Translations under genes and position numbers: made by a program
Shown: piece by piece, positions 1 to 64,000 of the stretch
Layout: each line of letters starts with the position of its first letter
Numbering within the stretch: the stretch's first letter is position 1
The notes under the pieces: model-generated
Database searches by the model: none
Told to the model about the DNA's origin: nothing
What the model saw: only the letters and a program-made list of their open reading frames with translations
Assembly (NCBI GenBank): GCA_950295325.1
Contig: OX485809.1
Location: forward strand, 14,446,001 to 14,510,000
Direction of reading: 5' to 3'
DNA length: 64,000 nt
From: Polytrichum commune
Lineage: Eukaryota; Streptophyta; Polytrichopsida; Polytrichales; Polytrichaceae

Positions 1-715
1 AAAACATGCGACAACAGTCACAAGAAGTGTTTCAGGTCAAGGAACAAGTTTGAACATCCATATGTTGTTTTACAATGAGTGTTGTATTTTGATATATTTC
101 GGTGCATTTGAAATGGACTAATTGTGTGCGACATGGATAAAAATTGGGTCTTGCTGTTATTTACCTTGTGTATGTAACTAATCCTCAATTGTTTGTTGGT
201 TGGTTGCATGGGCACAAGTGAGGCATGCCCTTCACACATTCAATGCAGTGATGTATTGTGATCATGACATTTTATGCACAAATATTGGTTGAGGTTATTA
301 GGTACATCTCCTTAATAAATACAACATACATGTGATGATCTAGTTAGACGTACTTGATAGGGAGGCAAGAAGGTTGGCAATTAACTTCCAAAGCATGGGA
401 TAGTCAAAATCAAACATTGGGCGTTGAATACCATATGATAGCAAAAAATCCAAATAAGATATATATATTCTTGCAAGGCAAACTAGGTTATGGTACAAAG
501 TGTATATGTGGTACAACACATACAATGAGACATCATGCAAATGACTCTATTATGCAATGTGGTACTATGCTATCAAATAGGAAGATGCAAGAGACGTAGA
601 ATGAGTCTTGTGGATGTTCCCACCCACCCACCCTTTGTATTGCAAAGAGGAAGAAATTGAAGGATTTGGCCTCTAAAAAAAGGAAGTTCAAACTTTGTAA
701 AAGTTTTGAAAAATC

Positions 716-738
716 AGCTCTCTCTCTCTCTCTCTAGG
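716..738. repeat. CT microsatellite
   Basis: A short TCTC run in the first tandem copy. The equivalent position holds a longer CT run in the second copy and a TA run in the third, so this site changes microsatellite type and length between copies. Confidence 0.9.
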
Positions 739-1719
739 CAATGATATTAAACACTTTGTGATTATAAACTTTCACATTCGTCAACTAAAAATTATCTTCT
801 TTACAAATAGATGACAATACACTCAAGAGATCCTACATATACATACATGGAAAACAATCATACTTTCCATACTAGATATGTAACGAAGATGTAGATGAAA
901 GGTGCAAAGTAACCATGATTACAACTGTGAACCACGTTTGTAACCCATGATAAAAAAATAGGGCTTGGAAAACTTACCATAAGTAAGAACTACAATATAA
1001 ACCCCTAACCCTAAAAGGAGCCTCCTTTTCTTACTATTCATGCAAGCGTAAGGTGGGGTGACTTTGTGCATACTCACTAGAAGAGTAGATACGTGTAGAA
1101 AGTGAGAGAAACTAGGACGAATCACCGAGAGGAGTATTCTACTTGGAGTAACCTAGTCATAGCCAAAGATCAGATTTGAACACACATATGTCATTTTGCT
1201 ATGAATGTTATAATTTGAAATATTGCATTGCAATTGATGTTGTTTATATGTGTGTGGCATGGATAACAAATGGGTCCTGCTGTTATTTCTATTGATTGAT
1301 GTTACTAGGAACATTTCCTTTGTAAGTATTGCATACATGTGGTGGATTAGATATATGTACTTTGTAGTGAAGCAAGAAGATAGGTGATTAAACCTCAAAG
1401 GTATGGGACAATCAAACTTAAACATTTGTTGTTGGATACCATTTTATAGCAGAAACCCTAAGTAAGGTACATAGTATGGCAAAGCAAAGTAGGTTACAAC
1501 ACAAAATGTCCAAGTTATACAACACATAGATAAGCATGATTGCAAACAACCATACTATGCAAAATGCCATTATGTTACCAAGTAGGAAGATGCAAAGAAA
1601 ATAAAAAGAGTCTTGTGAAAATTCCCACCCACCTACCCTTGTATTGCAATGAAGAAGTTGTTGAAGGATTTGGCCTCTGAAAAGAGGAAGTTCAAACTTT
1701 GTAAAAGTTTTGAAAAGTC

Positions 1720-1720
<1 letters not shown>

Positions 1721-1752
<32 letters not shown>
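1721..1752. repeat. CT microsatellite
   Basis: About 15 CT dinucleotides in the second tandem copy, homologous in position to the run near 716-738. Confidence 0.9.
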
Positions 1753-2849
1753 GTTCTTGATCAAGGCTATGATAATATTAAACACGTTGTGTTTATAAAC
1801 TTTCACATTAGTCAACTAAAAATTGTTTTCTTTACAAATAGATGACAATACACTCAAGAGATCCTACATATACATACATGGAAAACAATCATACTTTCCA
1901 TACCATATATGTAACGAGGATGTAGTTGAAAGATGCAAAGTAACCATGATTACAAATGTGAACCACATATGTAACCCATGGTATAAAATAGGGTTTGGAA
2001 AAACTTACCATAGGTAAGAACTCCAATATAAACTTCTAACCCTAAAAGAAGCCTCCTTTTCTTACCATTCATGCAAGCGCAAGGTGAGGTGACTTTGTGC
2101 ATACTCACTAGAATAGTTGATGCATATGGAAAGTGAGAGAAACTAGGACGAATCACCAAGAGGAGTATTCTACTTGGAGTAACTTAGTCATGGCCAAGGA
2201 TCAAGTTTGAACACCCATATGTCAGTTGGCAATGAGTGTTATGATTTGAAATACTGCAATGCATTTGATGTTGTTTATATGTGTGCGACATGGATAACAA
2301 CTAGGTCATGTTGTTATTTACCTCGTGTTCGCAACTAATCCTCAGATGTTTGTTGGTTGGTTGCATGGCCATAGGTGAGGCAAGCCCTCCACACTCTCAA
2401 TACGAGGATGTATTGTGATTATGACATTTTAAGCATTTCTATGGGTTGATGTTACTAGGGACTCCATACATGTGGTGGATAGATATGAGTACTTTGTAGT
2501 GAAGCAAAGATAGGTGATTAAACCTCAAAGGTATGGGGCAGTCAAACTTAAACATTTGTTGTTGGCTACCATGTTATTACGGAAACCCTAAGTAAGGTGC
2601 ATAGTCTTGCAAAGCAAAGTGAGTTATAAAACAAAATATCCAAGTTATGCAACACATAGATAAGCATGATTGCAAACAACTACACTATGCAAAATGCTAT
2701 TATGTTACCAAGTAGGAAGATGCCATGAAAATAAAGAGAGTCTTGTGGAAATTCCCACGTACCCACCCTTGTATTGCAATGAAGAAGTTATTGAAGGATT
2801 TGGCCTCTGAAAAGAGGAAGTTCAAACTTTGTAAAAGTTTTGAAAATTC

Positions 2850-2868
2850 AGCTATATATATATATATT
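2850..2868. repeat. TA microsatellite at a repeat boundary
   Basis: A TATATA run replaces the CT run of the other tandem copies. Homology to the tandem unit ends here and homology to the inverted block at 37680-40745 starts about 10 bases later, so this marks a junction. Confidence 0.8.
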
Positions 2869-3041
2869 ACAAAAAGCAAAATGTATTCATTGACCATCTT
2901 ATTTTTGGGATGCATGTTTAGGATTACATATAGACAACTCATGTCAACTTGAAGGTGAAGCAACATCATATACCACGTCCATAACAACATTAGGGTCAAG
3001 AATTATTCTAACCAACTAGGCATACACATACACTTATATTG

Positions 3042-3061
3042 TGTGTGTGTGTGTGTGTGTG
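3042..3061. repeat. GT microsatellite
   Basis: Ten GT units in the left inverted arm; the partner arm has the complementary CA run at 40549-40571. Confidence 0.9.
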
Positions 3062-3879
3062 TTTGGTCTTCTTTAAGGCCTAATTCACTATGCGAAGATG
3101 TACACAAGAATAATTTGAACACTTGGATTCAAGTGGCATGTGATTAGGTTTGACTCTACGAATGGACACCAAAATGACATGTATAAAAAAACTTAAAGTA
3201 ATGATCAAAATATGCTAACCATTATAAATTTAATGGTCAACATCATCAGAGACCTATATGACCGCTTCATGAGTATAGGAAATCTTCACTTTGATAATGA
3301 ATAAGATATTCATACAAGCTTCAAATATGATGAGACTAATGGCTACGGGAACAATTTGGGTATCCTGATCATCTTACACTAATTTTGTGTTTCGTGTCCT
3401 AGAAGAAGTGGGTGCAAAGCTAAAAGTGTCCATTTAAAGCCTATTTACCTCACTCCCTTAACATTTGAAGATAATTCAACAAGGTTGAGTTTGAATTCAA
3501 CGCCATGTCATCATGCTCATCCTTCTTCGATTCATAGAGGGAAGGTAGGGAAGAATTTGAAATCCAACATCTTTGCAATTGCAATTAAAAGGTGAGTTAG
3601 GCAACAAAGCATTGAGAGTGAGATTCACTCATAGGTTGCCAAAACACTCGAAGCAAAAGGAGAGAAGCATAAAACAATTCACCCCTTCGAGTGTACGGTT
3701 ACATTCCATTACAATAAATAGGATCATTGGTGTGACCTTTTGAATAGAATGACACGTTGCGTTGACTTACGGCTCCAAGCTACTAAGATAAATATCAATT
3801 TCACTTTTATGACAAGCGAAGACATTTGGAATCGTGTGAACTTGTCTTCCTACTTATATAATGCAATGATTTGTTTTCA

Positions 3880-4205
3880 CTCATAATAGTGTCACCAACA
3901 CTGAATCTAAACCTATAATTTATTGTCATTCCTTGTAAAAGAACATGGACATTCTAAATTTACAATGTTTGAAATTATTGTCACATACTAAATGATTTTC
4001 CATCCAAATTTCAATCATCCATGACTATATTCCATTACATGAATGTTTGGATGCATATCATACCAAGCTTTGTTTGGATCATTGGCATGGAATTCATCCA
4101 AATTTCAATCATCTATGACGGCATTTGTAAACTTGTTCACGAGAAGTGTCAGTAGAAAAGCTACCCCAATGCCATATGATATTATTAACAATACTTTCTG
4201 TAGCA
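3880..4205. mobile_element. MITE of the 'TACACTAAATA' family, decayed copy
   Basis: It begins with 'gtgtcaccaacactgaat', the subterminal sequence of this family, and ends with the motif series 'agaagtgtcagtagaaaagc', 'atgccatatgatattatt' and 'ctgtag', the decayed right terminus. The same order is seen in the better preserved copy at 37327-37725 and, inverted, at 39238-39635. The extreme left terminus is eroded. No transposase is encoded. Confidence 0.55.
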
Positions 4206-5770
4206 CTAGTTTTGTGTAGGTCCCACTTCAATGTTGAAACATGATGCCATTTCGATCCCAAATTTGGCAACAAATTTGGCTGTGATATACATTCATCCCA
4301 TTGAAACACGTAAGTCAAAAGTTTGGAGTGGCAAGACAAGTACATGCACTATGTGTAAAGGGAGTTACACTTTATTTAACTAGACATAAGTCAATGATAG
4401 TTTATTTTGATCTCCCTTTGGTACTCTAGGGCCCTCCATGGTCGACATGTGCATAGATGAGTTTCCTAAATTAACCTTGTGTATAATAAGATGTTCACTC
4501 CAAACCCCAATATTTTCATCATACCATTGACTAATACGAAATTGTACGTACCCTAAATCGTCCTATTAGTACAAGCCACAATAATCTTCTAGGTATCATA
4601 ATGATGCAAAATGAGCCCACCCACCGCAAGGTAGGCAGTAAACCCCACCCTGCACCAAGAAGATTTTTTGCCAACATGTTCAAACTCACGTCGGATTGCC
4701 CGACGTTGGTTATTTATTTATTTGTGATTCATAATGTAGGCCACGTTAATTTTTCACTCACACCAAACCTATAGTTTAAAATGAAAGTGGTCCACATTGA
4801 TTAGTTTTTATGGGAAATTTGGATGAATGTTTCATTTGATGCTACGTTTGGTATGAGTTGACTAAGTAAATCAATGTGAGATGTTGGTCGGAAGTGTCAA
4901 AAAAGACCAAGGGGAAGACTTGGATTTTTGAACTCATGTGAATTCCACCCAACTAGACAATTAGAGTGACCCACATTTTCTACCCACACTTCTTCGGACT
5001 AACTAAGGTACTTAGTGTTATTTCTAAGCAAGGTCTGTAAATCTAATGTTCACTACATTTGAATTCTCACACCCCATAACTACACTAATTTCGGTCATTA
5101 GAATCAAAGTCTAAATGTTGGGGGCTTGAAATAATAAATTGAATGTCCTCCAATGATTGGTTGGTGAACATTTCACGAGTTGCAAAGCAAGGTAATTCAT
5201 CCAAATGGAGAGCACTTTTAGCAATTCCTATGCGGTTTTTTTTTTTAATCCACAAGTTGGATGTTTTGTCCATGATAGCAACTTGCATCCAATATCTTCT
5301 TGTTGGTCATGTGTCCACAATGAATTGGACTTACCAATTTGTGTGCTCCCACACTCATTACAACCATAATCATGTGTAGCAAACTCAATGAATAGTTAAA
5401 TAGTATAATTAGTGTGGTTTACAATGCTTGCGTGATGAATTTGTTACTCTTATAAAACTTGTGTTTGTTGCAACCCTCTTTCAACAAATACATAGGACAA
5501 GACACAAGCTACACAAAACACAAGGGTTGTGAGATTTTCAAGCTCGATGCAGTGGATTAGTGTCACAATTTAACAACAATATTGTGGTTTGTTATGAGCT
5601 CGAACCACCTGACCGTACGAGAGAAACCTAAAAGATCATCTCTCCTCCCCCGAGCTTAATCTAACATGATGTTACTTTTCAAATCCAATCTTTAGTTCTA
5701 TATTGGCTAGTGCAAATTCACTACTACACTAAATATTGTATTTAGTATCACATGGTATTTTATGTCATCG

Positions 5771-7922
5771 GATAACATTACCAGTGTACAAGTATACATT
5801 ATAACCTTATGATTCTACACACGTGGGTGGCATTACGATTACGTGAACAATCCTCGCTATAGAATGTTTCCATCCATATGGTTAGGTCTACCATAGGAAG
5901 TGTTGATTTTCTTTAACAATCTTTCAAATTAGATGGTTCTAGAAATATTTTTGCTATGGCCTTTAGGGGGTTAATGTATTTCAAAAACTCTCACTAAATT
6001 ACATCAAGGTCCCTAACTTCCATTTAAAAGTCAATTCAACATAAAACAAGCAGCTAGTCACAAGAGTGTTTTGTCCTAGTATTATATTGCACACGTGGCC
6101 AATTACGGTTGACTATCCAACCAAGACCGAACTTTGGCTCATTTCATAGACATATTTACATTAACAATCACTTATAGCTAGACTCCACATGAAGAGCGAG
6201 TTACTAACACCATATGTGGCCGGTTCTGGTTGGCTGCCAAACTTTGACCCATTTCAAAGACCACCTTTAAGTCTCATTCCACTGGGCATGGCCAATAAAA
6301 ACCTTATGACTATATAACGTTTCATTGTGTTTTGACCTTTTCCATAGTAAGTTAGGTGTCACGAAACTTTAATTGAAAGTACTAACTTGCGGTAGGTGCC
6401 AATGATAGAGTCAACACTGTGACTACAACATGATATGATGAGTTGTTAGGCTACACTACATATGACATTTAATGTCACTTATAATTTGAAATTACACAAC
6501 GATGAAATTGCTTACTATACATCTCATTTTTTTACAAACAAAGGTTGAATTGGTTGTTTGGAAATTATAGAACATTAAAATCTCTACTTGGTGGAAAAAA
6601 CACATTAATAGTTAAAAAAAAGAAAAAGGAGGTATAGTAGTGTGGAACTCCAAATAGTAGTTATTCAAAGGCTGAGATGATCACATGATGTACCTGACCT
6701 ACAACTGATAGTGCAATCAAGTGTGAGTTTAGTATGAGCTTGACTTGACTAAACGTAACAATAAGTTCATTTTATAAGTTTATTATTAGGTATAGATCCA
6801 TGGACTCGGTGTCACCTCTAGTCCACTGACCTCCCCCAAACCCGGTAAAAGAAGACGGGTCTTAAATGGGTACAATTTCCGATGAGCCACACTTCTTCAA
6901 GGATATGAAAACATATGATTTGGAGACGATGGTTAGCTTAACTTCTTATAGTGAAGATTTGCGTGCTCATTAAATGGGTATATAGGTTCCCTCAATCACG
7001 TATATTATTGAGTCTAGACTAGTCAATATAATTTGAGCATGTCGTCTAATCTCTACTGATCGCATGCCTTTCTGGTATTCGTTCTTGGAGCTAAACTTAA
7101 CCACACACTACTCAAAAACGTGTGTTTAATTAAGACAAGTGATTGAATTGGGGCTAGTCTGCGTGGGGTCCCAAGTCCCAAGTCACACCTGGATCGGCAA
7201 GACCCGTCATGGAGGCAATGTCCCAACTGTTGAGCCTCAAGAAACCATTAAAACATGGTTTATATTCTAAAATTCATATCTTATTTATTTAATGGGAAAT
7301 TAGGCTCATGACTTGTGTTGAAAGTCGGGTCAAGTTTTTTGCTCGATCCAATTCTCAAGACAAAGTCCCAAGCCTCACCTCCAAAAAGTGTTGCCATGTA
7401 TGCATTCATGTCATGCTTGGACTTAGGACTTGGAATCCCCTGTGAAATGGTAAAGTAGAAAAACATAAAACAATGAATGACCACTACCGGTGCACTAGAC
7501 TAGGAGTAGAATGACTCTTGTGTTGATCCAATATGGCTACTTATATAAGTGGTAGCTCGAAAAGGATGTAGTGGTGGGCCGGATAGGTCATGTTTCACAC
7601 CACTTGGGATCATTTTAAGGCACTGACTTAATCGATTTGTGTGCATTCATATGCAAAATAAGATATTTTGATGCTCAAATTAGGGAGACCCTATGGCACA
7701 TGTAGGGGGTTTGACTTACTTGCCTCTTTGGGGGAAAAAGTAACTAATTGTTTACATGGAATAAAATTATGAAACAAATTGTATTCCTCACCATATTCCT
7801 CTACTCCATCTCTAGAAAATTACCGCACAAAATTTAAGCCACTCTTCTTGACTGATTCAACTTATTTTCATTGTTTTCCGTTTTCCTACTTAAGTCCCGA
7901 CTTCCATGCTCTCAGTGGCTAA
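5771..7922. other. Intergenic region without a supportable gene
   Basis: Only short unrelated ORFs are present. About 6075-6310 resembles 59600-59720 ('ggccaataaa' and 'cccatttca' blocks), and about 6505-6610 resembles 41310-41400 ('ttggttgtttggaaattata'), so parts are dispersed repeats. Nothing else is recognisable. Confidence 0.6.
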
Positions 7923-8454
7923 GGGGCTGATCACACCGACCACTTCTGGCATCATTTGTCAGCATCTCCGACTATAATAATGTGAAAAGTGGCGGGCCAA
8001 CATCTACTTCTCAACCCTATCCCCAGCAATTTCACGGTTGGAACCACAGCAAAAGTTTGGTGTGATCGTGGCATGAGATTGCACCTCACGTGACTTGGGA
8101 TTTAGGACTTGGGACCCATGTGAACGGGCCCTCACTCACATGTACAAAACCAGAACCGTCAGATAGAGATATAAGGTAGTCCTAGTTGCCTGCCCCCAAG
8201 ACAGGATCCACCTACCCACAAACAACTGCCACCTCAGCAAATTCGCATTAACAACCAACCGCGTCTCGCCACTCCTCACCTTCATAGGATCGTGCCATTC
8301 TCATGCCCCGATCACACCAAAGTTTCCGTCTGGTTCCAGCCGTGAAATTGTCGGGGATTGTGTTGGGAGATAGATGTGGGTCTGCCATTTTTCACATTAT
8401 TACAGTCGGAGGTGCTAATGGATGGTGTCAAAATTGGCTGGTGTGATCAACCCC
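7923..8454. mobile_element. Fold-back (MITE-like) element with ~170-bp inverted arms
   Basis: The left end reads GGGGCTGATCACACC and the right end GGTGTGATCAACCCC, which are inverted copies. The arms extend about 170 bp inward (7923-8095 against 8290-8454) with scattered mismatches, for example 'ctccgactataataatgtg' against the complement of 'cacattattacagtcggag'. The flanks begin TCAGT on both sides (left 'tcagtggct', right 'tcagttaca'), a possible eroded 9-bp target duplication. The ~190-bp centre shows no ORF. It is non-autonomous; long arms with a ~9-bp duplication would suit a Mutator-type or hAT-type parent. Confidence 0.75.
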
Positions 8455-8569
8455 TCAGTTACAAGTGTTGGCATTGCTCACTGTTGTATTTTAATCACTG
8501 ACGTAGACATGCGCTAATAAAAATGAACAATAGTCTTGACATCTGTAATTGAATGTGTAGCAGTTAGGT

Positions 8570-8880
8570 GTGGATTTAAGATTGACACCAAAATGACAAG
8601 TGTTAAAAAAGATTGGATTGTGTGATCATAATATAGTAACTATTATAGGTTCATTAATCAACATGATTGGGGGGACCTGTATGATCAGTTAATGAGCATG
8701 AGAATTTTGACTTGGATAATGAACAAGATATTCATACGAGCTCGATAAATCAGGAAGCAAATGGCTACGGGCATATTTAAGATTTGCCAATCATCTTGCA
8801 CTAATTGTGTGTTGCATGTCCTACAAGAAATGGGGGCATTGAGAAAGTATTCATCTAAGGCACGTCTACCTTATGCCACC
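8570..8880 (+). repeat. Dispersed repeat (family also at 3170-3440 and 50620-51540)
   Basis: Ordered motifs 'caccaaaatgacaagtg', 'caacatgattgggggga', 'aagatattcatacgagctc', 'aaatggctac' and 'atcatcttgcactaatt' recur at about 3170-3440, at 50630-50840 (continuing after an insertion at 51466) and reversed at about 40150-40470 and 48905-49170. No coding potential is visible. Confidence 0.7.
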
Positions 8881-9086
8881 CAAATTGAACAAGCATGTAA
8901 TGGCGCTCAAGTGATGTATGTGGGGTAGTAGGGTACACTTCCATGTAACGGCAATTCCGGCGAATCAAAAGATGGTTTGCCAACACCTGCAAAGCTTCAT
9001 AACATTGCTCAACATTAGGCTCTTGCACTTTGGGGCCAAAGATAGAACGGCCACAAAATGCCCCTCTTGTGATGGGAATGCCTAAC

Positions 9087-9600
9087 AAGAAAACGGGAGA
9101 ACCGTGAGGCTTTGTCCTTGCTTATGGAAAACTATAATTATAATTGTACATTTTGCTCATGCCAATCCTTGGCTATTGATTATACCTATAACCAACTATA
9201 GTCAATTAGAGTTCTTCAATACATTTTAGGAAACAACTATAGTTGGTTAACTATATATATATATAAACTATAGTTAATTGGATTTTAGAACAACTACAGT
9301 TAACCATATTTTTTGGTAGGCCAAATCGTGAACAACTATAGTTACGAAAGGCAACTAGTTAATTAATAGTTGAATTAGTTGGTCAGTTGTCCAAGGTATG
9401 CAAGCTTTCACCATCCATGTTAAATAAATTAAACCAAAAATAACATGAACAAGTAATGTCCCAAGTGCGAACACAAAGTGGTTAGGAAATTTGCTCTTGA
9501 AACATAAAAGTTGATGCATAGTCTTTGTCCTACAGACAATGCCAACAAAATGAACATTTGTATGGTTGAACAATGTTCATTCTACTACATCAAACTGACA
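9087..9600 (+). repeat. Dispersed repeat, copy 1
   Basis: It shares 'accgtgaggctttgtc', 'ttttgctcatgcca', 'ggttaggaaatttgctcttg' and 'gttgatgcatagtct' in order with 12893-13370. The middle carries several short inverted runs of 'aactatagttaa'. No gene is supported. Confidence 0.7.
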
Positions 9601-12600
9601 ATTGGGCATTTTCAAGCTTGCCTCACTCACAATTTCCAAGCTCCATAATATTTAACAATGCCGGTGGCGTTCTCCAACGGCCACTTGGGGCGGTCCATTG
9701 TGCAACCGCCACCAACCTTAGTGGTCGGGAATCGTGGTTGAGCATTTGAGGTTAATGTCCCGGATTTAACTAAACATAGTAGGCTACTCAATAGTGCCTA
9801 TAGGTAACCCTCTTGTTTTAGAAAGGGAGCTAAGCCTATGGGCCTAGTAATGTTATGTTTCGTTAGTAGTTTCAAGTAGGGGGGCCAGAATGCGAGATAG
9901 TAGATTTGCTTTGTTGTCCAACATGCAAGTGGGATATGCCCGTACTCACACTTACCACTTTGAATGTTGCATGACTGGATATCTTGAGATGCATAAACCA
10001 TAATCATGAAATATTTGGGCTGAGTACTAGTAATAATATGACACCAAGAAAGTGTTCGATGTGAAATACAATCATTTCACATCCACACCAACATGTTTAC
10101 GAAAATAGAATAAAGGAAGCGAATGAAATGAAAGTCAATTCTAAAAAAAAAGGGCAGTCAACTCTCCCTCCTCAAAGTTCAACACTCCCCTACAATTGTA
10201 CCAGTCGTTGACTTTTCATTTTCCATGGAAAATTAGCTCACACTTCCATTTGGAAGGGGTCCAAATCTTTGTCATCTAGTGATTTCTACCCCCACATGGA
10301 AGTGTGCCCTTGACCGGTTGCATTTCTAGTACTCCATTATATGTTGATCATATACATATCCTAAATATTGTGTTGCACAAGCAAGAAAAGAAAAAGAAAA
10401 ATGAATACAGGTGTCATCATTGATGTGTGATGTCCATTGAACACCTCTACCCATGTTCATGTACATGGAGGATGCGAGGTGCCTTCCTACCTTTGTTTTA
10501 ATGGGTGTACCAAGAAAAGTGGAGAACTAATCTAATGAAACCTTGTTTGCTTATAGTTATCAAAATTGCATGTGTGTCGATCCTTAAATGAAGTTGTATG
10601 TTGGGCCCCTACTTAGAGTTACCCAACACAAAACTTGGGGGAGTGGATCTTGGGATGACGCTCAAATCCTGCAAGGTCATGACAATGGCCACCCACATGG
10701 TGGTGGCTAAGCATGTAGAAAAGAAAAGAAAAGAAAAAATAACGCCCGTACAAGGTACCGCCATGAATGCGAGCCCGTTATCCAAATACTTAACACGGCG
10801 GACCGTGTTGTAGTATGAGGGTTTATGCCTCTTTGAGAGGTGGGCTCTGATATTTTTTTTAGTCCCCTAGTTTTTAAGGGGGGTGAAATAGTGGCTTGTT
10901 TGTTTTCGAGTTTTCTCTTGTTGAGGACGAGGTAAGTGAGGTAGTTAATGGCGTTTTGGTGTATATTTTTCATGAGGGTTTTGATGTTGTGTTTTGGGAT
11001 TTTAAGGTTGTTTAGTTTGTTAATAGAGTGTTCGTGTATAGCTCCTCGGACACCAGATGTGATGTTGATAAGGGGGTTCGTTTTCCACCCTTGATTTTGT
11101 ATGTTATTAATTAGTGGGTCATATTTGGTGTGTTTGTGTGTGAGGGCTTGTTCTGGGAGCTAAGCATGTATGTAACATTAAAGAGGTGTGAAAGTACTAC
11201 TACACTAAGCTTCAAGAAGGCTCAGTGTGAGGGTTGTCATGAAGGGAGGAGCCACACATTGCATCCTAGATATGCCGACGCTCATTTGATTGCTTCAAAT
11301 CAAGATCTTATCCAATTTGGATACTTAAACTACCGTGGGGTAGGTATTTTCAGACATAAAGATTAGGTAAATTTGACAATGATAAAACTATAGATAATTG
11401 TTTGTGTTTTTTTCAATATAAGTCAATTTCACAAGTGATAGCCAAATAGACATCTATGCGCAATTCCAACATTCATTAAGGACTAGATAATTAACAAGAG
11501 GACAATGCATGACAAACTATGAGAATAATGACTCATCCACATACTTGACAAAAAATCAATAAACAGTCATTAATGATAAGCTTGTGGACAAAATATGAAA
11601 TTAATGAACAATATTATGCTTCCATGGATGAAAATTTAGAGGAGTTTCGATAACCCTTTCTACTATTGGATGAGCAATTGGTTCTTGATCCATGGAGGAT
11701 TGTCAGCCACACTGCATGAATTAAGTGGAGAGCTAGATAGTGTAATAGTAGTACCTTGACAAGTTCGACGCTAATTAATTCTTTTGTTTGAAATGAAGTG
11801 CCATGTGCCACAAAACTATTGGTCGAGCTTATGACATGGCTCCAAATAAGTACAATACCTAAGACACAAAGTGTTGAATCTACCATGATAAACCACTAGA
11901 TGTTATGGATCTCGATATGTGTGCGAGTACGTACCTAAGTAGTATGATTGAATAATCACCATTCCACATTGCCTTTTATGTCCAAACTCGATTGCGGTAA
12001 TGGGCATCATTGTATGGCCATAATAGACTATTATCGCATAGCAAACGGTGTGATGATCACCACTCCACAACATTGTACCACTTTAGGGAACGAGCCTCGT
12101 TTGTTTTTCCTATGAATACTCTAAGTTGCACTACAAGCATATGAGTCTTGGGCAAATGATATAAGTCACTGAGAAATTCTCATATGTCACTACAAATTTT
12201 GCAAATCTATCACTATGGTAGATTTTCATGTTTGTCTCATTGACTCATGATGGCACATACGATGCACATGTTGGTAGTGTTGGTTCTAGTATAAAAAGTG
12301 TGGGATACAAAATCTTGCTCATTTCAACCATAATTCGAATAAGACAGGAGGGTATGAGTAGTTGTTTAATAAAGATGGGGACGAGAACATTTGTCAAATG
12401 TTGAGCAATGTTCCAATATACATGCACCAACTTTCTATTAATAAATCAATCATCCATACCAACAACATGACTTGAGGGTTATGTGATTTTCCATCTCCTA
12501 GACTCTTGCTCGGGGGTCAACCTCACATGAAAGATGTGTTAGTAACTCTCAACTTCGTGGAGCATATTACGGTTTCATGAGATCATCTAAGAACTAAGGT

Positions 12601-12892
12601 TTCTAGAGCTCAAATTGCATTGTAACCAAAAGAAAAGTATTTGCAAATGATTTTAAGACTACATCAATACGGTATAAGTTTTTAGTAGCTTTCATGATCT
12701 GTATATAATTGATTTAGAATCATTGAACTTGAAGAAATTGTGATAAATATATGCAATCAAATTAAACTCCAAACTTTCAAGATTATATTAAGAATGGATA
12801 TACACTTCAAGGTAAGAAAAAAAGTCCATAAAAAAATGACAAATATCAATCAAAGTGAAACGAGGTTGCTTTATATATAGAAACATATAAAC
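9601..12892. other. Intergenic region without a supportable gene
   Basis: Only short ORFs on both strands. An AAAAG-rich tract lies at 10717-10738. A minus-strand ORF (11614-11886) was considered as a worn copia RNase H relic but not accepted. Nothing else is recognisable. Confidence 0.55.
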
Positions 12893-13370
12893 AAGAAAAC
12901 GGTAAAACCGTGAGGCTTTGTCTTTTATTATGAAAGACTACAATTATAGTTGTTTACTTTGCTCATGCCAAGCCATGAATATTTACTATACCAAACTTTT
13001 CTCAGATTTTGTGCACCTTCTTCTCAAATGCAGGTCAAGGATTGAAGCTACTGATTTATCACCCAAAATTTTTAGAATACTTAATCAAGAACTGCCGAAA
13101 TAACTATAGTTAACTAGATTTCTTTCAAAACATTTTAGGAAGCAATTATAGTGTTATATATATATACATATATACACACACATATATAATTTTAGTTAAC
13201 ATCCACATTAAATAAAGTGGACTAAAAATAACAAGAACAAGTAACGGTCAAGTGTGAACGTAGAGTGGTTAGGAAATTTGCTCTTGAAACGAAGAAGTTG
13301 ATGCATAGTCTCTGTCCTACAGACATAGCCAACAAAGCAACAAATTAGTTCATTCTTGCTTTTAAGAATT
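12893..13370 (+). repeat. Dispersed repeat, copy 2
   Basis: Direct repeat of 9087-9600 with the same motif order; the middle is shorter and contains TA-rich sequence at 13155-13190. Confidence 0.7.
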
Positions 13371-13689
13371 TCTTGTGAACAACCACATTATCATATTGGA
13401 ATGGGATCATCGCCATGGACAAGAAAATTCCACGAGGAACACAATGATACCTACCTATGACCTTCCTAGCACCTTCCTTCCGGATGAATCTAGCGTCACC
13501 CGAAAGTGGCCTCTTAAGAAGTTAAGGGTTAAAACAAAAATGCACACCTTTATTTGGACTTTTCATGCAATGAAAAGAGAGGTTAAAGATGGGTTCATCT
13601 TTGCAGTTTGAGTAAGGAGCATTGTTACAATTGATGTCCACCCAAACGATTCTATAGCCATTTTCCATTAGAATAGAATTAGGATTCCG

Positions 13690-13905
13690 ATATCATTCAA
13701 AATCTATCATAGTGTGCAGGGAGATTTTTGGGCATAATCAGTTGAGATTCTAGTGTTTCCAAGTCCAACGGGCTACATGTTGACATATTTCGGTTTCTTC
13801 TTCTTCATTAAAGTGATATATTCTATAGATTCCTACTAAGTGATGGGTAATTTTCCTCAAGTCTTGAACTTCAACCGGTTATTTCTCAAGCTCAACCTCA
13901 TCAAC
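13690..13905 (+). repeat. Relic of the array block that precedes genes A, B and D
   Basis: The order 'tttttgggcataatc', 'tttccaagtcca', 'gggtaatt', 'cttgaacttcaaccgg' and 'atttctcaa' matches 43730-43905, 55000-55165 and 63070-63230 in the array. No gene of the array family follows. Confidence 0.6.
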
Positions 13906-14162
13906 CCCATTCATTGGGCTATTCAACACGACTATTGTAATCTAGTGGAAAAGGAATTTCCTTTATCATGTCCGTACCCTCGTTACTTTCCTATTTATAC
14001 GGTTCATCATGTAACCAAACAAGCTAACATTTACTTCACCCGTCATGTTGCAAACTCCACCCTTGAGTTTGCTTATATTAAGTAACCAAGTAAGTGGAGT
14101 GGCCAACTTAGATGAAAGTCCACATCCGTTGGCCCTAACTACACCCATGACACATGGGATTT

Positions 14163-14195
14163 CTATTTTATTTTTATTTTTATTTTTATTTTTTC
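14163..14195. repeat. TTTTA pentanucleotide tract
   Basis: Several consecutive TTTTA or TTTTTA units; a similar tract lies at 46731-46756. Confidence 0.85.
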
Positions 14196-15312
14196 TACAA
14201 ACAACTCAAAACTAAAGTTTTGTTGCCGGTTGTCCAATTTTTTTAAAGTTTTGTCCCAATTTTGCCTAGAATAAAATTTTGGCATGCCTGCTTTGTGAAG
14301 AGAGCTTCAATTCTAGCAACAAATCTTACCACCAAAACACCTTCAATTCTCACAAAATTTCACCTATGTTCAAAGGCACTCACCCAAAATTGCAAGGCGT
14401 CCATTCTAGAGCTAGTTACAAGCATACCCCAATGATCAAACATGGAAAATCACAAACAACCAAAAAATGAGAGTGAGAATTGTTGTTGTAGATGTTGTTG
14501 TTGTCATCGTCATCATAGTATTTTTTATTTTTTTAAATTACATAGTAAGAACGAGAAAATGTGGTTTTTTTGGTTTTTTTTCTTCTTCGTACAATTGTCT
14601 ACCTAATGCTCAATTGGATTTATCCTTGTATTGGGTGAGGAATGTGTATGAGCATGAAAAATAAGAGGGGATGGAACATCTTGAGTAGGAGGTGCGTGTG
14701 GAAGAGGAGTGGCTGGGACATTTGTCTCGAATGTGGCGGGGAGTATCAAAATCCGGTTTCAACACTGGCCTCTTCAATTTGGCAAGTCCCTTATCTCGCT
14801 GCAAGGTGCAATACTCATGTACAATTATTGAAGCACAATAGAACTAGATATCAAATTGCACAAGCAAATACACATACACAAAAAGGCATATGAACAATGT
14901 TTGGAGTGAGATGGTGAACTCCACCCCTTGCCTTTACAAATTAGAGTGACATATCAATTATATTGGTATGATTTACTTGTCATGTAGATTCAAGTGTTGT
15001 GTGACGCCTTCTCTAGTTGCCACCCAACAATTGTAAGACAATTAAGGTATATGGGTGTTGATTGGTTCATTTTTTTTTTCTCATTCTTCATCTTATATTG
15101 ATCAACTTTACCTCTTAAAGTTTGTGTTTCATTACCAAATGTATGATGAAACATCAACAAAAATTCGATCGACAATCAAACTTCTCTTTCTTTGGTTATG
15201 ATGAATGGAAGTGTAGGTATGTTGGTATTTTGGACTCATGCCATTCCAACATGTTGTACTCGAGCATATCATATATGTTTTTGTTTATGTCGAGGAAAAT
15301 GACCTCAAACCT

Positions 15313-15326
15313 CCCCCCCCCCCCCC
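15313..15326. repeat. Homopolymer run of C
   Basis: Fourteen consecutive C residues in an otherwise AT-rich area; a shorter C run occurs near 29581. Confidence 0.9.
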
Positions 15327-18300
15327 TAAAACATGCTAAGGACATGTTTGTAAGTTCCCCCTTAACTAAGTTTCTTAGCTTGCATACCTGCCTAAGTTGC
15401 CCCATTAGAGTTCAACCACCCTTGTCACTACCCAACTATGTCAAGATTTGGTAGGGCATGGGGTGCCTCCTCCCAAATGACCTCGCCACTTGCCCCCTTC
15501 CCACCTAAATTTAGCTTAACCTAAAAGTTTGTTCTAAGAACACGGTATTCATACCATCGACGTTATGTAGTCTCAAGCCTAGTTGGCAAAGGATTGTCAT
15601 GGTTTAAAAGCATAGATATTTTGCCTTGAGCTCCCATCAATACCTAGAGATGAGGCAAGAATGTAGGACCTGTAAAAGTGTCGCCTCTAGCCCTTGTTTG
15701 GTTTGGTTTTTGTCTTAGCTAGGAGGCCACCATGAACTTCATTAACAAAAACGGATGGTAAGATAGATGAGTAGTGAGGCATTTGAGGATGGGGGCAAAA
15801 ACTATCCAACAAGTCACCACTCGGTAGATAAAACCAATGAACATGTGTGACAACTACTTAACTAAAACCTACTTAAAATCTCCGGAGCAAGTTTTTGTAG
15901 GTGCACCGGGACAACTAGGTGCCTCCACTATAACCACCATGCCCGGTTTTTAAGGATAAACTTTGGTTATTTGGTAAAGCCATGTGGGATGGGCCTTAAG
16001 TTGGGCCACTTGCCACCCGGCTTGCCACCCACCCCTGAAATTTTCCGATTTAGAACTAAAATTAAAATTGTGTAGGTGGACAATGGACAAAGGTGGAAAA
16101 CAAAGGGCAACGGCCACCACCGCCGCTGCCACATTGTTTGTTGTATAAGATAGATGGGTCTTATGTGGCTCACTTTCTTGATCAGACCCCTGTATTTGAT
16201 TGTTATGTGGTTCAATGAGGATCAAAGAGCAAACATCATTAAGACACATGCTTAAAAAGAGACTGAATCGATTCCTTCCAATTTGTGCCAACAAATTAAG
16301 ATAAAAAATCAACAGTTACTCTCAATTCACTCAATAATAAACAAGATTGGGATAACCTATGTATCCAATTACGAAATCAACAAACATCCCCTTCCGTCAA
16401 CCATAAGTGAGTCAAGGAAGGTTCAATTTTTGCAAATGTTTCATCGTAAGATTTACTAATGCAACTCACGCATTTTGTTGTGTAGATCGAATCGGTAGAA
16501 GCCGGAGGACATGAAAACAACCCCGAATAACACCCACAAACCGTTACCTTAGTAGATAAGGAAAAGTGCTATCTAAATTATGAACTAGAGAGTCATGATA
16601 TCCCCAAGGAGCCAAATAATGCACTCGGTCTTTGGCCGTCTCCTATTGGTGGATCAGTGAAAGTCTAGCTTCACCGTCAAAAGCCGTGCTGTAGTAAAGT
16701 TGTACCACCTACTATCTCGTACACAAGGACACGTCTCATCGCATTATAAAAGCTCTCAAGAATTGCAAAAAAAGGGTAGATGGATAAACAAGTGACTCAC
16801 CTTCTCGCTCTTTAAGGGGCGTCTTATCATCTTCACTACACCGCTTTTTGGATATAGACGGGTCCTTAAATGGGCACTTTCCCACCCTTATTAAGTTAGC
16901 CCACTTCCTAGGATGTGAAACACGTGATTAGTAGTGCAAGGTGGTTACCGAAATGCCAATCGGGGCCATAGCCAATCTCCTTGTCATTGTTGGAGCTTGA
17001 GGTAGGAAGACGGAAAACGGTGAACGACCATAATTGTTGCACTAGGTTAAGAGCTGAATGATTCTTGTGTGGAACCAAAATGGTTAACTATGGAAGTGGT
17101 GGTCCAAGAAAGATGCAGTGTTGGGTCGGAGTCAATGATTGTCTGAATAGGTTGTGTCTCACCCCACATTGGACCACTTTTGGGTTAATTGTTTTGTGTG
17201 ACTTCTTTATTCGTATTCCAAAAAACGAGCGTGATTTATGAAGTGTCACATGTATTTGGACAGTAAAGTGGGTGCGAGTATGGTAAAGTGGACCAAAAAA
17301 GTGGTCCGGTATCCTAAAGCCATAGTTTTTTTTGGGTCAAACACTTAAAAGTAGTAGCAAAATGTTGTCCAAATTTGATATCTTTTTCAAGGTGACCTTT
17401 ATTGGTGTGTTGAGTGCTCAAATGTAGAATAGCAAGATGAGATCTTCAAAACTTATCATTAAAAGTAATGCTCAAAAGCAAATGGCTAGATCTAGTTTTG
17501 GACGTAAATGTCATGACCTAAGCTATTTTGAACTTGATTTTTCTTTCACACTCCTTGAATTCATTATACACTTGAGGTCAACATCAAATTTTATTTTAGA
17601 GAATCATCAATCCAATGTAATTTTACCATATTTCCAACAAATTTTTGACAGTAACTTCTTCAATATCACCACTTGGAACATGTAGACTTTTTTGGAGATT
17701 GTTTTTGTCAACATAAATTAGTTGGCTTGGTATATCAATGTGTTTTTAAAATGTTTATGATCTTTTCTCATAAAATTCAAAGTTAGTACATTATCTGGAA
17801 TCACTTTCACTTAAACATGTGCAAGGATCAAGAATTGTTCATTTTACTATGCTTGCACCCAAGTACAATACAACATTTCTTCATCCAATACCGTGAGTGT
17901 CAAGATGATAATCTCCACTCGGGATTGCATAGGATACCAACCAATGTGATGACAAACATATGCGTGCTTATTTTCATTTGCCTTCTTGAATTATCACTTA
18001 ATAAAGCCACCTTTATAAGGGCATGAACAACCACCCAGTATTTGGAAATGCATCGTATTTGTCATGTTTTACACATGAATTCTATGGTTTCGACAACCAT
18101 AATGGACACATATAGGTTAGGCCCGCCGACCTCACAACTACCTTGGAGGTCCCCAAGAAGTTCCCAACTTCAACTTACATGTTCCCAAGAGAACTAAACT
18201 CATGAATGAAATGTAGGTAATGCTACGAATTAAGAGGATAAACTCTTTGAAATCGTGTTTCTTAAAAGATCATAACATCAAGAGGTAACCCATACAATAT

Positions 18301-18438
18301 CATAAGTGCTCATCAAACTTGGTATTATTTCTTGTGACCTTTCACCCTCTATTGGACCATTTAAGGATAATTCCAATGCTTGACTAGAGAGAGACATGAT
18401 AGTTTCATAGTGAATTTACTGCAATACCCCACCCACTA

Positions 18439-18700
18439 CACTAAAAAGGATATCTAGTGTTTGGCATTTAACTAGTGTTTGACTAAATACCAACTATGGT
18501 AATATGTGGAAGTTACATGTTTGAATTTAGTTTTAGCAAGGATATTAAATCCATGCTTCACATGAAGGGAGGTGGCAGTAGGGAAGGTAGCGACACATTT
18601 ATGTGTAACTCTAATTGTCAAGGAATTGAATATTGATGTTGAGCAGGGTAGGGTGGTAACAACATTAAATGTAATCAAACATTATATCTCCTTTTTAGTG
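18439..18700. mobile_element. 262-bp MITE flanked by TA
   Basis: The left end CACTAAAAAGGATATCTAG and the complement of the right end (CACTAAAAAGGAGATATAATG) form a terminal inverted repeat of about 35 bp with a few mismatches. A TA dinucleotide flanks each side (18437-18438 and 18701-18702), as for Tc1/mariner-type insertion, although a CACTA-type origin cannot be excluded because the ends read CACTA. There is no transposase; the element is non-autonomous. Confidence 0.7.
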
Positions 18701-18702
18701 TA

Positions 18703-21700
18703 CCATACATGGGTGAGAGGGGATTATCGCATGTGAACGTACCTCTCATTCACCCAACATAAAATCCCTTGAACAGTGTGCAACCTGGAAGTTAAAATGA
18801 TAGTGTCGATTTCACATTGAAGTTACCTTTAAGGGCCCCAAATTAGTCTAGTCAAAGTCGATTGAATTGAATCAACCACAAACATAAAGGAGGTAAAGTC
18901 TCTATGTTGAATGGGATGAAAGGTACACTGCTTGTGTGCGATAATTCCCTCCTCACCTCATAAATGCCCTTGACCATATAAAAGATGTTACCAAAGCTCG
19001 CGGCCACAAAGCATGACCAAACGAAAGGTAGAATCCCACAAGTGATGCTTTCAATGATAGTTCATTAATGGTAGTTAGACTATAATGTGGACAACATTAC
19101 TGCACTCCATCACTGTAGAGAATTACCTAGTTTGACACAGTCATGATGTACTTTTAGTCCCATAAGCCTTTATGTTTCCCAAACTCTAAATCAATGTCAT
19201 TTCATTTTATTTCACATGAATGGTGAGTACAGTGATCATCCCAATTGAATAGTGTGAGTTGCTATTCGAAGTTACAGAGTGCAACAATGTCTCACTGAAG
19301 AGTTCGATTCTTACCAACGAAAGCTCACTAGATTGTTCAGACATTATAAAACATAAATGACTTTGCTTGGTGAAATATTACATTCTCATTAGATAGTTAT
19401 AGCACTGCGTAACTCCGAATAGTAACACACACTAATTGGGGTAATCGGGTGTAATAAGGCACACTCACCACGGAACAAGTTCCATGGCCTACTTTGCCCG
19501 ATAATCTTTGAAAATTCCTCCCCACTCAACATGTAAATCTACAAACTGTGTACAGTTTACGTGTAAACCCACCTCTCTCAAATCCACGCATGCGGTAGAT
19601 TCAGGTCTTCCAATCTCTCTTGTCTAGGAAACTGTGTTGTGATGTTCAAGTTCCAACAAACTCTCATGGCCTTATATAGTATAATAGGTCTACACTCATA
19701 CATGTTGACTTTCCCTATAGTAGGTTGTGGTTTCAAAGCAATGTTGGACCGATATATACTAGGTGGATGCATTGTTTTAGTATCTTGATAGAGTTATCTT
19801 TCAAAATCCTTCAAAGAGGGAAGAAACCGTGGGGTTAATCCTTCTTCGAGAAAACTTTCTATTAAGGGTTTGTGTTGCTCGTCATGTACTAGCGAAGCCT
19901 ATTTTGAAAGTTGGGTGACATTTTTGGGTTCTTCTCTTTCCACCTCTCAACACTTTGGGCGAAGTTTAGGATTCAAAATAGGGTACGTGCACATGAATTG
20001 TTGTCTTAAATCTCGAATTGGCCTATGCAAGGCTAGCTTTGGCCCACCCATCCTAGCAAGACAAGCTAAAGAGTTGGTTTTAATAGCCCGGCATCATTCA
20101 ATGTGTATGGTAGTTTAAGTTTTAAGAAACCTTGGGTGGTTTTGTATTCATTCTCATAAACCCATAGTTCCATCTACTTTACTTTACAAATAACTCTAAT
20201 ATCAATAATGTTATCAAAGAACATATTACACTGATATGTGCAATTAGGTTGCCCCATGCTAATTTATCGACGTTCCACATTATTTTGAATATTTCTTACC
20301 ACAATAATAAAATACACGAATTAGATTTCTTTCTTTCTTTGGTTGCTATAGGGCTTAATAAATAAAGTTAAATTGTTGTTTTTGGAATATGATTTTGAGC
20401 AAAGGTAAATCCCATGAATAAGAGGCAAACGATTTGCACATGCATCTTGATCGCAAAATGACAACTGTGTCGCACATATCAATGTACATTATTGAAAATA
20501 TGAAAAATCATGACACCGATGTAATGCTGATATATGCATGGCTCATACACATTTACAGTGAAGATGCGTGTCCTTGAGTTTCATAACAAAACCTCTAAAA
20601 TAGCCCAGTGAGATTAAGTCGGGATGAATCAACCACAAACATATCACATGGCCCCCATGAATTCCATATTGATAGTAAGACTTACCAAATTTTCTAAGTA
20701 TAACTTAGATTGTCTCCCGTCATTGCAAATCATGAGGTTGTGTTTGGTTCCTTCCTTAAGTCTTTTAGGGTCCCACCTTTTGAAAGCACTAAGTAAGACC
20801 CTTGCCTTGCAGCACGATCCCCACAAGGGGACTGCCACGTCACCCAACTCTACAATGTGGTTTAGAACTCCGAGGATAGTATGTACATAGAGTATGATAT
20901 ATTATTATATTTTTAACCCCACATCATCAAAAAAAATATTAAACGTATACAAGTAGAATGTAATATCCTCATCACTTACACGAACCTATGTAATTGGTGT
21001 CAAATAAAGGGTGATGCCCAATGTTCAATATTGAAGTCTTCAACGCTTGTCAAATGTCGTTTTGGTTGTCATTTAGAAAATAAAATAAAATTTTATATAT
21101 TTTTTTGGGCACTTCACAAAAAATTTCTCTACAAAGTTTCCACCTTTCATAGTGAAGGTCTTTCCAAAAATTGCTTGTCACAAAATACAGTAGCTGCAAT
21201 TTGCAAATAGGAACATAATTGGACTCCAATCTTGGCACTCTGGGAGACACTTCCAAATTCCAATAACTCATGCACTTTCAACTCTGTGACTTTGATTTGG
21301 TGCTGACTGCAACTTCGGCTTGGGACAAGCACACCTATATGTGAACGTGGATTCCCCAAACAAAATTAGGTGAAGAGTGATTGTAGAAGTCGATTAAAAC
21401 TTGAAACATTGGATGCATTAATGCGAGTGTCATTATGCGGTCTTCCGATGGAAAAATATGGATTGGTCTAGAACTTTTGACACTTAGGACTCAACATAAA
21501 ACTAGAGGACTTTGCCTTTGGAGTTGGATGATGATTGAGTGCATTATGTAGGGAATCTAGATAAATTTAGTGCATCATTTTATTGCATGTACTTCTCCAA
21601 TATAGCAAGAAATCATATTATTTTCATATTCAATACAAAACGGCCAATATCAAGGTTTTTTTTGAAGGTGAAGTGTTGCAAAAATGTTTGAAAGTTTGAG

Positions 21701-22099
21701 TGAAGTGTGATTATTTTGAAGCCCTTCACATTGAAATACATGTGCACACTTCAAACTTGAACACTGGCTATACCTGTCCAACATGGCTAGAGCTTCATGG
21801 TCTCTAGGTTATGTAGCCGTGACCATTGGTAAAAATGGACATTGCCATTCTACACGCCAAAAGTCTCTATTCCCGGCTTGTTCCTTTGACCTCAACATTT
21901 GCTTTCGACTCGATTTCACGCACACTAAAAAAAACCAAAATAACTCTAGCGGTACCGGTCGAGAATGATATCTTATTTGATTTTCTACCTACATGTATTT
22001 TCTATTTTCTATTTTCTTATTTTCTATTTAAAACCCTATTTCCCAATTGGCTACAGTACCTAGTACATAGTTCCGTTCCCAAAGTCACATAAGAAAAGC
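18703..22099. other. Intergenic region without a supportable gene
   Basis: Short ORFs only, none with a recognisable domain. A TTTTCTA-rich tract lies near 21993-22028. Base composition begins to change at about 22100, where the GT14 gene island starts. Confidence 0.55.
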
Positions 22100-25000
22100 A
22101 ACAACTCAACATTAGTTACACGCACTATAGGTAGCCTCCACATCTACACCCTCAGCAGATTTCGACCTGCCTCAGTCCTCTAGAATCTACACCACGGTTA
22201 GATCTCTCTCTCTGACACTCTTCTCCCCCCCAGGGCACTCATTCCTGTGTGTGTGCGTGGCAGCTGTAAAGCATAGGTAGCCCAGACATATCTAGACATC
22301 GAGAAGATACTGAAATCTACTTTAGATAAAATGTAGAAAATGGGCAGATTTCAGCCCCACTCTCTGTCTCTCTCTGTCTCTCCAGGTAACTCTGTCCTGT
22401 CTGCGAGTGTCCGTGACAGCTATGGCCATGGCCGGGCCATGGCTGCATCTAAGTAAGTAAGTAGGCAGTCGATCAATCGCTCCATGCCTTCACCACCAAA
22501 AGTACTCTACAATTCGGGTGAAGAATTCTGCAGTTCTACCGGAGTTCGGAGGAATCTCGGTGTTTTTTTTGTTCTTCTTCCTCTTCTTCATCTTCTTGTA
22601 CAGCGACTATAATATGGCGATGGTGGAGTCACTGGGGTTTGACGAGTGATGAGGAGAGCACAGGCAGGTTCGAAGCAGGGATGTGTCCGGAAGAGCGCGG
22701 AGGGACTCACGGCGAAGGGATTGGAAGAGATTGCGGGATGAGGAGATTTGAGGTAAAGATAGGGTACGACCATCAGACTTCATGAGGAAGTGCATGGCGG
22801 CTATTTGCAGGCTGCTTTGAGCGTGGGAGAAACCGTGAAGAAGGTGCTGTGAAGGCGCTTAGTAGGCGACGTGGAGGCTATTGCGAGGTCCCGCGTTTCG
22901 CTCGGGTAAATGTAGGTCGAGCTTGGACTCAAGTGTGTAATAGGTGGAAACTGATTAGCAATCTGTTAACCAAGGAAGGATGAGATGCGGCTGCTGCAAC
23001 TCTTCTCCCAATTCAGTGGAGATGATATGTATGTATGTATGTGTGTAAGTAAGTAAGGAGAGGGAGAACTCTGCCCGGGAGCTGCTTGGCTGATCTTTGT
23101 GCAGCGGAGCTGTAGGTGCTTCTGGCGAGATCTGTCACACGTTATAACCTACGTCGAAAATTTCTCGCGGTTCTTGGACCTTTCGTGCATGCCAACACCA
23201 TGTGTGGGTGTGTCGTCATGGTCACAGCTAACTTCCAAGGCCTTCGAGCAGCGCTTGTATCTCTCTTCCTCTTCCACTTCCACTCTTCTCTCTGCTCCCT
23301 TTTTCCATGGGGAGGTGGCTACTTGTCTTTTCACAGGTCGAAATTGTGGTGTCTTTATTCCCAAGTGGACTTGAGAGGAGATCTTCAGCAGATGCCGTGA
23401 AACAATATATTGCATGGTCCAGCCTCCTGCTGCCTTAGAGCGAGCTATAAACTTATAACTAATAGTTTTCCTTGTAGTTATTTCCAATTTTTGAGATGCC
23501 AGAGGTGATTCCTCTCAGGTTCCAGGAGCTATCTGTTGCGGCGATAACCAGTTTAGGTAGACCGTAGGATCGATCATCCGGGTGTTTCCCAGTGGAGGTA
23601 AAACTCAGTCACGTCATTCTGAGGCCAGTTGGTCGTTCTGTTCAGTTTTCGCTTAACTTACAACAGGTTGATGAGTCTAAGTTATTATGTAGTTCGCCTT
23701 CGATGAGTGCCGGGACGCTGCACTTCGTTTCACTCGAAGCACATCGTGCATTGAAGGATTGATCACTTTAATAAAGTCATGGCGTTGCCCCATGTCATCA
23801 CAATGATCCCCTTCGCGTCAAGGTTAAGGATAGGCAGAGGCCAAGCTATCAAGCTTAGGACGTGTAGAGAGGGAAATGGTCGACAGTACTGGGCGTGGGA
23901 GGTGGAAGTGGAAGGTCTTTCCCAGCTGCTTTCTCTGCCTCCGTATGGAGTTCCAGAGCTAGTTCCGCGGTTTAATGGTTCCTGTAGTATACATTTCTGC
24001 ACATCTTATATGCGAGGCGGCAGGGCCGATGACTCTTTATACGTCTGAAAGATCGGAACTATAGATTCCAAATTCCGTGAGGACTTACGTTTCAGATTTT
24101 TGGAATTTAGGCGATTTGTTGGTGCCCTGTTTTAGTCAACGAATCCTCTTCCCCACTCAAATTGGAGTTCGGGGGCAGAACCGAGTGTCTCGATGATAAC
24201 AACTCCAGGAGAACATCAAGGGCTACTATGATGATGTTCCTTTCATTCGCTACTCTTCCAGTGGCATGCCTAGTTTTGCATTTGGTAACATATTTATCGG
24301 CCTGACTGACTAGCAATCACCGTGTGACTCAAGTGAACACAATCGTATAGAGCCCCTAAATTGTTGCTAACTTACGTCTGAGTGCGAAGGACATGTGTGA
24401 GTATCGGTTTGTTTTGGAAAGATAATATTTGAGTCAATAGTGACGAAAAGAGTGATGGGTATTGGCCATGACCTGGCTGGATATCTTCGTGTTTGCCATG
24501 TCTCAATTGTGTTGCATTTGCGGCAAAACTTGAGGTTAGGGTTGTTCCTGAAATCCTCGATGTTTCAAAGGTCAGATCCCCGGATCCCTTCTGCTCACAA
24601 GTTGCTTTGGTTGGTACTTGTTTCAGGAATTTGCAAGATCTGACTTAGACGTGTCAGCCCTCCCCATTACATTACATTACTTCCCCGTCCTATCTTCCGT
24701 GAAGTACACGAAACGTTGCAGATGCGAACTCATTACTCTCTGGGAGGGTTGTCTAAGACATGAGGAAGAGTATTGTATCATCGCAAGGCAGTGAGTGGCC
24801 TGTTGGGTGTGCACAGACATTCATGCTATAATCAATCCTTGTTGGGTTTCTCTCTGCTTTCATCAATTTTATACACATTGCAATCGGCACTTTTGCAATG
24901 CTGAACACTTCTTGACTCTGCATGGCACGGCATTGCGGTGACCGGAAACATAAAATTTGCAGCCTTGACGACGTATCTCCCTGTGGCAGCATGAAACATG

Positions 25001-25363
25001 GCGAGCACAGTAAGCTGTTGATGGGCCCAACCACATGGTGACGCCTCACTAAAGCACCGGATTAGAAATTAGTTATGCAGGGAGCCAACATTCTGCATAC
25101 TGGGCGATTGAAAAGATTTTGAGAACCTGAGAGGCTGCCTTGTTGTCCGACTATTTTTTTAGGAACTCTTGTAGATGAAGTAGCTTTATTTCTTGTAAAT
25201 ATCCCTCGATGAGAAATGTCTTGCTTAATCGTAGAGGTTGTTAAATTTGGATGGATGAAGTGAATTACCCCTGAAGATTTGGGGAGAAAAGGGTGCTCCG
25301 AGCTTCAAAGTGGTAGGTGTGGCTATTCCCACATCTGGAGCATCTGGAGTTATTAGAGACAGG
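22100..25363 (+). promoter_or_regulatory. Probable promoter and untranslated leader region of the GT14 gene
   Basis: This stretch is less AT-rich than its surroundings and has pyrimidine-rich blocks (22202-22235, 22362-22385, 22562-22600) typical of plant core promoters and leaders. Several short overlapping ORFs on both strands (for example 23099-23400 and 23779-24048) have no recognisable domain. One or more leader introns are plausible but I cannot place their splice sites. A tiny upstream ORF (25251-25274, seven codons plus stop) precedes the chosen start if that part is transcribed. The extent is inferred from composition and position only. Confidence 0.35.
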
Positions 25364-28112
25364 ATGAAGTTCATTCCTTTTGGCTTCACAACAATGGAAA
25401 GGAAGTGGCGGCTTCCTCTTATAGCGAGCCTTCTTGTATCGGTCATATTAGTAGTTCTAGCCGCTCTCAGTCTGAAGCCCGCATCCAGCTCGTATTTCAA
25501 CTTTCTGCAGAAGGAAGAACAATCAATATTTGTTGAGGATAGTTTGGTAGGACAGCCTTTGGTGACTCTTCCATCGGCACCTCGATTCGCATATCTTATT
25601 TCTGGAAACAAAGGTGATGGAGCCCGGATACGAAGAACACTACAAGCACTCTACCACCCCCGCAACTATTATGTTCTGCACCTGGATCTCGAGGCTCCCC
25701 CAAGGGAGAGAGTTGAGTTGGCCAGATATGTGCGATTTGAGCCTCTTTTTAAAGAGGTTGGAAATGTTGTTGTGATCGGGAAGGCGAATTTGGTGACGTA
25801 TCGCGGCCCCACCATGATTGCCACAACTTTGCATGGTGCTGCAATATTGCTGAAGAATTTTAAGGACTGGGATTGGTTCATAAATCTGAGTGCCTCAGAT
25901 TATCCACTGGTTACTCAAGATGGTAAGTGTTTCTTCTGTCTGACTTCTAGCAAAATAACAAAGGGTGAAAAGTGGCGCAACAGAAGGGTTGTTGAAACAG
26001 TGAAGCAAACTGCGTTTGCTTTTCGCCTGTTCTCAATCTTTGGAATACTGTTATTCATTTCATGGTAATTGTGCACAAATCTGCAATCAACAGTCATTCT
26101 AAAGCTTGGATGCTTACCTTTCTTGGGAGTTATTGTATGGTGAATGGAGGATCAATATGTATGGAATACTTAGCTCACTTCATTGCACTTTCTATGGATT
26201 TAGACTCTGATAAGAATTGTTGTGGTGTGTTCAGATCTTCTGCATGTGTTTTCTTTTTTGCCCCGGAACCTGAACTTTATAGAACATACAAGTGACATCG
26301 GATGGAAAGAGTAAGTAAAATACCTTATGCACAGGATACTATTTTATTGTCCAATTAGGTGTGGTATTTAGTCACCTATCCTTTTTCCCACCTGTTCTAG
26401 TCTCCATTCTTATGACACCAGAGTTCATCACCATTGGTCCTTCCTTTGTGTTTACTTTGACTAGCCTATTCCTCTCGTAACATGTCAGAAAGTCTGAGAA
26501 TTTCATATGACTGCTAGTTACTTAGTGAACAGTGTGTTTTAAGTACCACTCGTGTCAGGTTATCATGTGACGCATATACATGATTAAAACCTGAAACATT
26601 GATATGTTTGTGAGTGGAATATGTGTGATATTGGTGCATTTAGATGGTGAGAATATATGATAAGGGATAAATTAGGGCTTTAGCTTCACGGGTAGTGAAT
26701 TGTATATAAAGTTTCGGTTCTCTGAGGTTCACTCATGATCAAATGCAGGTTTCAGAGGGCGAAGCCCATCATCATCGACCCTGGTCTGTATATGAATCGA
26801 AAGAGTGATATCTTTTGGGCTACTCAAAGACGAGCTGTTCCAACATCATTTAGGCTTTTCACAGGTGATTTCAAGTCACTGACTGTTGTGAACTATACTG
26901 CAGGTGTAAGCCTGCATCTTCTTGATTAGTCAGCATGTTGACTCTTTCAAGTTTATGAGGTCTGTTCTATATTGAGTATCTTTGTTCATTTGACAAGTAT
27001 CCGCATTACAATTAGGAATGATCATCAAGGGATTATGAGTTCAGATTTGTTTGATTCCTGAAAATGAGAACGTATTGTGTGGACTCCAAGTCAGGGAACT
27101 CCTCGATTTATTTAGGTCAAGATTTTTTCTTCTTTGAAAAAACAATATCTTCCAAACCTGGTCAAAGACAGATTGAAGAAATGAGACTCGCCAGAAGGTT
27201 GAGCATATTTTCACATTAGACTGCTGATATAAACAAGTTCCCTGATATTTCTGTCCCTCTTACCTCAGATAGTTATGTTGCACATTATGAAAGTGCAAAT
27301 ACTGATGTTTGTAAACTTCTGAATTGACAGGATCAGCATGGTCGGTATTGTCGCGGTCATTTATTGAGTATAGCATTATGGGTTGGGACAATCTACCTCG
27401 ATTGGCGCTTATGTACTATACCAATTTTGTGTCTTCACCTGAGGGCTATTTTCACACTGTGATTTGCAACAGTCAGGAGTTTAGAAATAGCACGGTTAAC
27501 CATGACCTTCACTATATTGCCTGGGACAACCCTCCCAAGCAACACCCTTTGTCACTCACAATACGTGACTTTCAGAACATGACGAGGAGTGGGGCTGCGT
27601 TTGCTCGCAAATTCGACCGAGATGATGCAGTGCTTGGATTTATTGACAAGCAACTTCTAGGGCGTGGAGGGATAGAGCGATTTACACCCGGCGGTTGGTG
27701 TATAGGTATGGATTTTCTCATCTGCTTCTGCTCTTTAAGATAAGATTCCAGGTTCTTCTTGTCTCTTGTCTTATCACATCCAAGTTGGATCCTAGGCTTG
27801 ATCTTCACTTTGGCTTTTGACTCTTTTGTCTTGCATTGAGTTTGTGGCTCATCCAGCTAATTCAGCTACCCTTCTTTTTTCTGCCTTCCTAATTATCCTG
27901 TGTGTGTATTTGTTCATCTTCAAACTTCTCTTAATGAAGATTTTGATCTTTGATCTTCCTGTGCAGGTGCTGGAGCTGGTGAAGATCCATGTGGAGTGAG
28001 GGGAGATCCTCTTGTTCTCCGACCAGGCCCTGGTGCTCGAAGGTTAGAGAACTTAATATTACGCTTACTAAAGCCAGAGACATTCCGCGCACAGCAATGT
28101 GTCTTCACCTAA
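25364..28112 (+). CDS. GLCAT14: GT14-family glycosyltransferase (GlcAT14-type beta-glucuronosyltransferase), five exons
   Basis: Exons 25364-25922, 26235-26310, 26749-26864, 27331-27705 and 27967-28112 join to 1272 nt, 423 residues plus TAA. All four introns (312, 438, 466 and 261 bp) are GT-AG. The protein is a type II membrane enzyme: a short N-terminus, a membrane anchor at about residues 17-37, then a Branch (Pfam) catalytic region. Hallmarks are PRFAYLISG (73-81), HLD (106-108), WDWFINLSASDYPL (169-182), SPEGYFHTVICN (286-297), WDNPPK (315-320) and TPGGWCIG (369-376). Plant GlcAT14 enzymes add glucuronic acid to galactan side chains of arabinogalactan proteins in the Golgi; this role is inferred from family, not shown here. 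Length is normal for the family and no lesion is seen. The first in-frame ATG is 25364; ATG 25394 is an alternative start that keeps the anchor. Upstream in-frame codons begin with GTG and were not used. Confidence 0.93.
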
Positions 28113-29020
28113 GACAAACCTGTTTGACGACGTCTGTTGTTGTCTCCAACTTTAGAGCAATCAGCACAATGGAGTGGGTGCTTGGTTAACGTTGAGACAG
28201 GTCTGCATACAGCAATGCTTCTGTTCAAATTGTTGTACCATGCACATGTGGACTGAAAATGTTCGAAGTAGATTTCTGCATGCCCATAGGTATTGTACAA
28301 TCACCAGGTATAACATCCATAACATGCTTCTGTTGTATGACCTATAGACAGGTCATGCTATCACCAAGAGCAAGTGCTGTTGATCAACGTGCATACAGAA
28401 CTTCAGAACTTATCCTGTATATCCACTTTTGCTCTCCTTACTGGCACCAACCTTTACCGACCAACCTTAAATTTTTATCATGTATCTGGTTGTAGCAGCC
28501 AGGAAAAAGGTTACAGGAGAGCTTGTCATTTCACTCTATTCTTTTGGTGTCACTGCAAGTGGGACTTGAAATGCCCGCTTCATTTCGATTTTCAGGGTCT
28601 TCCTAGTTCAGTTGGAGCAGCACAGCATGTTGCCAGGAACATTTGTTACCTTGAAAATAGTATCAGGTTTCATGAGGAGTGAACATCTCCAACAGTTTTG
28701 GAGTTAAAAAGTAACTTGGGTGAATGAAGCCTGGTGGTTTTGAAGAAGATGAAAACTGTCTGGCTTCAGCTCATTTTATTGTCTACCCGGGTTTTTGCAG
28801 CATATGCCTATGTAACCTTTCAAAGGGCAATGTCCAAAAAAGGATTGCAACTTTGTAAACAGTTGAAGCTCCTGAACATGAGTGTTTTCTCTTGAAATTC
28901 GTATGGCGTTAAGTTTTGGGACTCCAATGAAAGTGCGGACTCCAGTGATCTGTTGTGGTAAATGCAATTTTGTGGTTTAGATACAAACAATGAGTAACCG
29001 GCACATCTCAATAAAACCCA
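28113..29020 (+). other. Probable 3' untranslated region of the GT14 gene
   Basis: Sequence after the TAA keeps the less AT-rich composition of the gene. An AATAAA hexamer at 29010-29015 is a candidate poly(A) signal. The end is inferred. A downstream intron within this region cannot be ruled out. Confidence 0.4.
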
Positions 29021-29537
29021 ATGTGCATTGTGTACTGGTGTAAAATGCAAGGAATCAAGGAAGAGAACACTCTGCACCATGCTACTTGTATGAGTGTGTG
29101 TGTACATATGTGATGTTGATCTGCAAATCTCAGTACTAAACCACTTGAAGAGAAGTCAAGAAATGGTAGAGAGATGCATTGAAGATCTTCTTTTGATCAC
29201 ATGTATGTGTGCAGAATATTTGAAATAATTATCATGTGGCTGAAATCTCTCTCCTGTTTCTATCATAGAATTCTTAAACATGTGTAAGGGCGTTCTCTTT
29301 CTAAGTGGTATTCTTCTTTCTATGTAGAATTTTGGATAGGCTGATAGTACACTTATGGGTTTCTAAGTTGTATTCTTTCTATTCTAGCTTCAAGAATAAT
29401 TTTTCAATGATAAATTTCCAAGAATCGTTGACCTTGAGTACGTCATGCACTCATAGTCTTCACACCATAGTCAAGGTGCAAACCCTCATTAGTCCTCACA
29501 TTGTGTCATTTGTTACCTATCTTTGGACGCAAAAAAT

Positions 29538-30652
29538 AATGCCTTCTTCCATCTAAGGTATATGGGGGAGGATGTTAAACACCCCCCCCCCATGAACTTT
29601 CAAGGGTTTCAGATCAGGGCTGGGGCAGCCCCGCAGAGTTTTTGTCGAAATTTCTGAACCCGACCGAAAACTGCTGCCCGTCCCATCCGACTTCGAAAAA
29701 ACCATTGCTCTTGCATTCTTGAAGATCACTTATCCACAAATCTCATATTGAGTGCACTTCACCTTCAAGGTCCAAAATCCAATACATATGATCACTTCCA
29801 TTGAGTAAATAAGCAATTGACTGAGATTTCATTTTAAAAGTGAAATCATCAATAAAGCATGAAAGTAATTTGAAGGTAAAAAATATTACAAAACCCTCAT
29901 TGAAATAAAGGTTGTTTTTTGTGACTTATAATTTGAGATTGTCTTTGTCATTCTAAAATGGAACTTAAATTAGTGTGCTGATTTAGAATGCATATTTTAT
30001 AATAATTTAGATAATGCCTTCTACTACCTTCAGAAGTATTCATATGCATTCAAACTAATTAAGTGTGATTGAATGTAATTAAGTATAATTAATCCTGATT
30101 AATTCTAATTAAGCCCAATCGAATCAGAAAGTATGTTTACCAAATTAATCAATCCTAAGTAATTAAAAATATACTTAGTGGAATTAATCATGATTTACTT
30201 GATTACATATAAATACGCTTAATTATTTGAATGCGTATGAATACTTCTGAAGGTAGAAGGCATTATCTAAAATACTACCAAATACACATACTAAATCAAC
30301 ACACTAATATAAGTTTCATTTGTAATATTTTTGACCTTCAAATTAATTTCATGCTTTATTGATGATTTCATTTTTAAAATGAAATCTCAGTCAATTGCTT
30401 ATTTACTCAATGGCAGTGATCATATATATTGGAATTTGGACCTTGAAGGTGAAGTGCACTCAATATGAGATTTGTAGATAAGTGGCCTTCAAGAATGCAA
30501 GAGCAATGGTTTTTTCGAAGTCGGGCGGGGCGGGCACATAAAGACATGTGTTTAAAAGAGATTGGACACATGTCTTCAAATTTAGTCCTCACTCCATGTC
30601 ATTGTAGGACACAAAATATGCCTTCTTCCATTCAAGGTATATGGGTGTTATT
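29538..30652. mobile_element. Fold-back element with ~330-bp inverted arms
   Basis: Left arm about 29682-30060 and right arm about 30215-30537 are inverted copies: 'cgacttcgaaaaaaccattg' near 29689 against its near-complement near 30508, 'gagtgcacttcaccttcaag' near 29751 against its complement near 30440, and 'ccttctactaccttcagaag' near 30017 against its near-complement near 30245. The left side extends ~110 bp further outward to a C-rich start near 29573 that the right side lacks, so the right end is truncated. Sequence similar to 'atgccttcttccat' plus 'aaggtatatggg' lies on both outer sides (29551-29576, 30618-30648), like a long flanking duplication. Related single-arm copies are at 46025-46420 and 47515-47890. 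Confidence 0.65.
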
Positions 30653-31111
30653 TGCTTATTTTTCTTAGTGAGACACCTATATTTGATTGGTGTGTGGTTC
30701 GGTCAGGATTAGATAGCAAACATCATAATGACACATGTTTAAAAGAGGTTGGACACATGTCTTCAAGTTTTATGAACCACTGTAGGTGGATAGTAGGTTG
30801 GACAAATTATCCTAACAATTAATTAATTAAAAAAACTTAGGTGCTCTGTAATTGTTTTTCTAAAAAATTAGGCAAACACGTATATGTATATTTATTCATT
30901 TAGGCATGTAGCGTACCCTACATACAAATCCATGTAATGTACCTCATTTATGTAAAAATTATAATTATTTACTTTGAATTATTTTCCCACCCAACTTGCT
31001 ATCAGCCTGTGGTACTCCACACTCAATAGTGAACAAAAATGGGGCCTCCTATATATTCACAGAAGGGATCAACAAACATGCACTTCCAATAAGTATAACT
31101 AAATAAGGGGA

Positions 31112-33190
31112 GGTTTAATTTTCAATCCGATTATTGCTCATACTCCATTGTAGATTTGCACCAAATGCAACACAAGTTTTGTTGGGTAAATCCAATTGAC
31201 AGAAGTTAGAGGACATGCAAATCGAGATTGAATAACATCCACACATGTTATCAAGATTCACTTGATGAGGTGTGTCGGACGTCCCCAATTCAATCCTTTT
31301 GTCGAGGTTGCCCAAACATATTTGATTTGTAATGGAACCTAAATAGGCTACTTATTAACTCTTAACGGCCACCAAGGCCCTGATGGAGGTTTGGAGACGA
31401 GTATGATGAGTGTTTTTTGGTTTTTGTTGTTAAATCCATTTCTAGAGGTTGCTTATAAAAGTAATTCATGTTTAAATAGCTTTATTCTTCTAGTGAGCTT
31501 GTCCAATTAGAGAAATACAGTGGAACAGGGTGCAAGCACGGTCAAGTGGACAACTCTTAAACCTTTCATATATTTAATTGAAAGTGATTCAAAACAATAC
31601 ACTAAGTTTGAATTTTGTGAAAAGAGAATCATAAACATGTAAAAAAGCATATTGATTTACAAAGACAACCACTTTATGTTGACAAAAATAATCTCAAAAA
31701 AAGTCTACCTATTTTAGAAGATTTTGCAAGTGATGATATTGAGCACATAATTGTCCAAAAAAATTGTTTGAAACATGAGAAAATTACATTCAATATTTTA
31801 CAAAATTTGAATTGATGATATTTTACAAAATAGTTGTTGATGACCTCGAGCTTATAATCAAGGAATATGAAACGACAAAATCAAGTTCAGAATGGTTAAG
31901 GTCATGAAATTTACGTCCAAAACCCAATCTAGCCATTTGCTTTGAGCATTTCTTTTAATGATATTTTTTGAAGATATGATCTTGATATTCTATATTTGAG
32001 TACTTAACACAACAATAGAGGTCACCATGAATACATATTAAATGTGGACAACATTTCGCTACCACTTTTAAGTATTTCACCAAAACCACTATGGCTTTAG
32101 GAAACTAGAGCACTTTTTTGGTCCACTTTATTATGCTTGCACCTAGATACAACAACATATCATGAATAATACAATCTATAATTCTATGCAATATATAGTG
32201 TAGTTGGCCACCATTTTTACATATTATTGTATGTTTAAAAAAATGTTTTATATAGTTGAGTTTGAGCCTTGCGATAACATTTCATGACATGATACCTTGA
32301 TATGAATTATTTCTGAATATCTATAATCAAAATCTTACACATGGATGTTTGCCATGTCAAGATGCTAAAATTAAGTCTCAAATATAGGAGGTATTCTTTG
32401 TGTGCTTTTTAACAACTTCTGTTTTCGTGTGAACGGCATTTGAGCATGAAGAGTGGTTCATCTTAAGCTAACTCACCTTCCCCAAATATCCGGTGACTTG
32501 TAGGGGTTAAGAATGTTATGAACTACTTAGAATTTGTAGCTGTAGAACATGAAATAGCCTTCACGACTTGAATGAATTCAACCTTCAAGGTGGAGATTAG
32601 TAACGACCTTCTCGTGTCCTCGATGGAGTGTAAGGTGGGTACACCTAATGTGCCAATGACCTATAATGTATTATGTAACTGAAGTAGTAAATGTTCATAT
32701 TTGAAAGGAAAATATTACAATAGGTTGTCTATGAGTTTCACGTCAAGCATTCGAATGATATTCACCTTGTCTCCCCCCTTAAAAAAGAAGAACTAAAATT
32801 CATGTTCCTCGTTTGGATTTGCTAGTGTGTTCACGTAACTTTTGTTATCAAACCCTTATATACGTTGAAATATGGAACATGCCCCATAATAGATGCAGCC
32901 ATCTTAGGTTTGAAAGGCCTCCATGATGAAGGTTTAAGAAGGTGTTTGTGATTGCATTGAAGACTTCACTCCTTACAAGATACCAAAGTTGTCCATGCGT
33001 TTCGTCCGTGCAGGGTATCCTAATTGCAAATTTGGCAAATCTACCACTTACCACGGGCGCCATTGTAAAGACAAACACCCGGGTCGCAATAGGAAGGAAA
33101 GGAAATGCTATTTCATGACCATCCGGTCCATCCCATGCATGGGGGCCTTTCTACATAATAAAATAAAATAAGACTAAATTAGACCACACA
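31112..33190 (+). repeat. Array block, copy 1 (upstream of gene A)
   Basis: It starts with 'ttttcaatccgattattgct' and proceeds through 'tttgtaatggaacctaaa', 'agtgagcttgtccaat', 'agaatttgtag', 'ggaggcctt'-type and 'aggtttgaaaggcctccatg' motifs to 'catcccatgcatg'. The same order occurs at 41868-44085, 51918-55312 and 60813-63400. Compared with copy 2 it lacks about 870 bp (equivalent to 43060-43950), jumping from 'gcacatttggcaa'-like sequence directly to 'tctaccacttacca'. Confidence 0.85.
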
Positions 33191-33194
33191 GGCC

Positions 33195-33392
33195 GGTGCG
33201 TGTTTGACGGACTCCTCCCCTTCCTTCCCCCCTCTCTTCCCCACTCTTCCCCCCCCCTCTTCTGTCGCCCAAGTACCTCGCACGGCCTTATAAGCAAACC
33301 CACGCCTCCACTCCATCGCCAAGTTACGCTATTGCTGCTTCATACTTTGCAGCTGTTTCGTAGATTAGCTGCCTGTGTTGCTACTTGTGGAA
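33195..33392 (+). promoter_or_regulatory. Core promoter and leader of gene A
   Basis: A pyrimidine-rich block (33213-33265) precedes a TATAAG box at 33289-33294, 104 bp upstream of the ATG. The block, the 'ttataagcaaa' box, the following 'ccacgcctccactcc' and 'ccaagttacgct', and the leader up to 'cttgtggaaatggag' are conserved before all four genes (A, B, C, D). Preservation in every copy suggests a functional TATA promoter moved with the gene. Confidence 0.75.
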
Positions 33393-34751
33393 ATGGAGTT
33401 TTTGGATGATCTAGCATTTCCAGATGTATTTCTTATTAAGGATCCATATTCTAACATATTACCTCTCTTTCATTCTACTTATGAGGTGGAAGAACAGGTT
33501 CGGCGAAGTATTTTGGGGAAGTTCTTGTGCGATTCTGATCTATTGAACCTTTGGAAAATTCTATATGATGTCGGTTTCGGAGATCACCCGGTGGAGAAGG
33601 ATGACCTATCCAACGCAGTCAGAGAATTGTCTCACGAGATCGAGAAAATCGTTGCACTGTTAGTCAACGATGTTCGCGAATCATACGCCGTGGTAGTGGC
33701 GGCAGTTGTCCTGCTCTCTTATGTATACCTGTATCTCACAGGCTGTGGCGGGTGGGATGCTTCTAGAGCAGTGTCCTCTGGGCCGTTAGATTACAGAGAC
33801 AGTTACATCGCCATAGTTCTCTTCCGAGGCGCCTACGTTTGGATTAAGTTCCGAGACGTTGCTTCTACTAAATCCAAAGGAGTACGACTTTTAGCATCGG
33901 GCAAATACGAGCTCCGGTTCAAACCTCGCAGGGAGAATGGCGTATCTTTCGAATCTATCTACATTCGTCGTTTTGATTCGAAAGCTGATGCAGAAATCGT
34001 ATCTCGGATGCTTGTCTCGTGTTACTCGGACAGAGAGGATTGCGGCGGTCTTGTAGATCTTACAGGAGATGGCCGCAAGCTCTTCCCAATTACTCCAGCA
34101 TTCACTGTGGAAGAGAAAGGACTGTTGGGCGAGGAGAAGCACGAATTGTTCAAAAAGCGAGTGCTGGAGCACTACGAACGCTACAAAACAGAGAAGGATG
34201 CCCTAAACCTGCCGCCGACCTTACCTGGAGCGAATTTGGAGCAGGAGCTTCAAAATCGCCGTCTGCAAAAAGAAAATGAAGATCTCGCGTGTAAGCTACA
34301 ACAGTCTCAGGACCTTCAGCAAGCACTGCAGTTCCGAATTGAGGGATTAGAGCGCCAAGTCCAACATCAGCAAGCACAGCAGAATTTCCAGCAAGCATGG
34401 CAGTTCCAATTTCAACACTTACAGCTCCAAATTGAAGATTTACAGCGCTCGGTCCAAGATCAGCAAGCACAGCAGAATCTCCAGCAAGCACAGCAGTTCC
34501 AGGTCTCAGACTTACAGCTCCAACCCCAACTCCCACATCTTCAGCAACAACAACGTGAGGAGGAGTCGTTGACCATTGACGAGAATTGTGACGTGCCGTT
34601 TGGCACGGAGCCACTTCCAGCGGTGCCCGGGTTTTGGGCGGACATGGACGAGTTTATTAACATGGTGCCATTTGGAGCTGTGCCCGGGGTTGGGGCGGAG
34701 TCCACAAGCTCTTGGGGGGATATCCAAGTCATGGATGAAACCACAACGTAG
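33393..34751 (+). CDS. Gene A: unknown tandem-family protein with hydrophobic segment, possible AP2-like region and Gln-rich coiled coil
   Basis: A single uninterrupted exon encodes 452 residues. The start is the ATG in 'cttgtggaaatggag', conserved in all family members; the six codons upstream begin with GTG and belong to the leader. Visible parts: variable N-terminus (1-85); a strongly hydrophobic stretch YAVVVAAVVLLSYVYLYL (98-115) followed by GCGGWD; a region (144-231) with FRGA, KYELRFKP and IYIRRFDSKADAEIV that I read as a degenerate AP2/ERF-like fold; a charged helix (239-270); a Gln-rich coiled coil (282-388) containing internal repeats of QDQQAQQN-type units; and an acidic/aromatic tail with ADMDEFINM (416-424). 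I do not recognise the family. A membrane-tethered regulator is inference. Codons are GC-richer than the flanking DNA. It could instead be a membrane-anchored scaffold. Confidence 0.8.
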   Translation: MEFLDDLAFPDVFLIKDPYSNILPLFHSTYEVEEQVRRSILGKFLCDSDLLNLWKILYDVGFGDHPVEKDDLSNAVRELSHEIEKIVALLVNDVRESYAVVVAAVVLLSYVYLYLTGCGGWDASRAVSSGPLDYRDSYIAIVLFRGAYVWIKFRDVASTKSKGVRLLASGKYELRFKPRRENGVSFESIYIRRFDSKADAEIVSRMLVSCYSDREDCGGLVDLTGDGRKLFPITPAFTVEEKGLLGEEKHELFKKRVLEHYERYKTEKDALNLPPTLPGANLEQELQNRRLQKENEDLACKLQQSQDLQQALQFRIEGLERQVQHQQAQQNFQQAWQFQFQHLQLQIEDLQRSVQDQQAQQNLQQAQQFQVSDLQLQPQLPHLQQQQREEESLTIDENCDVPFGTEPLPAVPGFWADMDEFINMVPFGAVPGVGAESTSSWGDIQVMDETTT

Positions 34752-35000
34752 GAAGTCAGCAGCCGATTTCGGAGAGAATGTAACTTACATACCTGGGCAC
34801 TCAATTTGCGTTGCTTCTCGCCCCTGATTTCAAGTGGTGTACACATAAATTAGGGTTAAGTGTAAATTAGAAGGATGAATTGAGGAGGAATTGGGTAGCA
34901 TACAGGTGGATTACGCCATTTGGAGTGTAATCGGAAAGTTTGTGTAATCGGAGGGTTCCTTTTAGATTCAGACGCCAACGTGTTTCGTGATTGTACACAT
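34752..35000 (+). other. 3' flank of gene A, conserved with gene B
   Basis: From the stop codon to about 34995 this matches the 3' flank of gene B ('gtcagcagccgatttcggag', 'cctgggcactcaatttgcg', 'tagcatacaggtggatta'). It probably includes the 3' UTR. At 34892-34901 it is uninterrupted where gene B carries a 1.46-kb insertion. Confidence 0.7.
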
Positions 35001-36148
35001 ACACATATACATATAAATAGATTTTGTAGATTTGTTTGTCATCTATATGCTCATGGCTTATTTCAGCACTCTTGGCTCCTCTCACCACTTGTGTGCGGCC
35101 CGAATGATTGAAACTGTAGGAAAGAGCTCAAAAGATTTTTCATGTTTTTGTGGTTTCAGAATGCAGCACAAGGATTTCCCTCTCTAATTGTGTTTTAGGT
35201 CAGTGATACAAGTGTTGGAAGTGGAGAATAATTAGAGATTCCTTCAAAATCGAGGATTTGGTCCCCACTTTCGCTGACTTCATGGTTTATGGTATTGTTA
35301 CTGACGTTTAGAATTTAGGGTTTAGTTGACATTTTAAGGATGTTTATATGCATCAAACATTGTGTCCTTGGCATGTTGTTTTGTGCAGCAATATTAGAAG
35401 ACATAATGGTTGTAGGGTTTCATGGGGTTGATGCGTAAGTGGAGGTATATATGTACTCAAAAGAGTGTTGCGATAGTGTGATTGCATTGTATCAGGTTGT
35501 CGCGGTTCTGAGGTGGTTGTTGAATTCATGGTGCTTTAAATTACGATCCAATTCATGTCTGCGATTGGTATTTTAATTATCCATGACAATATTTGTGAAC
35601 TTATTCATAAGAAGTGTCACTAGAAAAGTTACCAGTGACGTAAAGTACCATATGACACCAAATACACTATTTAGTGTAGTCTATTGGAATAGGGCTTGTT
35701 TCTTAAAAGGAGAGTTTATGTTTGTTAAGGATGATGTGACTGAGTGTATTGTTTAATGGCGATTTGGGAGAATTTATATGTAAGTTCAAGTGCACTTTGT
35801 GGGTGGGGGTTTTGATGGCCCTGGTGATGACGATGGGTTGGAGAACTTTTTAGGCATGTGGGGATAGGACGGGGAGGATAACCCTAGAGGGTTTGGGTGC
35901 CCAACTTGGGTCTCTCATACATACATTGCGGTGTTTTGAAGTTGTATAATAGGAAAGCACATGGTATTGTATTGACATCACTTTTATTTTGGGACATATC
36001 ATTTCATAGCTTGTTGGCTTGTAAGGTTATAAATTTCTCGACATCCACACAATGCATCTTGAAAAGAGTTTGTTGAATAATCTATAACATGTAGTATAAA
36101 TTGATAATTCACAATTGGTATGCATATGCTAAAAGCATTTTGGGATTA
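35001..36148. other. Intergenic region without a supportable gene
   Basis: It includes a fragment of the TACACTAAATA-type MITE right end at about 35575-35690. No domain-bearing ORF is seen. Confidence 0.55.
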
Positions 36149-36156
36149 ACCGCAAC

Positions 36157-36902
36157 CCCGGGTAGGGCACTCGCAAAAAATTATTAAACCATGTGAGAAA
36201 GAATGTAGGGTATTTTTTATTCATTTGTGAGAAAATTTATACAATTCTTCGATGTAATGAAGCACCTCTTCAATTGCAAAGTTGTGTGTATAAAAAAATA
36301 AGGGTACCATATAATGCATCAATTTATCTAATTCTTTCAATCTAAAATAGGGTTGGGAATAGTAGGTAGAGAAAATAATATTGAGGCAGAGGTATACAAT
36401 GCATTTTATGGTGGTCAATGGATGAAAAACTATCCATTTTCAATCCAAATTCCCGAATGAGCTTAGATGTTCATATTTTTTTATATTTTGGTGCTTCTCT
36501 CAAGTTTGCTTGCTTCAAGTTTGTTTGATTTGAACATTGTTTGATGTATGTTTTGGAACAATAGGAGGTCCTAATAATGCTTCAAGTTTTTATGTTTTGG
36601 TACATTGTTTGATGTCTTCAGTCTAGACATGGTTTATTGAATTTTCACTACAAACTTTCAAGAGTCCTATGATTCGTCATTCATGGGGTCAAATATAAAA
36701 ATTATAAGGAACATAGGGTATTAGAAACTAGTTCACTTGCGACTTTATAAATACAAATAGGGTCATCTAAAATGACAAAATTTAGATTTATCAGTACTAA
36801 TAGGGTGTAAAGAATTCCAATTTCTTAGATAAATAGCCCCATGATAAATACCCTTCCGTCGCAGATGGGTTATTAAATACATGTATGAGTGCCCTACCCG
36901 GG
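36157..36902. mobile_element. hAT-like non-autonomous element, 746 bp
   Basis: The ends are inverted copies of CCCGGGTAGGGCACTC. The flanks ACCGCAAC (36149-36156) and ACCACAAC (36903-36910) form an 8-bp target duplication with one mismatch, as for hAT insertions. The right interior ('aaatagcccc', 'aaatacccttccgtcgca') matches the subterminal region of the elements at 49349-49960 and 56977-58169, so this is a third, older member or subfamily. No transposase ORF. Confidence 0.8.
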
Positions 36903-37326
36903 ACCACAACATATTCATCAAGTTTATAAGTAGTTGTATTTGTGGATGAATAATGTATTTGTGGATAGGTGAATTAAGAAGAACACCGTACTTCTAGATT
37001 AGGGTTAGGTGCGAGGGAGAGAGGAGTAATGAAAAAGTAGAGGAAAAAATGCATCTAATAATAATCGCACATAATCTGGTCACCATGAAACATCATCCTT
37101 TGCATGCCATGTAAGACTCCATGTAGGGTTTTTCCATCCATTAAAACTCCCTTGGTCCCTTGGGCCTTCAAGCTTTGGTGTGAGATGGCCCTCAATCATG
37201 AATTGAAGTGGTGTGACTTACGCTGTAAGAGTTTTCGTGTTCAGACAACTTTTATGCAATGAAAGTTGATGAACTTGAGAGGTGTGAATGGCTAAAGGAT
37301 GGGAAATGAGTAAAGGATTGAAAGTT

Positions 37327-37725
37327 ACTACACTAAATAATGTATTTGGTGTCACCAATTATATTTGTTTTGCTCAACGCTAATTGTAAACTGCTTGTGT
37401 AGTGTCACCTACACTATTTATAGACTTAACATTATTCGTTGTTCCTTGTAAATTTTTTTGGGTATTATAGATTTACAATGTTGCAATTACTGTCACTTAC
37501 TAAGTGATTTTTCATCCATCTTTCAATCGTACATGAAAGAGTCCCGTCACATAAACGGTAGATGCGGAATACATCATACTTTGTTTGAAGAATTCGTATT
37601 TGGATGAACTAATTGAAAGTTGGGATGGAAATATTTGTAAACTTAATTTTATAAATCGTGTCATAAGAAAAGTTACCACAATGACATAAAATACCATGTG
37701 ACACTAATGCAATATTTATTGTAGT
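37327..37725. mobile_element. MITE of the 'TACACTAAATA' family, ~400 bp
   Basis: The left end reads TACTACACTAAATAATG and the complement of the right end TACTACAATAAATATTG; the inverted repeat continues through 'gtgtcac'. TA is duplicated at the edges. Relatives lie at 3880-4205 and 39238-39635, with end fragments near 5725-5770, 35575-35690 and 41420-41460. Non-coding. Confidence 0.7.
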
Positions 37726-39237
37726 AGTGGAACTTCACTAGCCAAGATAGAACTAAAGATTGGATTTGAAAAGTTACTTTATGCTAGATTAAGCTCGGGG
37801 GAGGAGAGACGATCTTTAGGTTTCTCTTGTATGGTCAAGTGGTTCGAGCTCGAGACAAACCACAATATTGTTGTTGTGACACTAATCCAATGCATTGAGA
37901 TTGAAAATCTCACGACCCTTGTGTTTTGTGTAGGTTGTGTCTTGTTCTATGTATTTGTTGAGAGAGGGTTGCAACAAACACAAGTTTTATAAGAGTAACA
38001 AACTCATCGTGCGAGCATCGTAAATCACACTAATTCTAGTACTTTACTAGACATTGAGATTGCTATACATGATTATGGTTGTAATGAGTGTGGGAGCACA
38101 CTAATTGGTTAGTCCGGTTCATAACGGACACATGACCAACAAGAAGATGTTGGATATTATGGACAATATGGACAAAAACATCCAACTTGTGGTTTAAAAA
38201 AACCACATGGGAATTGCTAAAAATGCTCTCCATTTGGAAAGATTACCTTGCTTTGCAGTTCGTGAAATGTTCACCAACCATTCATTGGAGGACATCCACA
38301 TTTTTTCAAGCCCCCAACATTTAAACTTTGATTTTAATGACCGAAATTAGTGTAGTTATGGGGTGTGAGAATTCAAATGTAGTGAACATTGGATTTACAG
38401 ACCTTGCTTAGAAATAACACTAAGTACCTTAGTCAGTCCGAACAAGTGTAATTAGAAAATGTGGGTCACTCTAATTGTCTAGTTGGGTGGAATTCACATG
38501 AGTTAAAAAATCCAAGTCATCCTCTTGGTCTTTCTTGACACTTCCGACCAACACCTCACATAAATTCGAATAGTCAACTTATACCAAAAGTAGCATCAAA
38601 TAAAAAATTCATCCAAAATTCCCATGAAAAAACTAATCAATGTGGACCAATATAATTTTAAACTATAGATTTGGCGTGACTGAAAAATTAACGTGGCCGA
38701 CATTATGAATCATAAATAAATAAATAACCAACGTCGGGAAATCCGACGTGAGTTTGAGCTCGTTGGCCCTACCCTGCTCAAAAATCCTCTTGGTGCAGGG
38801 TGGGGTTTACTGCCTACCTTGCGGTGGGTGGGCTCATTCTAAGTCATTGCGATATCTAGAAGATTATTGTGGCTTGCACTAATAAGACGATTTAGGGTAC
38901 TGTACAATTTCGTATTAGTCAATGGCATGATGAAAATGTTGGGGTTTGGAGTGAACATCTTAATACATACAAAGGTTAATTTGGGAAACTTATCTATGCA
39001 CATGTTGACCATGGAGGGCCCTAGAGTACCGAAGGGAGATCAAAATAAGCTATCATTGACTTATTTCTAGTTACCTAAAGTGTTACCCCCTTTACACATA
39101 GTGCATGTACTTGTCTTGCCACTCCAAACTTTTGACTTACGTGATCTAATGGGGTAAACATATATTACGGCCTTTTTGTTGCCAAATTTGGGATCAAATT
39201 CGCATCATGTTTCAACATCAAAGTGGGACACCATATA

Positions 39238-39635
39238 AAGTATTGTAAATAATGTCACATGGTATTATTTTATGTCATTGTGGTAGCTTTTCTAATGACA
39301 CTTCTTGTGAATGGGTTTACAAATACCGTCATGGATGATTGAAATTTGGATGAATTCCATGTCAATAATCGAAACAAAGCTTGGTATATTATGCATCCGA
39401 ACATTCATGTAATGGAATATAGTCATGGATGATTGACATTTGGATGAAAAAAACATACAGTAAGTGACAATAAATGCAAAAGTTGTAAATTTAGAATGCC
39501 CATGTTCTTTTACAAGGAATGACACATAAAATGATAGGTTTAGGTTCAGTGTTGGTGACACCACGACAATGGTTTACAATTAGTATGGAGCAAGACAGTT
39601 AGAATTGGCGACACTAGTCATGGTGTTTAGTGTAG
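39238..39635. mobile_element. MITE of the 'TACACTAAATA' family inside the right arm
   Basis: Reversed relative of 37327-37725: 'cacatggtattattttatgtcattgtggtagc' type sequence at its left and 'gtgtttagtgtag' at its right. It is the counterpart of 3880-4205, so it was present before the block duplicated. Confidence 0.55.
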
Positions 39636-40548
39636 ATGCTCTACTATGACAGTACATGTAATATTGGACCAAGATTATAAGATTATATATGGAAAGACTG
39701 AAAATAAGTCATTGCATTAAACAAGTAGGAAGACAAGTTCACACGATTCCATATGTCTTGGCTTGTCATAAAAGTGAAATTGATATTTATCTTAGTAGCT
39801 TGGAGCCGCAAGTCAATGTAGTGTGTCATTCTATTCAAAAGGTCACGCTAATGATCCTATTTATTGTAATGAGGATGTAACCGTACGCTCAAAGGGGTGA
39901 ATTGTTTTATGCTTCCGTCCATTTTGCATCGAGTGTTTTGGCAACCTATGAGTGAATCTCGCTCTCAATGCTTTGTTGCCTAACTCACCTTTTAATTGCA
40001 ATTGCAAAGATGTTGGATATCATATTCTTCCCTACCTTCCCTCTATAAATTGAACAAGGATGAGCATGACGACATGGAGTTGAATTCAATCTCAACTTCC
40101 TTGAATTATCTTCAATTGTTAAGGGGGTGAGGTAAATAGGCCTTAAATGGACATTTTTTAGCTTTGCACTCACTTTTTCTAGGACAACAAACATGAAATT
40201 AGTGCAAGATGATCAGGAAATCCAAATCATTCATGTAGCCATTTGTCTCATCATTTTTGGAGCTCATATGAATATCTCATTCATTATCAAAGTGCAGATT
40301 TCACATACTCATGAAGTGGTCATATATGTCTCTTTGATCATGTTGACCACTAAATTGAGAATAGTTAGCATTTTTTGATCATGCACTTCAATATTTTTTA
40401 ACACGTGTCATTTCAACATCCATTTGTGGAGTCACACCTAATCACATGCCACTTGAATAATAAGTGTTCAAATTATTGTTGTATTGGAATCAAACACATT
40501 TGATTTACTGTGCATCTTCGTATAGTGAATAAGGCCTTAAAAGAAGAC

Positions 40549-40571
40549 CCCACACACACACACACACACAC
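40549..40571. repeat. CA microsatellite
   Basis: About eleven CA units, counterpart of the GT run in the left arm. Confidence 0.9.
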
Positions 40572-40745
40572 AATATAAGAGTATGTGTATTTCTAGTTGG
40601 TTAGAATTTTTTTTTGACTCTAATGTTGTTCTAGACATGAATTATGATGGTGATTCACCTTTGAGTTGGCATGAGTTGTCTATATGTACTCCTGAAATAT
40701 GCATCACAAAAATAAGATGGGTCAATGAATAATTGTGGCTTCTTT

Positions 40746-41639
40746 CAATGTGAACACCTTGATTGTGTGTATACCAACCAATGTGGACCTGGTTGCTAAT
40801 ACATGTTTTGGATGTTCAACACATTTTGGTAGTAGGTACATGCGCGCGAGCCCATATATAAAAAATTGAGTTCGCATTGAGATCACGTGCAAAATCTCGA
40901 GTGAGGCTAGTGAGACACACTTGAGATGAATTGTTAACCATAAACCTCTAAAATATGGGACAAGTTTCTAGCATGGATGGATGAGATGTATGTAATAGTA
41001 AGCAAGTGTACGAAGAGTTAAACAAGTTTCAACACACTACATCTTGTCAATTGGAATGACATTTTACCTATGGTAGCATTGAGGTGTTAGAAGTTTAGAA
41101 TGTTTTTGAAACACGTTTTGTGACCATTGTTGCATGTTTTCTTCGCATAGGAGTAAATTTAGTTGGTTGCGCTTTGATTTTAGAATAAGATGCAAGATGC
41201 TTAATATTGATTTAATTTCAACTTGAGTCTTGAGTGGATGGAACAAAGGGAGGAGGCTTTGTCGAGTTTAAAAAGCGAATGAGGTTCATAGGTTGAGTGC
41301 TATTATCTTTTTTTGTGAACAAAGGTCAAATTGGTTGTTTGGAAATTATAGTATATTAAAATATTTACTTGGTGAATATTTACATTAATAGTTTAAATGA
41401 ACTACATTGTGAATTTCACATAGTAAGTGACTTTAAAATACAATATCTAGTGTAGTACTTAAGGTATGTGGGTTTATTGTGAGAACTTTCAACTTCATAT
41501 TACTTACATTTTGGGCCGTTGGATCGAACTAGGACTTGTCTCATAATGTGAGCACTTGTGAATCACAAATATATTCATTTCAAGGTCAGGAAGTGGAGTT
41601 GAAATACAAAAATTGTAAGAGGTCAAAGTGAAGTTCTAC
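40746..41639. other. Intergenic region without a supportable gene
   Basis: About 41310-41400 repeats 6505-6610, and 41420-41460 carries an end fragment of the TACACTAAATA-type MITE. No gene is seen. Confidence 0.55.
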
Positions 41640-44085
41640 ACGAGGTCTAGATATCTTAATATCACGAGAAGTCGGATCAGAGAGAGAAAAAAATCCAAAT
41701 AACACACATGTCTACCTTAGCAACTAGCTAGTGTGAAGGCATTTGGCTCCACTTTAAAAACTAACCTACATACTATTGCTTGCTAGATGAAACAATTGCC
41801 ATGTGTGAAAGCCACTTAACTAAACCTTATTAAAAAAAATCTCAGGTGCAAGTTCTTGTAGACTCAATTTTCAATCCGATTATTGCTCATACTCCATGGT
41901 AGATTTGCAGCAAATGCAACATAAGTTTCGTTGGGTAAATCCAATTGACAGAAGTTAGAGGACATGCAAATCGAATTGAATAACATCCACACACGTTATC
42001 TATGTTCACTTGACGAGGTGTGTTGGACGTCCTCAAGTCAATCCTTTTGTTGAGGTTGCCCAAACATATTTCATTTGTAATGGAACCTAAACATGCTACT
42101 TATTAACCTTTAAAGGCCACCGAGACCCCGATGGAGGTTTGGATACAGGAATGATGAAGTACTTTTTGGTTTTTGTTGTTAATTCCATTTTTAGCTATTG
42201 CTTGATAAAGAATCCTTTGTTTAAATAGATTTATCCTTTTAGTGAGCTTGTCCAATCATAGAAATATAGTGGAATAGGGTGAAGATGGGTGCAAGCATGA
42301 TCCAATGGACAACTCTTGATGCTTTCGAAGGTTCAAGTGAAGGTGATTCAAAACAATATACTAATTTTGAATTTTATGAAAAGAGGATCATAAACATGTA
42401 AAAAGCATATTGATCTACAAAAGATAAGTAATTTATGTTGACCAAAAACAATCTCAAAAAAATGTTACATATCCCAAATATCTGGTGATCTTTAGCGCTT
42501 AGAAATGTTATGAACTACTTAGAATTTGTAGGTGTAGAATATGAAATAAGCTCCATGACTTGAATGAATTCCACCTGCAAGGTGGAGATCAGTAACGACC
42601 TTACCATGTCCCCGATTGAGTCTAATGTGGGTACACCTAATGTGACAATGACATACAATGTACTATGTCACACAAGTAGAAAATGTACATATTTGAAAGA
42701 AAATTATTACAAGAGGTTGTCAATGAGTTTCCCTTCAAGCATTTAGATGATGTTCACCTTGGCTACCACCCCTCCCTAATTTCTTCCATTTTTATTTTTA
42801 TTTTTTTAACAAAAAAATCATGTTCCTCTTTTGCATTTGCTAGTGTGTTCATGTAAGTGTTGTTATAAAACCCTTATATTTGTTGAAATGTGGAAAGTGG
42901 TCGTAATAGGTGCAACAACCTTAGGTTTGAAAGGCCTCCATGATGAAGGATTAAGAAGGTGTTTGTAATTGCATTGAAGACTTCTCTCCTTACAAGATAC
43001 CAAACACGTCCATGCTATTCCTCTGTGCAAGGTATGTTAATTGCACATTTGGCAATGGCCAACGTAGTATGTATGTTATCCATCCCATGCGCGAAGAGGC
43101 TCTTCATTCATGCTTGCTATGCATAGGACCTAGCGTGTATATTTATCATATGTATATGATCTCTCATTTTAAAAATGTCCCTTGAGACTTCATTATGGGT
43201 CTTATTTCATTTGGGGGTCATTAGTTTGGGGAGCTTCCAGAAATGTTTAGCATTAAATTTCAACAAACAATGAGAACATGGGACAAAAAGAGGCATGGAC
43301 GCTGGGTGTAAGGCATCCTAATGGAATCCAAGTCATGTGTGCGTATTACTTGAATAAATTATGATGACCATCAAAACCAAATTGAAGGATACATTGCACG
43401 ATCCAAAGCCTTCAATGTAGTATTTAATTAATTGTGTTAAATTCACGTCTTTTGTTTTCCTTGGTTATTTCATTGCGTCTTGCATGCATGTATTTCTTTC
43501 CCTTGGAATAGATCATCACTGTACCTTACATAATACATAAGAAGCAACGAAAGATCCAAGGAATATAGAGAGATAGAGAGACCAACCCTAACTTCTACAG
43601 GATCGATCTAGATCTGACGACCAAACTATCCCCTGGCACATTACTCGCGGCAATGCCCTGGAGCAGAGGCCGCCAGTGCACACAAATAAGGGCCCCCGCC
43701 CTTGAGCATTATCTACCGGAGTGTCCGGGGAGAGTTTTGGGCATAATGGGTTAAACTCCTCGGGCTTCCAAGTCCATGCAAGTCACATGTTGTGATCTTT
43801 AAGCTTTCCTTTCAGAATTCGAGGTATTTTCCATAGATTCTTCTAAAATAGTGGGTAATTCTTCTGGAGTCTTGAACTTCATACCGATTATTTCTCAAAC
43901 TCAACTGGTTCATCTGTAACGAGCAGTCGGGGTTCTCCATTAATCTACCACTTACCAGGGGTGCCATTGTAAAGGCAAGCACCCGGGTCGCCGAGTCGCA
44001 ATAGAAAGGAAATGTTATTTTATGACCATCCCATGCATGTGGGCCCTTTTACACATTAAATAAATTAGACTAATTAAATCCCCTT
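41640..44085 (+). repeat. Array block, copy 2 (upstream of gene B)
   Basis: The first ~230 bp ('ctaccttagcaactagctag', 'tgaaagccacttaac') match 51730-51915; from 41868 onward it follows the common block order to 'catcccatgcatgtgggc'. It retains a segment (43060-43950) missing from copy 1, but is shorter than copies 3 and 4 around 43560. Confidence 0.85.
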
Positions 44086-44266
44086 TGCTTCGCTTCGCCA
44101 CTCTTCTCCCCACTCTTCCCCACTCTGTCGCCGACGTTACTCGCACGCCTTATAAGCAAATCCACCCTCCACTCCATCACCAAGTTACGCTTCCGCATCT
44201 CGCTAATGCTGCTTCATACCTTCACGCTGCTCCGAAGATTAGCTGCCTGTGTTACGACTTGTGGAA
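44086..44266 (+). promoter_or_regulatory. Core promoter and leader of gene B
   Basis: A pyrimidine-rich block (44096-44128) and a TATAAG box at 44151-44156, 116 bp upstream of the ATG, in the context 'cgcacgccttataagcaaat' shared with genes C and D. Confidence 0.75.
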
Positions 44267-45592
44267 ATGGAGGGTTGTGATAGTGGCCCTGGGGATGCGA
44301 TGGCTCCTATCGATCAATGTTTCCGGCTGTACGACGTGTGGATGCAGGACATTCCGGACATGGGGACCGATGTTCAGGAACGTGCTCTTTTAAAGTTGGG
44401 AGCTCAGGCTCGTCGGGGTATTTTGGGGAAGTTCCTGGACTCTTCTGATGTATATGAACTTATCTACTATCTAGAGCACCGCATTACGGAATGTCCCGTG
44501 TTGGAACGAGATCAAATGAACCTATTCAACGCAATCAGAGAATGCTTTTACGAGATTGAGAAAATCTTTGCACCGTTAGCAAATGATGTGTGCGAAGCAT
44601 ACGCAGTGGTAGTCGCGGCAGTTGTCCTGCTCTCTTATGTATACCTGTATCTCACAGGCTGTGGCGGGTGGGATGGGTCTAGAGCAGTGTCATCTGGGTC
44701 GTTAGATTATAGAGACACTTACATCGCCATAGTTCTCTTCCGAGGCGCCTACGTTTGGATCAAGTTCAGAGACGTTGCTCCTACTAAACGTATTCCCGCA
44801 GATGCAGTACAACAAATAAGAACCTCGTGCAAAGATGGTCGCATCAAAGAGAAGTACGAGCCGCGGTTCAAACCTCGGAAGGAGAATGGCGTATCCTTCA
44901 ACTGGATCTACCTTGGCCGTTTTGATTCGCCTGCTGATGCAGAAGTCGTGTATCGGATGGCTGCTTCGTGTTACGATTACGGCAAGGGTTACGGTACTCC
45001 TCTGGATCTTGCAGGAGATGGCCGCGAGTACTTCACCATTATTCCAGAGTTCACTCCGGCAGAGAAAACCCTGTCGGGCAGGGCGAAGCAGGAATTGGTG
45101 AAAGAGCGAGTGCAGGAGCTTTACAAACGCTATAAAACAAAGAAGGATGCCCTAAACCTGCCGCCGACCTTACCTGGATCGAATTTGGAGCAGGAGCTCC
45201 AAAATCGCCGTCTGCAATCGGAGATTTTGAGGGAGCAACAACAAAAGGAAGATCTCGCTCGTCAGCTACAACAGTCTTGGAATCTTCAGCAAGCGCAGAT
45301 GACCCAAATTCAAAACTTACAGCTCCAGGTTGAAGGTTTACAGCGTCAATTTCAAGATCAGCAAGCGCAGCAGAATTTCCAGCAAGCACAGCTGTTCCAA
45401 GTCCGAAACTTACATCCCCAACCCCAACTCCCACATCTTCAGCAACAACAACATGAGGAGGAGCAGTTGACTATTCACGAGATTTGGGACGAGTTGATGG
45501 GCACGGAGCCATTTCCAGAGGAGGCCGGGTTTTGGGTGGAGTCCACAAACTTTTGGGGGGATATGCATCTGATGGATGAAACCACAACGTAG
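44267..45592 (+). CDS. Gene B: second full-length member of the unknown tandem family
   Basis: Single exon, 441 residues, ending in the same MDETTT tail as gene A. The N-terminal ~85 residues differ strongly from gene A, but the hydrophobic segment YAVVVAAVVLLSYVYLYL (112-129), GCGGWD and the LDYRD...FRGAYVWIKFRDV stretch are almost identical, also at DNA level. The possible AP2-like region is clearer here: FRGA (159-161 area), KYEPRFKP (196-203), WIYLGRFDSPADAEVVYRMA (213-232). It has about 14 extra residues (within 174-195) relative to gene A. The Gln-rich coiled coil (305-400) is shorter by part of a repeat, and the tail lacks the DMDEFINM motif but keeps DELMGTEPFPEE and FW pairs. Function unknown; see gene A. 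The 3' flank is interrupted by a Mutator-like insertion beyond the stop. Confidence 0.8.
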   Translation: MEGCDSGPGDAMAPIDQCFRLYDVWMQDIPDMGTDVQERALLKLGAQARRGILGKFLDSSDVYELIYYLEHRITECPVLERDQMNLFNAIRECFYEIEKIFAPLANDVCEAYAVVVAAVVLLSYVYLYLTGCGGWDGSRAVSSGSLDYRDTYIAIVLFRGAYVWIKFRDVAPTKRIPADAVQQIRTSCKDGRIKEKYEPRFKPRKENGVSFNWIYLGRFDSPADAEVVYRMAASCYDYGKGYGTPLDLAGDGREYFTIIPEFTPAEKTLSGRAKQELVKERVQELYKRYKTKKDALNLPPTLPGSNLEQELQNRRLQSEILREQQQKEDLARQLQQSWNLQQAQMTQIQNLQLQVEGLQRQFQDQQAQQNFQQAQLFQVRNLHPQPQLPHLQQQQHEEEQLTIHEIWDELMGTEPFPEEAGFWVESTNFWGDMHLMDETTT

Positions 45593-45735
45593 GAAGTCAG
45601 CAGCCGATTTCGGAGACAATGTAACTCACATACCTGGGCACTCAATTTGCGTTGCTCATCGCCCCAGATTTCAAGTGGTGTACAAATATATTAGGGTTAA
45701 GCGTAAAGGGAACGGAGGAATTGAGGAGGATTTAG
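45593..45735 (+). other. 3' flank of gene B, first part
   Basis: Matches the 3' flank of gene A up to the 9-bp duplicated AGGATTTAG at 45727-45735, then resumes after the insertion at 47199. Confidence 0.75.
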
Positions 45736-46024
45736 GGCCGGGGATTCGTGGCACTCATGTATTTTCATTAGTGAGAGTTCATTCATCTTTGCGGATGAGA
45801 TGAACCACTTTAGACACTACCTCGCGTCGTCGGCTCCTTGTCTCAAGGGTTTCAAACATACCAAGTTTTAGTAGTTCTAAATAATCCTAGTCTAATCTAA
45901 TACTTAAGGCAATAATACAAAGGGGGTTAGATAAAATAAAAATGCCTCATATAGAAACAAGTGGGTGCATCATGCATTGCCAACCTATCATTACTAGTCC
46001 GGTTATTTTTAAGAAATTGATATG

Positions 46025-46420
46025 GGCGGACATTAAATACCCCCTCACGAACTTTCGGGGGTCTCAAATTTGGGCTAGGGCAACCCTCTAAAGAAATTTC
46101 TAAACCTGATGGAAAAATGTTGCCCATCCCGCCCAACTTTGAAAAAAAAACATTCTTGCATTCTTGAAGGCCACTTGACTACAAATCCCATATTGAGTGC
46201 ACTTCACCTTCAAGGTCTAAAATCCAATATATATATATATGTGCACTTCCAATTAGTGAATAAGCAATTGATTGGGATTTCATTCCGGAAGTGAAACCAT
46301 CAATGAAGCACGTAATTAACTTGGAGGTCAAAAACATTACAAAAACCTCATTAATATTGAGGTTATAATTTGTGACTTACCATTTAAAATTATCTTTGTC
46401 ATCCTAATGATAGATTAATG
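46025..46420 (+). repeat. C-rich dispersed repeat ('GGCGGACATTAA' family) nested in the Mutator-like element
   Basis: 'gggcggacattaaatacccc', 'acgaactttcggggg', 'cattcttgcattcttgaagg', 'gagtgcacttcaccttcaag' recur in the same order at 47515-47890 and form the left arm of the fold-back at 29538-30652. Confidence 0.7.
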
Positions 46421-46730
46421 CAAATGTTCATAAGATGACCAAAATGAAACAATGAACATAGAATATAAAACATACAACAACAAAATTTAATAAAAAATTA
46501 TTTTTATTTTTAGGTAATATAATATGAGGTATAAATAAATAGTATGTTATTTGGAATTAGACTTGTGGGACAACATTATGGATGGGGTATACTCATAAAA
46601 TCATAAGTTTCTGACTATAGCCTATCTGAAATATTGTAATATTTTATCCTCATCACATATTGTATTATCTTTAAAATCACATAGTGTATATTGATTATTT
46701 TCAAATAAATTGTATTATAATTGTATTATT

Positions 46731-46756
46731 TTATTTTATTTTATTTTATTTTTGAG
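46731..46756. repeat. TTTTA pentanucleotide tract
   Basis: Consecutive TTTTA units in AT-rich DNA inside the Mutator-like element. Confidence 0.8.
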
Positions 46757-47198
46757 TTCACCAATTTACCATAAGTTGATATATATTATTTTGACATATT
46801 ATAAATGTTTGAGCAATCACACATGTGCAAAATAAATGAATTATGAACCAAAAAAATGTCTATGACAACACATCATAATTATATGTTGCACATGTTGATA
46901 TCTTGTGATATTTATCAAAATAACCATGTGGAAGTCAAAGCCACATCATGGCCTTGGAAACAATTCATGGAAAGTTAGAAAATAGGCTTAGAGCATCCAA
47001 GGCCATATCATTGCCCCTTGCCAACTAATTGATATTTACAAAATAGCTAGTAGTTCACAATAGCTATGAGGGAGAAAATAGGTCTTACATGCCAACTCGG
47101 AGGCGTTTCACTAAAGTAAGCTCCATCCGAGCTTCTTGATGGACTCATCCGATTTTTGTTACCGGATGACTTTACTTGAGTGCCACGAATCCCCGGCC

Positions 47199-47313
47199 AG
47201 GATTTAGGGTAGCATACAGGTGGATTACCCCGTTTGGAGTGTAACTGGAAAGTTTTGGAGGTTTTTATTAAAGATTTAGATGCCAACGAGTTTCGGGATT
47301 ATACATATTATGC
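47199..47313 (+). other. 3' flank of gene B, second part
   Basis: Continuation of the gene A-like flank ('tagcatacaggtggattac', 'ggagtgtaac', 'gatgccaacg') after the insertion. Homology ends near 47300, next to a direct repeat. Confidence 0.7.
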
Positions 47314-47519
47314 ACATGAAAATGATTTATCCCACACGGCATATTATATCTAAAAAACTTAGATGGGATATGTTGTATAGGACATTATATTAGATATAAT
47401 CTAGCATGGCATATTGTTTTCATCATGTATGTGACCTCCAAAAATTTCAAACCTTTAGGTACAAATCATAAACTACGCTTTATTTTTCTAAGTCACACTT
47501 AGGCAAAGCAATAATGTGG
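47314..47519 (+). repeat. ~205-bp direct repeat, left copy
   Basis: Starts 'acatgaaaatgatttatccc' and ends 'gcaataatgtgg'; the right copy is 50397-50599. The two enclose about 2.9 kb. The ends are not TG...CA and no primer-binding site is seen, so an LTR element is not supported. Confidence 0.75.
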
Positions 47520-47890
47520 CGGACATTAAGTTCCCCCCCACGAACTTTTCGGGGGAGGAATACTTGGGTAGGGGCAGTTGCCCGTCAGATTTTCTGGACT
47601 TGATTGAAAATTGTTGCCTGCCCGCCATACTTCGAGAAAACTATTGTACTTGCATTCTTGAAGGCTACTTATCCACAAATCCCGTACTGAGTGCACTTCA
47701 TTTTCAAGGTCCCAAATCCAATACATATGTTTACTTCCATTGAGTAAATAAGCAGTTGATTGGATTTTATTTTCAAAGTGAAACCGCCAATAAAGCATGT
47801 AATTAACTTGGAAGTAAAAAATATTACGAAATCCTCATTAGCATTGAGGTTATAATTTTTGTGACTTACCATTGAAAGGGACTTTGTCAT
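47515..47890 (+). repeat. C-rich dispersed repeat ('GGCGGACATTAA' family)
   Basis: Third copy of the family at 46025-46420 and 29573-29880, with the same motif order. The C-run/G-run pair with 'acgaactttt' between them can form a small hairpin. Confidence 0.7.
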
Positions 47891-48453
47891 TGTAAAATGA
47901 AACTAAAATTAATGATTTATTTTTCATATTTTTATACAGTATATATTATATTATATTATATAGTTAATATGTCACACTAAAACTTACACTTTTCATCTTT
48001 TAATCACCGTGTTATCAAACTTTTGCAATACACGAACAAGATCAACACTATTGGAGTATCTCACAAAGTTTCTCCACTTAGATTGCAAACTTCAAGCCTA
48101 CATCTCCACAAGCTCCACGCTCTCCTTCCATCACTTTAGAGCTCCCTATGTGCAAATATGTCTCTAGGAGTGAATGAAACCCTAACTTCCAAAAGGCACA
48201 AGTATTGGATCCCAAGTCTGAAGACCCTAAACACAAAGAACAATTAATTACTCCATGCCACAAATACCCCGGGTTGATCAATCCCATAATTCCTTCCAAG
48301 AGTAAATCCAGCATGTTTAGCGACGCTAATCGGTGCCTCAACACACTTCTTATTACATGTGTGGGTAGTTAATTACCAATCCTAGGTAGTAGCCCACATG
48401 GCATGGATTAAGTATGGTGACACTAACTAACTTTGCCGATCTAGCATAAGCAT

Positions 48454-48593
48454 AACATTATTCAGATCCATAAGAATGTTATGTGGGACTGACAATATTC
48501 CACATAATATTTTTCACATCACTTTGAGTGTGACAAATATTCTGTGGAATATTGTCAGTCCCACATAACATTCTTATGAATTTGAATAATGTT
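48454..48593. other. 140-bp near-perfect inverted repeat (hairpin)
   Basis: Two arms of about 65 nt pair around a ~10-nt centre: 'aacattattcagatccataa' (48454) against the complement of 48574-48593, 'gaatgttatgtgggactgac' (48474) against the complement of 48555-48574, and 'aatattccaca' against its complement. Mismatches are few. It may be a tiny MITE or a small-RNA precursor. No clear target duplication was found beside it. Confidence 0.8.
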
Positions 48594-48904
48594 CTGCGTC
48601 CTTTGAAATGTAGCCCATTTTTTTGTACTTGGGAATTCCCCATAGGGACATTGCTCATTTGGCTTGGAGCCGGCAAATCTTGGTATTACATAGGCCAACA
48701 ATTGCCCTCCATTACATAGGAACATAGAGTACTTTCTCTAAGAAATTTTGTTGTTGTTATGATGGTAACTTTGTAAGTGGTCAAGAAATTTGGGATTTCT
48801 TATCATCTTGGAATGTTAAAACTTCGTGAACGAGGCTTTCTACCATAATTATCAAATTGTGTTGCTATACATTGCTTCAGCTAAAGAATCAAAGCACGAA
48901 GGAT

Positions 48905-49170
48905 GAAGGCAAGTGGGTCTTAAATGGACACTTTTTCTCATAGGATGTAAAACATGTAATTAGTGTGAGATGATTAGCAAACCCTGATTGTCCCCGTAGC
49001 CACTTCCCTCGTAATTTGCGGAGCGTGTATGAAATTCCTAGTCATTATGAAAGTGAAGATTCTCAAAGTTACTGAATCCTTATCATATATGTCCCCCAAA
49101 TCATGTTGATTACTGCATCTAGAATGGTTACTATGATATTTTTTCAACACATGTTAATTTGGTATATGTT
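48905..49170 (-). repeat. Dispersed repeat (family of 8570-8880), reversed
   Basis: 'gggtcttaaatggacac', 'gtgtgagatgatt', 'ccgtagccac' and 'atcatgttgatta' appear in reverse order and orientation relative to 8570-8880. Confidence 0.55.
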
Positions 49171-49348
49171 ATTAGATTCACACTCTATCATACATCACTC
49201 AAAACAAAGGTGTCCATTTAAGATCAAACAATGAAGTAGTCACATTTACCTTAAAAGGCAAGAAGGTTTTGGCATCAACGCAACCTTGTACATCTGTAAG
49301 TAAGGTAGATATGTGTAATTCCAACATAGCAACACCGTGAGGGGAGTG

Positions 49349-49960
49349 CACGGGTAGATCACTTAGTGCATTTTAAAAACGACGTGCGGCATAATATAGA
49401 GAGGATTAAAATCATTTGAAATAAAAATTATAAAGGAATTCCAAATAATGAAGGGGCCATTAAATGTAGACAATCCCATTATAAGTAAGTTAGATGGACA
49501 TAAAATGTGGGCCATTATTTTTTTGTAAAATTAATATAGGGGCTGAAGATAAGGATCCTAGAAGGTATGTTTAGTATGGTATGTAAATGGGTTTAGGACT
49601 CACGGGAATGGATGATAATTGGTATTACTTTGCTATGGTCTCCTATGTGTTTTCTTCATAACTCTGTTTGCAATGGTATTATTGTTTGCACCCTTCTTTG
49701 TTTCCGTGCTTTCCCTTAACACTCATCAATTGCGTTAGGAAGTAGATTAGCTTTTATTACTTAAAAGGAATATAGAGTACAAAAAATTGGAGTGACTTGG
49801 ACAATATAAGTAATGGAAGGGTGCAAACAAATGGGCCATTTTTGAAATTTAAGTAATTATAGGGAGGCTTTAATTCAACCCTTGAAGGTAAATAGCCCCA
49901 AAACAAAAAAAACCCAGCCGCACGTGGTGCACAAAAATGCCTTAGAGTGATATACCCGTG
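49349..49960. mobile_element. hAT-like non-autonomous element, 612 bp
   Basis: Inverted ends: CACGGGTAGATCACTTAG on the left, and the complement of the right end reads CACGGGTATATCACTC. A perfect 8-bp duplication GGGGAGTG flanks it (49341-49348 and 49961-49968), the size made by hAT transposases. Subterminal sequence ('cattttaaaaacgacgtgcg' left, 'cgcacgtggtgcacaaaaat' right) matches the 1193-bp element at 56977-58169. No transposase ORF; it moves only if a relative supplies one. Confidence 0.9.
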
Positions 49961-50396
49961 GGGGAGTGTTCACCTTTGGGGAGGGTTGTATATCATGTGC
50001 AAACGAGGGGTATTCTTGTAGGAGATATTTTGATGGCATGGACTAATAAAATAAATTGATCTCTTACCTAATTATCTAATCCATGATGCTTTAAGGGTCC
50101 ATATAATTATTTACAAATTGTGAAAGGGAGCAATTTCCACCCCCTTAAGATATTATAACGAATTGAGGTGAATTGGAAAATTGAATTCCATAGATTAAAA
50201 ATATAGATACTTCTAACCATTTGAGTGCCAAAACAAAGACTAAGTTATCAAGGAATGCCACTAGGAAACACTGAGTCCAAATGGTAAGTGCTCGTGTATT
50301 GACGACCATAAATTCTAAACTCCAATATCTTTAGGTTTTGCAATGTTGCCATTGCACACTCAATGGCACCACTAATACACAAATGCTCCGTTATCA

Positions 50397-50599
50397 ACAT
50401 GAAAATGATTTATCCCACACGGTATATTATATCTAACTAGATGGAATATGTTGTAAAGGACATCTTATTAGATATAATCTAGCATGGCGTATTTTTTTTC
50501 ATCATGTATGTGACCTCTAAAAAATTTCAAACCTTTAGGTACAAATCATAAACTACACTTTATTTTTCTAGGTCACGCCTAGCCAAAGCAATAATGTGG
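50397..50599 (+). repeat. ~205-bp direct repeat, right copy
   Basis: Match to 47314-47519, starting 'acatgaaaatgatttatccc' and ending 'gcaataatgtgg', with small differences in the middle. Confidence 0.75.
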
Positions 50600-50840
50600 A
50601 CACCCATATTTGAGTGGTATGTGGCTAGATGTGCATCTAAAAATGGACACCATAAAGACAAGTGTTTAAAAGAGATTGGTCTACATGCTCAAAATGTGCT
50701 AACCATTTGAGGCTCAATAGTCAACATGATTGGGGGAAGCTATATGACCACTTAATAGCACAAGAATCTTCACGTTTTAAATGGATAAGATATTCATACG
50801 AGCTCCCGAAATTATGAGACAAATGGCTACATGCACAACT

Positions 50841-51461
50841 AACACGATATTCAATATTTTGAGAGAGTGGGATCCTCTCAAAATAATATTGGCCATTTAT
50901 CAACCTAAAAGTCATGTTAGGTTGATAAATACTAGATTATACTTTAGATGTGTAGTTTCCATTAAAATGAGAGTATGTTAAGCTGAAAAATCGAGTCATT
51001 TAGGTTGAGTCAACCTAAATGAGGACAATATTTTGTCAATTTAGGTTGAGTCGACCTAAATGAGGACATTATGTTGTCAATTTAGGTTGAGTCGACCTAA
51101 ATGAGGACAATATGTTAGTCAATTTAGGTTGAGTCGACCTAAATGAGGACAATATTTTGTCAATTTAGGTTGAGTCGACCTAAATGAGGACAATATTTTG
51201 TCAATTTAGGTTGAGTCGACCTAAATGAGGACACTATGTTGTCAATTTAGGTTGAGTCGACCTAAATGAGTCGATTTCCCAGCTTAACATACTCTCATTT
51301 TAATGGAAATTACAGTGGAATTTACGGCGGAAAATCAAATGTTATTTTTTTACTTATACTCTACAACTTTCCAGTGGTTTTCATTTCATTCTTGGATTAA
51401 TAGTTTGCTTTTATGTACTCTCAATTCACTGGAAAACTCTCATTTTAATGAATATTGTGTT
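50841..51461. mobile_element. 621-bp nested palindromic element with an internal 41-bp tandem array
   Basis: The ends AACACGATATTCAAT and the complement of the right end AACACAATATTCATT form an outer inverted repeat of ~27 bp; AACT flanks both sides (50837-50840, 51462-51465). Inside is a second, better pair of ~45-bp arms (about 50957-51000 and 51264-51308, 'ccattaaaatgagagtatgt'). Two small hairpins lie on the left ('attttgagag' with 'ctctcaaaat'; 'tatcaacctaa' with 'ttaggttgata'). The centre is a tandem array (51000-51270). No protein is encoded. Non-autonomous; class unknown. Confidence 0.85.
51000..51270. repeat. Tandem array, seven copies of a 41-bp unit
   Basis: Units start at 51000, 51041, 51082, 51124, 51165, 51206 and 51247 (one spacing is 42), the last being partial. 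Each has two dyads: 'atttaggt' to 'acctaaat' around GAGTC, with GTCGAC at the centre in units 2-7, and 'gacaa' to 'ttgtc'. Units differ at only a few positions. Confidence 0.95.
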
Positions 51462-51509
51462 AACTTGGCTTTGCTAGTCATCTCGCACTAATTGCATGTT
51501 TCATAGGCT

Positions 51510-51917
51510 TTACGAGAAGTGGGACCAAAGAGAAAAAAGTATCCAAGTAACACACACGTCTACCTTAGCAACTAGCAAAGGGTGAAGGCATTTGGGTATG
51601 CTCTACAAACTATCCAACATACATTTGCTTGCTAGATAAAACAATTACCATGTGTGAAAGCCGCTTAGCTAAAGCCCACTCAAAAATCTCCATAGCATAT
51701 TCTTGTAGTTCTACGAGAAGTGGGTCCAAAGAGAAAAAAATATCCAAAAAACACGCATGTCTACCTTAGCAACTAGCTAGTGTGAAGGCATTTGGCTCCA
51801 CTTTAAAAACTATCCTACATACCATTGCTTGCTAGATGAAACAATTACCATGTGTGAAAGCCACTTAACTAAACCTTATTAAAAAAAATCTCAGGTGCAA
51901 GTTCTTGTAGACTCAAT
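51510..51917 (+). repeat. Two tandem ~203-bp units
   Basis: 'tacgagaagtgggaccaaag' at 51511 and 'tacgagaagtgggtccaaag' at 51715 each begin a unit with 'ctaccttagcaactagc', 'gaaggcatttgg' and 'ttgcttgctagat'. The second unit is the same as the start of the array block at 41640. Confidence 0.8.
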
Positions 51918-54900
51918 TTTCAATCCAATTATTGCTCATACTCCATGGTAGATTTGCAGAAAATGCAACACAAGTTTCGTTGGGTAAATCCAATTGACAG
52001 AAGTTAGAGGACATGCAAATCGAATTGAATAACATCCACACACATTATCTATATTCACTTGACGAGATGTGTTGGACGTCCTCAAGTCAATCCTTTTGTC
52101 GAGGTTGCCCAAACTTATTTCATTTGTTATGGAACCTAAACATGCTACTTATTGACCCTTACATGCCACTGAGGCCCCGATGAAGATTTGGAGACAGGAA
52201 TGATGAAGTATTTTTTTGGTTTTTGTTGTTAATTCCATCTTAAGCTATTTCTTAATAAAGAAACACTTGTTTAAATAGCTTTATCTTTTTAGTGAGCTTG
52301 TCCAATCATAGAAAGAAAGTGGAATAGGGTACAGATGGGTGCAAGCACAGTCCAATGGACAATTCTTGATTCTTTTGTAGGTTTAAGTGAACGTGATTCA
52401 AAAAAATATACTAATTTTGAATTTTGTGAAAAGAGGATCATAAACATGTAAAAAACATATTAATCTACACAAGATAAGCAATTTATGCTCACCAAAAAAA
52501 ATTCAAAAAAAATCCACATATCTCAAATATATGATGACCTTTAGGGCTTAAGAATGTTATGAACTACTTAGAATTTGTAGGTATAGAATATGAAATAGGC
52601 TCCACGACTTGAATGAATTCCACCTACAAGGTGGAGATCTGTACGACCTTATCATGTCCTCGATTGAGTCTAATGTGGGTACACCTAATGTGGCAATGAC
52701 GTATAATGTATTATGTAACGCATGTAGAAAATGTACATATTTGAAAGAAAATTGTTACAATAGATTGTCAATGAGTTTGACTTCAAGCATTTAGACGATA
52801 TTCACCTTGGTTACCACCCCTCCCCGATTTTTTATTTAAAAAAAATCATGTTCCTCTGTTGCATTTGCTAGTGTGTTCATGTAAGTGTTGTTATGAAACC
52901 CTTATATTTGTTGAAATATGGAAAGTGCCCATAATAGGTGCAACAACCTTAGGTTTGAAAGGCCTCCATGATGAAGGATTAAGAAGGTGTTTGTGATTGC
53001 ATTGAAGAATTCGCTCCTTACAAGATACCAAAGTCATCCATGCTTTCCCTTCATGCAAGGTATCCCAATTGCACATTTGGCAAAGACCGACGTAGTATGT
53101 ATGTTATCCATCTCATGCACAAAGAGGCTCTTCATTCATGCTTGCTCCGACACGAGGTGGCGTTCATATTTACCATTTGAATATTATCTCGTATTTAAAA
53201 AATGTCCCTTGAGACTTCATTATGGGTCTTATTTCGCTTGGGGGTCATTAGTTTGGGAGCTTCCATGAATGTTTGGCATTAAATAGCAATAAATACTTGA
53301 GAGCAAGGGGCAAAGAGAGGAATGGATGCTAGGGGTAAGGCAACATACTGGAATCCAAGTCATGTGTGCATATTCCTTGAACAAATTATGATGACCATCA
53401 AAACCAAATTGAAGGATACATTGCACAATCCAAAGCCTTCAATGTAGTATTCAATTAATCATGTTAAATTCATGTCTTTTGTTTTCCTTGGTTATTTTAT
53501 TGCTTCTTGCGTGTGTGTATATCTTTCCATTGTAATAGATAGTCATGATCGATCATGGAGGTTATTATACCTTACATGAGCATAATACATAAGAGACAAC
53601 GGATGATTCAAGGAACAATATTGCATGAGAGAGAGATAGAGAGAAACCCTGAACCTGTGTTTTGTGGGACTATTTAAAGTTATATTTCCCAATATGTGGC
53701 ACCTCTAGGAATGTTTCTCTCTGAATGTTTATGGAACGATTTCTCTAAATAACCAAGGTTGTTGTTATTGATTGGATATGGATCGTGCACAAAGTAAAGG
53801 CTACTTTAGATTATGGCTTAGGGCCATCATAATGAAATTGTGAGGGCCTTTGAAGCTCATCCGAAGGCGCTACTATGAAATATTGAATGTTTCAATATTG
53901 AATAAAATATGATCATTGGCCTTCAAGTGTAAGATATGCAATCCTTATCAGCGGTAAAGCTTTGCCATGGAGTTTTGAATGCTAGATGATGAGCGAAATC
54001 AACGATCTGAATGACATTTCGCCACAAAGTCCCGATGTGTTCCACGGCGGACAATCACATCCAATGGTTGGGGAAAACCGACGGCTAGTTCATTATCAGC
54101 CGATGGATTTCCCCTCATGGCTGGTCCAAATTTCCAACCATCAGATGGCAATCCAACTGTAATTTCAATCCTTTGGCAATTAGCTGATGGACCAGAAAAT
54201 GTCCCGAAAATGTAGCCGATTCTTCTTGTGAGTTACTGGATTTTAGCCAGAAGAAGTACCCTAAACCTTAAACTTTTTGAATTATGCAACCTTTCCATGA
54301 CCAAATCCAATTGCTTCTATGAAGAATTGGGGGACCCTTGGCCTTCAAGCGGTGAAGGCATTGCTAGGTTCAATTCCTGCCAAGGATATTAACTCTCCAA
54401 ATTTAAAGTTTTGAACATGCCTTTCTTTTCACTTATTCAAGATTTTGTACTAAGAAATGATTTTTAATAACTTTTCATACATTTTTTAAACAATTAGTGC
54501 CGATATGAATTCCATTTAATCGGATTTTGACCAATGAAAATATGAAAATATAGGCAATTGGCCGATTGATTTTACAAAAGACCGGCTCTTGCCGATGTAA
54601 ATTGGAAAAAATCCGACCCTTCGTAGCAACTATCGGCAATTAGCCACTAAGGCTTCAAAAACTTCCCGAACTCTGATCACACCGTGTGAGGCACCCGTCC
54701 CTTACACATGGAAATTCAATTTGTAGCATGGGTTGATAGCTTGTATATTAAAGCTCCGGCAACTAAGTTTTTTGTTCTTTGTTTGCAAATGCATAATTAT
54801 AACTGACAGTCAACCGCCGCCTTGAAATCTGACGGATTGCTATGGTATCAATCTAGATCTAATGACCGAACACATTACATGCGGCAAAGCCCACAAAGGG

Positions 54901-55312
54901 AGGTTGAAGTGCATGAATAATGAAAGGCTCCTGCACTCGGAGAAGGCCCTTATTCACACAACATCCCCACCCTTGGGCATTATCTACCAGTGTCTGCAGA
55001 GGACTTTGGGCATAATCAAAATCCTCATGTTTCCAAGTCCATCCAAGTCTCATGTTGTGATCTTTTGCCTTTCCTTGCGTAATTCAAGATGTGTTCCACA
55101 GATTCTTCTAAAATGGTGGGTAATTCCCCCCAAGTCTTGAGCTTCAACCGGCTATTTCTCAAACTCAACTGTAAGGAGCAGCCAGTTCTCCCCGTGTATT
55201 GATTTACCACGGGTGCCGTTGTAAAGACAAGCACCCTAGTCGCCGAGTCACAATAGAAAGGAAATGTTATTTCAAAACCATCCCATGCATGTGGGCCTTT
55301 CTACACATTACA
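51918..55312 (+). repeat. Array block, copy 3 (no family gene follows)
   Basis: Follows the order of copies 2 and 4 from 'caatccaattattgctcata' to 'catcccatgcatgtgggcc' and 'ctacacattacataaa'. Homology stops at about 55312, exactly where a promoter and family gene begin in the other copies. It carries an extra segment at 54060-54675. Confidence 0.85.
54060..54675. mobile_element. 616-bp insertion in array block copy 3
   Basis: ATCACA occurs on both sides (54054-54059, 54676-54681), while copy 4 has one uninterrupted 'cggacaatcacaccgtgtg' (62753-62771). No clear terminal inverted repeats were found, though the inside repeats 'ggcaattagc' and 'gccgat' motifs. The class is unknown; a deletion from copy 4 at a 6-bp repeat is the alternative. 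Confidence 0.6.
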
Positions 55313-55566
55313 TAAACGAGCCGCTAGGGGTCAAAGGCTCACCGCTGGTGGGAGAAGAAGTCCGCAAGGAAGTTGGCAAAGCAGGAAGTTGACGAATCTC
55401 AACCTTCGTACCGAACGGAAAATCATGAGGGACGAACTCCCGAAAAAAATCCCATTAAATTAAAGGATAACTCTAATCTGCGAAACTCAATATATATGCA
55501 CGTACTTAAATTGTACTGTGGCCTTCTGTTCACACTTCTATTATCCAACAAATTGGGCGCATGCAC

Positions 55567-55707
55567 CTTGAGTAAACCGATCCGGAAGTAATCGCATCCA
55601 TAAGCATAGAAAATTGCACGAAGCAGTGATGGATTACTACTATGCTGTAAAAATTCATGCTCCCAACGTCGCCACAGCTGGGCACAACATGTCAGTTTAC
55701 TTGGCTC
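55567..55707 (-). pseudogene. Isolated exon resembling an ABCC13/MRP7-type ABC transporter
   Basis: Read on the minus strand, a 141-bp (47-codon) open exon is bounded by an AG acceptor ('gatttgcag') and a GT donor ('ctcaag|gtgcat'). The peptide includes LWRRWEHEF, NPSLLRAIFYAYG and YFRIGLLK, which resemble the segment leading into the first membrane domain of plant ABCC13/MRP7-type transporters. Neighbouring exons were not found on either side; downstream on that strand lies array repeat DNA. It is most likely a captured or leftover exon. The family assignment is by eye from remembered motifs and needs a search. Confidence 0.4.
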
Positions 55708-56968
55708 CTGCAAATCATGCGAAAAGTTTATAAATATTAATCTTCTTACCTCAAGTGTTAAGAACCGTGTAGGTTTGGACTTAAATGATTTTATTTCAGA
55801 ACCTGTTTCAAAAATTATTTCAAGTTACATATCCTACAAAAAGTAGGCGCAAAGCTAAAAGTGTCCATTTATGGCCCATTTACTTGAGGGTTGATTTTTT
55901 TCCCATTTGTAAGGTACAAAAAAAGAACAACATTGCAAAATTATGCATCACCCACAAGATTGATACTATAACCCCAACTCCTAAATGATTGATACTATAA
56001 CTCTAAATCTTTGTCACGCCACATATTCCACAACAATATAAATGTTTGAAAAAAAAATTCGTATGTTTTGACCAAAAATCATGCATATCACTTCTGTGAG
56101 ACCACGATCGATCCCATGGTTGAAATCGTTGCATACGCCTTATTTGAATTCGTTCGTGTACCTCTTTTTTGAACCTCATCATATTAGTTATGCCTTACTT
56201 CAACCAAGCTATTGAATTCAACATATTAAGTTGTTTGCAGGCTTGTTTGTGTGAGAAAATCAGGGTTGTGGATTTATGATATGAGTAGAGCTTTATTTTT
56301 GTTTAGCACTATAACTTCGTTTAATTGTTCTTGTAGGATATGCACAATGACAAGCATTTATGTATGACTTTGAATAGATCGTATCACACGTGTAGGTGCA
56401 GCGCAACAATACACATTGCAATTGATTATTCGCACAGATGAAACATAACTGATTATGTTGAAACATCTCCCTGGCCAGTGCACAAAAGTAGTTTTCTAGA
56501 TGAAGTGTTTTTGGAATATGAGGATGTCATAACATGCTCCCTTGTATACTAATAGGTCAAATTGAATTGCTCTTGCAAGAGAGTTTTATATACTGTATTG
56601 AATTTTCAGTGAAGGAGAACTGGAATTGTGAGGTTGAGATGGAATGTGCGTTGAATGTATGTGTTGCATTTCTTTCGTCTGAGAAGCTTTGAAAGTACAT
56701 TGTAGATCGCAAGAGATATCTTCTCTATAGATCCACAAATGTAACTGTGAGTGCAGAATCTATCACAGATTGAAGTTACGATAATTTCAAAAACAGAGAC
56801 ATCTCCAAGAACCACCAAACTGCCTCTTTGAATGTTTGAGAAACAAAATGCAGTAGCAACAACAATTAGCATGAGTTTCTGAGAAAGTTTGTACTACAAA
56901 ATAACCTTGCAGAGAATAGCGACTTTGCACCACCATGATGACTAAAAAATACTAAGTCTAGTGAGTGT
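55708..56968. other. Intergenic region without a supportable gene
   Basis: About 55820-55890 matches the end motif of the dispersed repeat at 3400 ('gcaaagctaaaagtgtccat'). A minus ORF at 56606-56872 has no recognisable domain. Confidence 0.5.
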
Positions 56969-56976
56969 GATCTCTT

Positions 56977-58169
56977 CACGGGGAGGTCACTTAGTGCATT
57001 TTAAAAACGACGTGCGGCATAATATAGGGAAAGTTAAAATCATTTGACATAAAAATTATAAAAGAATTCCAAATAATGAAGGGTCCATTAAAAGTACATA
57101 AGCCCATTACAAGTAAAATAGATAGGTATAAAATATGGGCCATTCCATTTTAGTAAAAATAATATAGGAGCTGAAAATAAGGATCTTAGGATGTATGTTT
57201 AGTAGAATCAATTTCGTATGCATGCCTCACGAGGGATGGATGAAAAATTACTCATCATTCACCCAAAAATGAATGAAATTGGAAGCCTAACTCTATGCCC
57301 GACTTCTCTTGGTGGTTTTTCTCCCCTTCTCTTTTGAAACTCTTCAACCCGATTGTAGGGCGCCCGTTTGTGCACAACATTTGAGCCTCGCCGTTGTGTT
57401 TAGGGTTTAGGATTGCTTGTCGTCATCCTCTTCTCCAATCTTGTGTAGAGTTTTTTAGCCATGCTGTGTGATCTGATGCAGAAACCTTGAAGAGCAGGTC
57501 TGAAACGATCCACAAAGATTAGTGATCATTGAGTGTTGTCGGTATTCTGATTGTTAGTCAGTTATGCTCCCGAGCTTTGCAGGAACTAAACAAATGAGGT
57601 GTACACTCTTGATAGGAATGATTCAGAGCAACTGTCCAAGTTTGTGACAGAGCGAACTATATAAGATTCATGACCAAGCTTAAAGTGTTTCACACTATAT
57701 GGTTTTGGTCTTCACTAGCATGTAAAGTGATTTTGAATAAAGGATTTTTATGGAGCGGGTGTTGTATTTGTGAACACACACACAATCTTGTTGTGTTTGT
57801 AAACACACACTCAATCATGTTGTGTTCCATCCTAAGTCTTCTTTTTGTATTTTCACTTTAAGTTTTTGTACTTGGTTTTTGCAATGGTACGTAATTTTTA
57901 TATTTTTTTGTTGCCATGCTTTTCCCATCACTTTTGCATTGCATACATTCTTAAATTCAGTTTTTTTAATTAAAAGGAATATAGACTACAAAAAATTTCA
58001 ATGACATGGGCATTATAAGTAATGGTAGGGTACAAAAAAATAGGCCATTTTAGAATATTATGTAATTATAGGGAGCTTTTAATTCGTGCCTTGGAGGTAA
58101 ATAGCCCCTAAACAAATACCCCTCCGCCGCACGTGGTACACAAAAATCCTACTGAGTGACCTCCCCGTG
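56977..58169. mobile_element. hAT-like non-autonomous element, 1193 bp
   Basis: The ends are inverted repeats CACGGGGAGGTCACT. A perfect 8-bp duplication GATCTCTT flanks it (56969-56976 and 58170-58177). The outer ~220 bp on each side match the element at 49349-49960; the middle is longer and unrelated. ORFs inside are below 100 codons and show no transposase motif, so it is non-autonomous. The perfect flanks suggest recent insertion. Confidence 0.92.
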
Positions 58170-58177
58170 GATCTCTT

Positions 58178-60335
58178 TCTAAAGGGGTTACCCTTACCCC
58201 AACCTACTTTGCTAGCAAGATCCAACTTGCAAGATTCCCAGCCTAGCCATATTCAGCACATCAAAGAACATGGCCAGCTAGTGTTGCAAGCCATGTGGGG
58301 CCTCAGCAAGCCAACAAACATTAAAAAAAAATTAAATGGATTTCAAGAAAATTTATGTATCTCAACCCATGGTGTTGGTCCAACCATTGGCTTACCTTCA
58401 CAAAGTGAACAACACTCAAGTTGAGTATTATTCATTTTGTCACAAAGGTGGCCCAACATAAATGGGGCATGATCCTCCCAAAATTCCCAGTGCTAAGGTG
58501 CAAAATTCAAGTGTTGAGTATTTTAACTAATAATTGTGTGTTTCTATTTGAAAAGAAAGGTATGTGCAGAGGCAATGAAACTATCTATTGTAGGCGTGCT
58601 TAGGGATTTTGAGAGTTATTAATTAGTTGGGTGAGTTTCCATGTAGGCCACTCACCCACCAAATTCTAGTGGGAATAAGGACAAACTTGCCCAAATGTAG
58701 ATGGAATCGGGTGGGGGACTAGGGTTCATATGTGCCAACTAGCTTTTCTTATCTTCTCCAATTCGGGCCCACCTACTAGCCTCCTCCTCTAGGTTACCAT
58801 TAGTGGACCTCCTCTTTCAATCATTTGGTGACCGGCACTGGTAGGTTAAAAAAAAAAGTGTTAGTGGGAGTCTAAACTGATACTATTTAAGTAAAATTGG
58901 ACTAAATCAAGAATTGAAACATGTTGAAATCTATCACAAGATCCAATGATAAGATTGTATTATAAGATCCTTCGATAGAATATGCAGAATTGATTATGAT
59001 ATTATTATAGCAATTCTTTTTGTTGTATTTTCACTATGCAACGTTAATCTTATTTATATGAATTTATCAAAAAATAAATATTTGAGTTTTTTCATCATAT
59101 TTTAATCGCATAACATTAAGATATCTCCCATAAAAATTCGGTGTTGATAGAAATTTATGAGAGGACCCACCCATAGACATGAAGCAACCAAAAAGTCCAA
59201 CTTTTGAGAATTTGTCCAATTTTACTTAAATGTGAATTTCTAACAGCCCATGTCCATGACCCTCCATAATCTAATAAACTACCATAATGTGATTGGTTGG
59301 CAGCGTGTGCTTATCTGCATGGGAACTCCTCCAACCTACCCACAAATCATAATTTTGGGAGCAAGAGAGCTCTCACATTGTATGAAGTTGTTGTCTGCAA
59401 AGTCCTTCAAAGATGGACCAAACTAGGACTCATTGAAAGAACCTCTCTTTGAATGACTTTTTCATATAAAGACAAGTCATTCACTTGTCCTATATTGAAG
59501 GTTAATATGAAAGATAGGTGAAACTCTTTTGACCTCCCCTTTCCATCTCATTTTTTTTGGAAGAACTTTTGGACCTAAAAGAAGTGGCTTGTCGCAAGAG
59601 TGCTCTACCTTATTATTATCTTGCACATGGGACTACTTTTGGTTGGCCAGTTCCGGTTGGTTGCCAAGTTTTGGCCCATTTCATAGACCACCCGTGGGTC
59701 TCTTCCCATAGGGCAAAGCCAATAAACCACGTCTAGGACATGTCATCCTAAATCTCATATTTGTTCATGCAAGGTGAGTTGTGCCCACCCATCCTATCAT
59801 AGCAAGCTAGAAAGTCAAAGAAATTTTAGTGTGATGTTACTCTTTTATCATGTAAAAACTTTAAGTGTATTTGGATGACTTTACGAATACATTCTCAGAT
59901 TCTTCTTTTAGCCAACTCACCCAAGTTTGACCAAGAGAGTTTCTAGATAAGTCTATTGGTATTTTGAACTCTTTCTTCTCTTTGTTGTGGACCTTATTAT
60001 TTAGAACTAGATTTTAAACCAAACTTATCATCTTCTATCCACATATTTGAAGCTAATCATTCTTTAATAATCAATCTGAAACCCCTATCAATGCTCAAAT
60101 GACACATACGGGCACCCACATTATCTCCGCATCCAAAGTGAAGAGAAGAGGGAAAACACAAGAGTGAGGCGTAGGCGAAGAAACAAACGGGGAAGACAGA
60201 AAATGACAGGATTACGAAGATACTAAGATTGGTAGATTTGGAACAACATGGACGGAGTCTCCAAGGTAGCAAAGAACGACGTGGCCTCGAGAGAGTCCAG
60301 AAGCCCATTTCATCCCCCATAGACTTCTTATCCAC
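58178..60335. other. Intergenic region without a supportable gene
   Basis: About 59600-59720 resembles 6075-6310. The sequence upstream of gene C here is not the array block, unlike genes A, B and D. Short ORFs have no recognisable domain. Confidence 0.55.
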
Positions 60336-60518
60336 TAGACTAATTAAATCCCCTTGCTTCGCTTCGCCACTCTTGTCCCCACTCTTCCCCTCTCTGTCGC
60401 CCAAATTACTCGCACGCCTTATAAGCAAATCCACGCCTCCACTCCGTCACCAAGTTACGCTTCCACATCGCGCTTTTGCTGCTTCGGAGATTAGTCGACT
60501 GTGTTGCTACTTGTGGAA
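60336..60518 (+). promoter_or_regulatory. Core promoter and leader of truncated gene C
   Basis: The pyrimidine-rich block and TATAAG box (60420-60425), 99 bp before the ATG, with 'cttgcttcgcttcgccactc' and 'ccaagttacgcttccacatc', are the same as for genes B and D. Homology to the other copies starts near 60336, marking the upstream breakpoint. Confidence 0.7.
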
Positions 60519-60830
60519 ATGGAGGGTTGTGATAGTGGCCCTTATGGAGTTGTAAGGCATCTTATCGATCTTTGCTTTGAGCTGCAAGACAAGTGTATGC
60601 GGGCCTCCCAGTCGAGGAGCTATGCTCAGCGACATGATCTTTCAAAATTGCGAGAACAGACTCCTCAAGGCATTTTGGAGAAGGTCCTGGACACTTATGA
60701 TGTGTGTAAGTTTATCGATTTTCTATACTCCCTCCAACTGGAAAATTCCACGTTGGTAGGAGATGACCTATTCAACGGAATCAGAGAGTGCTTTTCCGAG
60801 ATTGAGAAAATCTTTTGTAATGGAACCTAA
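60519..60830 (+). pseudogene. Gene C: truncated member of the tandem family fused to repeat DNA
   Basis: The frame opens with MEGCDSGPYG, close to gene D, and runs through the variable N-terminal region to EIEKIF. It then leaves the family and continues CNGT before a stop. At that point the DNA changes to 'tgtaatggaacctaaacatg', which is internal to the array block (42073 in copy 2). The hydrophobic segment, the AP2-like region and the coiled coil are all missing. The 103-codon ORF keeps an intact promoter and could still be transcribed, but is best called a pseudogene. Confidence 0.85.
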
Positions 60831-63400
60831 ACATGCTATCTATTAATCCTTCCATGCCACCGAGGCCCCAATGGAGGTTTGGAGACAGGAATGATGAAGT
60901 ACTTTTTTGGTTTCTTGTTGTTAATTCCATCCTTTTAGCTATTGCTTAATAAAGAAACATGTGTTTAAATAGCTTTATCCTTTTAGTGAGCTTGCCCAAT
61001 CATAGAAATATAGTGGAATAGGGTGAATATGGGTGCAAACACGGTCCAATGGACAACTCTTGATCCTTTCGAAGGTTCAAGTGCAGGTGATTCAAAACAA
61101 TATACTAATTTTGAATTTTGTGAAAAGAGGATCATGAACATGTAAAAAACATATTGATCTACAAAAGATTATAAGCAATTTATGTTGACAAAAAAAAATC
61201 CCCGAAAAAGTCCACATATCCCAAATATATGGCGACCTTTAGGGCTTAAGAATGTTATGAATTACTTAGAAATTGTAGGTGTAGAATATGGAATAGGCTC
61301 CACGACTTGAATGAATTCCACCTCCAAGGTGGAGATCAGTAATGATCATATCATGTCCTTGATTGAGTCTAATGTGGGTACACCTAATGTGGCAATGACC
61401 TATAATGTATTATGTAACGCAAGTAGAAAATTTACTTATTTGAAAGCAAATTATTAGAATAGATTGTCTATGAGTTTCACTTCAAGCATTTAGATGATAT
61501 TCACCTTGACAAACACCCCTCCCCAATTTATTTATTTTATTTTTGTTTTAAAAAATCGTGTTCCTCTTTTGCATTTGCTAATGTGTTCATGTAAGTGTTG
61601 TTATGAAACCCTTATATTTGTTGAAATGTGGAAAGTGCCCGTAATAGGTGCAACAACCTTAGGTTTGAAAGGCCTCCATGATGAAGGTTTAAGAAGGTGT
61701 TTGTGATTGCATTGAAGACTTCGCTCCAAGTTACAAGATACCAAAGACGTCCACGCTTTTCCTCTGTGCAAGGTATGTTAATTGCACATTTGGCAATGGC
61801 CGACGTAGTATGTATGTTATCCATCCCATGCCCGAAAAGGCTCTTCATTCATACTTGCTTTGCATAGGAGCTAGTGTTTATATTTATCATTTGTATATTA
61901 TCTCTCATTTTAAAAATGTCCATGGGGACTCATTATGGGTCTTATTTCATTTGGGGGTCATTAGTTTAGGAAGCTTCCATAAATGTTTAGCATTAAATAG
62001 CAACAAACAATGAGAACATGAGACAAAGAGAGACATGGATGTTAGGGGTAAGGCAACATATTGGAATCAAGTCATGTGTGTGTATTCCTTGAACAAATTA
62101 CGATGACCATCAAAACCAAATTGAAGGACACATTGCACGATCCAAAGCCTTCAATGTAATATTTAATTAATCATGCTAAATTCATGTCTTTTGTTTTCCT
62201 TGGTTATTTCATTGCTTCTTGCATGCTTGTATTTCTTTCCATTGCAATAAATAGTCATGATCTTGGAGGTTACTGTCCCTTACATGAGCATAATACATAA
62301 AGAGCAACAGAAGCTCCAAGGAATATTTTTACATGTGGGAGAGGGAGAGAGACCCTAAACCTTTGTTTTGTGGGACTATATATAGTGATATTCCCAATAA
62401 TGTGGCACCTCTAGGAATTAGTCATTCCACATATTTATGGGATGATTTCTCTAAATAACCAAGGTTGTTGTGATTGATTGGATATAGATCGTGCACAAAG
62501 TGAGGGCCACTTTAGATTATGGCTCAGGGCTGTGATCATGAGATTGCGAGGGCCTTGAAACTCATCTGAAGTCACTACAATGAAAATTTGGATTTTGTAA
62601 TATTGAATAAATATGATCGTTGGCCTTCAAGTGTAAGATATGCAATCCTTATCAGCGGTAAAGCTTAGCCGTGCAGTTTTGACTGCTAGATGATGAGTGA
62701 AATCAATGATCTGAATGACTTTTTCCCAAAAAGTTCTGATGTGATCCACGGCGGACAATCACACCGTGTGAGGCACCCGCCTTTTACACATGAAAATTCA
62801 ATTTGTGGCATGGATTTATGACTTGCATATTAAAGCTCACGCAACTAAGTTGTTTGTTCTTTGTTGGCAGATGCAGAATTATAACCAACAGTCACCGGCC
62901 ACCTTGAAATTCGACGGAGCTTCTACAGGATCAATCTAGATATAAGGACCCGAAAATCCTCTGGCACTTTACGTGCAACAAAGCCCTCAAATGGAATGGC
63001 TCCCGCCCTCGGAGTAGGCCCTTACTCACACAACGCCCGGGCCCTAGGGCATTATCTACCAGTGTCTGGGGAGAATTTTGGGCATAATCGGTAAGCGTCT
63101 CGGGCTTTCAAGCCACAGGTTGTCATCTTTAGCCTTTTCTTTATTAATTTGAGATGTATTCCACAGATTCTTCAAAAATGCTGCGTAATTCTCCTGAAGG
63201 TCTTGAACATGAACCCGTCATTTCTCAAACTCAACTGGTTCGTCTGTAACAAGCAGTCGGTTCTCCATTAATCTACCACTTACCACTGGTGCAATTGTAA
63301 AGACAAGCAACCGGGTCGCCGAGTCGCAATAGAAAGGAAATGTTATTTCATGACCATCCCATGCATGGGGGCCCTTCTATACATTAAATAAATTCGACTA
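60813..63400 (+). repeat. Array block, copy 4 (upstream of gene D)
   Basis: It begins mid-block at the junction with gene C and follows the order of copy 3 to 'catcccatgcatgggggcc', without the 616-bp insertion seen in copy 3. Confidence 0.85.
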
Positions 63401-63589
63401 AATCCCCTTCCTTTCGCTTTGCCACTCTTCCCCACTCTTCCCCTCTCTGTCGCTGAAGTTACTCGCACGCCTTATAAGCAAATCCACGCCTCCACTGCGT
63501 CACCAAGTTACGCTTCCACATCGCGCTATTGCTGCTTCATACATTCACGTTGCTTCGGAGATTAGTTGACTGTGTTGCTACTTGTGGAA
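63401..63589 (+). promoter_or_regulatory. Core promoter and leader of gene D
   Basis: Pyrimidine-rich block (63409-63450) and TATAAG box at 63473-63478, 117 bp before the ATG, conserved with genes A-C. Confidence 0.75.
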
Positions 63590-64000
63590 ATGGAGGGTTT
63601 TGATAGTGGCCCTTATGGAGATGAGAGGCGTCTTATCGATCTTTTATTTGAGCTGCAGGACAAGTGTATGCGGGCCTTCCAGTCGAGGAGCTATGCTCAG
63701 CGACGTGATCTTTTAAAGTTGCGAGAACAGACTCTTCAAGGCGTTTTGGGAAACGTCCTGGACTCTCCTCATATATGTAATCTTATCGATTCTATATACT
63801 CCCTCCTAATGCAAAATTCCGAGTTGGAACGAGATGTCCTATTAAACGGAATCAGAGAATGCTTTTACGAGATCGAGAAAATCATTGCAACTTTAGTAAA
63901 TGATGTACGCGAAGCATACGCCGTGGTAGTGGCGGCAGTTGTCCTGCTCTCTTATGTATACCTCTATCTCACAGGCTGTGGCGGGTGGGATGCTTCCAGA
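63590..64000 (+). CDS. Gene D: family member, 5' part only (runs off the window)
   Basis: An open frame of 137 codons starts at the conserved ATG (MEGFDSGPYGDERR) and continues without a stop to the last base. The N-terminal region is close to gene C and different from A and B. It reaches the invariant hydrophobic segment YAVVVAAVVLLSYVYLYL and GCGGWDASR, with DNA almost identical to gene A there. The rest lies beyond the window, so intactness is unknown. Confidence 0.8.
   Translation, partial: MEGFDSGPYGDERRLIDLLFELQDKCMRAFQSRSYAQRRDLLKLREQTLQGVLGNVLDSPHICNLIDSIYSLLMQNSELERDVLLNGIRECFYEIEKIIATLVNDVREAYAVVVAAVVLLSYVYLYLTGCGGWDASR

What the first reader, a model, noticed from the sequence alone, without database searches (positions are those of the whole stretch)
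33393..64000. Unrecognised tandem gene family: hydrophobic segment, possible degenerate AP2-like region, Gln-rich coiled coil and acidic tail
Genes A, B and D (and broken C) share a layout I cannot match to a named family. The stretch with FRGA, a basic KYE-RFKP strand, (I/W)IY-(I/L)-(G/R)RFDS and an Ala-rich helix resembles the order of AP2/ERF strands and helix (known pattern: YRG..., WVAEIR, W/YLG-F/Y-D-T, then AAxAYD). Together with a Gln-rich coil and an acidic aromatic tail this would suit a transcription factor, and the hydrophobic segment upstream would make it membrane-tethered. This is inference; identity to AP2 is low.
Basis: partly seen in the sequence, partly recalled or inferred. 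Interest (0 to 1): 0.75.

Follow-up and report, generated by a model that had tools for sequence, protein, structure and literature searches.

The report
Plant AP2-derived genes with fast-evolving heads
A plant genome carries a tandem row of genes whose middle part appears to descend from an AP2 DNA-binding domain that has lost most of its usual DNA-contacting residues, joined to a front part that seems to change faster than neutral DNA, as recognition proteins do.

Summary
A (33393-34751) and B (44267-45592) are intact intronless frames, C is a truncated head, and D is intact but runs past the window. They belong to a nine-place array on one chromosome, with diverged copies elsewhere.

Pfam finds no AP2 in A or B, but profiles of the middle region match AP2: probability 90% against AP2 domains of the same genome, 0 of 60 column shuffles as good; WRI1 is the best of 177,635 PDB sequences, E 2.2e-5 over two domains. 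TPR proteins with an AP2-like domain in the same genome bridge the gap.

True strand 1 is degenerate, and the Arg170 and Trp172 positions are changed, so ordinary AP2 DNA binding is doubtful.

Unasked but most striking: the first ~100 residues are hypervariable, omega about 2.0-2.1 (2dlnL 4.5-13.5 against omega=1), while the body is constrained (0.46-0.68).

Best reading: an AP2-derived, coiled-coil, possibly membrane-held family whose head is under diversifying selection, perhaps a recognition protein. Function is inferred; no usable structure was obtained.

The parts
33393..34751 (+). Gene A, intact intronless CDS, 452 aa
   Evidence: open frame from ATG to stop
44267..45592 (+). Gene B, intact intronless CDS, 441 aa
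   Evidence: open frame from ATG to stop
60519..60830 (+). Gene C, truncated: head only, 103 residues and own stop; likeness to D ends at about 60812
63590..64000 (+). Gene D, 5' part (head, hydrophobic segment); frame continues intact beyond the window
44267..44566 (+). Hypervariable head of B (about aa 1-100)
   Evidence: pN 0.31-0.32 for aa 1-88 against 0.02-0.04 for aa 119-328; omega 2.0-2.1
44597..44653 (+). Hydrophobic segment of B (aa 111-129), possible membrane helix
   Evidence: mean Kyte-Doolittle 2.19 over 19 residues; 8 of 1000 shuffles as high
44696..44779 (+). Conserved pre-AP2 segment of B (aa 144-171, contains FRGA), shared with the C3 and TPR relatives
   Evidence: alignment; matched
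44801..44980 (+). AP2-derived region of B (about aa 179-238): degenerate strand 1, KYEPRFKP, IYLGRFDS, helix
   Evidence: hhalign and hmmsearch
33876..34031 (+). AP2-derived region of A (about aa 162-213)
   Evidence: alignment to B and relatives
45185..45454 (+). Gln-rich stretch of B, predicted helical; a motif unit occurs 1-2 times in the seven intact copies and 7 times in the copy at C7:14429957
45455..45589 (+). Acidic, aromatic C-terminal tail of B
55317..60335 (.). About 5.0 kb of unit 3 without counterpart in unit 2, between its upstream part and the promoter of C
   Evidence: alignments break at 55316 and 60336; a short search found no target-site duplication or terminal inverted repeat

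Best explanation
These genes encode a family built on a relic AP2 domain. An ancestor related to the TPR + AP2-like proteins on chromosome 3 gave rise to shorter proteins with a different N-terminal head, a hydrophobic helix, the conserved FRGA-containing segment, an AP2-derived core that has lost most of its DNA-contacting residues, a Gln-rich coil and an acidic tail. The head differs strongly between neighbouring copies and carries more amino-acid change than neutral change allows; the body is held constant. Most likely each copy recognises, through its head, a partner that itself changes quickly (a pathogen molecule, or a rival or self marker), oligomerises through the coil and passes the signal on through the conserved body, perhaps while held at a membrane. 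Shown here: gene structure, AP2 kinship by profile, head/body contrast in selection. Inferred: recognition, oligomerisation, membrane location, signalling.
For: AP2 kinship: 12-sequence profile of C7+C3 members against 24 AP2 domains of the same genome, probability 90.4%, score 37.8; 0 of 60 column shuffles reach it (largest 15.6), reversed 10.3. hmmsearch of the 7-row profile A4 against 177,635 PDB sequences: WRI1 first at E 2.2e-5, next hit (an antibody) 0.065. With four TPR-type rows added, WRI1 2.9e-7, and five of nine hits are AP2 proteins. Head: dN>dS in 14 of 15 pairs of six copies; ML omega 2.12 (5 copies, 2dlnL 10.0), 2.08 (7 copies, 13.5), 2.04 (5 ungapped copies, 7.2), 2.12 (4 ungapped copies, 4.5); body 0.46 (5 copies, 2dlnL 9.7) and 0.68 (7 copies, 5.1). 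The head is coding: no stop in frame 0 in 8 of 8 heads, 2-8 stops in each other frame; in the seven heads aligned every internal gap is a multiple of 3. A search with the head of D finds only this array, 8 of 8 hits at E up to 10.
Against: No expression, localisation or interaction data, and no usable structure (mean pLDDT 45.8; second job not accepted). The WRI1 E-value sums two domains; the best single domain has E 0.032 and AtERF1 is not among the hits of that profile. C3 members alone against AP2 reach only probability 40.7%. Single members give no Pfam AP2 hit save one TPR relative below the cut-off. pS is also higher in the head (0.16-0.24) than in most of the body (0.07-0.14), so head and body may differ in age or gene conversion as well. 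The head/body boundary was set after a first look; all copies come from one genome; the truncated copy C is included. The C3 cluster has a barely alignable N-terminus too, but there pN and pS are alike. Gene A may keep a strand-1 remnant.
Confidence: 0.4

Rival explanations
1. Membrane-tethered AP2-type transcription factor: the hydrophobic segment holds the protein at a membrane, cleavage frees the C-terminal part, the AP2-like domain binds DNA and the acidic tail activates transcription.
For: AP2 kinship, hydrophobic segment in A, B, D, Gln-rich stretch and acidic aromatic tail (likeness to activation domains is recalled). A KGVR in gene A could be a strand-1 remnant (by eye). The passage says one DNA-binding AP2 domain (TaERF4a) has Pro at the Arg170 place, so that loss alone is no bar.
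Against: Arg170 and Trp172 positions changed in A, B, D; no Arg at the 150/152 places of B and D (residues). The hydrophobic peak is reached by 386 of 1000 shuffles in c3_31263 and 665 of 1000 in tpr_56575. It does not explain the head's excess of amino-acid change.
Confidence: 0.22
2. Head variation comes from conflict within the genome or between gametes: a killer/protector, drive-like or compatibility locus, with the head as the specificity part.
For: Tandem array with a hypervariable head, a head-only copy C, coil unit number changing between copies; the head of D is found only in the array.
Against: No segregation or population data; no recognised toxin or antidote domain in A or B by Pfam.
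Confidence: 0.15
3. Proteins without a recognition role, with a head evolving under relaxed constraint or with mixed histories by gene conversion after duplication.
For: The C3 relatives look nearly neutral (median omega 0.86-1.46 by region) and three of seven C3 places are frame-broken; head pS exceeds body pS.
Against: In the C7 array the head exceeds omega 1 in four of four codon fits (2dlnL 4.5, 7.2, 10.0, 13.5) while the body is constrained.
Confidence: 0.2

Closest known systems
AP2/ERF domain family (PF00847; WRI1, AtERF1)
   Same: Register of strand 2, strand 3 (IYLG-F-D/E) and helix; E-x-R of strand 2 retained in most copies
   Different: Degenerate strand 1, changed Arg170/Trp172 positions; A and B give no Pfam AP2 match; extra hydrophobic and coil parts
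TPR + AP2-like proteins of the same genome (C3:56.56-56.81 Mb, four copies, frames of 960-1027 aa)
   Same: FRGA-like segment, AP2-like core, following IP/helix stretch
   Different: TPR array in place of the head, different C-terminal part, no Gln-rich coil seen; median omega 0.17-0.61 by region
C3 31.2-32.9 Mb cluster of the same genome
   Same: Hydrophobic segment, FRGA segment, AP2-derived core, Gln-rich C-terminal stretch
   Different: Longer N-terminus without detectable kinship to the C7 head (hhalign probability 2.8%), near-neutral evolution
Plant recognition genes in tandem arrays such as NLR receptors (recalled)
   Same: Tandem array, conserved body, a part under diversifying selection
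   Different: No NB-ARC, LRR or kinase match in A or B

Membership tests
AP2/ERF (PF00847) | Match above the curated Pfam cut-off (33.3 bits) | tested here: not met
   No AP2 hit for A or B at E up to 10; best relative 18.5 bits as an excerpt, 14.3 as a whole frame; 1 of 11 members of A3 matches, E 0.0021; no locus of this family among the 118 listed AP2 matches of the genome
AP2/ERF (PF00847) | Profile similarity in the strand 2 / strand 3 / helix register | tested here: met
   hhalign against own-genome AP2 with controls; WRI1 best of 177,635 PDB sequences
AP2/ERF (PF00847) | Strand-1 YRGVR element (recalled) and residues tied to GCC-box binding (Arg150, Arg152, Arg170, Trp172 of AtERF1) | tested here: not met
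   Alignments: Arg170 and Trp172 positions changed in A, B, D; 150/152 not Arg in B and D; A has a KGVR by eye; a C3 member aligns YRxxR
AP2/ERF (PF00847) | Three-stranded sheet packed on one helix | tested here: inconclusive
   AF2 mean pLDDT 45.8; second job not accepted
AP2/ERF (PF00847) | Sequence-specific DNA binding | not testable with these tools
   needs biochemistry
Membrane-tethered transcription factors | Membrane helix | tested here: inconclusive
   Hydropathy 2.14-2.19 in A, B, D; shuffles reach it in 8 of 1000 for B and 31 of 1000 for A; not above chance in two of four relatives tested
Membrane-tethered transcription factors | Working DNA-binding domain on the released fragment | tested here: inconclusive
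   AP2-derived, but most of the residues tied to binding are changed
Recognition genes under diversifying selection | omega above 1 in the recognition part, below 1 in the body | tested here: met
Recognition genes under diversifying selection | Known or shown partner | not testable with these tools
   no interaction or population data

The most novel reading that the evidence does not exclude
A plant lineage turned an AP2 transcription-factor domain into the core of a new, tandemly expanded class of recognition proteins, immune or self/non-self, with a hypervariable head in front of a membrane-held oligomeric body.
Probability: 0.25. Interest if true: 0.75.

Novelty: new variant of a known kind. 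Interest (0 to 1): 0.52.

Why it matters
If right, it shows a DNA-binding domain co-opted into something else, with intermediates preserved in one genome, and it names a compact set of genes whose heads can be tested for recognition. Fast-evolving recognition families other than NLR and kinase types are, as far as I recall (not searched), little described in such plants.

Tried and rejected
FRGA as AP2 strand 1: rejected, because in the TPR proteins the same segment (LGAY...KFR) is followed by a linker (44 residues from its end to YCGV in the copy at C3:56575) before their own strand 1; in the C5:8735 fragment the linker is only about 14 residues, but the order is the same.

Direct Pfam and single-sequence PDB searches gave nothing useful. 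Weak Pfam names (TFIIA, Acb2_Tad1, DUF6230, GD_AH_C and a few others) fall far under their cut-offs, mostly in the coil or the helix behind the core. The AP2-like place C5:25659 gave no Pfam family at E up to 1, although it aligns with AP2 by eye.

Head origin: no kinship to the N-termini of the C3 or TPR relatives (hhalign probability 2.8% and 0.8%); a search with the head of D hits only the array.

Mobile-element origin of the 5.0 kb stretch in unit 3: exact repeats of 5-12 bases at the two edges and inverted ends of 9 bases or more in the outer 60 were looked for and not found; not resolved.

Literature: eight searches ran. Among the titles and abstract beginnings listed (15 of 22 papers, 4 of 6) none describes a TPR+AP2 or AP2-derived hypervariable family; two searches returned nothing. 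Only one passage of PMC3602543 was read.

The AF2 model is too poor to compare, so no fold search was made.

The first omega=1 fits held kappa at 2 because my parser missed the estimate; one search repeats them over a grid of kappa and reads the omega values. The 1000-base upstream distances are noisy (indels) and are not used. The printed alignment lacks A, C7:14429957 and C5:8735 because my pattern missed them; A is aligned. Profile A3 holds 4 of 8 C7 copies, 3 of 4 long C3 frames and 4 TPR-type rows; A4 holds the first seven of these.

On checking I lowered the best explanation from 0.45 to 0.40 and AP2 descent from 0.85 to 0.8, because gene A may keep a strand-1 remnant, the WRI1 E-value rests on two domains, and head pS is raised too; the transcription-factor rival went from 0.20 to 0.22.
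Full report
Observation. Genes A and B are intact intronless frames at 33393-34751 and 44267-45592; D starts at 63590 and leaves the window; C is a head-only frame of 103 residues. The window lies at C7:14446001-14510000 of a 407.8 Mb genome whose contigs C1-C7 are 77.9, 70.3, 59.2, 59.1, 52.9, 44.7 and 42.1 Mb. Seven large contigs and TPR-kinase proteins made me think of a moss, perhaps Polytrichaceae; this is recall and was not tested. Repeats confirm tandem units spaced about 8.7-10.8 kb that include non-coding flanks.

The family in its genome. The search with B gave 26 matches. Nine places form the C7 array (14.43-14.575 Mb): seven intact genes (A, B, D and the copies at 14523231, 14534716, 14548305 and 14573492), a copy on the other strand at 14429957 whose frame ends early in the tail, and C. 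Others are a decayed copy on C5 (four stops), seven places on C3 at 31.18-31.31 and 32.91-32.94 Mb, four of them with long frames (626-658 aa), and a TPR protein at C3:56575537. A search with part of that protein gave 29 matches: three more TPR copies; two places on C5 with the pre-AP2 segment, each in two pieces (10523449-10524083 and 8735146-8735607); an AP2-like place at C5:25659406; the C3 and C7 families; and four new places at E 0.29-0.85, of which three (C5:30887286, C3:51531037, C3:51502071) are over-cut-off AP2 genes and one (C5:30561164, three stops) is not.

AP2 kinship. A and B have no Pfam AP2 match, and none of these loci is among the 118 AP2 matches listed. A TPR relative scores 18.5 bits, E 0.0025, as an excerpt and 14.3 bits, E 0.053, as a whole frame, under the 33.3 cut-off. 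Profiles do better. C7+C3 (12 sequences) against 24 AP2 domains of the same genome: probability 90.4%, score 37.8; C7 alone 74.8%, 31.1; TPR group 94.9%, 45.3; C7+C3 against the TPR group 97.0%, 64.9. In each of these four, 0 of 60 column shuffles reached the score (largest shuffle score 19.1), and the reversed profiles scored 10.3-17.9. C3 alone against AP2 gave only 40.7% (no shuffles made). hmmsearch against 177,635 PDB sequences with seven C7+C3 rows puts WRI1 first at E 2.2e-5 over its two AP2 domains (best single domain 0.032); the other eight hits, E 0.065-1.7, are antibodies and one terpene cyclase, and AtERF1 is not among them. With four TPR-type rows added, WRI1 is 2.9e-7 and five of nine hits are AP2 proteins. 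I take AP2 descent as likely (about 0.8).

FRGA lies inside a segment (GSxEFRxxYxxIxLxxGAYxxxKFR) that in the TPR protein at C3:56575 ends 44 residues before its own strand 1. In B and D strand 1 is degenerate. A passage of PMC3602543 ties Arg150, Arg152, Arg170 and Trp172 of AtERF1 to GCC-box binding. The last two are replaced in A, B and D, and the first two are not Arg in B and D in the alignment, which is uncertain there. Gene A reads KGVRLLASGKY, which by eye resembles the canonical strand 1 and could keep one of these arginines; one search aligns it otherwise. The E-x-R of strand 2 is kept in most copies. The same passage says that TaERF4a has Pro at the Arg170 place.

The head. In six copies (B, C, D, 14523, 14534, 14548), over 97 gap-free codons, dN exceeds dS in 14 of 15 pairs (mean 0.286 against 0.153; in a codon bootstrap dN-dS is 0 or less in 1 of 300). 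The 300 bases upstream differ by JC 0.08-0.11 among the five intact copies, and by 0.27-0.32 where C is involved. In 30-column windows over six intact copies, pN is 0.31-0.32 for B residues 1-88 and 0.02-0.04 for 119-328; pS is 0.16-0.24 and 0.07-0.14 there; two windows at B 365-422 also have pN (0.08) above pS (0.02). Codon ML: head omega 2.12 (five copies, 97 codons) and 2.08 (seven copies, 82 codons), 2dlnL 10.0 and 13.5 against omega=1; body 0.46 and 0.68, 2dlnL 9.7 and 5.1; tail 1.67, 1.4. Without gaps: five copies 2.04, 7.2; four copies 2.12, 4.5. Frame and indel controls show that the head is coding. A search with the D head finds only the array. Against a general rule, the C3 cluster has median omega 0.86-1.46 by region (its first residues barely align, with pN and pS alike), and the TPR cluster 0.17-0.61.

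Other parts. The hydrophobic segment stands out in the window genes and in two of four relatives tested. The Gln-rich stretch is 35-41% Gln in the seven intact copies, with a motif unit 1-2 times in them and 7 times in the copy at 14429957. The AF2 model makes helix 304-378 of B (block means mostly 63-80) and helix 271-295 (63-78) and is otherwise of low confidence.

Explanation. A relic-AP2 body with a diversifying head and a coil fits a recognition protein better than a transcription factor. Recognition is inferred from selection alone; partner, location and mechanism are unknown. Confidence 0.40.

Limits. Relatives outside this genome could not be searched (one search says G000 has no relatives here), so spread among plants, age and species are open. 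The head/body boundary was chosen. Literature was seen only as listings and one passage.

Noticed in passing
C3:54.72-54.90 Mb of the same genome (L058, L059): TPR proteins in frames of 798-820 aa; the two that I read end in what looks like a protein kinase domain, and their TPR part is related to that of the TPR + AP2-like proteins (kinase read by eye).
   Followed up: partly
window 55317-60335: About 5.0 kb without counterpart splits tandem unit 3 between its upstream part and gene C; no target-site duplication or terminal inverted repeat in a short search.
   Followed up: partly
window 60519-60830: C is cut close to the head/body boundary and still has an open head of 103 residues; whether it is expressed as a head-only protein is unknown.
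   Followed up: no
window 2871-5768 and 37681-40745: Inverted pair of long copies, 85-88% identical; 32-2853 also holds internal duplications at 75-92%.
   Followed up: no
window 50998-51270: Tandem array of a 41-base unit, 6.6 copies.
   Followed up: no
window 22001-26000: GC 0.45-0.48, against 0.32-0.44 in the other 2-kb bins except 44001-46000 (0.475).
   Followed up: no
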